The position numbers and the translations under genes are program-made. From assembly GCF_041146795.1 (NCBI RefSeq), contig NC_135185.1, positions 27,711,529 to 27,775,528 of the forward strand: a DNA stretch of 64,000 nt, in the 5' to 3' direction. This DNA is from Maylandia zebra. Its lineage: Eukaryota; Chordata; Actinopteri; Cichliformes; Cichlidae. The notes under the pieces were generated by a model. The model saw nothing but the letters and a program-made list of their open reading frames with translations. It was not told where the DNA came from and did not search any database. Position 1 is the first letter of the stretch; each line of letters starts with the position of its first letter. This document shows positions 1 through 64,000 of this stretch, one piece after another.

Positions 1-1424
1 TCTTCTATGAAAATTTTAACAATCGTATTGTCGACTGTTGGTTCATTTAATTCCATGTTTTGCAGAACTACTTCTGCCTCTTGCCACTGTTTACACAGGG
101 CTTTGAAAATCACCTTCTCAAAGTTTTTGAACTTCCTTAAGGGGATTTGATCAATTTCATCCCTGATTTTAGCCCAGATTTTTTCGCTAAGCCTCTTGTA
201 GATGGTTAAAACTCTTTCTGGACTTATGACTTTACCTGATTTTTTTATAACCCGCTTAACTAGTTCTTCCATACATGTTTCCACAAAAAATCGGTATTTT
301 TCTTTGTTTTGAGACAATTCATCCTTTGCTACCAAAGGGTGTTTTTTGAATTGATTTTGCATGCTGGCTTCATGTTGAGCCGAGGATTTCTTTGGGGTTA
401 CATCATTTTCCAAAGAGGTTCCTGCTTTATCTACAGCCTGCGTGGTGTCACGGTTTTTCTTGTCTATTGGAGTTCTGGGCTCGTCAGATGTATCAATGAT
501 ATTTGTGGCAACATTTTCTGCTGTGTTGTTCACGTTGACTGTTGTTTTCTGTTGTTCAGGAGCTGTCTGTGTCTCCTTTGAGGCCACTGTTGTTGTGATG
601 TTTTCTGTGATGTTGATCAAATCCCTTGTTTTCTGTAGAATCACAGCCTTAATGTGATCTGCCAGCGATGCATTATCCTCTGAGTTTTCAGGTGTTTCCA
701 TGGTATTTTGGATATTAGTGATAAGTGTGGCACCAGCGGAATTTTCTGCTGTGCTGTTCACGTTGACTGTTGCTTTCTGTAAAATAACAACTGGCACACA
801 GATTAGATTTCCCATGATGCGGTCACCTGTGTTAGAGGTCTGTGCAAGTTCAGGAGCTGTTTCTGTCTCCTCTAAGGCCACTGTTGTTGTGCTATTTTCT
901 GGGATGTTTAACAAATCCATTGCTTTCTGTAGAATCACAGCCTTAATTTGATCTGCCAGCGATGCATAATCCTCTGAGTTTTCAGTTGTTTCCGTGGTAT
1001 TTTGGATATTAGTGATAAATGTGACATCAGCGGAATTTTCTGCTGTGCTGTGCAAGTTGGCTGTTGTTTCCTGTGAAATATGAGCTGGCATTTCCGTGTT
1101 GCGGTCAACTGTGTTAGAGGTCTGTGCAAGTTCAGGAGCTGTCTGTGTCTGCTTTAAGGCCACTGTTGTTGTGCTAGTGACAGCAGTGTCCTGGCAAAAC
1201 CTCAGTTCTGCACCTGCTGACAGTGAGCATAGGGCAATGACATTATCTACAAAATTACATAGCCTTCCTATGGTGGCATTTTCGGCGTAATCAGACCGCA
1301 ACTGTTGCCACTGCTCATGTGTAACATTATTTAGCAATTCCTCTAGCAGTGGCCTAACATCATTTGCAGGAGTGGAATGACTCCTGACATTGTCTGGATT
1401 GCTCCTAGCTGTGTTGTTGTCCAT
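1..1424 (-). CDS. Uncharacterised 509-aa array protein, 5' part (cut by window edge)
   Basis: This is the first ~474 codons of the array ORF; the C-terminal ~35 residues lie outside the window. Start choice: the minus-strand ATG at 1424 has A at -3 and G at +4 (AAAATGG), and it sits about 87 bases downstream of a TATA box. The sequence matches the complete copies throughout the visible part, with the CGA form of the arginine codon near 291. Its state beyond the window is unknown, so it cannot be called intact. Confidence 0.75.
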   Translation of the reverse strand, partial: MDNNTARSNPDNVRSHSTPANDVRPLLEELLNNVTHEQWQQLRSDYAENATIGRLCNFVDNVIALCSLSAGAELRFCQDTAVTSTTTVALKQTQTAPELAQTSNTVDRNTEMPAHISQETTANLHSTAENSADVTFITNIQNTTETTENSEDYASLADQIKAVILQKAMDLLNIPENSTTTVALEETETAPELAQTSNTGDRIMGNLICVPVVILQKATVNVNSTAENSAGATLITNIQNTMETPENSEDNASLADHIKAVILQKTRDLINITENITTTVASKETQTAPEQQKTTVNVNNTAENVATNIIDTSDEPRTPIDKKNRDTTQAVDKAGTSLENDVTPKKSSAQHEASMQNQFKKHPLVAKDELSQNKEKYRFFVETCMEELVKRVIKKSGKVISPERVLTIYKRLSEKIWAKIRDEIDQIPLRKFKNFEKVIFKALCKQWQEAEVVLQNMELNEPTVDNTIVKIFIE

Positions 1425-1510
1425 TTTGCTTCAATATCTATTTGTTTGCTGTTAATGTCTTCTCTCTGTTTGTTAAAGCGAGCGTTAGAAAAAACAGAGT
1501 TGCAGAGGGC

Positions 1511-1600
1511 TATTTATAGGTTTTTGTCTGTATGACGTCTTTGAAGCCCCGCCCACTTCAAGTGTGACGTCTTTGAAGCCTTTGATCTAAGCCCCGCCCA
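1511..1600 (-). promoter_or_regulatory. TATA/GC-box/CRE-half-site promoter of array ORF, unit 0
   Basis: Read on the minus strand, TATAAATA (1511-1518) lies about 87 bases upstream of the ATG. Upstream of it are two TGACGTC/GACGTCA motifs (1533-1539, 1565-1571), and two GGGCGGGGC-type GC boxes sit at 1547-1553 and 1591-1599. The GACGTCTTTGAAG module occurs twice. This looks like a compact RNA polymerase II core promoter with ATF/CREB and Sp1-type sites. It is a motif-based call only. Confidence 0.7.
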
Positions 1601-1644
1601 CTTCGAGCAAAAAAAGAATGCGCTCGGAGAGTGTGGTTTGTTTG

Positions 1645-1695
1645 TCTCTCTCTCTCTCTCTCTCTCTCTCCCCCCCCCCCCCCCCCCCCCCCCCC
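1645..1695. repeat. (TC)n(C)n tract, unit 0
   Basis: About 26 bp of TC repeat followed by 25 C, placed upstream of the ORF promoter. A homopurine/homopyrimidine tract of this kind can form triplex or i-motif DNA (established for such sequences; not shown here). Confidence 0.95.
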
Positions 1696-1852
1696 AAGCT
1701 TCATCACAGCCTCCCATAATAATAACTTTAGTAATGGTAGCAGTTAAAATATTGTCTGGTTTCATTTGGAACAACGATAGTTGTTTCGTTTATCGTTGAT
1801 TGTTGATCTATTACAGTCGACCAGGTGACAACAATCACGTTGAAAAATCATT

Positions 1853-1956
1853 TATTTATAGTTGGCCGGAAACTAAAGCTGCTGTCACTTGGACTATTCC
1901 GTAGCACCCACCCGAGTAGTCGTCCTCGTCCCTGCACTGCACGTCGATCTCAGGTA
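1853..1956 (+). promoter_or_regulatory. Plus-strand TATA box followed by strong splice donor (possible divergent transcript)
   Basis: TATTTATA (1853-1860) is followed 93 bases later by CTCAG|GTAAGAA, a near-consensus 5' splice site (exon end 1953). It is oriented away from the minus-strand gene, so the two TATA boxes form a divergent pair about 340 bp apart with the TC/C tract between them. Equivalent TATA/donor positions are 8379/8480, 14912/15013, 21455/21556 and 27998/28099. In unit 5 the TATA (34539) is kept but the donor is lost at the array end. No long ORF follows, so any transcript may be non-coding. Confidence 0.35.
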
Positions 1957-2909
1957 AGAATGTATTTATTTAGTCATTGTTTGAATGCTGAATTTGGAAA
2001 AACAGTCAAGATTGCTTGATATTTATAGTCTATTAAAATGTATATTATAGTATATTTAAAATGTGGGGAAAATTTCTCAATAGAAATGTCTAAAATATCA
2101 TAATTTGGTTCCCAAGTATAAATAACATTTAAAGCTATCTTGGACAGAAGGAAAAGAGTATGTATTTCTTAGAAAACGCGAAATCTGCACAAACATACCA
2201 TTTTCATGTCATAATGTTCTTTCTGTTATAAAGCTATATTAGCAAAGGTGCTGTAAAGTTGTTAGCAGTGTGTCAGCTTGGTGACCTGCCACAGAGTACC
2301 TTTGTGACGTCATTCGCTATGCTCCAGATCGGATGGGTGGTGCAGGACGCCCGACGACTCTCATCTATATACAATTCCCAGCAGCAGACAACTCCAACAT
2401 TCTGTATTTAATATTTGAATATATATTTTTTAATTTTCTGTCTGTGTGCCAAGGTGAGCTATGCACCTGTTTATTGTTACCTGCTGTGTCTCATGTTAAG
2501 AAAACATGTATGGTCAAAATAAAAACACTAGCTTTTAGTGTACAGGATGGATGTGAATGTTAGTGAACAAAACAGGCCTGCTGTATATCAGATGATGTGT
2601 ATATTCTTAATGTTTTTATGCTTACAAAACTCTACTCAAGTTTCTTTTAAAGTTTTTGCTTGCATTTCCTACACAAATGTCAAAATAATAAAAAATCTTT
2701 GTGCACTGATACATGGTCTCACATTTTTATCTATTCAGCTGCTGTGTGATGCACACCAGTGGTCCTCACTGCGCAATGTTAAAAGAAAGGCTTCATTTTT
2801 ATCAGCTGGTTTTCACATAGGCCAAACATCTCTAAGGATATTTCTCCATTGTCTATAAATACATGTCAACAACATGTAGCAACAACTACTACTGATTCAT
2901 ACATGTCCA

Positions 2910-3307
2910 TCACTTTGGATGAGTGCATGTTTTTTTGCACACTGTCATCCTGTGCACTGTCCCAGCATGATTAGACCTTAGCGATGAACCTTGTTGCCAA
3001 AAAGCAAAGCCAGTGGGAGCAACATCTTCCAGAGCTAAAGCTCCGTTCACCAGCACTACTGGTGAGCCTTGTCTATAACAATGCCATGTTTACATCACAT
3101 ACCAAATGTAGTCATTTTTTTTAAATTAACAGAATGATATATAGGATGTGATACTGATTACATAGTACTGATCCTCACCTGAGTACATTTTGTTTTATAA
3201 TTTCCCTGAGGTCCAGAACATCTCCATCATAATGATCATATCTTGTTTGGGGATGCTGCCCTGCCACACAGTTTGTAGGCCTCAAAAACCTGTTGATCTC
3301 AGTACAC
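2910..3307 (-). CDS. Candidate pair of coding exons, unit 1
   Basis: Minus exon A is 3179-3307, with acceptor CTGCAG|G and donor CTCAG|GTGAGG. It is 129 bp with one open frame of 42 full codons (it contains RYDHYDGDVLDLREIIK), and a stop lies just upstream in that frame, so splicing is needed. Minus exon B is 2910-3072, after acceptor TTATAG|A. The phases fit exactly (2 nt + 1 nt makes an Arg codon), and it continues 53 codons (QGSPVVLVNGALALEDV...FAFWQQGSS) to a stop. Composition is protein-like and the join preserves frame. The family is not recognised. The upstream exon is not established; a weak candidate with CTRCG...H..C lies at about 3440-3550. It may be a fragment of a host gene or of a transposon gene captured by the unit. 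Confidence 0.35.
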
Positions 3308-3865
3308 CTGCAGATTCAAGGAGACATACTTTTACAGGTGACAGTATGTACTAAAGTATATGTAATTTAAACTTTTTTCATAACATTATGAAGTTGTGTG
3401 ATATGCGAGTGAGAGATTATGACAAACATCCAGAAAAGTCTTGTGATCATGCAGTCATGTCTGAAACTTCTCCCACACCGAGTGCAAGACAGGGTGGAAA
3501 AACCCTTTAATTCATAGTGTTCTTGTTGCAGTGAAACGCTAAAAGATTTAAAACAAAAAATAAGGGCACATAAAGTGACACTGCTTGCTTTTTGCAAACT
3601 ACTTTCACAAAAAGCCCATTATGGATTATGCTCAAGTACACTGTTGTGTAAAATTTACTTTAGTAAATTTACTTGTTTCATGCTTGGTCATGCAAGTTCT
3701 GTAAGTGAGTGAAAATAATTCCACAATTTTTTTTAGACATTTTTAGACACTCTAAGCTTTTTGAAAAAGAAAATGATCAAATTGTAACACAGAGTGTGGT
3801 CAGACTGCTTTTGTTACACACAAATACCTGTACACGTTTGTAAATCTTAGTTTACGCTAAGAGAT

Positions 3866-4350
3866 CAGAGGAGAAGGGTGGAGTGCCCACTCCAGGTCAG
3901 GGATGAGTTCCTCCTCCAAGTGGAAGAGTTTAAGTATCTCAGGGTCTTGTTCACGAGTGATGGGAGAAGGGAGCAGGAGATCGACAGACAGATTGGTGCT
4001 CTCAATTTACTGGTCAATCTACGTCCCTACCCTCACCTGTGGTCACGAGCTGTGGGTAGTGACTGAAAGAACAAGACTGCAGATACAAATGGCTAATATG
4101 AGCTTCCTCAGACGCGTCGATGGCCTCTCCCTTAGAGGGGAGGCCAAGTGGCTTCTTTCCACATGGAAAGAAGCCACTTGAGGTGGTTCGGGCATCTGAG
4201 AAGAACACCTCCTGGGGTGAGGTGATCCGGGCATGTCCCACTGAGAGGAGGCCCCCGTGCCTTGGTGTTCCCCCAAACAAGCTGAAGGAGGTGGGTGGGG
4301 AGAGGGAGGTCTGGGCTTCTTTGCTTGGGCTGCTGCCCCCGTGATCCGCG
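3866..4350 (+). mobile_element. RTE-like LINE 3' fragment (decayed), unit 1
   Basis: The plus strand encodes recognisable pieces of the C-terminal region of a fish RTE-type reverse transcriptase ORF: VEEFKYLRVLFTSDGRREQEIDRQIGA, then YVPTLTCGHELWVVTERTRLQIQ, MSFLRRVDGLSLR, and in shifted frames LRWFGHL and GEREVWASLLGLLPP. Frames are broken by indels, and an internal stretch is replaced by a hairpin at 4146-4179. It is non-functional and was amplified as part of the array unit. Confidence 0.75.
4146..4179. repeat. 16-bp-arm hairpin inside RTE relic
   Basis: AAGTGGCTTCTTTCCA (4146-4161), loop CA, and its exact reverse complement (4164-4179). The same hairpin is at 10674, 17205, 23748 and 30291. 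It sits where part of the RTE coding sequence is missing, which suggests a fold-back repair event before the array was amplified. Confidence 0.9.
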
Positions 4351-4765
4351 ATCCAGTAGAGTTGAGTATGTGGGTTACGCCCATTAAAAACTTGCCAGAT
4401 TTTCTAATACAATACCAAACAGCACATTCTGCTATTCACTCTTGCTTTGAGCTTTGATACCCAGGTGCTCCAGTCATGTTCCTGATTGATACAAGTTTGA
4501 TTTACTGAATACTAGCTAAGCAATCTAAGCAATCTACAGAATCTACAGAATCAACAAATTTCTTCCAGTCAGCGAATGCTGCATATAATTTTATTTTTTG
4601 CTTGTTGCAACGTGCATAAAATTAAAAGGTTAAAACTAATGAAACTAGTTTTGAATTTTTTTTTTTATTTGATTCAATTTTATATCATGAAATATGCAGA
4701 AAAAATAGAATTGGGCTGAAAGGTCTAATGCTTCATAACGTATTCAGGTTGTGTATCATATTTTT

Positions 4766-4901
4766 TAAAAGTAACTAAGTAAGAAAGTAACAAATTACTT
4801 ACAAAAATAAGCAATCAGTAAAGTAATGGGATTAATTTCTTGGAGAAGTAATCAGTAATTAGTAAATAATTACTATTTTCAAGTAACTTGACCAACACAG
4901 G
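4766..4901. repeat. Dispersed teleost repeat remnant (AGTAAT-rich), unit 1
   Basis: A segment rich in AAGTAACTAAGTAA, AATCAGTAA and AGTAACTTGACCAACAC motifs, as in a widespread fish interspersed repeat (family named from memory of its motif pattern only). Copies: 11294-11429, 17825-17960, 24369-24504 and 30911-31046. Confidence 0.45.
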
Positions 4902-6057
4902 GTATTACCGTATGAAGTGGCAGATGTTAAAGAAACTGTTCGGCTACATGTCCAGTAGGTGGTGCAGACGACTGTCAGGATCCACTAATTCACCACAGTC
5001 AGAGTCTTTTGGATTACCTCTGCATCAGCTGAAGGAGTTAGTTTATTTAGTTTTTTGGTTATGTCATAGAATAAAAAGGCCCACATTTTGGAAGGATTTA
5101 AGCCCATAAATAAACAGCAGAAATATCCATGTATAGAAAACCTTTTTCTATTAGAAAAAATTCTAATAATGTATAGATACATATCAATACTCAATAACTC
5201 ATTGTTCCACTTACAATAGCTGTAAGTGCAGCTTACCATGACTTGAGTGTTATCTCACACATCAACCACGGTAAAGCGTGTTATAGACAAGCCAGCCCAC
5301 TGTGACCATTTCATGCTTTGCCTCTTTCAAAGTGTGAAATATACATGCATGCAAAAATTGCAGTAAGCTGTGGTTACAGCAGAGGGAGACATTTTATTTC
5401 AAGCCAAAGTGAAAAGAACCACAGGAAAGCATTTAAAAATGAAATTATTAACACATTTACAATTAAATATACATCAGCTGCCTAGCACTGCTCTGCTCAC
5501 TACTGTGATATGGAGTTGCACACAAGTGTTTCTGTTTGCAACACTTTGCAAGATGTTGAAAGAGATGGAAGGAAAGATCTTACTGTAAACTAGCTCCGGC
5601 CTTGAGTTGAATTATTTCTTCAAGAAGTCACTTGGATGAGTGACGAAATGTTTCTCCCACACATAGGGTTTTAGATAGCACCTCCTCTCCTGACTTAGCT
5701 TGTTTTTGTTTGTTATTTTGGCCTGTGTTCACCAGGGAGTTAAGTTTTCAGTGGAGACAAATAAACCACCGTTCACTTAATAAATTGTTTTTTCTTCCCA
5801 AACCGTCACTTCCTTTTTAACCCTTATGCTACGTTCCTGTACCCCTAGACTGGGGCGTAACACATCTGAAATGAAAAGCCTGTAAACGTGTGTTCCAGCC
5901 TCCTGACTTTGCTGGCACTCGGTCTTCATACTCGACTCCAGATCTGGACTTGTGTTGAACTCGACTGAGGTGGTCTGATCAGACACAGCGCTGCTGTTTG
6001 CTGCAGCTGTCCAAAAATCACAGACAAAGTCAGGAATGTTTTTACCTCGTCTAGCTG

Positions 6058-6060
<3 letters not shown>

Positions 6061-6115
<55 letters not shown>
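6061..6115. repeat. (TG)n microsatellite, unit 1
   Basis: About 27 TG repeats. It creates spurious Thr-His ORFs on the minus strand. Confidence 0.95.
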
Positions 6116-6117
<2 letters not shown>

Positions 6118-6240
6118 AGGTCACATGACAGCACAGCATTTTCTACCCACAGTTTGAACTGAGCAAGAAATAACAAATGTATTTATTCAACTTACAGACA
6201 ATAAAAAAACAAACAGGAATCAGTGTAAAATTTAATAACT

Positions 6241-6246
6241 TTTATT
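6241..6246 (-). terminator. Candidate poly(A) signal of array ORF
   Basis: AATAAA on the minus strand (context CAATAAAAGTT), about 190 bases past the stop of the unit 1 ORF. The equivalent sites are 12759-12764, 19304-19309, 25842-25847 and 32394-32399. A dispersed repeat lies between stop and signal, so it would be in the 3' UTR. Confidence 0.45.
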
Positions 6247-6280
6247 GATGTTAACTTTTTAAAAAGTTATTAAAAAGAAA

Positions 6281-6421
6281 ACCCCAACAGAAAAACCCCT
6301 CTGAGCAAGCACTTGGCGACAGTGGGGAAGAAAAACTCCCTTTTAAGAGGGAGAAACTTCCGGCAGAACCAGGCTCAGTGAGGGGACAGCCATCTGCCGC
6401 GACCGTTCCAAGGGGTTATCA
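6281..6421. repeat. Dispersed teleost repeat in ORF 3' UTR, unit 1
   Basis: A GAGCAAGCACTTGGCGACAG...CCGGCAGAACCAGGCTCAG type sequence, common in fish genomes. It lies between the ORF stop and the candidate poly(A) signal, so it would be transcribed antisense in the 3' UTR. Copies: 12799-12939, 19344-19484, 25882-26022 and 32434-32574. Confidence 0.6.
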
Positions 6422-6431
6422 CAATTTTTTT

Positions 6432-7961
6432 CTACAATGCATCAACCTTGTTTTGTCTCCTGGTGAAACAAAACAGTCGGCCTATAGATGAGAAAAACCG
6501 ACGTATGCAACTTGGCTTCTTCGAAAGTTTGGCTGCCTCTTCTATGAAAATTTTAACAATCGTATTGTCGACTGTTGGTTCATTTAATTCCATGTTTTGC
6601 AGAACTACTTCTGCCTCTTGCCACTGTTTACACAGGGCTTTGAAAATCACCTTCTCAAAGTTTTTGAACTTCCTTAAGGGGATTTGATCAATTTCATCCC
6701 TGATTTTAGCCCAGATTTTTTCGCTAAGCCTCTTGTAGATGGTTAAAACTCTTTCTGGACTTATGACTTTACCTGATTTTTTTATAACCCGCTTAACTAG
6801 TTCTTCCATACATGTTTCCACAAAAAATCGGTATTTTTCTTTGTTTTGAGACAATTCATCCTTTGCTACCAAAGGGTGTTTTTTGAATTGATTTTGCATG
6901 CTGGCTTCATGTTGAGCCGAGGATTTCTTTGGGGTTACATCATTTTCCAAAGAGGTTCCTGCTTTATCTACAGCCTGCGTGGTGTCACGGTTTTTCTTGT
7001 CTATTGGAGTTCTGGGCTCGTCAGATGTATCAATGATATTTGTGGCAACATTTTCTGCTGTGTTGTTCACGTTGACTGTTGTTTTCTGTTGTTCAGGAGC
7101 TGTCTGTGTCTCCTTTGAGGCCACTGTTGTTGTGATGTTTTCTGTGATGTTGATCAAATCCCTTGTTTTCTGTAGAATCACAGCCTTAATGTGATCTGCC
7201 AGCGATGCATTATCCTCTGAGTTTTCAGGTGTTTCCATGGTATTTTGGATATTAGTGATAAGTGTGGCACCAGCGGAATTTTCTGCTGTGCTGTTCACGT
7301 TGACTGTTGCTTTCTGTAAAATAACAACTGGCACACAGATTAGATTTCCCATGATGCGGTCACCTGTGTTAGAGGTCTGTGCAAGTTCAGGAGCTGTTTC
7401 TGTCTCCTCTAAGGCCACTGTTGTTGTGCTATTTTCTGGGATGTTTAACAAATCCATTGCTTTCTGTAGAATCACAGCCTTAATTTGATCTGCCAGCGAT
7501 GCATAATCCTCTGAGTTTTCAGTTGTTTCCGTGGTATTTTGGATATTAGTGATAAATGTGACATCAGCGGAATTTTCTGCTGTGCTGTGCAAGTTGGCTG
7601 TTGTTTCCTGTGAAATATGAGCTGGCATTTCCGTGTTGCGGTCAACTGTGTTAGAGGTCTGTGCAAGTTCAGGAGCTGTCTGTGTCTGCTTTAAGGCCAC
7701 TGTTGTTGTGCTAGTGACAGCAGTGTCCTGGCAAAACCTCAGTTCTGCACCTGCTGACAGTGAGCATAGGGCAATGACATTATCTACAAAATTACATAGC
7801 CTTCCTATGGTGGCATTTTCGGCGTAATCAGACCGCAACTGTTGCCACTGCTCATGTGTAACATTATTTAGCAATTCCTCTAGCAGTGGCCTAACATCAT
7901 TTGCAGGAGTGGAATGACTCCTGACATTGTCTGGATTGCTCCTAGCTGTGTTGTTGTCCAT
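6432..7961 (-). CDS. Uncharacterised 509-aa array protein, copy in unit 1
   Basis: Intact single-exon ORF of 509 codons; function not recognised. Residues 1-80 look helical (LLEELLNNVTHEQWQQL). Residues 85-178 and 179-276 are two degenerate repeats of 94 and 98 aa, each opening TTTVA and containing TAPELAQTSNT, STAEN, ITNIQNT and SLAD-IKAVILQK; a third, shortened repeat starts at 277. Residues 313-375 are polar and probably disordered. Residues 376-480 form a charged helical domain (KYRFFVETCMEELVKR to IFIEEAAKL), followed by a basic, aromatic, Cys-containing tail (CIRRFFSSIGRLFCFTRR, 485-502). No signal peptide or membrane segment is evident. A compact promoter lies upstream, and a minus-strand AATAAA (6241-6246) lies about 190 bases past the stop. 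Expression is inferred, not shown. Confidence 0.8.
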   Translation of the reverse strand: MDNNTARSNPDNVRSHSTPANDVRPLLEELLNNVTHEQWQQLRSDYAENATIGRLCNFVDNVIALCSLSAGAELRFCQDTAVTSTTTVALKQTQTAPELAQTSNTVDRNTEMPAHISQETTANLHSTAENSADVTFITNIQNTTETTENSEDYASLADQIKAVILQKAMDLLNIPENSTTTVALEETETAPELAQTSNTGDRIMGNLICVPVVILQKATVNVNSTAENSAGATLITNIQNTMETPENSEDNASLADHIKAVILQKTRDLINITENITTTVASKETQTAPEQQKTTVNVNNTAENVATNIIDTSDEPRTPIDKKNRDTTQAVDKAGTSLENDVTPKKSSAQHEASMQNQFKKHPLVAKDELSQNKEKYRFFVETCMEELVKRVIKKSGKVISPERVLTIYKRLSEKIWAKIRDEIDQIPLRKFKNFEKVIFKALCKQWQEAEVVLQNMELNEPTVDNTIVKIFIEEAAKLSKKPSCIRRFFSSIGRLFCFTRRQNKVDAL

Positions 7962-8047
7962 TTTGCTTCAATATCTATTTGTTTGCTGTTAATGTCTTCT
8001 CTCTGTTTGTTAAAGCGAGCGTTAGAAAAAACAGAGTTGCAGAGGGC

Positions 8048-8137
8048 TATTTATAGGTTTTTGTCTGTATGACGTCTTTGAAGCCCCGCCCACTTCAAGT
8101 GTGACGTCTTTGAAGCCTTTGATCTAAGCCCCGCCCA
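8048..8137 (-). promoter_or_regulatory. Array ORF promoter, unit 1
   Basis: Same layout as in unit 0: TATAAATA at 8048-8055 on the minus strand, two TGACGTC motifs and two GC boxes upstream, driving the ORF whose ATG is at 7961. Confidence 0.7.
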
Positions 8138-8181
8138 CTTCGAGCAAAAAAAGAATGCGCTCGGAGAGTGTGGTTTGTTTG

Positions 8182-8221
8182 TCTCTCTCTCTCTCTCTCT
8201 CTCTCCCCCCCCCCCCCCCCC
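8182..8221. repeat. (TC)n(C)n tract, unit 1
   Basis: Shortest copy of the promoter-proximal tract (40 bp). Confidence 0.95.
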
Positions 8222-9435
8222 AAGCTTCATCACAGCCTCCCATAATAATAACTTTAGTAATGGTAGCAGTTAAAATATTGTCTGGTTTCATTTGGAACAA
8301 CGATAGTTGTTTCGTTTATCGTTGATTGTTGATCTATTACAGTCGACCAGGTGACAACAATCACGTTGAAAAATCATTTATTTATAGTTGGCCGGAAACT
8401 AAAGCTGCTGTCACTTGGACTATTCCGTAGCACCCACCCGAGTAGTCGTCCTCGTCCCTGCACTGCACGTCGATCTCAGGTAAGAATGTATTTATTTAGT
8501 CATTGTTTGAATGCTGAATTTGGAAAAACAGTCAAGATTGCTTGATATTTATAGTCTATTAAAATGTATATTATAGTATATTTAAAATGTGGGGAAAATT
8601 TCTCAATAGAAATGTCTAAAATATCATAATTTGGTTCCCAAGTATAAATAACATTTAAAGCTATCTTGGACAGAAGGAAAAGAGTATGTATTTCTTAGAA
8701 AACGCGAAATCTGCACAAACATACCATTTTCATGTCATAATGTTCTTTCTGTTATAAAGCTATATTAGCAAAGGTGCTGTAAAGTTGTTAGCAGTGTGTC
8801 AGCTTGGTGACCTGCCACAGAGTACCTTTGTGACGTCATTCGCTATGCTCCAGATCGGATGGGTGGTGCAGGACGCCCGACGACTCTCATCTATATACAA
8901 TTCCCAGCAGCAGACAACTCCAACATTCTGTATTTAATATTTGAATATATATTTTTTAATTTTCTGTCTGTGTGCCAAGGTGAGCTATGCACCTGTTTAT
9001 TGTTACCTGCTGTGTCTCATGTTAAGAAAACATGTATGGTCAAAATAAAAACACTAGCTTTTAGTGTACAGGATGGATGTGAATGTTAGTGAACAAAACA
9101 GGCCTGCTGTATATCAGATGATGTGTATATTCTTAATGTTTTTATGCTTACAAAACTCTACTCAAGTTTCTTTTAAAGTTTTTGCTTGCATTTCCTACAC
9201 AAATGTCAAAATAATAAAAAATCTTTGTGCACTGATACATGGTCTCACATTTTTATCTATTCAGCTGCTGTGTGATGCACACCAGTGGTCCTCACTGCGC
9301 AATGTTAAAAGAAAGGCTTCATTTTTATCAGCTGGTTTTCACATAGGCCAAACATCTCTAAGGATATTTCTCCATTGTCTATAAATACATGTCAACAACA
9401 TGTAGCAACAACTACTACTGATTCATACATGTCCA

Positions 9436-9835
9436 TCACTTTGGATGAGTGCATGTTTTTTTGCACACTGTCATCCTGTGCACTGTCCCAGCATGATTAG
9501 ACCTTAGCGATGAACCTTGTTGCCAAAAAGCAAAGCCAGTGGGAGCAACATCTTCCAGAGCTAAAGCTCCGTTCACCAGCACTACTGGTGAGCCTTGTCT
9601 ATAACAATGCCATGTTTACATCACATACCAAATGTAGTCATTTTTTTTTTAAATTAACAGAATGATATATAGGATGTGATACTGATTACATAGTACTGAT
9701 CCTCACCTGAGTACATTTTGTTTTATAATTTCCCTGAGGTCCAGAACATCTCCATCATAATGATCATATCTTGTTTGGGGATGCTGCCCTGCCACACAGT
9801 TTGTAGGCCTCAAAAACCTGTTGATCTCAGTACAC
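9436..9835 (-). CDS. Candidate pair of coding exons, unit 2
   Basis: Exon A 9707-9835 and exon B 9436-9598, with the same splice sites and phase as in unit 1. The intron is 2 bp longer because of the T-run. No coding change was noticed. Confidence 0.35.
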
Positions 9836-10393
9836 CTGCAGATTCAAGGAGACATACTTTTACAGGTGACAGTATGTACTAAAGTATATGTAATTTAAAC
9901 TTTTTTCATAACATTATGAAGTTGTGTGATATGCGAGTGAGAGATTATGACAAACATCCAGAAAAGTCTTGTGATCATGCAGTCATGTCTGAAACTTCTC
10001 CCACACCGAGTGCAAGACAGGGTGGAAAAACCCTTTAATTCATAGTGTTCTTGTTGCAGTGAAACGCTAAAAGATTTAAAACAAAAAATAAGGGCACATA
10101 AAGTGACACTGCTTGCTTTTTGCAAACTACTTTCACAAAAAGCCCATTATGGATTATGCTCAAGTACACTGTTGTGTAAAATTTACTTTAGTAAATTTAC
10201 TTGTTTCATGCTTGGTCATGCAAGTTCTGTAAGTGAGTGAAAATAATTCCACAATTTTTTTTAGACATTTTTAGACACTCTAAGCTTTTTGAAAAAGAAA
10301 ATGATCAAATTGTAACACAGAGTGTGGTCAGACTGCTTTTGTTACACACAAATACCTGTACACGTTTGTAAATCTTAGTTTACGCTAAGAGAT

Positions 10394-10878
10394 CAGAGGA
10401 GAAGGGTGGAGTGCCCACTCCAGGTCAGGGATGAGTTCCTCCTCCAAGTGGAAGAGTTTAAGTATCTCAGGGTCTTGTTCACGAGTGATGGGAGAAGGGA
10501 GCAGGAGATCGACAGACAGATTGGTGCTCTCAATTTACTGGTCAATCTACGTCCCTACCCTCACCTGTGGTCACGAGCTGTGGGTAGTGACTGAAAGAAC
10601 AAGACTGCAGATACAAATGGCTAATATGAGCTTCCTCAGAAGCGTGGATGGCCTCTCCCTTAGAGGGGAGGCCAAGTGGCTTCTTTCCACATGGAAAGAA
10701 GCCACTTGAGGTGGTTCGGGCATCTGAGAAGAACACCTCCTGGGGTGAGGTGATCCGGGCATGTCCCACTGAGAGGAGGCCCCCGTGCCTTGGTGTTCCC
10801 CCAAACAAGCTGAAGGAGGTGGGTGGGGAGAGGGAGGTCTGGGCTTCTTTGCTTGGGCTGCTGCCCCCGTGATCCGCG
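10394..10878 (+). mobile_element. RTE-like LINE 3' fragment, unit 2
   Basis: Same relic as in unit 1, with the hairpin at 10674-10707. It carries the AAGCGTGG variant near 10640, which changes an Arg codon to Ser. Confidence 0.75.
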
Positions 10879-12585
10879 ATCCAGTAGAGTTGAGTATGTG
10901 GGTTACGCCCATTAAAAACTTGCCAGATTTTCTAATACAATACCAAACAGCACATTCTGCTATTCACTCTTGCTTTGAGCTTTGATACCCAGGTGCTCCA
11001 GTCATGTTCCTGATTGATACAAGTTTGATTTACTGAATACTAGCTAAGCAATCTAAGCAATCTACAGAATCTACAGAATCAACAAATTTCTTCCAGTCAG
11101 CGAATGCTGCATATAATTTTATTTTTTGCTTGTTGCAACGTGCATAAAATTAAAAGGTTAAAACTAATGAAACTAGTTTTGAATTTTTTTTTGCAGTTGA
11201 TTCAATTTTATATCATGAAATATGCAGAAAAAATAGAATTGGGCTGAAAGGTCTAATGCTTCATAACGTATTCAGGTTGTGTATCATATTTTTTAAAAGT
11301 AACTAAGTAAGAAAGTAACAAATTACTTACAAAAATAAGCAATCAGTAAAGTAATGGGATTAATTTCTTGGAGAAGTAATCAGTAATTAGTAAATAATTA
11401 CTATTTTCAAGTAACTTGACCAACACAGGGTATTACCGTATGAAGTGGCAGATGTTAAAGAAACTGTTCGGCTACATGTCCAGTAGGTGGTGCAGACGAC
11501 TGTCAGGATCCACTAATTCACCACAGTCAGAGTCTTTTGGATTACCTCTGCATCAGCTGAAGGAGTTAGTTTATTTAGTTTTTTGGTTATGTCATAGAAT
11601 AAAAAGGCCCACATTTTGGAAGGATTTAAGCCCATAAATAAACAGCAGAAATATCCATGTATAGAAAACCTTTTTCTATTAGAAAAAATTCTAATAATGT
11701 ATAGATACATATCAATACTCAATAACTCATTGTTCCACTTACAATAGCTGTAAGTGCAGCTTACCATGACTTGAGTGTTATCTCACACATCAACCACGGT
11801 AAAGCGTGTTATAGACAAGCCAGCCCACTGTGACCATTTCATGCTTTGCCTCTTTCAAAGTGTGAAATATACATGCATGCAAAAATTGCAGTAAGCTGTG
11901 GTTACAGCAGAGGGAGACATTTTATTTCAAGCCAAAGTGAAAAGAACCACAGGAAAGCATTTAAAAATGAAATTATTAACACATTTACAATTAAATATAC
12001 ATCAGCTGCCTAGCACTGCTCTGCTCACTACTGTGATATGGAGTTGCACACAAGTGTTTCTGTTTGCAACACTTTGCAAGATGTTGAAAGAGATGGAAGG
12101 AAAGATCTTACTGTAAACTAGCTCCGGCCTTGAGTTGAATTATTTCTTCAAGAAGTCACTTGGATGAGTGACGAAATGTTTCTCCCACACATAGGGTTTT
12201 AGATAGCACCTCCTCTCCTGACTTAGCTTGTTTTTGTTTGTTATTTTGGCCTGTGTTCACCAGGGAGTTAAGTTTTCAGTGGAGACAAATAAACCACCGT
12301 TCACTTAATAAATTGTTTTTTCTTCCCAAACCGTCACTTCCTTTTTAACCCTTATGCTACGTTCCTGTACCCCTAGACTGGGGCGTAACACATCTGAAAT
12401 GAAAAGCCTGTAAACGTGTGTTCCAGCCTCCTGACTTTGCTGGCACTCGGTCTTCATACTCGACTCCAGATCTGGACTTGTGTTGAACTCGACTGAGGTG
12501 GTCTGATCAGACACAGCGCTGCTGTTTGCTGCAGCTGTCCAAAAATCACAGACAAAGTCAGGAATGTTTTTACCTCGTCTAGCTG

Positions 12586-12588
<3 letters not shown>

Positions 12589-12633
<45 letters not shown>
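12589..12633. repeat. (TG)n microsatellite, unit 2
   Basis: About 22 repeats, the shortest copy. Confidence 0.95.
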
Positions 12634-12635
<2 letters not shown>

Positions 12636-12949
12636 AGGTCACATGACAGCACAGCATTTTCTACCCACAGTTTGAACTGAGCAAGAAATAACAAATGTAT
12701 TTATTCAACTTACAGACAATAAAAAAACAAACAGAAATCAGTGTAAAATTTAATAACTTTTATTGATGTTAACTTTTTAAAAAGTTATTAAAAAGAAAAC
12801 CCCAACAGAAAAACCCCTCTGAGCAAGCACTTGGCGACAGTGGGGAAGAAAAACTCCCTTTTAAGAGGGAGAAACTTCCGGCAGAACCAGGCTCAGTGAG
12901 GGGACAGCCATCTGCCGCGACCGTTCCAAGGGGTTATCACAATTTTTTT

Positions 12950-14479
12950 CTACAATGCATCAACCTTGTTTTGTCTCCTGGTGAAACAAAACAGTCGGCC
13001 TATAGATGAGAAAAACCGACGTATGCAACTTGGCTTCTTCGAAAGTTTGGCTGCCTCTTCTATGAAAATTTTAACAATCGTATTGTCGACTGTTGGTTCA
13101 TTTAATTCCATGTTTTGCAGAACTACTTCTGCCTCTTGCCACTGTTTACACAGGGCTTTGAAAATCACCTTCTCAAAGTTTTTGAACTTCCTTAAGGGGA
13201 TTTGATCAATTTCATCCCTGATTTTAGCCCAGATTTTTTCGCTAAGCCTCTTGTAGATGGTTAAAACTCTTTCTGGACTTATGACTTTACCTGATTTTTT
13301 TATAACCCGCTTAACTAGTTCTTCCATACATGTTTCCACAAAAAATCTGTATTTTTCTTTGTTTTGAGACAATTCATCCTTTGCTACCAAAGGGTGTTTT
13401 TTGAATTGATTTTGCATGCTGGCTTCATGTTGAGCCGAGGATTTCTTTGGGGTTACATCATTTTCCAAAGAGGTTCCTGCTTTATCTACAGCCTGCGTGG
13501 TGTCACGGTTTTTCTTGTCTATTGGAGTTCTGGGCTCGTCAGATGTATCAATGATATTTGTGGCAACATTTTCTGCTGTGTTGTTCACGTTGACTGTTGT
13601 TTTCTGTTGTTCAGGAGCTGTCTGTGTCTCCTTTGAGGCCACTGTTGTTGTGATGTTTTCTGTGATGTTGATCAAATCCCTTGTTTTCTGTAGAATCACA
13701 GCCTTAATGTGATCTGCCAGCGATGCATTATCCTCTGAGTTTTCAGGTGTTTCCATGGTATTTTGGATATTAGTGATAAGTGTGGCACCAGCGGAATTTT
13801 CTGCTGTGCTGTTCACGTTGACTGTTGCTTTCTGTAAAATAACAACTGGCACACAGATTAGATTTCCCATGATGCGGTCACCTGTGTTAGAGGTCTGTGC
13901 AAGTTCAGGAGCTGTTTCTGTCTCCTCTAAGGCCACTGTTGTTGTGCTATTTTCTGGGATGTTTAACAAATCCATTGCTTTCTGTAGAATCACAGCCTTA
14001 ATTTGATCTGCCAGCGATGCATAATCCTCTGAGTTTTCAGTTGTTTCCGTGGTATTTTGGATATTAGTGATAAATGTGACATCAGCGGAATTTTCTGCTG
14101 TGCTGTGCAAGTTGGCTGTTGTTTCCTGTGAAATATGAGCTGGCATTTCCGTGTTGCGGTCAACTGTGTTAGAGGTCTGTGCAAGTTCAGGAGCTGTCTG
14201 TGTCTGCTTTAAGGCCACTGTTGTTGTGCTAGTGACAGCAGTGTCCTGGCAAAACCTCAGTTCTGCACCTGCTGACAGTGAGCATAGGGCAATGACATTA
14301 TCTACAAAATTACATAGCCTTCCTATGGTGGCATTTTCGGCGTAATCAGACCGCAACTGTTGCCACTGCTCATGTGTAACATTATTTAGCAATTCCTCTA
14401 GCAGTGGCCTAACATCATTTGCAGGAGTGGAATGACTCCTGACATTGTCTGGATTGCTCCTAGCTGTGTTGTTGTCCAT
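12950..14479 (-). CDS. Uncharacterised 509-aa array protein, copy in unit 2
   Basis: Intact 509-codon ORF with the same predicted protein as the unit 1 copy. The visible DNA difference is a synonymous Arg codon (AGA instead of CGA) near 13347, inside the KYRFF motif of the C-terminal domain. ATG context, promoter (14566-14655) and poly(A) signal (12759-12764 on the minus strand) are kept. Confidence 0.8.
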   Translation of the reverse strand: MDNNTARSNPDNVRSHSTPANDVRPLLEELLNNVTHEQWQQLRSDYAENATIGRLCNFVDNVIALCSLSAGAELRFCQDTAVTSTTTVALKQTQTAPELAQTSNTVDRNTEMPAHISQETTANLHSTAENSADVTFITNIQNTTETTENSEDYASLADQIKAVILQKAMDLLNIPENSTTTVALEETETAPELAQTSNTGDRIMGNLICVPVVILQKATVNVNSTAENSAGATLITNIQNTMETPENSEDNASLADHIKAVILQKTRDLINITENITTTVASKETQTAPEQQKTTVNVNNTAENVATNIIDTSDEPRTPIDKKNRDTTQAVDKAGTSLENDVTPKKSSAQHEASMQNQFKKHPLVAKDELSQNKEKYRFFVETCMEELVKRVIKKSGKVISPERVLTIYKRLSEKIWAKIRDEIDQIPLRKFKNFEKVIFKALCKQWQEAEVVLQNMELNEPTVDNTIVKIFIEEAAKLSKKPSCIRRFFSSIGRLFCFTRRQNKVDAL

Positions 14480-14565
14480 TTTGCTTCAATATCTATTTGT
14501 TTGCTGTTAATGTCTTCTCTCTGTTTGTTAAAGCGAGCGTTAGAAAAAACAGAGTTGCAGAGGGC

Positions 14566-14655
14566 TATTTATAGGTTTTTGTCTGTATGACGTCTTTGAA
14601 GCCCCGCCCACTTCAAGTGTGACGTCTTTGAAGCCTTTGATCTAAGCCCCGCCCA
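14566..14655 (-). promoter_or_regulatory. Array ORF promoter, unit 2
   Basis: TATAAATA at 14566-14573 with the duplicated GACGTCTTTGAAG module and two GC boxes, upstream of the ATG at 14479. No base changes against the other units were noticed. Confidence 0.7.
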
Positions 14656-14699
14656 CTTCGAGCAAAAAAAGAATGCGCTCGGAGAGTGTGGTTTGTTTG

Positions 14700-14748
14700 T
14701 CTCTCTCTCTCTCTCTCTCTCTCTCCCCCCCCCCCCCCCCCCCCCCCC
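14700..14748. repeat. (TC)n(C)n tract, unit 2
   Basis: 49-bp copy of the promoter-proximal tract. Confidence 0.95.
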
Positions 14749-15968
14749 AAGCTTCATCACAGCCTCCCATAATAATAACTTTAACTTTAGTAATGGTAGC
14801 AGTTAAAATATTGTCTGGTTTCATTTGGAACAACGATAGTTGTCTCGTTTATCGTTGATTGTTGATCTATTACAGTCGACCAGGTGACAACAATCACGTT
14901 GAAAAATCATTTATTTATAGTTGGCCGGAAACTAAAGCTGCTGTCACTTGGACTATTCCGTAGCACCCACCCGAGTAGTCGTCCTCGTCCCTGCACTGCA
15001 CGTCGATCTCAGGTAAGAATGTATTTATTTAGTCATTGTTTGAATGCTGAATTTGGAAAAACAGTCAAGATTGCTTGATATTTATAGTCTATTAAAATGT
15101 ATATTATAGTATATTTAAAATGTGGGGAAAATTTCTCAATAGAAATGTCTAAAATATCATAATTTGGTTCCCAAGTATAAATAACATTTAAAGCTATCTT
15201 GGACAGAAGGAAAAGAGTATGTATTTCTTAGAAAACGCGAAATCTGCACAAACATACCATTTTCATGTCATAATGTTCTTTCTGTTATAAAGCTATATTA
15301 GCAAAGGTGCTGTAAAGTTGTTAGCAGTGTGTCAGCTTGGTGACCTGCCACAGAGTACCTTTGTGACGTCATTCGCTATGCTCCAGATCGGATGGGTGGT
15401 GCAGGACGCCCGACGACTCTCATCTATATACAATTCCCAGCAGCAGACAACTCCAACATTCTGTATTTAATATTTGAATATATATTTTTTAATTTTCTGT
15501 CTGTGTGCCAAGGTGAGCTATGCACCTGTTTATTGTTACCTGCTGTGTCTCATGTTAAGAAAACATGTATGGTCAAAATAAAAACACTAGCTTTTAGTGT
15601 ACAGGATGGATGTGAATGTTAGTGAACAAAACAGGCCTGCTGTATATCAGATGATGTGTATATTCTTAATGTTTTTATGCTTACAAAACTCTACTCAAGT
15701 TTCTTTTAAAGTTTTTGCTTGCATTTCCTACACAAATGTCAAAATAATAAAAAATCTTTGTGCACTGATACATGGTCTCACATTTTTATCTATTCAGCTG
15801 CTGTGTGATGCACACCAGTGGTCCTCACTGCGCAATGTTAAAAGAAAGGCTTCATTTTTATCAGCTGGTTTTCACATAGGCCAAACATCTCTAAGGATAT
15901 TTCTCCATTGTCTATAAATACATGTCAACAACATGTAGCAACAACTACTACTGATTCATACATGTCCA

Positions 15969-16366
15969 TCACTTTGGATGGTTGCATGTTTTTTTGCACA
16001 CTGTCATCCTGTGCACTGTCCCAGCATGATTAGACCTTAGCAATGAACCTTGTTGCCAAAAAGCAAAGCCAGTGGGAGCAACATCTTCCAGAGCTAAAGC
16101 TCCGTTCACCAGCACTACTGGTGAGCCTTGTCTATAACAATGCCATGTTTACATCACATACCAAATGTAGTCATTTTTTTTAAATTAACAGAATGATATA
16201 TAGGATGTGATACTGATTACATAGTACTGATCCTCACCTGAGTACATTTTGTTTTATAATTTCCCTGAGGTCCAGAACATCTCCATCATAATGATCATAT
16301 CTTGTTTGGGGATGCTGCCCTGCCACACAGTTTGTAGGCCTCAAAAACCTGTTGATCTCAGTACAC
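15969..16366 (-). CDS. Candidate pair of coding exons, unit 3
   Basis: Exon A 16238-16366 and exon B 15969-16131. Exon B carries two amino-acid changes relative to the other units (Ser to Leu near 16040 and Thr to Asn near 15981), so this segment is less constrained than the 509-codon ORF. Confidence 0.33.
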
Positions 16367-16924
16367 CTGCAGATTCAAGGAGACATACTTTTACAGGTGA
16401 CAGTATGTACTAAAGTATATGTAATTTAAACTTTTTTCATAACATTATGAAGTTGTGTGATATGCGAGTGAGAGATTATGACAAACATCCAGAAAAGTCT
16501 TGTGATCATGCAGTCATGTCTGAAACTTCTCCCACACCGAGTGCAAGACAGGGTGGAAAAACCCTTTAATTCATAGTGTTCTTGTTGCAGTGAAACGCTA
16601 AAAGATTTAAAACAAAAAATAAGGGCACATAAAGTGACACTGCTTGCTTTTTGCAAACTACTTTCACAAAAAGCCCATTATGGATTATGCTCAAGTACAC
16701 TGTTGTGTAAAATTTACTTTAGTAAATTTACTTGTTTCATGCTTGGTCATGCAAGTTCTGTAAGTGAGTGAAAATAATTCCACAATTTTTTTTAGACATT
16801 TTTAGACACTCTAAGCTTTTTGAAAAAGAAAATGATCAAATTGTAACACAGAGTGTGGTCAGACTGCTTTTGTTACACACAAATACCTGTACACGTTTGT
16901 AAATCTTAGTTTACGCTAAGAGAT

Positions 16925-17409
16925 CAGAGGAGAAGGGTGGAGTGCCCACTCCAGGTCAGGGATGAGTTCCTCCTCCAAGTGGAAGAGTTTAAGTATCTCA
17001 GGGTCTTGTTCACGAGTGATGGGAGAAGGGAGCAGGAGATCGACAGACAGATTGGTGCTCTCAATTTACTGGTCAATCTAGGTCCCTACCCTCACCTGTG
17101 GTCACGAGCTGTGGGTAGTGACTGAAAGAACAAGACTGCAGATACAAATGGCTAATATGAGCTTCCTCAGACGCGTGGATGGCCTCTCCCTTAGAGGGGA
17201 GGCCAAGTGGCTTCTTTCCACATGGAAAGAAGCCACTTGAGGTGGTTCGGGCATCTGAGAAGAACACCTCCTGGGGTGAGGTGATCCGGGCATGTCCCAC
17301 TGAGAGGAGGCCCCCGTGCCTTGGTGTTCCCCCAAACAAGCTGAAGGAGGTGGGTGGGGAGAGGGAGGTCTGGGCTTCTTTGCTTGGGCTGCTGCCCCCG
17401 TGATCCGCG
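16925..17409 (+). mobile_element. RTE-like LINE 3' fragment, unit 3
   Basis: Same relic, hairpin at 17205-17238. A private C-to-G change lies at 17082. Confidence 0.75.
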
Positions 17410-19116
17410 ATCCAGTAGAGTTGAGTATGTGGGTTACGCCCATTAAAAACTTGCCAGATTTTCTAATACAATACCAAACAGCACATTCTGCTATTCACTC
17501 TTGCTTTGAGCTTTGATACCCAGGTGCTCCAGTCATGTTCCTGATTGATACAAGTTTGATTTACTGAATACTAGCTAAGCAATCTAAGCAATCTACAGAA
17601 TCTACAGAATCAACAAATTTCTTCCAGTCAGCGAATGCTGCATATAATTTTATTTTTTGCTTGTTGCAACGTGCATAAAATTAAAAGGTTAAAACTAATG
17701 AAACTAGTTTTGAATTTTTTTTTGCAGTTGATTCAATTTTATATCATGAAATATGCAGAAAAAATAGAATTGGGCTGAAAGGTCTAATGCTTCATAACGT
17801 ATTCAGGTTGTGTATCATATTTTTTAAAAGTAACTAAGTAAGAAAGTAACAAATTACTTACAAAAATAAGCAATCAGTAAAGTAATGGGATTAATTTCTT
17901 GGAGAAGTAATCAGTAATTAGTAAATAATTACTATTTTCAAGTAACTTGACCAACACAGGGTATTACCGTATGAAGTGGCAGATGTTAAAGAAACTGTTC
18001 GGCTACATGTCCAGTAGGTGGTGCAGACGACTGTCAGGATCCACTAATTCACCACAGTCAGAGTCTTTTGGATTACCTCTGCATCAGCTGAAGGAGTTAG
18101 TTTATTTAGTTTTTTGGTTATGTCATAGAATAAAAAGGCCCACATTTTGGAAGGATTTAAGCCCATAAATAAACAGCAGAAATATCCATGTATAGAAAAC
18201 CTTTTTCTATTAGAAAAAATTCTAATAATGTATAGATACATATCAATACTCAATAACTCATTGTTCCACTTACAATAGCTGTAAGTGCAGCTTACCATGA
18301 CTTGAGTGTTATCTCACACATCAACCACGGTAAAGCGTGTTATAGACAAGCCAGCCCACTGTGACCATTTCATGCTTTGCCTCTTTCAAAGTGTGAAATA
18401 TACATGCATGCAAAAATTGCAGTAAGCTGTGGTTACAGCAGAGGGAGACATTTTATTTCAAGCCAAAGTGAAAAGAACCACAGGAAAGCATTTAAAAATG
18501 AAATTATTAACACATTTACAATTAAATATACATCAGCTGCCTAGCACTGCTCTGCTCACTACTGTGATATGGAGTTGCACACAAGTGTTTCTGTTTGCAA
18601 CACTTTGCAAGATGTTGAAAGAGATGGAAGGAAAGATCTTACTGTGAACTAGCTCCGGCCTTGAGTTGAATTATTTCTTCAAGAAGTCACTTGGATGAGT
18701 GACGAAATGTTTCTCCCACACATAGGGTTTTAGATAGCACCTCCTCTCCTGACTTAGCTTGTTTTTGTTTGTTATTTTGGCCTGTGTTCACCAGGGAGTT
18801 AAGTTTTCAGTGGAGACAAATAAACCACCGTTCACTTAATAAATTGTTTTTTCTTCCCAAACCGTCACTTCCTTTTTAACCCTTATGCTACGTTCCTGTA
18901 CCCCTAGACTGGGGCGTAACACATCTGAAATGAAAAGCCTGTAAACGTGTGTTCCAGCCTCCTGACTTTGCTGGCACTCGGTCTTCATACTCGACTCCAG
19001 ATCTGGACTTGTGTTGAACTCGACTGAGGTGGTCTGATCAGACACAGCGCTGCTGTTTGCTGCAGCTGTCCAAAAATCACAGACAAAGTCAGGAATGTTT
19101 TTACCTCATCTAGCTG

Positions 19117-19119
<3 letters not shown>

Positions 19120-19179
<60 letters not shown>
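19120..19179. repeat. (TG)n microsatellite, unit 3
   Basis: About 30 repeats. Confidence 0.95.
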
Positions 19180-19180
<1 letters not shown>

Positions 19181-19494
19181 AGGTCACATGACAGCACAGC
19201 ATTTTCTACCCACAGTTTGAACTGAGCAAGAAATAACAAATGTATTTATTCAACTTACAGACAATAAAAAAACAAACAGAAATCAGTGTAAAATTTAATA
19301 ACTTTTATTGATGTTAACTTTTTTAAAAGTTATTAAAAAGAAAACCCCAACAGAAAAACCCCTCTGAGCAAGCACTTGGCGACAGTGGGGAAGAAAAACT
19401 CCCTTTTAAGAGGGAGAAACTTCCGGCAGAACCAGGCTCAGTGAGGGGACAGCCATCTGCCGCGACCGTTCCAAGGGGTTATCACAATTTTTTT

Positions 19495-21024
19495 CTACAA
19501 TGCATCAACCTTGTTTTGTCTCCTGGTGAAACAAAACAGTCGGCCTATAGATGAGAAAAACCGACGTATGCAACTTGGCTTCTTCGAAAGTTTGGCTGCC
19601 TCTTCTATGAAAATTTTAACAATCGTATTGTCGACTGTTGGTTCATTTAATTCCATGTTTTGCAGAACTACTTCTGCCTCTTGCCACTGTTTACACAGGG
19701 CTTTGAAAATCACCTTCTCAAAGTTTTTGAACTTCCTTAAGGGGATTTGATCAATTTCATCCCTGATTTTAGCCCAGATTTTTTCACTAAGCCTCTTGTA
19801 GATGGTTAAAACTCTTTCTGGACTTATGACTTTACCTGATTTTTTTATAACCCGCTTAACTAGTTCTTCCATACATGTTTCCACAAAAAATCGGTATTTT
19901 TCTTTGTTTTGAGACAATTCATCCTTTGCTACCAAAGGGTGTTTTTTGAATTGATTTTGCATGCTGGCTTCATGTTGAGCCGAGGATTTCTTTGGGGTTA
20001 CATCATTTTCCAAAGAGGTTCCTGCTTTATCTACAGCCTGCGTGGTGTCACGGTTTTTCTTGTCTATTGGAGTTCTGGGCTCGTCAGATGTATCAATGAT
20101 ATTTGTGGCAACATTTTCTGCTGTGTTGTTCACGTTGACTGTTGTTTTCTGTTGTTCAGGAGCTGTCTGTGTCTCCTTTGAGGCCACTGTTGTTGTGATG
20201 TTTTCTGTGATGTTGATCAAATCCCTTGTTTTCTGTAGAATCACAGCCTTAATGTGATCTGCCAGCGATGCATTATCCTCTGAGTTTTCAGGTGTTTCCA
20301 TGGTATTTTGGATATTAGTGATAAGTGTGGCACCAGCGGAATTTTCTGCTGTGCTGTTCACGTTGACTGTTGCTTTCTGTAAAATAACAACTGGCACACA
20401 GATTAGATTTCCCATGATGCGGTCACCTGTGTTAGAGGTCTGTGCAAGTTCAGGAGCTGTTTCTGTCTCCTCTAAGGCCACTGTTGTTGTGCTATTTTCT
20501 GGGATGTTTAACAAATCCATTGCTTTCTGTAGAATCACAGCCTTAATTTGATCTGCCAGCGATGCATAATCCTCTGAGTTTTCAGTTGTTTCCGTGGTAT
20601 TTTGGATATTAGTGATAAATGTGACATCAGCGGAATTTTCTGCTGTGCTGTGCAAGTTGGCTGTTGTTTCCTGTGAAATATGAGCTGGCATTTCCGTGTT
20701 GCGGTCAACTGTGTTAGAGGTCTGTGCAAGTTCAGGAGCTGTCTGTGTCTGCTTTAAGGCCACTGTTGTTGTGCTAGTGACAGCAGTGTCCTGGCAAAAC
20801 CTCAGTTCTGCACCTGCTGACAGTGAGCATAGGGCAATGACATTATCTACAAAATTACATAGCCTTCCTATGGTGGCATTTTCGGCGTAATCAGACCGCA
20901 ACTGTTGCCACTGCTCATGTGTAACATTATTTAGCAATTCCTCTAGCAGTGGCCTAACATCATTTGCAGGAGTGGAATGACTCCTGACATTGTCTGGATT
21001 GCTCCTAGCTGTGTTGTTGTCCAT
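19495..21024 (-). CDS. Uncharacterised 509-aa array protein, copy in unit 3
   Basis: Intact 509-codon ORF, protein identical to the other copies. It has a synonymous Ser codon change (AGC to AGT) near 19786 in the RLSEK motif. Candidate poly(A) signal at 19304-19309 (minus). The unit around it has private non-coding changes, while the protein is unchanged. Confidence 0.8.
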   Translation of the reverse strand: MDNNTARSNPDNVRSHSTPANDVRPLLEELLNNVTHEQWQQLRSDYAENATIGRLCNFVDNVIALCSLSAGAELRFCQDTAVTSTTTVALKQTQTAPELAQTSNTVDRNTEMPAHISQETTANLHSTAENSADVTFITNIQNTTETTENSEDYASLADQIKAVILQKAMDLLNIPENSTTTVALEETETAPELAQTSNTGDRIMGNLICVPVVILQKATVNVNSTAENSAGATLITNIQNTMETPENSEDNASLADHIKAVILQKTRDLINITENITTTVASKETQTAPEQQKTTVNVNNTAENVATNIIDTSDEPRTPIDKKNRDTTQAVDKAGTSLENDVTPKKSSAQHEASMQNQFKKHPLVAKDELSQNKEKYRFFVETCMEELVKRVIKKSGKVISPERVLTIYKRLSEKIWAKIRDEIDQIPLRKFKNFEKVIFKALCKQWQEAEVVLQNMELNEPTVDNTIVKIFIEEAAKLSKKPSCIRRFFSSIGRLFCFTRRQNKVDAL

Positions 21025-21110
21025 TTTGCTTCAATATCTATTTGTTTGCTGTTAATGTCTTCTCTCTGTTTGTTAAAGCGAGCGTTAGAAAAAACAGAGT
21101 TGCAGAGGGC

Positions 21111-21200
21111 TATTTATAGGTTTTTGTCTGTATGACGTCTTTGAAGCCCCGCCCACTTCAAGTGTGACGTCTTTGAAGCCTTTGATCTAAGCCCCGCCCA
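21111..21200 (-). promoter_or_regulatory. Array ORF promoter, unit 3
   Basis: TATAAATA at 21111-21118 plus two TGACGTC motifs and two GC boxes, upstream of the ATG at 21024. Confidence 0.7.
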
Positions 21201-21242
21201 CTTCGAGCAAAAAAAGAATGCGCTCGGAGAGTGTGGTTTGTT

Positions 21243-21244
<2 letters not shown>

Positions 21245-21276
<32 letters not shown>

Positions 21277-21297
21277 CCCCCCCCCCCCCCCCCCCCC
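21245..21297. repeat. (TC)n(C)n tract, unit 3
   Basis: 53-bp copy of the promoter-proximal tract. Confidence 0.95.
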
Positions 21298-22511
21298 AAG
21301 CTTCATCACAGCCTCCCATAATAATAACTTTAGTAATGGTAGCAGTTAAAATATTGTCTGGTTTCATTTGGAACAACGATAGTTGTTTCGTTTATCGTTG
21401 ATTGTTGATCTATTACAGTCGACCAGGTGACAACAATCACGTTGAAAAATCATTTATTTATAGTTGGCCGGAAACTAAAGCTGCTGTCACTTGGACTATT
21501 CCGTAGCACCCACCCGAGTAGTCGTCCTCGTCCCTGCACTGCACGTCGATCTCAGGTAAGAATGTATTTATTTAGTCATTGTTTGAATGCTGAATTTGGA
21601 AAAACAGTCAAGATTGCTTGATATTTATAGTCTATTAAAATGTATATTATAGTATATTTAAAATGTGGGGAAAATTTCTCAATAGAAATGTCTAAAATAT
21701 CATAATTTGGTTCCCAAGTATAAATAACATTTAAAGCTATCTTGGACAGAAGGAAAAGAGTATGTATTTCTTAGAAAACGCGAAATCTGCACAAACATAC
21801 CATTTTCATGTCATAATGTTCTTTCTGTTATAAAGCTATATTAGCAAAGGTGCTGTAAAGTTGTTAGCAGTGTGTCAGCTTGGTGACCTGCCACAGAGTA
21901 CCTTTGTGACGTCATTCGCTATGCTCCAGATCGGATGGGTGGTGCAGGACGCCCGACGACTCTCATCTATATACAATTCCCAGCAGCAGACAACTCCAAC
22001 ATTCTGTATTTAATATTTGAATATATATTTTTTAATTTTCTGTCTGTGTGCCAAGGTGAGCTATGCACCTGTTTATTGTTACCTGCTGTGTCTCATGTTA
22101 AGAAAACATGTATGGTCAAAATAAAAACACTAGCTTTTAGTGTACAGGATGGATGTGAATGTTAGTGAACAAAACAGGCCTGCTGTATATCAGATGATGT
22201 GTATATTCTTAATGTTTTTATGCTTACAAAGCTCTACTCAAGTTTCTTTTAAAGTTTTTGCTTGCATTTCCTACACAAATGTCAAAATAATAAAAAATCT
22301 TTGTGCACTGATACATGGTCTCACATTTTTATCTATTCAGCTGCTGTGTGATGCACACCAGTGGTCCTCACTGCGCAATGTTAAAAGAAAGGCTTCATTT
22401 TTATCAGCTGGTTTTCACATAGGCCAAACATCTCTAAGGATATTTCTCCATTGTCTATAAATACATGTCAACAACATGTAGCAACAACTACTACTGATTC
22501 ATACATGTCCA

Positions 22512-22909
22512 TCACTTTGGATGAGTGCATGTTTTTTTGCACACTGTCATCCTGTGCACTGTTCCAGCATGATTAGACCTTAGCGATGAACCTTGTTGCC
22601 AAAAAGCAAAGCCAGTGGGAGCAACATCTTCCAGAGCTAAAGCTCCGTTCACCAGCACTACTGGTGAGCCTTGTCTATAACAATGCCATGTTTACATCAC
22701 ATACCAAATGTAGTCATTTTTTTTAAATTAACAGAATGATATATAGGATGTGATACTGATTACATAGTACTGATCCTCACCTGAGTACATTTTGTTTTAT
22801 AATTTCCCTGAGGTCCAGAACATCTCCATCATAATGATCATATCTTGTTTGGGGATGCTGCCCTGCCACACAGTTTGTAGGCCTCAAAAACCTGTTGATC
22901 TCAGTACAC
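22512..22909 (-). CDS. Candidate pair of coding exons, unit 4
   Basis: Exon A 22781-22909 and exon B 22512-22674. The change at 22561 is synonymous (Gly). Splice signals are retained. Confidence 0.35.
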
Positions 22910-23467
22910 CTGCAGATTCAAGGAGACATACTTTTACAGGTGACAGTATGTACTAAAGTATATGTAATTTAAACTTTTTTCATAACATTATGAAGTTGTG
23001 TGATATGCGAGTGAGAGATTATGACAAACATCCAGAAAAGTCTTGTGATCATGCAGTCATGTCTGAAACTTCTCCCACACCGAGTGCAAGACAGGGTGGA
23101 AAAACCCTTTAATTCATAGTGTTCTTGTTGCAGTGAAACGCTAAAAGATTTAAAACAAAAAATAAGGGCACATAAAGTGACACTGCTTGCTTTTTGCAAC
23201 CTACTTTCACAAAAAGCCCATTATGGATTATGCTCAAGTACACTGTTGTGTAAAATTTACTTTAGTAAATTTACTTGTTTCATGCTTGGTCATGCAAGTT
23301 CTGTAAGTGAGTGAAAATAATTCCACAATTTTTTTTAGACATTTTTAGACACTCTAAGCTTTTTGAAAAAGAAAATGATCAAATTGTAACACAGAGTGTG
23401 GTCAGACTGCTTTTGTTACACACAAATACCTGTACACGTTTGTAAATCTTAGTTTACGCTAAGAGAT

Positions 23468-23952
23468 CAGAGGAGAAGGGTGGAGTGCCCACTCCAGGTC
23501 AGGGATGAGTTCCTCCTCCAAGTGGAAGAGTTTAAGTATCTCAGGGTCTTGTTCACGAGTGATGGGAGAAGGGAGCAGGAGATCGACAGACAGATTGGTG
23601 CTCTCAATTTACTGGTCAATCTACGTCCCTACCCTCACCTGTGGTCACGAGCTGTGGGTAGTGACTGAAAGAACAAGACTGCAGATACAAATGGCTAATA
23701 TGAGCTTCCTCAGACGCGTGGATGGCCTCTCCCTTAGAGGGGAGGCCAAGTGGCTTCTTTCCACATGGAAAGAAGCCACTTGAGGTGGTTCGGGCATCTG
23801 AGAAGAACACCTCCTGGGGTGAGGTGATCCGGGCATGTCCCACTGAGAGGAGGCCCCCGTGCCTTGGTGTTCCCCCAAACAAGCTGAAGGAGGTGGGTGG
23901 GGAGAGGGAGGTCTGGGCTTCTTTGCTTGGGCTGCTGCCCCCGTGATCCGCG
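23468..23952 (+). mobile_element. RTE-like LINE 3' fragment, unit 4
   Basis: Same relic, hairpin at 23748-23781, with the ACGCGTGG form. Confidence 0.75.
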
Positions 23953-25660
23953 ATCCAGTAGAGTTGAGTATGTGGGTTACGCCCATTAAAAACTTGCCAG
24001 ATTTTCTAATACAATACCAAACAGCACATTCTGCTATTCACTCTTGCTTTGAGCTTTGATACCCAGGTGCTCCAGTCATGTTCCTGATTGATACAAGTTT
24101 GATTTACTGAATACTAGCTAAGCAATCTAAGCAATCTACAGAATCTACAGAATCAACAAATTTCTTCCAGTCAGCGAATGCTGCATATAATTTTATTTTT
24201 TGCTTGTTGCAACGTGCATAAAATTAAAAGGTTAAAACTAATGAAACTAGTTTTGAAATTTTTTTTTTTATTTGATTCAATTTTATATCATGAAATATGC
24301 AGAAAAAATAGAATTGGGCTGAAAGGTCTAATGCTTCATAACGTATTCAGGTTGTGTATCATATTTTTTAAAAGTAACTAAGTAAGAAAGTAACAAATTA
24401 CTTACAAAAATAAGCAATCAGTAAAGTAATGGGATTAATTTCTTGGAGAAGTAATCAGTAATTAGTAAATAATTACTATTTTCAAGTAACTTGACCAACA
24501 CAGGGTATTACCGTATGAAGTGGCAGATGTTAAAGAAACTGTTCGGCTACATGTCCAGTAGGTGGTGCAGACGACTGTCAGGATCCACTAATTCACCACA
24601 GTCAGAGTCTTTTGGATTACCTCTGCATCAGCTGAAGGAGTTAGTTTATTTAGTTTTTTGGTTATGTCATAGAATAAAAAGGCCCACATTTTGGAAGGAT
24701 TTAAGCCCATAAATAAACAGCAGAAATATCCATGTATAGAAAACCTTTTTCTATTAGAAAAAATTCTAATAATGTATAGATACATATCAATACTCAATAA
24801 CTCATTGTTCCACTTACAATAGCTGTAAGTGCAGCTTACCATGACTTGAGTGTTATCTCACACATCAACCACGGTAAAGCGTGTTATAGACAAGCCAGCC
24901 CACTGTGACCATTTCATGCTTTGCCTCTTTCAAAGTGTGAAATATACATGCATGCAAAAATTGCAGTAAGCTGTGGTTACAGCAGAGGGAGACATTTTAT
25001 TTCAAGCCAAAGTGAAAAGAACCACAGGAAAGCATTTAAAAATGAAATTATTAACACATTTACAATTAAATATACATCAGCTGCCTAGCACTGCTCTGCT
25101 CACTACTGTGATATGGAGTTGCACACAAGTGTTTCTGTTTGCAACACTTTGCAAGATGTTGAAAGAGATGGAAGGAAAGATCTTACTGTGAACTAGCGCC
25201 GGCCTTGAGTTGAATTATTTCTTCAAGAAGTCACTTGGATGAGTGACGAAATGTTTCTCCCACACATAGGGTTTTAGATAGCACCTCCTCTCCTGACTTA
25301 GCTTGTTTTTGTTTGTTATTTTGGCCTGTGTTCACCAGGGAGTTAAGTTTTCAGTGGAGACAAATAAACCACCGTTCACTTAATAAATTGTTTTTTCTTC
25401 CCAAACCGTCACTTCCTTTTTAACCCTTATGCTACGTTCCTGTACCCCTAGACTGGGGCGTAACACATCTGAAATGAAAAGCCTGTAAACGTGTGTTCCA
25501 GCCTCCTGACTTTGCTGGCACTCGGTCTTCATACTCGACTCCAGATCTGGACTTGTGTTGAACTCGACTGAGGTGGTCTGATCAGACACAGCGCTGCTGT
25601 TTGCTGCAGCTGTCCAAAAATCACAGACAAAGTCAGGAATGTTTTTACCTCGTCTAGCTG

Positions 25661-25663
<3 letters not shown>

Positions 25664-25717
<54 letters not shown>
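25664..25717. repeat. (TG)n microsatellite, unit 4
   Basis: About 27 repeats. Confidence 0.95.
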
Positions 25718-25718
<1 letters not shown>

Positions 25719-26032
25719 AGGTCACATGACAGCACAGCATTTTCTACCCACAGTTTGAACTGAGCAAGAAATAACAAATGTATTTATTCAACTTACAGAC
25801 AATAAAAAAACAAACAGAAATCAGTGTAAAATTTAATAACTTTTATTGATGTTAACTTTTTTAAAAGTTATTAAAAAGAAAACCCCAACAGAAAAACCCC
25901 TCTGAGCAAGCACTTGGCGACAGTGGGGAAGAAAAACTCCCTTTTAAGAGGGAGAAACTTCCGGCAGAACCAGGCTCAGTGAGGGGACAGCCATCTGCCG
26001 CGACCGTTCCAAGGGGTTATCACAATTTTTTT

Positions 26033-27562
26033 CTACAATGCATCAACCTTGTTTTGTCTCCTGGTGAAACAAAACAGTCGGCCTATAGATGAGAAAAACC
26101 GACGTATGCAACTTGGCTTCTTCGAAAGTTTGGCTGCCTCTTCTATGAAAATTTTAACAATCGTATTGTCGACTGTTGGTTCATTTAATTCCATGTTTTG
26201 CAGAACTACTTCTGCCTCTTGCCACTGTTTACACAGGGCTTTGAAAATCACCTTCTCAAAGTTTTTGAACTTCCTTAAGGGGATTTGATCAATTTCATCC
26301 CTGATTTTAGCCCAGATTTTTTCGCTAAGCCTCTTGTAGATGGTTAAAACTCTTTCTGGACTTATGACTTTACCTGATTTTTTTATAACCCGCTTAACTA
26401 GTTCTTCCATACATGTTTCCACAAAAAATCTGTATTTTTCTTTGTTTTGAGACAATTCATCCTTTGCTACCAAAGGGTGTTTTTTGAATTGATTTTGCAT
26501 GCTGGCTTCATGTTGAGCCGAGGATTTCTTTGGGGTTACATCATTTTCCAAAGAGGTTCCTGCTTTATCTACAGCCTGCGTGGTGTCACGGTTTTTCTTG
26601 TCTATTGGAGTTCTGGGCTCGTCAGATGTATCAATGATATTTGTGGCAACATTTTCTGCTGTGTTGTTCACGTTGACTGTTGTTTTCTGTTGTTCAGGAG
26701 CTGTCTGTGTCTCCTTTGAGGCCACTGTTGTTGTGATGTTTTCTGTGATGTTGATCAAATCCCTTGTTTTCTGTAGAATCACAGCCTTAATGTGATCTGC
26801 CAGCGATGCATTATCCTCTGAGTTTTCAGGTGTTTCCATGGTATTTTGGATATTAGTGATAAGTGTGGCACCAGCGGAATTTTCTGCTGTGCTGTTCACG
26901 TTGACTGTTGCTTTCTGTAAAATAACAACTGGCACACAGATTAGATTTCCCATGATGCGGTCACCTGTGTTAGAGGTCTGTGCAAGTTCAGGAGCTGTTT
27001 CTGTCTCCTCTAAGGCCACTGTTGTTGTGCTATTTTCTGGGATGTTTAACAAATCCATTGCTTTCTGTAGAATCACAGCCTTAATTTGATCTGCCAGCGA
27101 TGCATAATCCTCTGAGTTTTCAGTTGTTTCCGTGGTATTTTGGATATTAGTGATAAATGTGACATCAGCGGAATTTTCTGCTGTGCTGTGCAAGTTGGCT
27201 GTTGTTTCCTGTGAAATATGAGCTGGCATTTCCGTGTTGCGGTCAACTGTGTTAGAGGTCTGTGCAAGTTCAGGAGCTGTCTGTGTCTGCTTTAAGGCCA
27301 CTGTTGTTGTGCTAGTGACAGCAGTGTCCTGGCAAAACCTCAGTTCTGCACCTGCTGACAGTGAGCATAGGGCAATGACATTATCTACAAAATTACATAG
27401 CCTTCCTATGGTGGCATTTTCGGCGTAATCAGACCGCAACTGTTGCCACTGCTCATGTGTAACATTATTTAGCAATTCCTCTAGCAGTGGCCTAACATCA
27501 TTTGCAGGAGTGGAATGACTCCTGACATTGTCTGGATTGCTCCTAGCTGTGTTGTTGTCCAT
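26033..27562 (-). CDS. Uncharacterised 509-aa array protein, copy in unit 4
   Basis: Intact 509-codon ORF, protein identical to the other copies. It shares the AGA arginine codon with unit 2 although it lies two units away, which suggests exchange or conversion between alternate units. Candidate poly(A) signal at 25842-25847 (minus). Confidence 0.8.
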   Translation of the reverse strand: MDNNTARSNPDNVRSHSTPANDVRPLLEELLNNVTHEQWQQLRSDYAENATIGRLCNFVDNVIALCSLSAGAELRFCQDTAVTSTTTVALKQTQTAPELAQTSNTVDRNTEMPAHISQETTANLHSTAENSADVTFITNIQNTTETTENSEDYASLADQIKAVILQKAMDLLNIPENSTTTVALEETETAPELAQTSNTGDRIMGNLICVPVVILQKATVNVNSTAENSAGATLITNIQNTMETPENSEDNASLADHIKAVILQKTRDLINITENITTTVASKETQTAPEQQKTTVNVNNTAENVATNIIDTSDEPRTPIDKKNRDTTQAVDKAGTSLENDVTPKKSSAQHEASMQNQFKKHPLVAKDELSQNKEKYRFFVETCMEELVKRVIKKSGKVISPERVLTIYKRLSEKIWAKIRDEIDQIPLRKFKNFEKVIFKALCKQWQEAEVVLQNMELNEPTVDNTIVKIFIEEAAKLSKKPSCIRRFFSSIGRLFCFTRRQNKVDAL

Positions 27563-27648
27563 TTTGCTTCAATATCTATTTGTTTGCTGTTAATGTCTTC
27601 TCTCTGTTTGTTAAAGCGAGCGTTAGAAAAAACAGAGTTGCAGAGGGC

Positions 27649-27738
27649 TATTTATAGGTTTTTGTCTGTATGACGTCTTTGAAGCCCCGCCCACTTCAAG
27701 TGTGACGTCTTTGAAGCCTTTGATCTAAGCCCCGCCCA
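27649..27738 (-). promoter_or_regulatory. Array ORF promoter, unit 4
   Basis: TATAAATA at 27649-27656 with the same upstream motif set, serving the ATG at 27562. Confidence 0.7.
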
Positions 27739-27780
27739 CTTCGAGCAAAAAAAGAATGCGCTCGGAGAGTGTGGTTTGTT

Positions 27781-27782
<2 letters not shown>

Positions 27783-27816
<34 letters not shown>

Positions 27817-27840
27817 CCCCCCCCCCCCCCCCCCCCCCCC
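27783..27840. repeat. (TC)n(C)n tract, unit 4
   Basis: Longest copy, 58 bp. Confidence 0.95.
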
Positions 27841-29054
27841 AAGCTTCATCACAGCCTCCCATAATAATAACTTTAGTAATGGTAGCAGTTAAAATATTGT
27901 CTGGTTTCATTTGGAACAACGATAGTTGTTTCGTTTATCGTTGATTGTTGATCTATTACAGTCGACCAGGTGACAACAATCACGTTGAAAAATCATTTAT
28001 TTATAGTTGGCCGGAAACTAAAGCTGCTGTCACTTGGACTATTCCGTAGCACCCACCCGAGTAGTCGTCCTCGTCCCTGCACTGCACGTCGATCTCAGGT
28101 AAGAATGTATTTATTTAGTCATTGTTTGAATGCTGAATTTGGAAAAACAGTCAAGATTGCTTGATATTTATAGTCTATTAAAATGTATATTATAGTATAT
28201 TTAAAATGTGGGGAAAATTTCTCAATAGAAATGTCTAAAATATCATAATTTGGTTCCCAAGTATAAATAACATTTAAAGCTATCTTGGACAGAAGGAAAA
28301 GAGTATGTATTTCTTAGAAAACGCGAAATCTGCACAAACATACCATTTTCATGTCATAATGTTCTTTCTGTTATAAAGCTATATTAGCAAAGGTGCTGTA
28401 AAGTTGTTAGCAGTGTGTCAGCTTGGTGACCTGCCACAGAGTACCTTTGTGACGTCATTCGCTATGCTCCAGATCGGATGGGTGGTGCAGGACGCCCGAC
28501 GACTCTCATCTATATACAATTCCCAGCAGCAGACAACTCCAACATTCTGTATTTAATATTTGAATATATATTTTTTAATTTTCTGTCTGTGTGCCAAGGT
28601 GAGCTATGCACCTGTTTATTGTTACCTGCTGTGTCTCATGTTAAGAAAACATGTATGGTCAAAATAAAAACACTAGCTTTTAGTGTACAGGATGGATGTG
28701 AATGTTAGTGAACAAAACAGGCCTGCTGTATATCAGATGATGTGTATATTCTTAATGTTTTTATGCTTACAAAGCTCTACTCAAGTTTCTTTTAAAGTTT
28801 TTGCTTGCATTTCCTACACAAATGTCAAAATAATAAAAAATCTTTGTGCACTGATACATGGTCTCACATTTTTATCTATTCAGCTGCTGTGTGATGCACA
28901 CCAGTGGTCCTCACTGCGCAATGTTAAAAGAAAGGCTTCATTTTTATCAGCTGGTTTTCACATAGGCCAAACATCTCTAAGGATATTTCTCCATTGTCTA
29001 TAAATACATGTCAACAACATGTAGCAACAACTACTACTGATTCATACATGTCCA

Positions 29055-29452
29055 TCACTTTGGATGAGTGCATGTTTTTTTGCACACTGTCATCCTGTGC
29101 ACTGTTCCAGCATGATTAGACCTTAGCGATGAACCTTGTTGCCAAAAAGCAAAGCCAGTGGGAGCAACATCTTCCAGAGCTAAAGCTCCGTTCACCAGCA
29201 CTACTGGTGAGCCTTGTCTATAACAATGCCATGTTTACATCACATACCAAATGTAGTCATTTTTTTTAAATTAACAGAATGATATATAGGATGTGATACT
29301 GATTACATAGTACTGATCCTCACCTGAGTACATTTTGTTTTATAATTTCCCTGAGGTCCAGAACATCTCCATCATAATGATCATATCTTGTTTGGGGATG
29401 CTGCCCTGCCACACAGTTTGTAGGCCTCAAAAACCTGTTGATCTCAGTACAC
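29055..29452 (-). CDS. Candidate pair of coding exons, unit 5
   Basis: Exon A 29324-29452 and exon B 29055-29217. It shares the synonymous Gly codon change with unit 4. Splice signals are retained. Confidence 0.35.
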
Positions 29453-30010
29453 CTGCAGATTCAAGGAGACATACTTTTACAGGTGACAGTATGTACTAAA
29501 GTATATGTAATTTAAACTTTTTTCATAACATTATGAAGTTGTGTGATATGCGAGTGAGAGATTATGACAAACATCCAGAAAAGTCTTGTGATCATGCAGT
29601 CATGTCTGAAACTTCTCCCACACCGAGTGCAAGACAGGGTGGAAAAACCCTTTAATTCATAGTGTTCTTGTTGCAGTGAAACGCTAAAAGATTTAAAACA
29701 AAAAATAAGGGCACATAAAGTGACACTGCTTGCTTTTTGCAAACTACTTTCACAAAAAGCCCATTATGGATTATGCTCAAGTACACTGTTGTGTAAAATT
29801 TACTTTAGTAAATTTACTTGTTTCATGCTTGGTCATGCAAGTTCTGTAAGTGAGTGAAAATAATTCCACAATTTTTTTTAGACATTTTTAGACACTCTAA
29901 GCTTTTTGAAAAAGAAAATGATCAAATTGTAACACAGAGTGTGGTCAGACTGCTTTTGTTACACACAAATACCTGTACACGTTTGTAAATCTTAGTTTAC
30001 GCTAAGAGAT

Positions 30011-30495
30011 CAGAGGAGAAGGGTGGAGTGCCCACTCCAGGTCAGGGATGAGTTCCTCCTCCAAGTGGAAGAGTTTAAGTATCTCAGGGTCTTGTTCACG
30101 AGTGATGGGAGAAGGGAGCAGGAGATCGACAGACAGATTGGTGCTCTCAATTTACTGGTCAATCTACGTCCCTACCCTCACCTGTGGTCACGAGCTGTGG
30201 GTAGTGACTGAAAGAACAAGACTGCAGATACAAATGGCTAATATGAGCTTCCTCAGAAGCGTGGATGGCCTCTCCCTTAGAGGGGAGGCCAAGTGGCTTC
30301 TTTCCACATGGAAAGAAGCCACTTGAGGTGGTTCGGGCATCTGAGAAGAACACCTCCTGGGGTGAGGTGATCCGGGCATGTCCCACTGAGAGGAGGCCCC
30401 CGTGCCTTGGTGTTCCCCCAAACAAGCTGAAGGAGGTGGGTGGGGAGAGGGAGGTCTGGGCTTCTTTGCTTGGGCTGCTGCCCCCGTGATCCGCG
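30011..30495 (+). mobile_element. RTE-like LINE 3' fragment, unit 5
   Basis: Same relic, hairpin at 30291-30324, with the AAGCGTGG form shared with unit 2. Confidence 0.75.
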
Positions 30496-32202
30496 ATCCA
30501 GTAGAGTTGAGTATGTGGGTTACGCCCATTAAAAACTTGCCAGATTTTCTAATACAATACCAAACAGCACATTCTGCTATTCACTCTTGCTTTGAGCTTT
30601 GATACCCAGGTGCTCCAGTCATGTTCCTGATTGATACAAGTTTGATTTACTGAATACTAGCTAAGCAATCTAAGCAATCTACAGAATCTACAGAATCAAC
30701 AAATTTCTTCCAGTCAGCGAATGCTGCATATAATTTTATTTTTTGCTTGTTGCAACGTGCATAAAATTAAAAGGTTAAAACTAATGAAACTAGTTTTGAA
30801 TTTTTTTTTTCAGTTGATTCAATTTTATATCATGAAATATGCAGAAAAAATAGAATTGGGCTGAAAGGTCTAATGCTTCATAACGTATTCAGGTTGTGTA
30901 TCATATTTTTTAAAAGTAACTAAGTAAGAAAGTAACAAATTACTTACAAAAATAAGCAATCAGTAAAGTAATGGGATTAATTTCTTGGAGAAGTAATCAG
31001 TAATTAGTAAATAATTACTATTTTCAAGTAACTTGACCAACACAGGGTATTACCGTATGAAGTGGCAGATGTTAAAGAAACTGTTCGGCTACATGTCCAG
31101 TAGGTGGTGCAGACGACTGTCAGGATCCACTAATTCACCACAGTCAGAGTCTTTTGGATTACCTCTGCATCAGCTGAAGGAGTTAGTTTATTTAGTTTTT
31201 TGGTTATGTCATAGAATAAAAAGGCGCACATTTTGGAAGGATTTAAGCCCATAAATAAACAGCAGAAATATCCATGTATAGAAAACCTTTTTCTATTAGA
31301 AAAAATTCTAATAATGTATAGATACATATCAATACTCAATAACTCATTGTTCCACTTACAATAGCTGTAAGTGCAGCTTACCATGACTTGAGTGTTATCT
31401 CACACATCAACCACGGTAAAGCGTGTTATAGACAAGCCAGCCCACTGTGACCATTTCATGCTTTGCCTCTTTCAAAGTGTGAAATATACATGCATGCAAA
31501 AATTGCAGTAAGCTGTGGTTACAGCAGAGGGAGACATTTTATTTCAAGCCAAAGTGAAAAGAACCACAGGAAAGCATTTAAAAATGAAATTATTAACACA
31601 TTTACAATTAAATATACATCAGCTGCCTAGCACTGCTCTGCTCACTACTGTGATATGGAGTTGCACACAAGTGTTTCTGTTTGCAACACTTTGCAAGATG
31701 TTGAAAGAGATGGAAGGAAAGATCTTACTGTGAACTAGCTCCGGCCTTGAGTTGAATTATTTCTTCAAGAAGTCACTTGGATGAGTGACGAAATGTTTCT
31801 CCCACACATAGGGTTTTAGATAGCACCTCCTCTCCTGACTTAGCTTGTTTTTGTTTGTTATTTTGGCCTGTGTTCACCAGGGAGTTAAGTTTTCAGTGGA
31901 GACAAATAAACCACCGTTCACTTAATAAATTGTTTTTTCTTCCCAAACCGTCACTTCCTTTTTAACCCTTATGCTACGTTCCTGTACCCCTAGACTGGGG
32001 CGTAACACATCTGAAATGAAAAGCCTGTAAACGTGTGTTCCAGCCTCCTGACTTTGCTGGCACTCGGTCTTCATACTCGACTCCAGATCTGGACTTGTGT
32101 TGAACTCGACTGAGGTGGTCTGATCAGACACAGCGCTGCTGTTTGCTGCAGCTGTCCAAAAATCACAGACAAAGTCAGGAATGTTTTTACCTCATCTAGC
32201 TG

Positions 32203-32205
<3 letters not shown>

Positions 32206-32269
<64 letters not shown>
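32206..32269. repeat. (TG)n microsatellite, unit 5
   Basis: About 32 repeats, the longest copy. Confidence 0.95.
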
Positions 32270-32270
<1 letters not shown>

Positions 32271-32584
32271 AGGTCACATGACAGCACAGCATTTTCTACC
32301 CACAGTTTGAACTGAGCAAGAAATAACAAATGTATTTATTCAACTTACAGACAATAAAAAAACAAACAGAAATCAGTGTAAAATTTAATAACTTTTATTG
32401 ATGTTAACTTTTTAAAAAGTTATTAAAAAGAAAACCCCAACAGAAAAACCCCTCTGAGCAAGCACTTGGCGACAGTGGGGAAGAAAAACTCCCTTTTAAG
32501 AGGGAGAAACTTCCGGCAGAACCAGGCTCAGTGAGGGGACAGCCATCTGCCGCGACCGTTCCAAGGGGTTATCACAATTTTTTT

Positions 32585-34114
32585 CTACAATGCATCAACC
32601 TTGTTTTGTCTCCTGGTGAAACAAAACAGTCGGCCTATAGATGAGAAAAACCGACGTATGCAACTTGGCTTCTTCGAAAGTTTGGCTGCCTCTTCTATGA
32701 AAATTTTAACAATCGTATTGTCGACTGTTGGTTCATTTAATTCCATGTTTTGCAGAACTACTTCTGCCTCTTGCCACTGTTTACACAGGGCTTTGAAAAT
32801 CACCTTCTCAAAGTTTTTGAACTTCCTTAAGGGGATTTGATCAATTTCATCCCTGATTTTAGCCCAGATTTTTTCGCTAAGCCTCTTGTAGATGGTTAAA
32901 ACTCTTTCTGGACTTATGACTTTACCTGATTTTTTTATAACCCGCTTAACTAGTTCTTCCATACATGTTTCCACAAAAAATCGGTATTTTTCTTTGTTTT
33001 GAGACAATTCATCCTTTGCTACCAAAGGGTGTTTTTTGAATTGATTTTGCATGCTGGCTTCATGTTGAGCCGAGGATTTCTTTGGGGTTACATCATTTTC
33101 CAAAGAGGTTCCTGCTTTATCTACAGCCTGCGTGGTGTCACGGTTTTTCTTGTCTATTGGAGTTCTGGGCTCGTCAGATGTATCAATGATATTTGTGGCA
33201 ACATTTTCTGCTGTGTTGTTGACGTTGACTGTTGTTTTCTGTTGTTCAGGAGCTGTCTGTGTCTCCTTTGAGGCCACTGTTGTTGTGATGTTTTCTGTGA
33301 TGTTGATCAAATCCCTTGTTTTCTGTAGAATCACAGCCTTAATGTGATCTGCCAGCGATGCATTATCCTCTGAGTTTTCAGGTGTTTCCATGGTATTTTG
33401 GATATTAGTGATAAGTGTGGCACCAGCGGAATTTTCTGCTGTGCTGTTCACGTTGACTGTTGCTTTCTGTAAAATAACAACTGGCACACAGATTAGATTT
33501 CCCATGATGCGGTCACCTGTGTTAGAGGTCTGTGCAAGTTCAGGAGCTGTTTCTGTCTCCTCTAAGGCCACTGTTGTTGTGCTATTTTCTGGGATGTTTA
33601 ACAAATCCATTGCTTTCTGTAGAATCACAGCCTTAATTTGATCTGCCAGCGATGCATAATCCTCTGAGTTTTCAGTTGTTTCCGTGGTATTTTGGATATT
33701 AGTGATAAATGTGACATCAGCGGAATTTTCTGCTGTGCTGTGCAAGTTGGCTGTTGTTTCCTGTGAAATATGAGCTGGCATTTCCGTGTTGCGGTCAACT
33801 GTGTTAGAGGTCTGTGCAAGTTCAGGAGCTGTCTGTGTCTGCTTTAAGGCCACTGTTGTTGTGCTAGTGACAGCAGTGTCCTGGCAAAACCTCAGTTCTG
33901 CACCTGCTGACAGTGAGCATAGGGCAATGACATTATCTACAAAATTACATAGCCTTCCTATGGTGGCATTTTCGGCGTAATCAGACCGCAACTGTTGCCA
34001 CTGCTCATGTGTAACATTATTTAGCAATTCCTCTAGCAGTGGCCTAACATCATTTGCAGGAGTGGAATGACTCCTGACATTGTCTGGATTGCTCCTAGCT
34101 GTGTTGTTGTCCAT
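32585..34114 (-). CDS. Uncharacterised 509-aa array protein, copy in unit 5
   Basis: Intact 509-codon ORF, protein identical to the other copies. It has a synonymous Val codon change (GTG to GTC) at 33222. It is the last gene of the array; its promoter (34201-34290) is complete, and the array stops 277 bp beyond the promoter. Candidate poly(A) signal at 32394-32399 (minus). Confidence 0.8.
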   Translation of the reverse strand: MDNNTARSNPDNVRSHSTPANDVRPLLEELLNNVTHEQWQQLRSDYAENATIGRLCNFVDNVIALCSLSAGAELRFCQDTAVTSTTTVALKQTQTAPELAQTSNTVDRNTEMPAHISQETTANLHSTAENSADVTFITNIQNTTETTENSEDYASLADQIKAVILQKAMDLLNIPENSTTTVALEETETAPELAQTSNTGDRIMGNLICVPVVILQKATVNVNSTAENSAGATLITNIQNTMETPENSEDNASLADHIKAVILQKTRDLINITENITTTVASKETQTAPEQQKTTVNVNNTAENVATNIIDTSDEPRTPIDKKNRDTTQAVDKAGTSLENDVTPKKSSAQHEASMQNQFKKHPLVAKDELSQNKEKYRFFVETCMEELVKRVIKKSGKVISPERVLTIYKRLSEKIWAKIRDEIDQIPLRKFKNFEKVIFKALCKQWQEAEVVLQNMELNEPTVDNTIVKIFIEEAAKLSKKPSCIRRFFSSIGRLFCFTRRQNKVDAL

Positions 34115-34200
34115 TTTGCTTCAATATCTATTTGTTTGCTGTTAATGTCTTCTCTCTGTTTGTTAAAGCGAGCGTTAGAAAAAACAGAGTTGCAGAGGGC

Positions 34201-34290
34201 TATTTATAGGTTTTTGTCTGTATGACGTCTTTGAAGCCCCGCCCACTTCAAGTGTGACGTCTTTGAAGCCTTTGATCTAAGCCCCGCCCA
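34201..34290 (-). promoter_or_regulatory. Array ORF promoter, unit 5
   Basis: TATAAATA at 34201-34208 with the same upstream motif set, serving the ATG at 34114. It is complete although the array ends 277 bp further on. Confidence 0.7.
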
Positions 34291-34334
34291 CTTCGAGCAA
34301 AAAAAGAATGCGCTCGGAGAGTGTGGTTTGTTTG

Positions 34335-34352
34335 TCTCTCTCTCTCTCTCTC

Positions 34353-34381
<29 letters not shown>
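34335..34381. repeat. (TC)n(C)n tract, unit 5
   Basis: 47-bp copy in the last unit. Confidence 0.95.
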
Positions 34382-34383
<2 letters not shown>

Positions 34384-34567
34384 GCTTCATCACAGCCTCC
34401 CATAATAATAACTTTAGTAATGGTAGCAGTTAAAATATTGTCTGGTTTCATTTGGAACAACGATAGTTGTCTCGTTTATCGTTGATTGTTGATCTATTAC
34501 AGTCGACCAGGTGACAACAATCACGTTGAAAAATCATTTATTTATAGTTGGCTGGAAACTAAAGCTG

Positions 34568-34977
34568 AATTCTAAGGAAGACCATTCAGGTGGTAAAATA
34601 CATCTTAAGTAAAATGCTGATGGCCAATCACAGATTGTGAAGTGTAAAGAGTGTCATTTCCCAGAATTTTTTGATGATACTGTGTATATTCATCCAGTGA
34701 ACGTTCTCTACTGCAGTGTTTCCAGTGAACTAAACAGCGATGACGTGAAGATTTTGTTTTCCTTGGATAAGAACAATGCATTAAAACGCTGAATTCCACT
34801 GAGTTTTGTCCAGTCTCTTTTCAAATCTTACATATGCATATAAATAAAACCAAATATGTTTTGCTGTCCACAAAGTTTTAGACTTTTTTATTGTTTTTAA
34901 TACCTGTCTTCAAGCTCATACTTAAAATATGAATTTCATGCACTCACTGAGGATTGTGTCAATGTCATGTCCCACAG
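34568..34977. other. Array-flanking DNA, no gene seen
   Basis: Unique-looking AT-rich DNA directly after the array. It ends in a pyrimidine-containing TGTCCCACAG acceptor that precedes the dctd exon fragment. Confidence 0.5.
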
Positions 34978-35097
34978 TGTGCCATGCTGAGCTGAATGCC
35001 ATAGTGAACGCAAGCGCGAATGCTGATGTGAAAGGCTGCACCATGTATGTGACTTTGTTCCCCTGCAATGAGTGTGCAACGAGTATTATGATGTGAG
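34978..35097 (+). pseudogene. dctd: dCMP deaminase exon fragment (zinc-site exon), copy A
   Basis: After a CCCACAG splice acceptor, the frame reads [10 protein letters not shown] and then [18 protein letters not shown]. These are the HAE and PCxxC zinc-binding and catalytic motifs of deoxycytidylate deaminase, which converts dCMP to dUMP in dTTP synthesis. The exon end has decayed: after NECA comes TSIMM and an in-frame TGA at 35094, just before a GTGAGT donor. No other dctd exon was found nearby, so this is a stranded exon or broken gene copy. The motif match is strong; the pseudogene status rests on the stop and the missing exons. Confidence 0.8.
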
Positions 35098-35400
35098 GTG
35101 AGTTATAAACCTGGTATGCATTTGCCTATTGCCCTCTTCCTTGTATGCAGGAGATGTGGAGCTGGTTTAGCACGCCCACACACCCTGACATGGGAAGAAA
35201 GACAATGGAAAACTAAAAATAAGAGTTATTGAGTAGATTTGTATGTCCTTCACCTGTTGAGCAAGTGTCTCTTATCTCTGCTTCAAGCTCTTTACAGAAA
35301 GAAAGTTATTCTGTGTGTCAACCACTGTGACAAGATGTTCATCTTGAATCTAGTTGTCAGTGTCAGTACAACAAAGACAGTCATATTCTGAAACCAAAAA
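35098..35400. repeat. Segment with inverted, diverged copy at 47390-47680
   Basis: It follows the dctd exon donor. Shared landmarks with the minus strand of 47390-47680, in order, are CACACACCCTGACATGGGAAG, GATTTGTATGTC, TTCACCTG, CTTCAAGCTCTT, TGTGTGTCAACCA and GTTCATCTTGAA. No intact ORF. It probably derives from dctd intron or flanking sequence. Confidence 0.75.
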
Positions 35401-35944
35401 AATAATGACAATCTGAGCTATGCTAACTTTGTGTTATTTAAATGAAAGAGGTTTGATAGATTTAAGCACTGTGTTGGACTAGTGCACAGTAGCTACGGTG
35501 TTCATGGTCAGATTTAGGTTATGTTAAAACAGCAGATATTAATATGAATTTCAGCTGATGATGCTTAGATGCATTTACTGAATTCCACCTTTATACAAAC
35601 TTGATAGGATTTAGTGTAAAGACAGTATAAACAGTATACTGTAAATGTAGGGGATGGAAATTAGCGAAGACATGAAAATCTGCTTACATCCTGTTGAATT
35701 CAGTTGTGCAAATCCACAAAGAGCAGTAAACCTCAGAGCAGCAGTAACACAGTAGATGCTGCTATAAACTACTATAAAGATCACAGTGAGTTGTGATTCT
35801 TTTTTCCCCTGCTGATTTTTCATTTCCTCACCTCCCATATCTCACTTTAGCCCAACTGAACTCAGTTTCCTGTTTAGGTGTTGAGCCAACGTCACCCTCT
35901 AGAATGTAGGCAACGAAAAAGAAAGCGTTTTTTATAACTGATTC
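35401..35944. other. Intergenic DNA, no gene seen
   Basis: AT-rich, no supported ORF. It ends at the T-rich tract taken as the poly(A) tail of the minus-strand Tx1-like LINE. Confidence 0.5.
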
Positions 35945-38660
35945 TTTTTTTTTTTCTTTTTTTTTTTGTCCCGTTTGGATCTATAGCCATCAGAATTGTT
36001 GTCTTGAGGCCAAGAAAGATGCCAAGCGGATTTATTTTACCAAGTGGATCGTCATGGCCTTGCCATATTGGTCCATTTGATTGACCTTTATTATAATTAT
36101 GAATTTATTTTATTTTCAGTTGCTACAAACGGGACAGACATGACTGTGGGATAGGACAGGGGGAAAGAATGAAAGAAAGAGAGGGAGAGAGAGAAAGAAA
36201 ACCAAAGGGGAGAAGAGACGGCGAGAAGGGGGGGAAGAGAGAAAAAAAACAAACAAACAAAAAAAACAAAACTCCTGGGTCACCTGTATGGAGAAAAAAA
36301 AAACAGAGGAGACAACAAACAACAAAGAGCAACATAATAAGAAAAAAAAAAAAAAGCACCATCACAATAAACTAGCTAGCAGTAGATATCAGTAGATACT
36401 AAATAATAAACGATATTGTGCAGCACGCAAGATAGACAGCGCATAGTGTGCTTTGAGGCAGCAGCCAAGAAAGCTGTAGTCCGCGTCTTGAATACCCATG
36501 TGTACACCTGTGTGCATACCTGTGTGGATCAGCATGCTTGCATTCCAAAGGTTTCTCCATGTAATGATCTGCTAGGGAGTGTGGGGAGCCACAGCCCTGT
36601 CCTTTATGGCATCGAGCAGGTATGGAGGAGATCAAAACTCCAGACATCCAGAGGCCCCCAGAACACAAGAGACCAAGGAAGACCCACAGAGGGGCAGCCG
36701 CGCCACTGTCCCAGTAAGAGCTAAGAGTCCCAGATGAGGGCTCATTCAGCAGCCGCGGAGCAGAAGCCAGGGGGAGTTGCAGTGATGCGCCTGTGAGCTC
36801 CGCCGGCAGCCAGCTGTGCCTGAGTGACCGAGCCCCAGGCCGAGAGGCCGGGGGCACCCCACCTCCGAAGTGGCCTGAGCGAGCCCCAATAAGCGGCCGC
36901 CAAGGAGTGAGCCGGTGTGTACCCGGACGCCCACCCCCAGATACAAAGAACCACCAACGCACCGACACCTGAGGGAGTCCGCCACCGGCAGGGGAAGTGG
37001 TGGTGGGTGGAGATAGGCCTCCAAACCTTGGAGGGCCCGAGATGTCCCCAGAGACCTGACATATAGACACAGACATACAGGCACACACAGACACAAACAT
37101 CCATTCCCACCCTCATGCTCTCATGTGCACTTCACACTCAACCGACGTGGAGACAGACATAAAGAGACGCTGTATACACGATCACACTCCCCAAGCGTAC
37201 TCTACAAACCGGGTCTAGGTACCCTTGCCCCTGGAGGGGGGAACCGCACCCAGACCCAGGTGGTGTTACCCTTTTCCCTGCGGTGGGGAGAGGCAGACCG
37301 CCCCGACTCCGCAGCAGCAGGGAGGCCCCACACCCCAGACCGCAGCCGGACGGCCAACTCCTCCTAGCCCCCCCGCTCCAGCAGGCCGCAGAGAATGGGG
37401 GTGAGAGAAGACTCCAAACCTCCCTCCACCCGCTCATTGTAGTGTTGATGCATGTGTGTTCTAAGGTGCAATTAAAACCCAGGAGGGCATGGAGCTACCT
37501 GCCAGAGAGCAGCAGGTAAGCGCATAGTCCCTCCTGCTAGCCCTCAATGTCTACGTGTATTTAAAATTGAGAGGTGGGCAACGATGCCAGGGGTGAGGTA
37601 TACACCCTGATGGTAACTTGGACTCCGTGTATCGTGCCCACCCCCAAGATCCTATATGTATGTGTAATGAGAGTGTGAGTAATGTGAATGTCTAAGTTGT
37701 GGGATAAAATTGAGGCAGAGGCAGCCAGAAGGGGACAGGGGGGGGGGGGGGGGGGGGTAGCCTCCTCTGCACCCTGGTGACATACCCCTACTCCAAGGCC
37801 CTGCATGTGTGGGTGGTTGTGGTGGAGCGGGAAGAGGGAGGCAGCTGGAGATGGAGAGGGAAGGATGGGAGGGGCAGGTGACCCCTCCCTGGGGCCAGCT
37901 CCCCCACTGACCCCAGTAGGCACTCCCATAGTCCGCGCCCCGCCAGGGAAAGGGGGCTCAGGCCCATCCAGACCGGGGCCCAGCGCAGCAGCGCCCCCCG
38001 GCCCCACAGAGCCCGGGACAGTCCACCCAACCCCACCACAGAGAAAACTGCACCCACCCCACCATCCACTCGTCTTCCAGACTACATGAGACAATAGACG
38101 CCCAGGCTGAGATCTTCCTCCACCTCTCCTGTATCTCCCCCTCCTGCAGAGAGTTCCTGAGGGGAGGAAAGCTCCTGCAAGGTGTGACAATCTCCCCCAC
38201 CGGTTGAAGAGCCCCACAGGCGGCTCGACACACCGGCGGCACCCCGCGCCAGGGATGGGCCCCCATGCACCCACCCGCCCACAACCCCGGCAACACACAA
38301 ACCAGGACCCAAGGCCCCGAGGCCCGGCCAGGGCCCCGGCCCAGAGACGGAGCGCCCCCAGACCCCCACGCCCATCCCGGACCCACCCAGGGGCAGACAG
38401 GCTACCAGGTCAGTAACCCACTTCCATCAGCACAGACCCTCCCCTAGCCCCGCTGCACGCAGCCACGAGGAAATAGTCAGAAAAGAGCCCCCAACCGGAC
38501 AAGACCGCTACCCCGGGTTGAGCCCCCCCAAGGAAGATGCCTCCGGGGAACCCCCCGACGCCCTAAGCCTGTCCCTACCCCCACACCAATCACAACATTG
38601 AAGGCGGGACCAAACTATGACCCCCCACCCCCACTAGGTGATGGAGCCGATCAAAGGAGC
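35945..38660 (-). other. 3' tail of the Tx1-like LINE, GC-rich with purine tracts
   Basis: About 2.2 kb (36400-38650) is strongly GC-rich with CCCC-rich strings and a 20-bp G run at 37738-37757. A further 200 bp (36160-36350) is homopurine with A-runs. Long open frames here, for example minus 37561-38298, have low-complexity Gly/Pro/Arg composition and no domain, so I treat them as untranslated. Assignment to the LINE rests on its position between the RT stop and a poly(A)-like tail. Confidence 0.55.
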
Positions 38661-41033
38661 CTAGAGCAATTGATCTGATGTGGTGGCAGAGGCTGTATCA
38701 AAACTAATGTAATCTAATAGATAATTTCTATATTGGTTAGAATTAAGATTGTTTTTATTTTTCCAGTTCATGAGGACAGTTTTCTTGGCTATGCATAGGT
38801 CAGTGAAAACCATATGGGCTATATTCTTTTCTGAAGTGACATTATCTAAGCTGCCCAACAAACACACTAAGGGGGAAGTTGGAATGTTACATTTCAGACA
38901 CTTTGATAAGTCTTCACATATCTCGCGCCAAAACTTCTGCACTGGTGGACAGAACCAAAGAGCGTGGATATAATTGTCTGGTGTATTGCTTTGACAGTGT
39001 GAGCAGTTGTTGGAAGATGTAAAGCCCATCTTGAACATCCGATGACCTGTATAGTGCACTCTATGAAGTATTTTGTATTGTATTAATTGCAGACTGGGAT
39101 TTTTAATTAATTTAAAAGTTTTTGAGCATACCTGAGACCAGAAGTTTTGGTCTAAACTGACTGATAAATCTGCTTCCCACTTTGCAATAGGAAGGGATAT
39201 TGATTCATCTAATTTAGAAAGTGTTCTGTATATTTTAGATAATAATTTGGGGGATTTAAGAGTAAGGAAATGTGCCGCACTTGGTGGTGTTTGTAATTCA
39301 ACTTGACTGAGGTTAAATTTCTTTTTTATTATGGATTTAATTTGTTGATATTCTAAAAATCTTTTCTTGTTGATCCCATATTGTCCAACTAGTCTGTCAA
39401 ATGGAATAAATTCTGTTCCCTCTAATATATGTTCTAAGTATTTAATTCCTTTACAACTCCATTCTGGGAAATTAATCATATTATTGTTTTGTAATATGTC
39501 AGGGTTATTCCAGATAGGTGTACGTTTGCATGGGATTAGTGAAGACTCCGTTATTTTTAGAAACTCCCACCATGCTGTCAGAGAGAAGCTGATGTTGATA
39601 CTTTTAAAGCATTCATGTCTTTTGATGTTTGAGCTAATAAATGGTAGGTCTGAAATCTCTAGATCCTTGCATAGTGCCTGTTCAACATCTAGCCAGGGCT
39701 CATCTAGGAAGGTATGTTTTGACCATTCTGAGATGAACTGAAGCCTGTTGGCTAAGAAGTATTGGTGAAAATTAGGCAGATCTAATCCTCCTCTATCCCT
39801 GGTTCTTTGTAGCTTTTTTAAGCTGATACGCGGGGGTTTATCTTTCCAAAGGAATTTAGAAATATATGAATCCAAAGATCTGAACCAGTCTTCTGATGGT
39901 TTGTTAGGGATCATCAAAAATAAGTAATTTATTTTTGGCAAGATCATCATTTTTATAGTGGCGACCCTTCCCATGAGTGATATGGGTAAAGATTTCCATC
40001 TAGTCAGATCGCCTTCTACTTTCTTTAGAAGTGGGATGTGATTTAATTTAGTTAAGTCTGAGAGCTTAGGAGAAACATTAATACCTAAATATTTAATATT
40101 TCCGGATTGCAGTGGGGCAGAGGAAGAATTATGGAAGGAGCAGTTAATGGGGAGCACTGTAGATTTTGGCCAGTTAATTGAATAATCTGAAACTCTTGAA
40201 AACCAGTTTATTAGAGTAATTACCTCAGAGAGGTTGGTTTGTGTGTTTTGCAGAAAAAGCAACACATCATCCGCATAGAGACTGATTTTATGTTCTATGT
40301 TCTTACATTTTATGCCCTTAATTGTTGTAGCCTGTCTAAATGCTGCTGCTAGAGGTTCGATAAAAATTGCAAAAAGTGAAGGGGAGAGTGGGCATCCCTG
40401 TCTGGTGCCCCTCAGGAGACAGAAGCTGGAGGATGTCTGGTCATTTGTTCTGATACGAGCTGTTGGGGAATTGTATAATATTCTTATCCAGTTTATAAAA
40501 GAGTTTCCGAAACCAAATTTGTGTAAAGTTGCGAATAAAAATTTCCAGTTAACTCTGTCAAATGCTTTTTCTGCATCTAGAGATAATATTATGGTTTCGA
40601 TGTTTTTATTGTATGAGTAGTCTATTAAATTAAGTAATCTACGAGTGTTTGTTGAGGAGTGCCGACCTTTTATGAAACCAGTTTGGTCAGGATGAATTAA
40701 GAGGGGGGTCATTTTCTCTAATCTCTTTGAGAGAGCTTTGCAGATTATTTTAAGGTCTACATTTAAAAGAGAAATTGGACGATAGCTTGAGGGAAATAAA
40801 GGGTCTTTGCCTGGTTTTAGCAGGAGACTAATGTTGGCAGAATTCATATTTGGTGGTAGTCTGCCATTTTCCTCGATTTCCTGCAACATTCCGTGGAATA
40901 CTGGTGCCAGAATTGTCCAGAATTCTTTGTAGAATTCTGCAGGGAAGCCGTCTGGACCTGGAGCCTTATTATTGGGCATACTTATCAGGGCTTCCTGGAA
41001 ATCACTTGGCGTCAGTGGCGAATCCAGTTCCAT
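38661..41033 (-). pseudogene. Tx1/L1-like ORF2 reverse transcriptase part
   Basis: A 790-codon open segment. RT motifs by residue: NKAPGPDGFPAEFYK at 22-36, SLDAEKAFDRV at 151-161, RGTRQGCPLSP at 208-218 and the catalytic YADD at 253-256. Near the end there is a C-x2-C-x9-H-x4-C motif (CSHC...HALWFC), as in L1-type ORF2 C-termini. The first Met is internal; the true frame continues upstream after a 1-nt shift near 41150, so this piece alone is not a full ORF2. Confidence 0.85.
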
Positions 41034-41104
41034 TGCTTGACTGTCTAGTAATTTTGGGAAAGTTACGTTGTCAAGAAACAGATCAATTTCATTTTTAGAT
41101 GGGT

Positions 41105-41857
41105 TTATTTGTGGTGAGTATAAAGTTTCATAGAAATCCCTAAAAATTTGTTTATTCTTCCAGGGTCATATATTGTGTTCCCCGATAAATCTTTAGCAGC
41201 ACATATAGTTGTTTTTTCTTTATTTATTTTTAACTGGTTAGCTAGAAATCGACCTGATTTGTTACTGTGTTCAAAATTCTGCAAGCGAAGTCTTTGTATA
41301 AGGAATTGTGTTTTTATATTAATAGTTTCATTTAATTCTAGTTTTGTTTTGCATATTTTGTTCAATGTTTCCTGATCTTGGTCGCACGCGTAGGCTTCTT
41401 CTAGTGATTTGATGGTTTTTTCTAATTCCTGAATATTTTTGTTTTCTTCTTTCTTTTTGTGTGATGAGAAAGAAATTATTTTACCTCTCATCACAGCTTT
41501 CCCTGCTTCCCATAGAACAGAAGCAGATATTCCGGGAGTGTCATTAAAGTCTAAATATGAAGTCCATTCCTTTTTAAAATATTTAATAAAGTCTTCATCT
41601 TTAAGCAGTGATGTATTAAATCTCCAGTTTTTACTTGGCGTAGTATTATTCTTGTGCATTAGTTTTAAAGATACAGGAGCATGATCGCTGACAGCTATAG
41701 GATGAATCTCAGTGTCTGAAATGTCACTCAGCAGTGAGCTGCTGACCAGAAAATAATCCAGACGAGAGTAAGAGTGATGAACATGCGAGAAAAAAGTATA
41801 TTCCTTACTGTTGGGGTGAAGGGAGCGCCATGCATCGCGAAGGCCAAAGTCGCTCAT
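41105..41857 (-). pseudogene. Tx1/L1-like ORF2 endonuclease C-terminal part
   Basis: It encodes the second half of the APE-type endonuclease, with RLDYFL and the catalytic SDHAPV, followed by the linker to the RT. The frame is lost at an A/T-run near 41150, after which another frame continues into the RT segment. Upstream, the coding sequence is cut by the nested LINE at 41876. Confidence 0.85.
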
Positions 41858-41876
41858 ATACTGTTTGATTATATTT

Positions 41877-44800
41877 TATATATATATTATATATATATCC
41901 TGACTTCCGGCGCCCCCCGTGTGCGGCAGCCTGTTACAGCAGCTCTGCTCATTCTGAGTTTCTTTCTTTCTTATCTTTTCTTCTCGTAATTTTTTATAAC
42001 TAACGTATCAGTAATTAGACTCTGCAACCATGTTCTACCGTTTTGTGCTAGTTCTGGTCGTTTTTCTTAGTTTATTTCTACTTTTTTCACGCGTGTCTGG
42101 GGACCCAGAGCAGGGATCCTTTGTTTACAGTAAGGATCAGCTGTTAGCGCTGCGTCCCGCAGCGGTACTGCCGGCGGACAGACCCGACATTCCCAGCGAG
42201 CTGAGGAGGAAAAGACGGGGGTGTCGTGCTGGGAAGGAGCGCCGTCGCCCGAGAAGGAGACGTTATCGACCATCTCTTCCTTCTGTAATCATTGGAAACG
42301 TAAGATCTTTGCCCAATAAGATGGATGAGCTCACGTCGCTAACCTGGTCACAGAGGGAGTACCGGCAATGTAGCATCATGATGCTAACGGAGTCGTGGCT
42401 AACACCGCTAACTCCGGACACAAGCGTGACACTACCGGGATTTCAGATGCTGCGAGCGGACAGGACGAGAGAGAGCGGTAAGAGGAAAGGAGGGGGACTG
42501 GCAGTTTTTGTGAACGACAGATGGTGTAACCCTGGGCACATCACTGTGAAAGAACAACTCTGCAGCAGAGACATTGAGCTGTTAGCCGTTTGCATGCGTC
42601 CGCACTACCTGCCCCGGGAATTCTCGCACGTTATCGCAATAACAGCGTATGTCCCCCCCTCGGCCAACGCGGATGCAGCCTGTGACACTCTCCACTCAGT
42701 GGTCAGCAGACTGCAAACACAATCTCCGAGAGCCCTTCTCATAATATCAGGGGACTTCAATCATGCCTCTTTGGACTCCACACTGCCCACCTTCACCCAG
42801 TATGTGACCTGCTCAACCAGAGACAATAAAACACTGGACTTACTGTATGCCAATGCTGAAGAGGCATACAGTTCATCACCTCTCCCTCCACTGGGCAAAT
42901 CTGACCACAACCTGGTGCACCTTGTCCCTGTGTATGAGCCCTTAGTGCGCAGGGTGCCACCAGCCACCCGCACAGTGCTGAGATGGTCAGAGGAGAGCGA
43001 GGAGGCTCTTAAGGACTGTTTTGAGTCGACTGTGTGGGAGGTGATCTGTGACGACCATGGAGAGGACATCGACAGCCTTACTACATGCATTACTGACTAT
43101 ATTAATTTCTGTGTGGATAACACCGTACCTACCAGGACTGTACGGTGTTTCTCCAACAACAAACCTTGGATTACCCCAGAAATTAAAGCTGTCCTCAAGC
43201 AGAAGAGGAGGGCCTTCAAATCCAAAGACAAAGAGGAGTTGAAAAGGGTGCAGAGAGAGTTGAGGGGACTGATAAGGAATGGGAAGGAGAGCTACAGGCA
43301 GAAGATGGAGAACCAGCTTCAACAAAACAACGTTGGTGAAGTCTGGAGAGGCCTCAGAACCATCTCGGGCCACAAACAGCAGAACTCTCTGCCTGGGAGG
43401 GATGTGAGATGGGCAAATGAACTGAATCATTTCTTCAACAGATTTGATTCAGCCATGAGGCAGTCTGCAACATCGGCTGCAGACTCACCCACCCCCACTG
43501 CTGCTGTTCCACCTCAGACACTTCACACCTCCTCTATTCACCCTGCTCACTCCCCCCCACCCCCAACAACAGCATCCAATACACACTCAACACAAGGCTC
43601 CAGCCTGTCTCTCTCAACCACCCAGGTTAGGAGGGAACTGAGGAGGATTAATGGCAAGAAGGCAGCGGGTCCAGATGGCATCAGCTCGAGGGTCGTCAGG
43701 TCCTGCGCGGACCAACTGTGTGGGGTGATGGAGCACCTCTTCAACCTGAGCCTGAGGTTGGGAAGAGTCCCACAGCTCTGGAAAACCTCCTGTGTTGTAC
43801 CAGTGCCAAAGACTTCACGCCCCAAGGACCTCAACAGCTACAGGCCGGTGGCTCTGACATCCCACCTGATGAAGACCCTGGAGCGGTTGGTCCTGGCTCA
43901 GCTTCGGCGCCTAACAAGCTCATCACTGGACCCACTTCAGTTTGCCTACCAGCCTGGCATTGGAGCGGATGATGCCGTCATTCACCTCCTACATCGTTCC
44001 CTCGCTCACCTGGAGACCGCTGGAAGCACTGTGAGAATCATGTTCTTTGATTTCTCCAGTGCCTTCAACACCATTCTTCCCTCGGTTCTGAAGGACAAGC
44101 TGGAGAACTCTGGAGTGGACCATCACCTCACTACCTGGATTTTGGACTACCTCACCGACCGACCACAGTATGTGAGGACTCAGGGCTGTGTGTCGGACAG
44201 GGTCGTCTGCAGTACGGGGGCCCCACAGGGAACGGTTCTGGCTCCGTTCCTCTTCACCATCTACACTGCAGACTTCTCCCACAATTCCACCCAGTGCTTC
44301 CTGCAGAAGTTCTCTGATGACTCTGCAATAGTCGGCCTCATCACTGATGGGGACGACAAGGAGTACAGAGGACTGACTCAAGACTTTGTGGACTGGTGCC
44401 AGCTGAACTACCTCCAGATCAACGCCAGTAAAACCAAGGAGCTGGTGGTAGACTTCCGCAGGCACAAGCATTCTCCACTGCAACCACTGAACATCCAGGG
44501 TATGGACATTGAGGCTGTGGACAGCTACAGGTACCTTGGTGTTCATCTGAACAATAGACTGGACTGGACTCATAACTCAGACGCCCTCTACAGGAAAGGG
44601 CAGAGCAGGCTGTACCTGCTGCGGAGACTCAGGTCGTTTGGGGTGGGGGGCCCACTCCTGAAGACCTTCTATGACTCTGTGGTGGCTTCTGCTATCTTTT
44701 ATGGTGTGGTCTGCTGGGGCGGCAGCATCTCTGCTGGGGACAGGAAGAGACTGAACAGGGTGATCCGAAGGGCCAGCTCTGTTCTAGGATGCCCTCTGGA

Positions 44801-45311
44801 CCCAGTGGAGGTGGTGAGTGACAGGAGAACGGCGGCTAAGCTGTCATCCCTGTTGGACAACGTCTCCCACCCCATGCAGCAGACTGTGACAGCACTGAGC
44901 AGCTCCTTCAGTGGGAGACTGTGGCACCCACGGTGTGGGACGGAGAGATTTCGCAGGTCTTTCCTCCCCACTGCTGTCAGACTCCACAACAAAGACTTTA
45001 ACTGAACAAACACACACATCCACACATGTGCAATAACACTAAGTGCAATAATCTTTTCTGGCATCGTTGTATTTTTACTCAGTTGTATATAGCATTCGTA
45101 TTCTATTTTTATCTTATTGTATATTTTTATTCTATTTTATTCTACTGTATATAGTATATTATTTTATTCTATTCTGTACAGCTGTGTACTGTATTTATTC
45201 TTATTGTATTCTAATTTTTGCGTCATAACTTTTGCACTGTCCACTTCCTGCTGTGACAAAACAAATTTCCCACGTGTGGGACTAATAAAGGTTATCTTAT
45301 CTTATCTTATC
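41877..45311 (+). mobile_element. Rex1/CR1-like LINE nested in the Tx1-like endonuclease
   Basis: Flanked by an 8-bp target-site duplication, TTATATTT at 41869-41876 and 45312-45319. Removing the insert and one duplication rejoins the host endonuclease in frame. The 5' end begins with an AT-dinucleotide stretch and a short GC-rich leader; the 3' end is AATAAAGG followed by (TTATC)n (45292-45311), typical of this LINE group. It is probably full length or nearly so. Confidence 0.92.
42030..45005 (+). CDS. Intact LINE polyprotein: endonuclease plus reverse transcriptase (991 aa)
   Basis: A single uninterrupted ORF; the start has a good context (CAACCATGT). Residues 2-25 are hydrophobic and residues ~55-80 Arg-rich. 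Endonuclease motifs: LTESW at 119-123, GDFNH at 241-245 and SDHN at 291-294. The RT begins around 540, with KAAGPDG, FFDFSSAFNTI at 672-682 and STGAPQGTVLAP near 728. The active-site motif is FSDD at 761-764, where many LINEs have YADD; in this fish family FSDD is, as I recall, usual. The C-terminal RRLRSFGV...DSVVASAIFYGVVCWGG block completes the family pattern. The intact frame and exact target-site duplication suggest a young copy. Confidence 0.9.
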   Translation: MFYRFVLVLVVFLSLFLLFSRVSGDPEQGSFVYSKDQLLALRPAAVLPADRPDIPSELRRKRRGCRAGKERRRPRRRRYRPSLPSVIIGNVRSLPNKMDELTSLTWSQREYRQCSIMMLTESWLTPLTPDTSVTLPGFQMLRADRTRESGKRKGGGLAVFVNDRWCNPGHITVKEQLCSRDIELLAVCMRPHYLPREFSHVIAITAYVPPSANADAACDTLHSVVSRLQTQSPRALLIISGDFNHASLDSTLPTFTQYVTCSTRDNKTLDLLYANAEEAYSSSPLPPLGKSDHNLVHLVPVYEPLVRRVPPATRTVLRWSEESEEALKDCFESTVWEVICDDHGEDIDSLTTCITDYINFCVDNTVPTRTVRCFSNNKPWITPEIKAVLKQKRRAFKSKDKEELKRVQRELRGLIRNGKESYRQKMENQLQQNNVGEVWRGLRTISGHKQQNSLPGRDVRWANELNHFFNRFDSAMRQSATSAADSPTPTAAVPPQTLHTSSIHPAHSPPPPTTASNTHSTQGSSLSLSTTQVRRELRRINGKKAAGPDGISSRVVRSCADQLCGVMEHLFNLSLRLGRVPQLWKTSCVVPVPKTSRPKDLNSYRPVALTSHLMKTLERLVLAQLRRLTSSSLDPLQFAYQPGIGADDAVIHLLHRSLAHLETAGSTVRIMFFDFSSAFNTILPSVLKDKLENSGVDHHLTTWILDYLTDRPQYVRTQGCVSDRVVCSTGAPQGTVLAPFLFTIYTADFSHNSTQCFLQKFSDDSAIVGLITDGDDKEYRGLTQDFVDWCQLNYLQINASKTKELVVDFRRHKHSPLQPLNIQGMDIEAVDSYRYLGVHLNNRLDWTHNSDALYRKGQSRLYLLRRLRSFGVGGPLLKTFYDSVVASAIFYGVVCWGGSISAGDRKRLNRVIRRASSVLGCPLDPVEVVSDRRTAAKLSSLLDNVSHPMQQTVTALSSSFSGRLWHPRCGTERFRRSFLPTAVRLHNKDFN

Positions 45312-45813
45312 TTATATTTGTGGACTGCCAATTGCGCTGAGTTCCTGTTGTGTTGAGCCTATCCATTTCTTCATTTAGTCCAAGGTTGAGGTCACCGCCA
45401 AGAATGAGTGCGCAATCGAGGTGTTCAGAGAGTGCACTAAAAAATCCGTGGAAGAATGAGGGTTCATCAACATTTGGACCATATATACTTACAATACATA
45501 GTTTTTTGTTCAATATTGATAGTTTAATAATTAGAAATCTACCCTCTGGATCTATAACTGTATCGAGTACTGTAAAATTAACATTTTTATGTATTAAAAT
45601 TGCTACTCCCTGTTGTCTAGAATTATAACAGGCTGCAAACACGTTAGGAAACTCAGGTGTTTTAAGTTCGTTTAAACCTGTGACAGGTCTGTGAGTTTCT
45701 TGTAATAAAACAACATCTGCCTGTAGTTTTTTAAGCTGGTTAAATATCTTTAACCTCTTTCCTCTGGTGCCAGCTCCATTTACATTCAATGTGACAAACC
45801 TTAGCATGCCCAT
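45307..45813 (-). pseudogene. Tx1/L1-like ORF2 endonuclease N-terminal part
   Basis: The frame opens at an ATG at 45813 and shows the APE endonuclease motifs LNVNG, LLQETH, VSIYGPN and GGDLNLGL. It runs into the 3' tail of the nested LINE at 45311; the last residue and the stop come from the TTATC repeats. The missing half resumes at 41857. Confidence 0.87.
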
Positions 45814-46175
45814 AATTGTGTGTGTATGTCTAATGATGTACGCTGGGTGTTTCGTTTAGACAGGTGGAGAGAGTGTGGAAACATCCCTTGTTTGTAAAGA
45901 GAAAGAGAGAGAGAGAAAAAAAAGTGTGGTGAGAGGCTCCATAAGTCTGACTATGTGTGAATATTCACTAATATGAACAAGCGTGGCTTGCTTATGTGTC
46001 CTGCAAGTCTGTGCGTGCTGTGAGGCTGTTGTGAATGTGCTGCCGTTGAGCGGATGTGTTTGCGTGATCGTGGTGTGAAAATATGGAGAAATAGAGGGTG
46101 TTGTTTGTAGGTGAGTGGGGAAGTAGGTGATCACAGCAGTGAAAGACAGGAGAAAGAAAGAAACCACATGACTTT
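45814..46175. other. Flank upstream of the Tx1-like ORF2, no gene seen
   Basis: Contains a GA-rich stretch (45898-45925). It could be the 5' part of the LINE or host DNA; no ORF1 domain was recognised. Confidence 0.4.
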
Positions 46176-46267
46176 GTGACTTTGTTCCCCTGCAATGGGG
46201 AACAAAGTCACATACATGGTGACTTTGTTCCCCTGCAATGAGTGTGCCAAACTCATCATCCAGGCAG
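46176..46267 (+). pseudogene. dctd: dCMP deaminase exon fragment, copy B, with inverted duplication scar
   Basis: 46219-46267 reads [16 protein letters not shown] followed by a GTGGGT donor at 46268, the PCxxC zinc-site part of dctd with an undamaged exon end, unlike copy A. Immediately upstream lie a direct copy of GTGACTTTGTTCCCCTGCAATG's first part (46176-46197) and an inverted copy of the same exon (46197-46219). The inverted piece matches the exon A segment starting CCATGTATGTGACTTTG exactly. The arrangement direct-inverted-direct is a template-switch type scar. The 5' half of the exon with HAE is missing. Confidence 0.75.
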
Positions 46268-46464
46268 GTGGGTGCTGACAACACACATAGTCAGTTGCAA
46301 TTAATTATACAGTTATACACGTGTCAAAGTCTCACATAATGCTATTCATGTCCAGGTGAACTACAAAAATATAATTTTGTCATTTGATCTACTTTTTGGA
46401 GATCGAAGTCGTCAGCTTCAACTTGACTACCAGTCATGGCATTGTTGGAAACTCACACAAAGCT
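46268..46464. other. Spacer between dctd fragment and Tc1 remnant
   Basis: No gene or repeat recognised. Confidence 0.4.
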
Positions 46465-46690
46465 CAGATCATCTTAAACTGGCTTATTGAACATGATAGT
46501 GAGTTCACTGTACCCAAATGGCCTCCACAGTCGGCAGATCTCAAACCAATAGTACGCCTTTAGAATGTGTTGGAATGGGAGATTCACATCATAGATGTGC
46601 AGCAGGTCTATGATGCTATCATGTTAATATAGACAAAAATCTCTGAGAAATGTTTCCACCACTTGAATCTATGCCATAAAGAAATAAGTG
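46465..46690 (+). mobile_element. Tc1/mariner transposase remnant
   Basis: Readable Tc1-type transposase C-terminal pieces occur in order: EFTVPKWPPQSADLKPI, then the region of the conserved HLW...WE with stops, then IHIIDVQQ. The DxxPIE catalytic region is degraded (a Val-Arg occupies the Glu-His position and a stop follows). No inverted repeats were identified. Confidence 0.7.
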
Positions 46691-47389
46691 GCCTGTGAAT
46701 GGAATCTCTGTCAGGCCGATTCTGGCCCTCCAGGCCTTATGTTTGACACCCCTGGTGTAGATCACTGCAAGTGTGCAAGTATTTGTTAAATTATCATCTG
46801 GAAAGTTCTGTACTTTAGCTGGTAATGGTTTACTGTGTCTCTGAAGTTGAGAGTATCACCCATGTTAAAATTGTCATGGACAGAATACACAGTTTTTAAA
46901 GCGAACCACCAAAACCAGTTTTCAAAACACCATTTTAAAATGGTGTTTTGAAGATGAGAGACCTGTTAAGAATTAATAGAGCTCATTGTGGAAAGACAAA
47001 TGTGTTTGGCACAACATTGCACTCAGATCACAATTCCAGAGCTGCCAGTTAGGAAAGTTAATGCTACTGTACCATACTTCATTATTTTCATTGTTCAGTT
47101 TGTTTCTTCACACGCCATTCAGCATTGTTGAAGTCAGGAATGCGTGAATAACTGCATACTTTATCATTTTAGGTTATGTGTTCAGAAAAGGCTGCTATGA
47201 TGACAAGAGAGACACTTTCATAAGATGGCAAACGCTGACTTTAAGCTCGACATACATCACTAACACATTCATCTCGCTACATAGTAAACCTTTCAAATTT
47301 GGTTCAGATTCAAAAGACTGTTTGCTTGAATCTCTTTAAAAAGAACAAAAAACTGTCTTTGTTGTATTTGGATTAAGATGAGAATCATC
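46691..47389. other. Intergenic DNA with a perfect 32-bp palindrome
   Basis: 46715-46760 has the GGCCCTCCAGGCC...GTTTGACACCCC motif common at the edge of fish dispersed repeats. 46921-46952 is a perfect palindrome with 16-bp arms and no loop (left arm TTCAAAACACCATTTT). No ORF supported. Confidence 0.6.
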
Positions 47390-47680
47390 AGTAAGATAAC
47401 ACTGACAACTTCAAGATGAACACCTTGTCTCAATGGTTGACACACAGTTTAACTCTAATATGGAATTTAACATAAGAATGGCTTTGTTCTTTGTGTGAAG
47501 AGCTTGAAGTAGAGTTAAGAGACGTCTACTCAGCAGGTGAAAGACATACAAATCTCCTCTATATCTCTTGTTTTCAGTTGTCCACTGTCTTTCTTCCCAT
47601 GTCAGGGTGTGTGAGCGTGTCAAACCAACTCCAAATGCATGCTAAGCAAATAACCCACCTCACCTCATAGTACTACACCT
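47390..47680. repeat. Inverted diverged copy of 35098-35400
   Basis: The minus strand matches the dctd-flank segment at 35.1 kb over about 250 bp, with an insertion of roughly 20-30 bp near 47465-47490. The open frame on the minus strand (47411-47623) has no partner in the other copy and is not taken as a gene. Confidence 0.75.
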
Positions 47681-48157
47681 CTCCTCTCAGCTGATCCAGA
47701 AACCACATGACAACCTCACGTTACTTGTCTGTCCATCATTCTGCAGCCTGCCCTACCTCCACAGAATGGAAGCAGTGTTTGACTGACGGTCCTGAAATTC
47801 CTGACAATCCAGCCTGACAGTCACAGACAGTGAAACCAGTTACTGTGGAAAAAATGAAAAACAAAGGAGGAAAGAAAAATAGTTACCAGACACATATGTT
47901 TGTGTTTGTCTGCCACTGACTGATGTCCCCTTGGTCCCAGCTCCTATATTTGTTCCACTTTTAACAGTAATACACAAAACTCTGGACTAGGACCTCTCTC
48001 TCCCACAGTCAACACAATACCCGTCATAATCACAAACAGAGAGCAACAGAATTATCATAAATCCAGTAACTCCAAAAACATTAATAACCTCCGGCCTCTT
48101 CAAAAATATCAACATCCATTCAACTCTATTGTCAAAAATCCACCAGTCTCAATCAGT

Positions 48158-50950
48158 ATGGCACTTTTAAATGTACGCTCTCTGTCGAACAAGTCTTTTA
48201 TTATTAATGATTTAATTTTAGATAATAAACTTGACTGTTTATTTTTAACTGAAACATGGCTGGGTTTGGATGCACCAGTTGTTCTCACTGAGGCCTCCCC
48301 ACCAAATTTTAATTTCTCTTTTTCTATTAGAAGTGGTAAGAGAGGTGGTGGGACTGCATCTTTAGCCAACAACACACTCACCACCAAACAAATTTTATTT
48401 GATCATTTTACCACTTTTGAATTCCATGCTATTGTTTTCAGCAGCCCTCCAGTTTTATCTGTCACAATTTATAGACCACCTAAAGACAGCGCTGCTTTTA
48501 TCAAGGAATTCTCAGAATTTTTAACAAACATACATTCAAACTATAATATGATAATTTTAACCGGTGATTTTAACCTGCACATAGATAATCCTTCTGATCC
48601 TGCAGCAAAAGAATTCTTAAACATTCTTCACTGTTTGGATTTTACCCAGCACGTCACGCAGCCAACTCACAACAGAGGACACACTCTGGACCTGGTCATC
48701 ACCCATGGGCTGTCCACCAGCGTGTCCTCTGTTGTTGACTTGGCTGTCTCTGACCACTACTGTGTGTTTTTTAACATCACCGGTTTTATTCAGCGGGAGA
48801 CCTCGGTGCGAACTGTGAGGAGGCGCTATCCAACCTCTGAAGTGGCTGCAAATTTTACCAGGGTTTTAGACGAATGCCCCCCTGTGATTTTACCTGCACC
48901 CTGCGATTTGATTTTTAATCATTTCAACAGCAAACTGAAGAAAAGCCTTGACTCCGTTGCTCCACTCACCACCAAAAAGATTAACGTAAAACATGCATCA
49001 CCCTGGAGAAACGAAGAAGTCAAAAAACTCAAAAGAAATTGCAGGGCAGCAGAAAGGAGATGGAGGAAAAATAAAAATACTATCAACCATCAAATATTTT
49101 GCGAGCAACTTAAAATGTACAATAATACATTAAGGAAGTCAAGAAATTCATACTTCGCCAAAATAATCAGTATTAACAAAAATAATCCCAAGGTCCTCTT
49201 TTCCACCATAGATCATTTATTTAACCCTGATTTTAACAGCTCCCAAAGAACCCCCACAGACTCGCTCTGTGAGCAGTTTGCAGACCACTTCAGGGGAAAG
49301 ATCAGCGCCATCAGATCTGATATTTTATCTAATCGCGATATGATTTTAAACACATCTGAGGGCTCGATTGTACCTGAGGAGACACTGGACAGCTTTGTCC
49401 TGGTTAATGCTGAGAACCTTCAGAAGGTTTTCTCCACAGTGAGACCCACCACATGTCTTTTAGATCCAATCCCTTCTTCACTCTTTAAAACACTTTATGG
49501 ATTTTTTGAGGCTGAGCTTTTATACATGATGAATTGCTCTCTTCAGTTGGGTATCTTCCCTGCTGCCTTTAAAACGGCGGTGGTGAGGCCCCTTCTGAAG
49601 AAGAGCAATTTGGATTGTAATGATTTTAATAACTACAGACCTGTATCCAACTTACCATTTTTAAGTAAAATCTTAGAAAAACTTGTTTTTACTCAGATTA
49701 CTGATTTTCTCAATGATAGACAGATCCTGGAGATATTCCAGTCTGGATTTAGGGTGAACCACAGCACAGAGACGGCTCTCCTAAAGGTTTTAAATGATCT
49801 TAGATGTAACTGGGACTCCCAAAAGCTCTCAGTCCTGGTGCTACTGGATCTAAGCGCAGCCTTTGATACAGTAGACCACGCTATTCTTTTAAACAGACTG
49901 AAACACATGGTGGGCCTCTCTGGTGCTGTACATAACTGGTTCACTTCCTATCTCTCTGACAGATCTTTTATGGTGAGTATGGATACATGCTCCTCTAAGA
50001 TCCATAAAATGACATGTGGTGTGCCTCAAGGGTCGGTTCTAGGCCCTGTACTTTTTAATTTGTATATGCTCCCTCTCGGCAGTGTCATCAGGAGGCATGG
50101 AGTGAACTTCCACAGTTACGCTGATGACACTCAGCTGTACATCTCCGTGTCTCCTGATGACACCAGACCAATGGATGCCCTTTTTAACTGTATCTTAGAT
50201 ATACGATCTTGGATGGCAGAAAACTTTTTACAGCTTAACCAGGACAAGACTGAAGTTTTAATCGTCGGTCCTGAGGCTCAGAGAGAGAAACTCTTGTCTA
50301 AATTAGAGGCATTTTCGCCATGTCCTTCGCTACAAGTGAAAAACCTGGGTGTTATTTTTGACTCTGAGCTTGGTTTTATCCCACATGTTAAACATGTAAC
50401 CAAAATTGGATTTTATCATCTAAAAAATATAGCCAGAGTCCGCCCTATTCTCTCTCGGGCCAACACGGAGATGTTGATGCATGCTTTTATTACCAGTCGC
50501 ATTGATTACTGTAATGCCCTGCTCTCTGGTCTTCCTAAGAAGAATATTTCAACTTTACAACTTTTCCAAAACTCGGCAGCTCGTGTGCTGATGAAGACCA
50601 GAGGGCGGGCCCACATTACACCGGTTTTAGAATCGCTGCACTGGCTCCCCGTGTGTTTCAGGATCGATTTTAAAGTTCTTTTATTGGTTTTTAAATGTCT
50701 TAATGGTCTTGGGCCTTCTTATCTCTCAGATCTGCTTTTACCATACGAACCCTCGCGGACCCTGAGGTCCTCTGGTACTGGCCTTTTGATTGTCCCTAAA
50801 GTCAGGACACATACTCACGGAGAGGCAGCTTTTCAGTGGTATGGTCCTCGTCTGTGGAACAGCCTGCCGGAGGAGCTCAGGGCCGCAGAGAACGTACATG
50901 TTTTTAAGAACAGGCTCAAGACCCACCTTTTTAATTTAGCTTTTACTTAG
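48158..50950 (+). CDS. L2-like LINE polyprotein: endonuclease plus reverse transcriptase (930 aa)
   Basis: The first Met is at 48158, but the same frame is open back to 47924 without another Met, and residues just upstream look like family N-terminal sequence, so the true start may be upstream or non-AUG. Endonuclease motifs: LNVRSLSNK at 4-12, TETW at 31-34, GDFNLHID at 136-143 and SDHY at 198-201. RT motifs: [29 protein letters not shown] near 563-573, GVPQGSVLGP and the catalytic YADD at 654-657. The C-terminal region has SRIDYCNALLSGLP and LHWLPV, typical of L2. No stop or frameshift was found, so it may be retrotransposition-competent (inference). Confidence 0.9.
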   Translation: MALLNVRSLSNKSFIINDLILDNKLDCLFLTETWLGLDAPVVLTEASPPNFNFSFSIRSGKRGGGTASLANNTLTTKQILFDHFTTFEFHAIVFSSPPVLSVTIYRPPKDSAAFIKEFSEFLTNIHSNYNMIILTGDFNLHIDNPSDPAAKEFLNILHCLDFTQHVTQPTHNRGHTLDLVITHGLSTSVSSVVDLAVSDHYCVFFNITGFIQRETSVRTVRRRYPTSEVAANFTRVLDECPPVILPAPCDLIFNHFNSKLKKSLDSVAPLTTKKINVKHASPWRNEEVKKLKRNCRAAERRWRKNKNTINHQIFCEQLKMYNNTLRKSRNSYFAKIISINKNNPKVLFSTIDHLFNPDFNSSQRTPTDSLCEQFADHFRGKISAIRSDILSNRDMILNTSEGSIVPEETLDSFVLVNAENLQKVFSTVRPTTCLLDPIPSSLFKTLYGFFEAELLYMMNCSLQLGIFPAAFKTAVVRPLLKKSNLDCNDFNNYRPVSNLPFLSKILEKLVFTQITDFLNDRQILEIFQSGFRVNHSTETALLKVLNDLRCNWDSQKLSVLVLLDLSAAFDTVDHAILLNRLKHMVGLSGAVHNWFTSYLSDRSFMVSMDTCSSKIHKMTCGVPQGSVLGPVLFNLYMLPLGSVIRRHGVNFHSYADDTQLYISVSPDDTRPMDALFNCILDIRSWMAENFLQLNQDKTEVLIVGPEAQREKLLSKLEAFSPCPSLQVKNLGVIFDSELGFIPHVKHVTKIGFYHLKNIARVRPILSRANTEMLMHAFITSRIDYCNALLSGLPKKNISTLQLFQNSAARVLMKTRGRAHITPVLESLHWLPVCFRIDFKVLLLVFKCLNGLGPSYLSDLLLPYEPSRTLRSSGTGLLIVPKVRTHTHGEAAFQWYGPRLWNSLPEELRAAENVHVFKNRLKTHLFNLAFT

Positions 50951-51370
50951 CGTTTATTTATTTTATGCTTATTTATTCTATCCTGTTATTCTATTATTAA
51001 TTTAGGCTTTACCTAATATTTATTGATTTTATTCTTATTCATTTTTTAATCTTGTTACTCTATTTATATTTATATTTATATTGTATCCTGTTCTTATTTA
51101 TTTTATCATTTTACCCTGTATATATCCTATTGTGTCATATCTCCAGTGTTTCCTCGGAGGGCGCTCTCTGCACCGGGGCTGTGATTGACCGTGGCTGCTG
51201 GGTCTCTGGGGGTCCTCTCAGCCTGGCTGGGGGGCTCCTTGGCCTCCCTCCTGCTGTGTGCCCAGCCTGGAGGCTGCAGTCTGTGACCGGCTCCCGGTGC
51301 AGACGGCTCCCTGTTATAGTGTTTCCTCACTTGGCTCATGCGAGCCCAGCCCAATTTTTACTCTTTAAGT

Positions 51371-51407
51371 GTGCGTGTGTGTGTGTGTGTGTGGGGGGGG
51401 GGGGGGG
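51371..51407. repeat. (TG)n(G)n tract
   Basis: Short TG repeat followed by a run of about 16 G in the L2-like 3' region. Confidence 0.85.
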
Positions 51408-51480
51408 ATATGTGTGTATTCACATCATTTATGTTAATGAGAGTGTGGGGAGTGAGTTGGAGGGTGGGGTGGGCTGCTTT

Positions 51481-51896
51481 TAACACTAGGAGTCCCAGGC
51501 TTCTACCTTTCTACCTATAAAACCCGCCACCAGCCAAATGGCTGGTAGGCTTTTAGCTAAGCTTTAGCTTCAGCCAAGTGGAAGCTAAATTGGCTAGTCA
51601 TTCATATGTATATTAGGTAGTTAAAAAGGAATTCAGGAGGGAGGGGAGTGGGGGTGTGTGGATGAGGGGGTGGGGGAGCTGCTAAAAGCTGTGAACTTCC
51701 TTTTGTGTTTCATCTTGATGCATTCTCAATCATCCAGGGAAATAAATCTCCAAAAGTCACCAACTTGGAGTGTTTCAGTTTGCCATCTTAGGGAGAAATC
51801 AACACACATGGGTGTTTGTCCTTTGTTGCTGAGATTTATTGATAAAAACAGTACAAAAAACCAACCATTTGTATACATATTTACAAATAATAATGA
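51481..51896. other. Intergenic DNA with repeat motifs
   Basis: 51530-51600 has alternating AGCCAAATGGCT and TTAGCTAAGCTTTAGCT motifs that can fold on each other. 51715-51760 (GATGCATTCTCAATCATCCAGG) resembles a common fish dispersed repeat. No gene. Confidence 0.4.
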
Positions 51897-52035
51897 GAAA
51901 CAAACTTACTAATAAGCTGTTGAACTGCCGGTCAAACAGATATTTCTACTGTGTCAGAGATGATGAATGTTTCCGTGTTCCTCTTTATATTTTCCATCAG
52001 TACACACACGTCATGACATTGCTCAGTCAATCAGC
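51897..52035 (+). repeat. Leader-exon-like dispersed segment, copy 1
   Basis: Begins ACAAACTTACTAATAAGCTG and contains CAGAGATGATGAATGTTTCC, which would encode a short hydrophobic leader (MMNVSVFLFIFSIS). Related copies are at 53230-53365, 56876-57030 and, inverted, 62848-63002. It may be the first exon (signal peptide) of a duplicated gene family or simply a dispersed repeat; no downstream exons are confirmed. Confidence 0.5.
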
Positions 52036-52099
52036 TGCACAATATACACAATATAGAGTTTAAATGTAAATTAAAAATATAAAAATGTAAAAAGCATTG

Positions 52100-52690
52100 G
52101 TCAACAGAAAGCTTGTTTGAACAGTAAAGTTTTTAACTGCTTTTTAAAAGATTCCACAGAGTCAACCAAACGTAGTTGTAGAGGTAGACTTTTCCACAGC
52201 ATTGGTGCCACAGACCCCTTTCGTCTTCAGACGTGTTCTGGGAGAAACAAACAAACTCTTAGTCTGTGAGCGGAGACGGCGAGCAGTAGTGTATTTTGTG
52301 AGAAGCTTGGATAAATAATCTGGGGCTTGGCCATTTAGTGCGCTGTACGTTAAAACAATAATTTTAAAACGAATTCTAAAATCTATTGGGAGCCAATGTA
52401 AAGAACATAAAATAGGAGTGATGTGAGCTCGCTTGCTAGAGCAAGTTAGTAGTCTGGCTGCTGCGTTTTGTATAGCTTGGAGGCGAGAAAGTGATGATTT
52501 ATCCAAGCTGGTAAACAGGGAATTATAATAATCTAAACGCGATGACACAAATGCATGGACAATTTTTTCCAGTTCAGCTAAGGAGACCATATGTTGCAGT
52601 TTAGAAATATTCCTTAAATGAAAGAAACAGGAACAAGACAGAGATTTTACGTGTATATGACTAGTTAGGAGTGAGAACGTGTTGATGTAG
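52100..52690 (-). mobile_element. L2-like LINE 3' fragment, 5'-truncated
   Basis: The minus strand encodes only the C-terminal part of an L2-like RT ORF: SCFFHLRNISKL, VHAFVSSRLDYYNSLF, IQNAAARLLT, THITP-like and LHWLPIDFRIRFKI, DYLSKLL. The frame shifts near the end (about 52215). It diverges clearly from the two other L2-like elements here, so it is an older, different insertion. It is dead on arrival by 5' truncation. Confidence 0.8.
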
Positions 52691-53229
52691 CATGTAGTGG
52701 AGGTGGAACTCCTTTCTAAAGCTTTTCTAACATCAGCTACAATCAACAAACAACAACAAAACAAACTGGATGAGCAGGATTCCAGTGAACTTACTGTGAT
52801 CATGGGTAATGCTGCAAACCTTTATCACATTTTCACAGAAAAGAAACTAAATATATATCCTCCTTTAAAAAAAACACACAATGAAACACAGACATACTTA
52901 TTTATGATAAGATCCACAGAGAGAGAGCCAAGCACGTACACAACATAGCATTGATGAGAAAAGAGTAAGAATATACAATCACAGGTTTACATAAGTACAC
53001 AGTTGCGACTGAGGCCCTGATCAAATGTTCAAATAAACTGATCATAAAGTCTGTGTCTCTGTTTTATTTCAGGGAGTGCTGAGGAGGGTCTAACATGAAG
53101 TCACAGTCGTGCTCTCTGGACAAGATGTGGCTCATTTTCTCACATTTGTACAGCTTTTGGGATGTCAGAGTGCTGCACTCATCAATGCATTTGACTTCAT
53201 CAACTTCAACTTCATCTTCAGGTGTGTGT
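52691..53229. other. Intergenic DNA with an exon-like stretch
   Basis: A polypyrimidine tract and acceptor (TTTTATTTCAG|GG, at about 53073) is followed by 53074-53220, ending in CTTCAG|GTGTGTG. The frame after the acceptor meets a stop within nine codons, so coding is not supported. Confidence 0.3.
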
Positions 53230-53365
53230 GAGAAACCAACTCACCATAAACTGTTGAACTGCATGCCAGTGAAACAGAGACATTTTTGTTATTTGTGTGT
53301 GTCAGAGAAGATGAATGTTTCAGCGCTTCTCTTTACATTTCCCTTAAATACACAACTTTGTGTGT
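53230..53365 (+). repeat. Leader-exon-like dispersed segment, copy 2
   Basis: A more diverged copy: AACTGTTGAACTGCATGCCAG, then GAAGATGAATGTTTCAGCGCTTC, encoding MNVSALLFTFPLNT. Same order of motifs as copies 1 and 3. Confidence 0.5.
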
Positions 53366-53530
53366 GTTTGTGACACTGACTCAACTGTCATCCCCTTTTC
53401 TCCTGTACAGCTAGTGCACATCTATAAAGGAGAATCAGAAAAATAAAACTTTTTTTTCTTAATGTGTCACTTACTCTCTATGGTACAGATCTGGGTCCAC
53501 TCTGCAGTCATTCGACCCTCCAGTACTAAC

Positions 53531-54576
53531 TAGAGATGGCACGATACCATGTCCGAGACGATACTGATATCATAAATTTGGATACCGATATGAATCCGAT
53601 ATAGTGTTTTTTCAATCAATAAAACAGTTTATTTAAAATCTTGCTGCTTTTTGTATAAAAAAATGGTAAATGGCCTGTATTTGTATAGCGCTTTACTATG
53701 GACCACAAAGCGTTTTACACTACATTTTGTCATCCACCCATTCACACACACATTCACACACTGGTGATGGCAGCTACATTGTAGCCACAGCCACCCTGGG
53801 GCGCACTGACAAAGGCGAGGCTGCCGGACACTGGTGCCACCGGGCCCTCTGACCACCACCAGTAGGCAACGGGTGAAGTGTCTTGCCCAACGACACAACG
53901 ACCGAGACTGTTGGAGCCGGGACTCGAACCAGCAACCTGCTCAATCAACGTAATCAACTTTAATTTAATGCATGTATAAAAAATTGAACCGAAATCGATT
54001 ATATTCCTACAATAATTAAATAGATTCAAAATCTTTCTACAACAGAACTGCAGACTGCACAGATGGCACCTTCCCAAAGGAAAAAGTACTACAGCTTACT
54101 AGGGTATATTAGACTTAATAGTTACTATATACAGTAATGGATTTCTATACATTTTACATCAGATTAAAACTTTGGTTGTAAGATTCAGATAACTATTTAT
54201 TAAAAGCTAGACATTTTAAATGAAAATAAGAAAGAAAGATATTTCTTTGTGCCCCCCTTTCCCTGTTGATGCCCCACCTGCCCCCCTGGCAAAACTTTGC
54301 TAGACAAACTTGCTTTAGTTCTTGGGATAACTTTCTGGGAGATGAAATATTGGTTTGGTAGCGAGGCTCCAAATGCTCAACCCGTCTGCCGACAGGTCTC
54401 GCACGCCACAGCTGCTCTATCACGTGAGGCATACTGCTAAGGTTATGAGCTGAGTTACGCTATGGGATATTTAATGGATCGGATTACATTTTTTATTTCT
54501 CTCCGATATCCGATCCAGTAATTTAGGTCAGTATCGAACCGATACCGATACGTAATATCGGATCGGTCCATACCTA
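53531..54576. mobile_element. hAT-like non-autonomous DNA transposon
   Basis: The ends are imperfect inverted repeats (TAGAGATGGCACGATACC at 53531; reverse complement of the other end TAGGTATGGACCGATCC at 54576), with GATACCGATA-rich subterminal sequence on both sides. Flanking 8-mers GTACTAAC and GTATTACC match at 6 of 8 positions, compatible with a degraded hAT-type 8-bp duplication. No transposase ORF inside. Confidence 0.6.
53662..53945 (-). mobile_element. tRNA-derived SINE-like repeat nested in the hAT-like element
   Basis: The minus strand contains GGTTCGAGTCCCGG, a good RNA polymerase III B box, followed by a conserved body and ending in AAGCGCTATACAAATACAGG...CCATTTACC, the L2-type tail seen in fish SINEs. 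Orientation is opposite to the window. Confidence 0.55.
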
Positions 54577-54584
54577 GTATTACC

Positions 54585-55378
54585 ACGGGAGATTCAACCT
54601 GTTCGGACTCTCTCATTGGTAAGTGTGCAGGACTGTACCAGCTGTAGTTGATGGTTTTCCTTCGAGCAATTCTTTAATGTTTCCTTTTCATCAGCAATGA
54701 AGTTTTGTTGATGGTTTTCATTTGCTTTAGCAGCTTTGCCAGAAGTTAAATCTTTATTGAAATCCAGTTTTAGGTTTTTATCTGCATTGACTTTTCTCCC
54801 CTGAAGGTTCAGTTAGTTTGATGGAGTCCATAAAAGGTTTAAAGGCACTTACTGGGATTTCTAAAATATCCAGATTTTACGAATTATAGACAAAATTTAT
54901 ATACAGTATAATTATGATCATTTACAGTATAATTGATTGCTTTATTTATTATTTATTCATGTATTGAAATATAAGAAGCAGAACAGTGGAGGCAATCAAA
55001 ACACTCGCTCACAGAGAAAGAAGGATGAGGGCTTTTACTGGATGTGACTGAACTGTTCAAAAAAAGAAATGGATCAAGAACACAAGAAGCATGATGGAGA
55101 AATCATGTCTGCTGTGGCTGCTCATAGGAACTCTGTAATGGTCCTCTCTCTCTTGTTTCTCTATATCAAACATCCGGTTTGCGTAGGAGGTAAACAAGAC
55201 AGCTGTTTCCTCCTTTCTCTGCTTGAACCCCATCAGTCTGTGTCCTGGAAGTTACTGCTTTTCTCTATTGTTTTGTTAAATGTCAAACTTTGAGGTAATC
55301 TGGATGTCGTTTCTCTTTAGCTCTGACCTGTCCTCTGTACTGGGTGCAAGCCAGCACCAGCAAGGTGTTCCTAAGTAG
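54585..55378. other. Intergenic DNA with a weak leader-exon candidate
   Basis: 55069-55190 on the plus strand has ATGs and a hydrophobic stretch ending at GGAG|GTAAAC. One frame reads MDQEHKKHDG...VMVLSLLFLYI, and another MMEKSCLLWLLIGTL with a stop. It could be a decayed signal-peptide exon; support is weak. Nothing else recognised. Confidence 0.3.
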
Positions 55379-55500
55379 GGCTGGGTTTCGTCACTGATTT
55401 CTAGAATCGATTCAATTCCAATTCACAAGTTCCCGAATCGATTCAATCTAGGATTCAATTCAATTCGATTTGATTTGAATCAGGAAAATTTTGCCTCAGA
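55379..55500. repeat. Half of a hAT/MITE-like repeat
   Basis: GGGCTGGGTTTCGTC followed by AATCGATTCAATTC-type repeats, characteristic of one end of a fish MITE. The other end was not found. Confidence 0.4.
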
Positions 55501-55877
55501 CAGTCAGAAATATTATAATTCAGACACATTCAGTACATTTCTATATTTTTATATCTATAAATAGAAATCTGACACTTGCAAGACTTCAGCAAAGGTGTAT
55601 AAGCATCACAGCAGATGCCTTTGTGTCAAAGAGGATAAAACAGAGAAAAACATGAAGGTGATTTTCCTGGCCTGGGATTTTGTAAAAATATTCTGCAGTA
55701 GATCAAAAACGAAAGAAAACCATTAATCAACATATGAACATTACCTGATGCTGCTGAAGTGAAGCAGAGCAAAGTTACAAAGGTTTTATTAGAGACACAG
55801 CTGAGCGTTTGCAATTTTGCATAATTTTAAAAAGTTTAAATTTGTTGAGAAGCCCATTGAACAGCAGAAATGGGGCT
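55501..55877. other. Intergenic DNA left of the palindrome arm
   Basis: AT-rich, no gene recognised. The left arm may in fact continue into this stretch; the right-hand partner is outside the window. Confidence 0.4.
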
Positions 55878-55998
55878 TTTTTTGGAAGTAAGTAAAAGGA
55901 AAAAAAACAGTGTCTGACAGAGCTGTAAACAACTTGTGCGTAACAAGCAAGTGAATAATGCAGAAAACAGATTTTTAGACGGGAAACTGTTCTTGGAG

Positions 55999-56035
<37 letters not shown>
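55999..56035. repeat. (GA)n microsatellite
   Basis: GAGAGA tract in the left arm; its mirror is the TC tract at 63843-63875 in the right arm, of equal length. Confidence 0.85.
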
Positions 56036-56038
<3 letters not shown>

Positions 56039-56309
56039 TGTGCATGAAGTGATTTTTACCGTGGTGGAAGCAAAACAGCGAAACTAAGGGAATTCATGAC
56101 GATGTTTATGTGAAGTGTAGTTTGGATCTTCTTTTGCTGTTGGTTCAGTCAATATTGTTTGGAGAGAGATCAAACCTGCAGCTTCATAATCACAAGAAGA
56201 GCGTAAACACAAAGCGCGGACCCGCCGACGGATCAGAATCAGTGAGTTTTCAGCCATGACCGTGTCATCGGGTGAGAAAGACGACATCTCACTGACCCAT
56301 CGGCAAACA

Positions 56310-56830
56310 TGCAACCTCCACACAGAAAGACCCCGGCCTGATGTTGGAATTGAACTCAGGACCTTCTTGCTGTGCAGCAACAGTGCTAACCACAGTGCTG
56401 CCTTGGTTACAAAACATGTTCACTAAAATTAAAAAGCAATTGTTGAAGAGATAAAATGGTCCTTTCTCATTTTTATAAATATGATTTTTAACTTACAGTT
56501 ATTATGCATTTCTTGTATAAAATAAAAAAGATAAAATGTGAGTTACTGCTAATTGTTGTATGTTTATGTAATAACAAATCCCATTCACATTTAAACACTG
56601 AATTTAGGCTTGGACATTATATTTAACACTTAGTGTGGAGTTGTCATGTTTTCCCTGACAATTCTCTCTGGACACTCCAGCTTCCTCCTACAGTCCAAAG
56701 ACACACATGTTACTCCTAAAGTGGCTGCATATCTGTGTACGTGTGCTGACCCTGTAACAGACCTGTGACCTATCCAGGATGTATCCTGCTTTTCACACAT
56801 CAAAGTTGGGATAGGTTGATAGGTAGCGTT
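56310..56830. repeat. tRNA-head dispersed fish repeat, rearranged (left arm)
   Basis: The minus strand of 56310-56400 carries GTGGTTAGCACTGTTGCTGC and GTTCAATTCCAACATCAGG, an A-box/B-box-like head. The plus strand of 56650-56830 carries the usual companion segment (GGCTTCCTCC-like, CAGTCCAAAGACA, GACCTATCCAGG). The two parts are in opposite orientation, so the copy is internally inverted. The mirror copy is at 63048-63568. Confidence 0.5.
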
Positions 56831-56875
56831 GGCTGAGGAAATCCAAATCATGTGACGTCACCCTGAGATGCTTCT

Positions 56876-57030
56876 GAGAAACAAACTCACTAATAAGCTG
56901 TTGAACTGCATGCCAGTCAAACAGATACGTTTACTGTGTTTGTGTTTCAGAGATGATGAAAGTTTCCGCGTTCCTCTTTACATTTTCCATTAGTACACAC
57001 CCATCCTGACATTCCTCCTGTCAGTCAGCT
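56876..57030 (+). repeat. Leader-exon-like dispersed segment, copy 3 (left arm)
   Basis: Best-preserved copy: AGCTGTTGAACTGCATGCCAG, then TTTCAGAGATGATGAAAGTT encoding MMKVSAFLFTFSIS. The mirror is at 62848-63002. Confidence 0.5.
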
Positions 57031-57454
57031 CTCTGGGTGGAAGAGAACAAAACACATAAATAAATGTTTAAGACAGGAGCTACTTAAACTGTTAATGTTC
57101 CTTTATTTGTTTTGCACACAGGTTTATCATTAAAAATCTTACCAACAATGACATAAACTACTTATCTTTATAATCTTTATAGAGAAATAAATAAAGTTGA
57201 AATTCGTATGTATTTCTTATGCCCAGCAGCAAAGCCAGACTGTGACTTTAGGCCTGTCTTCTTACAATTACTTGTGTGTGTGTGTGTGTGTGTTCTGAGT
57301 TTTCATCAGAGCCAGAGGTCAGCTACTCTTCACTGAAGTTTTCCACCAGTCCCACCACATTACACAATATGACACACATTAGCTGGTTCAGTGTTTAAAT
57401 GCTGTAGGCCACAAATGATGCATTTTTCTGATTATTACAGATACAAACACTTTT

Positions 57455-57597
57455 TATCCCCTCCTTGAATCGCCACCTTATCGTGGTGGAGGGGTTTGTG
57501 TGTCCCAGGGATCCCAGGGGCTATGTTGTCTGGGGGCTTTTGCCCCCTGGTAGGGTCTCCCATGGCAAATTGGTCCTGGGTGAGGGACCCGACAAAG
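57455..57597 (+). mobile_element. Conserved 5'-end fragment of an RTE-like LINE (left arm)
   Basis: Contains CTTGAATCGCCACCTTATCG, the stem CCACC/GGTGG and a second stem GGGGGC-TTTT-GCCCCC, a structured leader I associate with fish RTE-type LINEs. It directly abuts the 3' end of the minus-strand L2-like copy, so the L2 inserted here. The family call is from memory of the motif. Confidence 0.45.
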
Positions 57598-57857
57598 GCA
57601 AGGCAAGTTTATTTGTATAGCACAATTCAACAACAAGGTGATTCAAAGTGCTTTACAGAGACATTAGAAACAAAAACAAATAAAAAGCATGATTTAAAAT
57701 TGATTAAAACAAGCAAATAAACTAACTAACTAATTAACAAACAAACAAACAAACAAAACAGTATATAAAATCAAAACAGATAAAATCAGAACAGTAGATA
57801 AAATCAGTAGTTAAATGTAAGTTTTGAAATTTAAGCTTAAAGTGTGGATTTGGTGCT

Positions 57858-58589
57858 TTATTCAAATGCAGCTGAGAACAGGTGAGTCTTCAACCTGGAT
57901 TTAAATAAACTGAGTGTTTCAGCTGATCTGAGGCTTTCTGGGAGTTTGTTCCAGATATAAGGAGCATAAAAGCTGAATGCAGCTTCTCCGTGTCTGGTTC
58001 TGACTCTGGGAACTGATAAAAGACCGGATCCAGATGACCTGAGGGATCTGGATGGTTCATACTGGGTCAGGAGGTCATTGATGTATTTTGGTCCTAAACC
58101 ATTCAGAGCTTTATAGACCAGCATCAGAACTTTAAAGTCTATCCTCTGACGGACAGGCAGCCAGTGTAAAGACCTCAGAGCTGGACTGATGTGGTCCACT
58201 TTTTTGGTCTTAGTGAGGACTCGAGCAGCAGAGTTCTGAATGAGCTGTAGTTGTCTGACTGATTTTTTAGGTAGACCTGTAAAGATGCTGTTACAGTAAT
58301 CAAGCCTACTAAAGATGAATGCATGGACTAGTTTTTCCAGGTCCTGTTTAGACATCAGATCTTTTATCCTTGAAATATTCTTGAGGTGATAGTAAGCTGA
58401 CTTTGTTATTGTCTTAATGTGTTTTTCTAAGTTTAGGTCTGCATCCATCACTACACCCAAATTTCTCGCCTGGTTTGTGGTTTTTAGATGTATAGATTGA
58501 AGTTCTCTGGTGACCTGTAATCGTTTTTCTTTGGCGCCAAAGACTATTACCTCAGTTTGTTTTTGTTTAGCTGGAGAAAATTGTGGCAC
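57858..58589 (-). pseudogene. L2-like RT ORF, C-terminal segment (left arm)
   Basis: An open C-terminal part: [74 protein letters not shown], to a stop at 57858. The first residues up to Gln-Thr are read in the wrong frame; a 1-nt indel in an A-run at about 58560 separates it from the RT catalytic part. Unlike the right copy, it has no internal stop. Confidence 0.8.
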
Positions 58590-59518
58590 AACCAGTCATT
58601 GATTTCCTCAATGCATTTACCAAGAGCCTGCACAGGGCCTTGGTCTCCTGGTGACATTGTGATATATATTTGTGTGTCATCTGCATAGCTGTGATAGTTT
58701 ATTTTGTTGTTGTTTATAATCTGTGCCAGTGGGAGCATGTAGATGTTAAACAGAAGGGGTCCCAAGATAGAACCTTGGGGAACTCCACATGTGATACTTG
58801 TCTGCTCAGATGTGAAGTTACCTATTGATACAAAGTATTTCCTGTTTTCTAAGTATGTTTTGAACCAGTTTAGTACAGTTCCTGAAAGACCTGTCCAGTT
58901 CTCCAGTCGTTTGAGTAATATGTTGTGGTCAACTGTATCAAATGCTGCACTGAGATCCAGTAAAACTAAGACTGACATTTTTCCACTGTCTGTATTCAGA
59001 CATATGTCATTAAACACTTTGGTCAGAGCGGTTTCAGTGCTGTGGTTCTGTCTAAAACCTGACTGGAAGGCATCGTAGCAATTATTCTGTTTTAAGTAAT
59101 TGAGCTGTTGAGAAACTGCTTTTTCAATGATCTTACTTAAAAATGGGAAATTTGAGATCGGCCTGTAGTTGTTCATTTGTGTCTTGTCAAGATTGTCCTT
59201 TTTCAGTATAGGTTTAATTACAGCAGTTTTTAGTGATTCTGGAAACACACCTGATAATAAAGAAAAGTTGACGATCTGTAACAGGTCTGACTCTAAAGTC
59301 TTTGAGACCTTTTTGAAAAAACTTGTTGGCAGGACATCTAAACAGCAGGAGGAGGAGTTCAGTTGACCTAAGATGTCCTCCAGGTCTTTGCTGTTAATAG
59401 GTTTAAACTGTTTCATGGTATTTAAACAGTTTTTTGGTGGACACAGTACATATCCTGGATCTGCTGTTGATGTACCAATAGCTTGTCTAATTTTTTGGAT
59501 TTTTTCAGTGAAGAATTT
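58547..59518 (-). pseudogene. L2-like RT ORF, catalytic segment (left arm)
   Basis: It encodes [57 protein letters not shown] and YADDTQIYI, then ends at NKNKLR through the frameshift. The open frame continues past 59518 into the spacer, but there it is antisense to the endonuclease and meaningless. Confidence 0.85.
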
Positions 59519-60106
59519 GTTGTGTTTCTTAATGTTTACAGGTCTCCCAAATACTGCACAGACTTTTTTAATGACCTCAGTGAACTGCTGTCTGTGATCT
59601 GTGTTGATGTTGACTGTGTAATTATTGTTGGGGATTTTAACATCCATGTGGACAACCCTCAGGACAAAGGGACTAAAGACCTGAGTAACATTCTGGGCAA
59701 CTTTGGGCTGACTCAACATGTAACAGAGGCCACACATAATAGAGGACACACTCTTGACCTACTGATCTCCAAAGGCCTGAGCATTTCAAAGGTTACTGTG
59801 TCTGATGTGGGCATGTCTGATCATTACTGTGTTTTCTTTGAAAGTAAAATCTCAGCCCACACAAATATATCAACAACAGTGATCACAAAACGGTGTATAA
59901 CTGAACACAGTAGTGCAATTTTTAACCAGGTCTTCCCATTAACACCTGACCTGTCCAGAGGGTCAGTCAATGAGCTCGTCAATAGCTTCAATGCTAACAT
60001 GTTAAATGTAATGGACACTATTGCTCCCATTAAGGTGAAGGTTATCTCTGGAAGGAAAAAGTCTCCATGGAGAAACTCCACAAACAGCAAACCTCCACAA
60101 AAATGA
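59519..60106 (+). pseudogene. L2-like endonuclease segment (palindrome spacer)
   Basis: Codes for [34 protein letters not shown] and MSDHYCVFF, the later endonuclease motifs, up to SPWRN. The frame is lost near 60090-60105; the next frame continues with [12 protein letters not shown]. Upstream endonuclease motifs (LNVRS, TETW) are absent because the sequence turns into the left arm at 59518. Confidence 0.85.
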
Positions 60107-60308
60107 AAAAAGAGAGTGTAGGAAAGCTGAGCGCAGATGGAGAAAAACAAACCTCCAGGTTCATTATGACATTTATAAAGAGAAACTTCACAATTATAAT
60201 TTACAACTGAGGAGTGCAAGGAGGTCCTACTTCTCTGACATCATCACTAAAAACAGCCATAATGCTCGGGTCTTATTTTCTACAGTTGACAGGCTAACAA
60301 ACCCCCCT

Positions 60309-61331
60309 GTGTCAGTGGCAGCTGAACTTCATTCGACCATGGCCTGCAATGACTTTGCCAAATTCTTCACTGAAAAAATCCAAAAAATTAGACAAGCTAT
60401 TGGTACATCAACAGCAGATCCAGGATATGTACTGTGTCCACCAAAAAACTGTTTAAATACCATGAAACAGTTTAAACCTATTAACAGCAAAGACCTGGAG
60501 GACATCTTAGGTCAACTGAACTCCTCCTCCTGCTGTTTAGATGTCCTGCCAACAAGTTTTTTCAAAAAGGTCTCAAAGACTTTAGAGTCAGACCTGTTAC
60601 AGATCGTCAACTTTTCTTTATTATCAGGTGTGTTTCCAGAATCACTAAAAACTGCTGTAATTAAACCTATACTGAAAAAGGACAATCTTGACAAGACACA
60701 AATGAACAACTACAGGCCGATCTCAAATTTCCCATTTTTAAGTAAGATCATTGAAAAAGCAGTTTCTCAACAGCTCAATTACTTAAAACAGAATAATTGC
60801 TACGATGCCTTCCAGTCAGGTTTTAGACAGAACCACAGCACTGAAACCGCTCTGACCAAAGTGTTTAATGACATATGTCTGAATACAGACAGTGGAAAAA
60901 TGTCAGTCTTAGTTTTACTGGATCTCAGTGCAGCATTTGATACAGTTGACCACAACATATTACTCAAACGACTGGAGAACTGGACAGGTCTTTCAGGAAC
61001 TGTACTAAACTGGTTCAAAACATACTTAGAAAACAGGAAATACTTTGTATCAATAGGTAACTTCACATCTGAGCAGACAAGTATCACATGTGGAGTTCCC
61101 CAAGGTTCTATCTTGGGACCCCTTCTGTTTAACATCTACATGCTCCCACTGGCACAGATTATAAACAACAACAAAATAAACTATCACAGCTATGCAGATG
61201 ACACACAAATATATATCACAATGTCACCAGGAGACCAAGGCCCTGTGCAGGCTCTTGGTAAATGCATTGAGGAAATCAATGACTGGTTGTGCCACAATTT
61301 TCTCCAGCTAAACAAAAACAAACTGAGGTAA
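60309..61331 (+). pseudogene. L2-like RT catalytic segment (right arm)
   Basis: The frame actually opens upstream of the Met at 60309, as a continuation of the linker after the 60100 frameshift. Motifs: [60 protein letters not shown]. It ends at 61331 by a 1-nt shift in an A-rich stretch. Confidence 0.87.
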
Positions 61332-62020
61332 TAGTCTTTGGCGCCAAAGAAAAACGATTACAGGTCACCAGAGAACTTCAATCTATACATCTAAAAACCA
61401 CAAACCAGGCGAGAAATTTGGGTGTAGTGATGGATGCAGACCTAAACTTAGAAAAACACATTAAGACAATAACAAAGTCAGCTTACTATCACCTCAAGAA
61501 TATTTCAAGGATAAAAGATCTGATGTCTAAACAGGACCTGGAAAAACTAGTCCATGCATTCATCTTTAGTAGGCTTGATTACTGTAACAGCATCTTTACA
61601 GGTCTACCTAAAAAATCAGTCAGACAACTATAGCTCATTCAGAACTCTGCTGCTCGAGTCCTCACTAAGACCAAAAAAGTGGACCACATCAGTCCAGCTC
61701 TGAGGTCTTTACACTGGCTGCCTGTCCGTCAGAGGATAGACTTTAAAGTTCTGATGCTGGTCTATAAAGCTCTGAATGGTTTAGGACCAAAATACATCAA
61801 TGACCTCCTGACCCAGTATGAACCATCCAGATCCCTCAGGTCATCTGGATCCGGTCTTTTATCAGTTCCCAGAGTCAGAACCAGACACGGAGAAGCTGCA
61901 TTCAGCTTTTATGCTCCTTATATCTGGAACAAACTCCCAGAAAGCCTCAGATCAGCTGAAACACTCAGTTTATTTAAATCCAGGTTGAAGACTCACCTGT
62001 TCTCAGCTGCATTTGAATAA
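61289..62020 (+). pseudogene. L2-like RT C-terminal segment with premature stop (right arm)
   Basis: Same C-terminal region as in the left arm, but CAG is changed to TAG at 61631, giving a stop after SVRQL. The open frame resumes to a stop at 62018-62020. This base is the one mismatch located between the palindrome arms. Confidence 0.85.
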
Positions 62021-62280
62021 AGCACCAAATCCACACTTTAAGCTTAAATTTCAAAACTTACATTTAACTACTGATTTTATCTACTGTTCTGATTTTATCT
62101 GTTTTGATTTTATATACTGTTTTGTTTGTTTGTTTGTTTGTTAATTAGTTAGTTAGTTTATTTGCTTGTTTTAATCAATTTTAAATCATGCTTTTTATTT
62201 GTTTTTGTTTCTAATGTCTCTGTAAAGCACTTTGAATCACCTTGTTGTTGAATTGTGCTATACAAATAAACTTGCCTTGC

Positions 62281-62423
62281 CTTTGTCGGGTCCCTCACCC
62301 AGGACCAATTTGCCATGGGAGACCCTACCAGGGGGCAAAAGCCCCCAGACAACATAGCCCCTGGGATCCCTGGGACACACAAACCCCTCCACCACGATAA
62401 GGTGGCGATTCAAGGAGGGGATA
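62281..62423 (-). mobile_element. Conserved 5'-end fragment of an RTE-like LINE (right arm)
   Basis: Mirror copy of 57455-57597, adjoining the 3' end of the plus-strand L2-like LINE. Confidence 0.45.
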
Positions 62424-62847
62424 AAAAGTGTTTGTATCTGTAATAATCAGAAAAATGCATCATTTGTGGCCTACAGCATTTAAACACTGAACCAGCTAAT
62501 GTGTGTCATATTGTGTAATGTGGTGGGACTGGTGGAAAACTTCAGTGAAGAGTAGCTGACCTCTGGCTCTGATGAAAACTCAGAACACACACACACACAC
62601 ACACAAGTAATTGTAAGAAGACAGGCCTAAAGTCACAGTCTGGCTTTGCTGCTGGGCATAAGAAATACATACGAATTTCAACTTTATTTATTTCTCTATA
62701 AAGATTATAAAGATAAGTAGTTTATGTCATTGTTGGTAAGATTTTTAATGATAAACCTGTGTGCAAAACAAATAAAGGAACATTAACAGTTTAAGTAGCT
62801 CCTGTCTTAAACATTTATTTATGTGTTTTGTTCTCTTCCACCCAGAG

Positions 62848-63002
62848 AGCTGACTGACAGGAGGAATGTCAGGATGGGTGTGTACTAATGGAAAATGTAA
62901 AGAGGAACGCGGAAACTTTCATCATCTCTGAAACACAAACACAGTAAACGTATCTGTTTGACTGGCATGCAGTTCAACAGCTTATTAGTGAGTTTGTTTC
63001 TC
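62848..63002 (-). repeat. Leader-exon-like dispersed segment, copy 4 (right arm)
   Basis: Inverted-repeat partner of copy 3, identical as far as read. Confidence 0.5.
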
Positions 63003-63047
63003 AGAAGCATCTCAGGGTGACGTCACATGATTTGGATTTCCTCAGCC

Positions 63048-63568
63048 AACGCTACCTATCAACCTATCCCAACTTTGATGTGTGAAAAGCAGGATACATC
63101 CTGGATAGGTCACAGGTCTGTTACAGGGTCAGCACACGTACACAGATATGCAGCCACTTTAGGAGTAACATGTGTGTCTTTGGACTGTAGGAGGAAGCTG
63201 GAGTGTCCAGAGAGAATTGTCAGGGAAAACATGACAACTCCACACTAAGTGTTAAATATAATGTCCAAGCCTAAATTCAGTGTTTAAATGTGAATGGGAT
63301 TTGTTATTACATAAACATACAACAATTAGCAGTAACTCACATTTTATCTTTTTTATTTTATACAAGAAATGCATAATAACTGTAAGTTAAAAATCATATT
63401 TATAAAAATGAGAAAGGACCATTTTATCTCTTCAACAATTGCTTTTTAATTTTAGTGAACATGTTTTGTAACCAAGGCAGCACTGTGGTTAGCACTGTTG
63501 CTGCACAGCAAGAAGGTCCTGAGTTCAATTCCAACATCAGGCCGGGGTCTTTCTGTGTGGAGGTTGCA
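63048..63568. repeat. tRNA-head dispersed fish repeat, rearranged (right arm)
   Basis: Mirror image of 56310-56830. On the plus strand, GTGGTTAGCACTGTTGCTGC lies at about 63486. Confidence 0.5.
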
Positions 63569-63839
63569 TGTTTGCCGATGGGTCAGTGAGATGTCGTCTT
63601 TCTCACCCGATGACACGGTCATGGCTGAAAACTCACTGATTCTGATCCGTCGGCGGGTCCGCGCTTTGTGTTTACGCTCTTCTTGTGATTATGAAGCTGC
63701 AGGTTTGATCTCTCTCCAAACAATATTGACTGAACCAACAGCAAAAGAAGATCCAAACTACACTTCACATAAACATCGTCATGAATTCCCTTAGTTTCGC
63801 TGTTTTGCTTCCACCACGGTAAAAATCACTTCATGCACA

Positions 63840-63879
<40 letters not shown>

Positions 63880-64000
63880 CTCCAAGAACAGTTTCCCGTC
63901 TAAAAATCTGTTTTCTGCATTATTCACTTGCTTGTTACGCACAAGTTGTTTACAGCTCTGTCAGACACTGTTTTTTTTCCTTTTACTTACTTCCAAAAAA
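63569..64000. other. Right-arm flank with TC tract, no gene
   Basis: Mirror of 55878-56309, including the TC tract at 63843-63875. Short open frames here are symmetrical with the left arm and show no domain. Confidence 0.5.

What the first reader, a model, noticed from the sequence alone, without database searches (positions are those of the whole stretch)
1..34567. Gene-bearing macrosatellite: six tandem 6.5 kb units, each with the same intact 509-aa ORF and its own promoter
The unit carries a complete single-exon gene with a good start context, TATA, GC-box and CRE-type promoter and a poly(A) signal. All five complete copies encode the same protein. I recognise no family. Gene-carrying macrosatellites of this kind (D4Z4/DUX4 is the known human example) are few and tend to be germline or dosage linked. 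It could be a fish-specific amplified gene, possibly on a sex or B chromosome (speculation).
Basis: partly seen in the sequence, partly recalled or inferred. Interest (0 to 1): 0.78.

Follow-up and report, generated by a model that had tools for sequence, protein, structure and literature searches.

The report
Tandem array of uncharacterised fish gene
A fish chromosome carries eight nearly identical back-to-back copies of an intact, single-exon gene that matches no family in the databases searched, and this array is one branch of a fast-evolving family of about 120 open copies spread, partly in similar arrays, over many chromosomes.

Summary
Window 1-34567 is a head-to-tail array of 6.53 kb units differing at 8-14 sites per pair. 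Each complete unit carries the same 509-aa ORF on the minus strand, with strong start context, TATA, two GC boxes, two CRE-like sites and two poly(A) signals. The array continues left of the window: eight intact genes in 51.7 kb.

No Pfam, NCBIfam or PDB relative was found for the members tested. Two promoter patterns occur 15 and 24 times in 962 Mb; 38 of these 39 hits lie at family genes or remnants. This argues for a host gene family duplicated at DNA level. dN/dS is about 1 between recent paralogues; within the C19 array four of five coding differences are silent.

Most likely: a functional, dosage-amplified gene family. Germline or early-embryo use is inferred; expression is untested.

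The parts
1..1881 (.). partial leftmost unit within the window (the unit continues left of the window); carries the first 474 codons of a sixth ORF copy (ATG at 1424, minus strand)
   Evidence: continuation on C19
1882..8407 (.). complete unit 1 (6526 bp)
8408..14940 (.). complete unit 2 (6533 bp)
14941..21483 (.). complete unit 3 (6543 bp)
21484..28026 (.). complete unit 4 (6543 bp)
28027..34567 (.). complete unit 5 (6541 bp); right edge of the array at 34567
6432..7961 (-). 509-aa ORF, copy 1
12950..14479 (-). 509-aa ORF, copy 2
19495..21024 (-). 509-aa ORF, copy 3
26033..27562 (-). 509-aa ORF, copy 4
32585..34114 (-). 509-aa ORF, copy 5: N-terminal module, Thr-rich internal repeats, C-terminal domain (helical by my reading of the sequence; no structure predicted)
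32588..32989 (-). part of copy 5 that encodes the family-defining C-terminal domain and basic tail (residues 376-509)
34200..34289 (-). core promoter of copy 5: GC boxes (34282-34289, 34237-34244), GACGTCA (34255-34261, 34223-34229), TCAAAG sites, CTATAAATAG (34200-34209); same offsets in the other four complete copies
   Evidence: one GC-box/TATA pattern hit at each of the 8 array genes
32335..32399 (-). two AATAAA poly(A) signals of copy 5 (+185 and +244 after the stop)
32421..32570 (-). 3'UTR segment about 83-89% alike between subfamilies, resembling the 3' tail of a teleost L2-type LINE (identity recalled, not tested)
30015..31043 (.). spacer with repeat fragments: about 30015-30486 matches sequence left of the array and looks like a reverse-transcriptase-derived fragment (recalled, not tested), and 30698-31043 is a dispersed repeat

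Best explanation
The array is a gene-bearing macrosatellite of a functional host gene. Each 6.5-kb unit is a complete transcription unit: a TATA/GC-box/CRE promoter, a single coding exon and its own poly(A) signals. The array is one homogenised branch of a large gene family in which different paralogues have repeatedly formed their own tandem arrays. Copies increase by DNA-level duplication (tandem unequal exchange and multi-kb segments moved between chromosomes) and stay alike within an array by gene conversion or unequal crossing-over. The product has a variable N part, one to three related domains of about 100 residues that look helical, and a basic C-terminal tail. It probably works as a dosage-sensitive binding or scaffold protein under fast protein evolution, most plausibly in germ cells or early embryos. 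Shown: array, intact ORFs, family, arrays elsewhere, family-specific promoter patterns, mostly silent change within the C19 array. Inferred: homogenisation route, protein role, helical fold, tissue, dosage as the reason for amplification.
For: Array and identical ORFs. Eight intact copies; 5 variable coding sites in 1530 bp, 4 silent and 1 amino-acid change (K167Q); by my own arithmetic 4 or more silent of 5 has p about 0.01-0.02 if neutral. Family: 97, 97 and 105 match rows (several per gene, overlapping between searches) in three own-genome protein searches; 122 open frames of at least 400 codons with no stop in the match, by hand count. Same-strand runs of three or more: C16:16.26-16.35M (17 genes), C7:11.77-11.82M (13), C21:10.36-10.42M (12 in groups of 4, 4, 2, 2), C19 (8), C17:15.99-16.05M (6), C16:16.77M (4), C21:7.51M (3), C6:14.03M (3), C9:7.73M (3; C9 has 8 in groups of 2, 2, 1, 3). 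In five paralogue pairs all coding indels keep the frame; under neutral substitution alone the frame stays open with probability 0.09, 0.11, 0.09, 0.12 and 0 of 2000. Four deep pairs have dN/dS 0.32-0.54. Promoter motifs in 12 upstream regions: GC box 10, TATA 11, CRE half-site 11, X-box 7, against 0.33, 2.5, 1.8 and 0.01 expected. Genome-wide, promoter patterns hit family genes or remnants in 14 of 15 and 24 of 24 cases (which contains the 11); two genes are hit by both patterns; reversed controls 0. Domain duplicated inside the protein, hhalign probability 97.7. Segments of 3-5 kb shared at 98-99% between chromosomes.
Against: No expression, copy-number or fitness data. Recent paralogues have dN/dS about 1 (W-C22 1.15, L069-L070 1.04, subfamily B summed pN/pS 1.06; L048-L050 0.83, L044-L045 0.39), which fits relaxed constraint as well as fast adaptive change. 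The C22 copy lacks the family ATG and promoter, so some relatives are probably dead. Copies with stops exist (C21:7.46-7.50M, C21:9.54M). The window subfamily lacks the X-box found in others and L046 has only TATA. In mouse, RFX2 and CREM targets hardly overlap (PMC4498915, passages read), so the germ-cell reading of the promoter is weak. Within-array identity is clean for C19 and C9, but subfamily B copies mix between C15, C16, C17, C48 and C26.
Confidence: 0.6

Rival explanations
1. The ORF belongs to a mobile element, for example a non-autonomous retroposon that borrows an L2-type LINE tail; the arrays are by-products of insertion and tandem duplication.
For: Family on many chromosomes; a segment resembling a LINE 3' tail lies downstream of the stop in 10 of 13 loci printed; multi-kb copies shared between chromosomes.
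Against: No transposase, reverse transcriptase or nuclease domain in the members scanned (1, 13 and 15 sequences). Conserved promoter motifs lie upstream of the TATA box, which retroposition would not carry. In L048 the tail segment is followed by further gene 3'UTR, and L050 lacks it, so it looks like an internal insertion. No target-site duplication seen by eye at the edges of the C19 array. C22 copy homology runs past the poly(A) signals into a CA repeat.
Confidence: 0.12
2. The family works in immunity: fast-evolving, copy-number-variable intracellular proteins amplified like other fish immune families.
For: dN/dS near 1 among recent paralogues, with the highest replacement rate in an N-terminal stretch of subfamily B; one C16 stretch between two inverted copies holds immunoglobulin V-set and C2-set exons.
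Against: No significant immune domain in the members scanned. Only one such neighbourhood was read. Near-identity within arrays fits dosage better than diversity.
Confidence: 0.15
3. The C19 array is a passive macrosatellite: a once-functional gene caught in recent tandem duplication, now neutral, with ORFs intact only because the copies are young.
For: Unit differences are only 8-14 per 6.5 kb, so stops have had little time to arise; recent paralogues show dN/dS about 1.
Against: 4 of 5 coding differences are silent; similar arrays of open copies exist in divergent subfamilies, with promoter and frame kept in those tested.
Confidence: 0.13

Closest known systems
RS447 megasatellite / USP17 (DUB/USP17L) of human 4p16 and 8p23 (from own knowledge)
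   Same: Multi-kb tandem unit, intronless ORF of about 500 codons in each unit, high identity between units, copies on more than one chromosome.
   Different: No ubiquitin hydrolase domain here; here many divergent paralogues formed their own arrays.
D4Z4 / DUX4 macrosatellite (from own knowledge; papers seen as search listing only)
   Same: One promoter-driven single-exon ORF per repeat in a tandem array.
   Different: No homeobox; every unit has its own poly(A) signals, whereas DUX4 needs a distal one; unit 6.5 kb instead of 3.3 kb.
Ampliconic germline genes of rodents (Slx/Sly, Speer) and early-embryo clusters (Obox, LEUTX) (from own knowledge)
   Same: Rapid amplification, near-identical copies, fast protein change.
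   Different: No detected relation between the proteins; no evidence here of sex linkage or stage of expression.

Membership tests
gene-bearing macrosatellite | head-to-tail units of more than 1 kb with high identity | tested here: met
gene-bearing macrosatellite | intact ORF with promoter motifs in each unit | tested here: met
gene-bearing macrosatellite | copy-number variation between individuals | not testable with these tools
   one assembly only
D4Z4/DUX4 | double homeobox protein | tested here: not met
   no Pfam match
RS447/USP17 | ubiquitin carboxyl-terminal hydrolase domain | tested here: not met
   no Pfam or PDB match
retroposon using a LINE tail | copies start at or downstream of the transcription start and end in the tail | tested here: not met
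   promoter motifs kept upstream of TATA in the subfamilies tested; tail internal to the 3'UTR in L048 and absent in L050
retroposon using a LINE tail | target-site duplications | tested here: inconclusive
   none seen by eye at the C19 array edges; most dispersed copies were not fetched to both ends
DNA transposon or LINE protein | transposase, reverse transcriptase or nuclease domain | tested here: not met

The most novel reading that the evidence does not exclude
The family is an undescribed genetic-conflict system of this fish lineage: a promoter-protein cassette whose paralogues repeatedly escalate dosage by forming macrosatellites on different chromosomes, with tens of near-identical copies active in germ cells or the first embryonic divisions, perhaps as drivers and suppressors of one another.
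Probability: 0.18. Interest if true: 0.85.

Novelty: new member of a known kind. Interest (0 to 1): 0.55.

Why it matters
About 120 open copies of a protein family without a named domain, with a shared promoter grammar in most subfamilies tested, would be a large unstudied part of a vertebrate gene repertoire. Because divergent paralogues formed separate arrays under one promoter type, the genome offers replicated natural tests of why some genes are amplified into macrosatellites (dosage, conflict or drift), a question hard to test with single examples such as D4Z4. Short-read assemblies would tend to collapse such arrays, which may be why my searches listed no report of them.

Tried and rejected
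Known domain: Pfam, NCBIfam, PHROGs and PDB searches with single proteins and alignments gave only weak, mutually inconsistent hits. I rejected them, including iSTAND at E 0.0099, below its cut-off. These scans used 13 family members, or 15 domain stretches from them, of about 122. Viral origin: one scan of viral contigs found no relative. RNA genes: none in Rfam at gathering score or ARAGORN over the window. TRF found no array because its longest period is 500. LINE-tail-borne retroposon: considered because of the 3'UTR segment, rejected on promoter and tail position. A DNA search to prove that this segment is a common repeat did not complete; in the window its 23-base core occurs only in the five complete units. 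Structure prediction was not possible, so fold comparison was not done. Literature: eight searches listed no paper that I recognised as describing this family; two more served other questions. Most subscription papers are not held. Rows dropped from the count of 122 open frames: all matches with stops inside or a frame under 400 codons, the C22 copy (no ATG at the family position), and the match inside a 2691-codon frame at C11:6432598, which I could not fetch. That count was made by hand.
Full report
Observation. The window lies at C19:27711529-27775528 of a 962-Mb genome in 63 contigs. Its first 34567 bases are a tandem array: self-comparison gives collinear matches at about 6.53 kb offsets with 99.5-99.6% identity. 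Five complete units (6526-6543 bp) and a partial one lie in the window. Units differ at 8-14 sites per pair and in a TG and a CT/C tract. The array runs from C19:27694366 to 27746095, about 7.9 units, with eight intact ORFs. The gene is on the minus strand. All five complete ORFs in the window give one protein of 509 aa; over the eight copies there are five variable coding sites, four silent and one K/Q change at residue 167. The longest ORF in 300 first-order random versions of the unit was 188 aa. Promoter and poly(A) features sit at identical offsets in all five complete copies.

Protein. No Pfam, NCBIfam or PDB relative reaches significance, alone or as a profile, for the 13 members or 15 domain stretches tested. 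The C-terminal 134 residues form a domain, helical by my reading (no predictor was available), that is related to the block before it in other members (hhalign probability 97.7, E 1.7e-12). In the window protein the middle part is instead Thr-rich, with internal repeats visible at DNA level. Eight of the ten C-termini aligned run on into a longer tail, basic in most. A C-terminal PDZ-ligand-like ending is possible but is only my reading.

Family. Three protein searches of the own genome, with different members, returned 97, 97 and 105 match rows; rows overlap between searches and several may belong to one gene, but the tool scores only the best candidates, so further members may be missing. 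By hand count 122 places have an open frame of at least 400 codons with no stop in the match. Same-strand runs of three or more: C16:16.26-16.35M (17 genes, spacing mostly 4.1-5.5 kb with two gaps of 12.2 kb), C7:11.77-11.82M (13, 3.79 kb), C21:10.36-10.42M (12 in groups of 4, 4, 2 and 2, 3.83 kb within groups), C19 (8, 6.5 kb), C17:15.99-16.05M (6, 11.0 kb with one wider gap), C16:16.77M (4, 4.78 kb), C21:7.51M (3, 4.25 kb), C6:14.03M (3, 4.75 kb) and C9:7.73M (3, 4.02 kb; C9 has five more nearby, two pairs at 3.36 kb and one single). Subfamily B (C15, C16, C17, C48, C26) lies partly in inverted pairs and shares 3.6-5.5 kb at 98-99% between C15, C16 and C48. In a tree of the last 250 residues of 46 proteins the 8 C19 copies are identical and join the C22 copy (100/100), and the 8 C9 copies form a clade (100/99); several other forks are weak, and subfamily B copies from different chromosomes intermingle. 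That is homogenisation within some arrays and recent exchange between chromosomes for subfamily B.

Promoter. In 12 upstream regions of 400 bp, GC box occurs in 10, TATA in 11, CRE half-site in 11, TCAAAG in 7 and X-box in 7, against 0.33, 2.5, 1.8, 1.7 and 0.01 expected by first-order random sequences. The 12 include related copies (four of subfamily B, two of the window subfamily, two of the C21/C1 one), so they are not independent, and L046 has only TATA. A stronger test is genome-wide. GC box followed by TATAAATAG within 10-40 bases occurs 15 times in 962 Mb: once at each of the 8 C19 genes, 6 times at C1/C21 family genes, and once elsewhere (C15:25286219). X-box followed by GC box occurs 24 times, 23 upstream of open family genes and one (C21:5474172) upstream of a shortened copy; reversed control 0 (11 of them already). 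Two C21 genes are hit by both patterns. The window subfamily has no X-box.

Mode of spread. Conserved promoter motifs upstream of TATA, and homology running past the poly(A) signals (C22 copy), speak for DNA-level duplication. A 150-bp 3'UTR segment is about 83-89% alike between subfamilies although coding DNA is often beyond detection; it is present in 10 of 13 loci printed. I recall it as the 3' tail of a teleost L2-type LINE; the check did not complete. In L048 it ends in repeated TTGAA and is followed by more 3'UTR, while L050 lacks it, so it looks like an internal insertion and not the terminus of a mobile unit. No target-site duplication was seen by eye at the C19 array edges.

Selection. 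Recent paralogues have dN/dS near 1 (1.15, 1.04, 0.83, and pN/pS 1.06 summed over subfamily B) and one pair 0.39; four deep pairs have 0.32-0.54 (L046-L047, W-L024, W-L040, L024-L040), L069-L048 has 0.69, and two pairs were saturated. Frames nevertheless stay open: in five pairs every indel is a multiple of three, and neutral substitution would leave the frame open with probability 0.09, 0.11, 0.09, 0.12 and 0 of 2000. Two of these pairs share a member and all were chosen from open copies, so the figures overstate the case. I read this as a coding family under fast change; relaxed constraint in some copies cannot be excluded.

Species and context. Contig sizes C15 43.1, C16 37.4, C17 40.7, C19 32.0, C21 38.5 and C22 50.2 Mb resemble tilapia linkage groups 15, 16, 17, 19, 22 and 23 (39.7, 36.0, 38.8, 31.0, 39.2, 45.7 Mb; PMC6447674, passages read) if the contigs are numbered in that order, so an African cichlid is likely (inference). 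Nothing shows a sex or B chromosome.

Function. The best-supported reading is a functional gene family amplified for dosage, with each array unit self-contained. The promoter type (TATA, GC boxes, CRE, X-box in other subfamilies) and fast evolution suggest germ cells or early embryo, but mouse data show RFX2 and CREM targets to be largely separate (PMC4498915, passages read), so this stays a guess. An immune role is a rival: one C16 stretch beside a subfamily B gene holds Ig V-set and C2-set exons.

Verdict. Real, not an artefact by sequence criteria, and more than one array: the finding is one member of an expanded family that I could not match to any named one. As a kind of locus it is a new member of the gene-bearing macrosatellites, closest in anatomy to RS447/USP17 and D4Z4/DUX4 (both from own knowledge), with no detected relation to them in protein.

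Noticed in passing
window 55878-59519 and 60359-64000: Inverted repeat with 3.64-kb arms 99.97% identical around an 839-bp spacer, both arms carrying the same reverse-transcriptase frame (one tested); it reaches the window edge. A recent palindrome or a fold-back assembly error.
   Followed up: no
window 38661-50950: Reverse-transcriptase ORFs of LINE type beside the array: 790 aa on the minus strand, 991 aa and 930 aa on the plus strand; their long open frames suggest young insertions (inference).
   Followed up: partly
G000:C11:6432598-6433059: A match to the family lies inside a 2691-codon open frame; possible ancestor, fusion or element. Could not be fetched.
   Followed up: partly
L071 4645-5443 (C16:17690145-17690943): Immunoglobulin V-set and C2-set exons between two inverted subfamily B copies on C16.
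   Followed up: partly
G000:C21:7462830-7498622 and C21:9540761-9555310: Family fragments and copies with stops, the first group next to intact copies: birth and death of copies.
   Followed up: no
subfamily B, codons 31-70 of the alignment: Amino-acid differences are densest in an N-terminal stretch (pN 0.072, pN/pS 1.4, the highest pN of 16 windows), perhaps a binding surface.
   Followed up: partly
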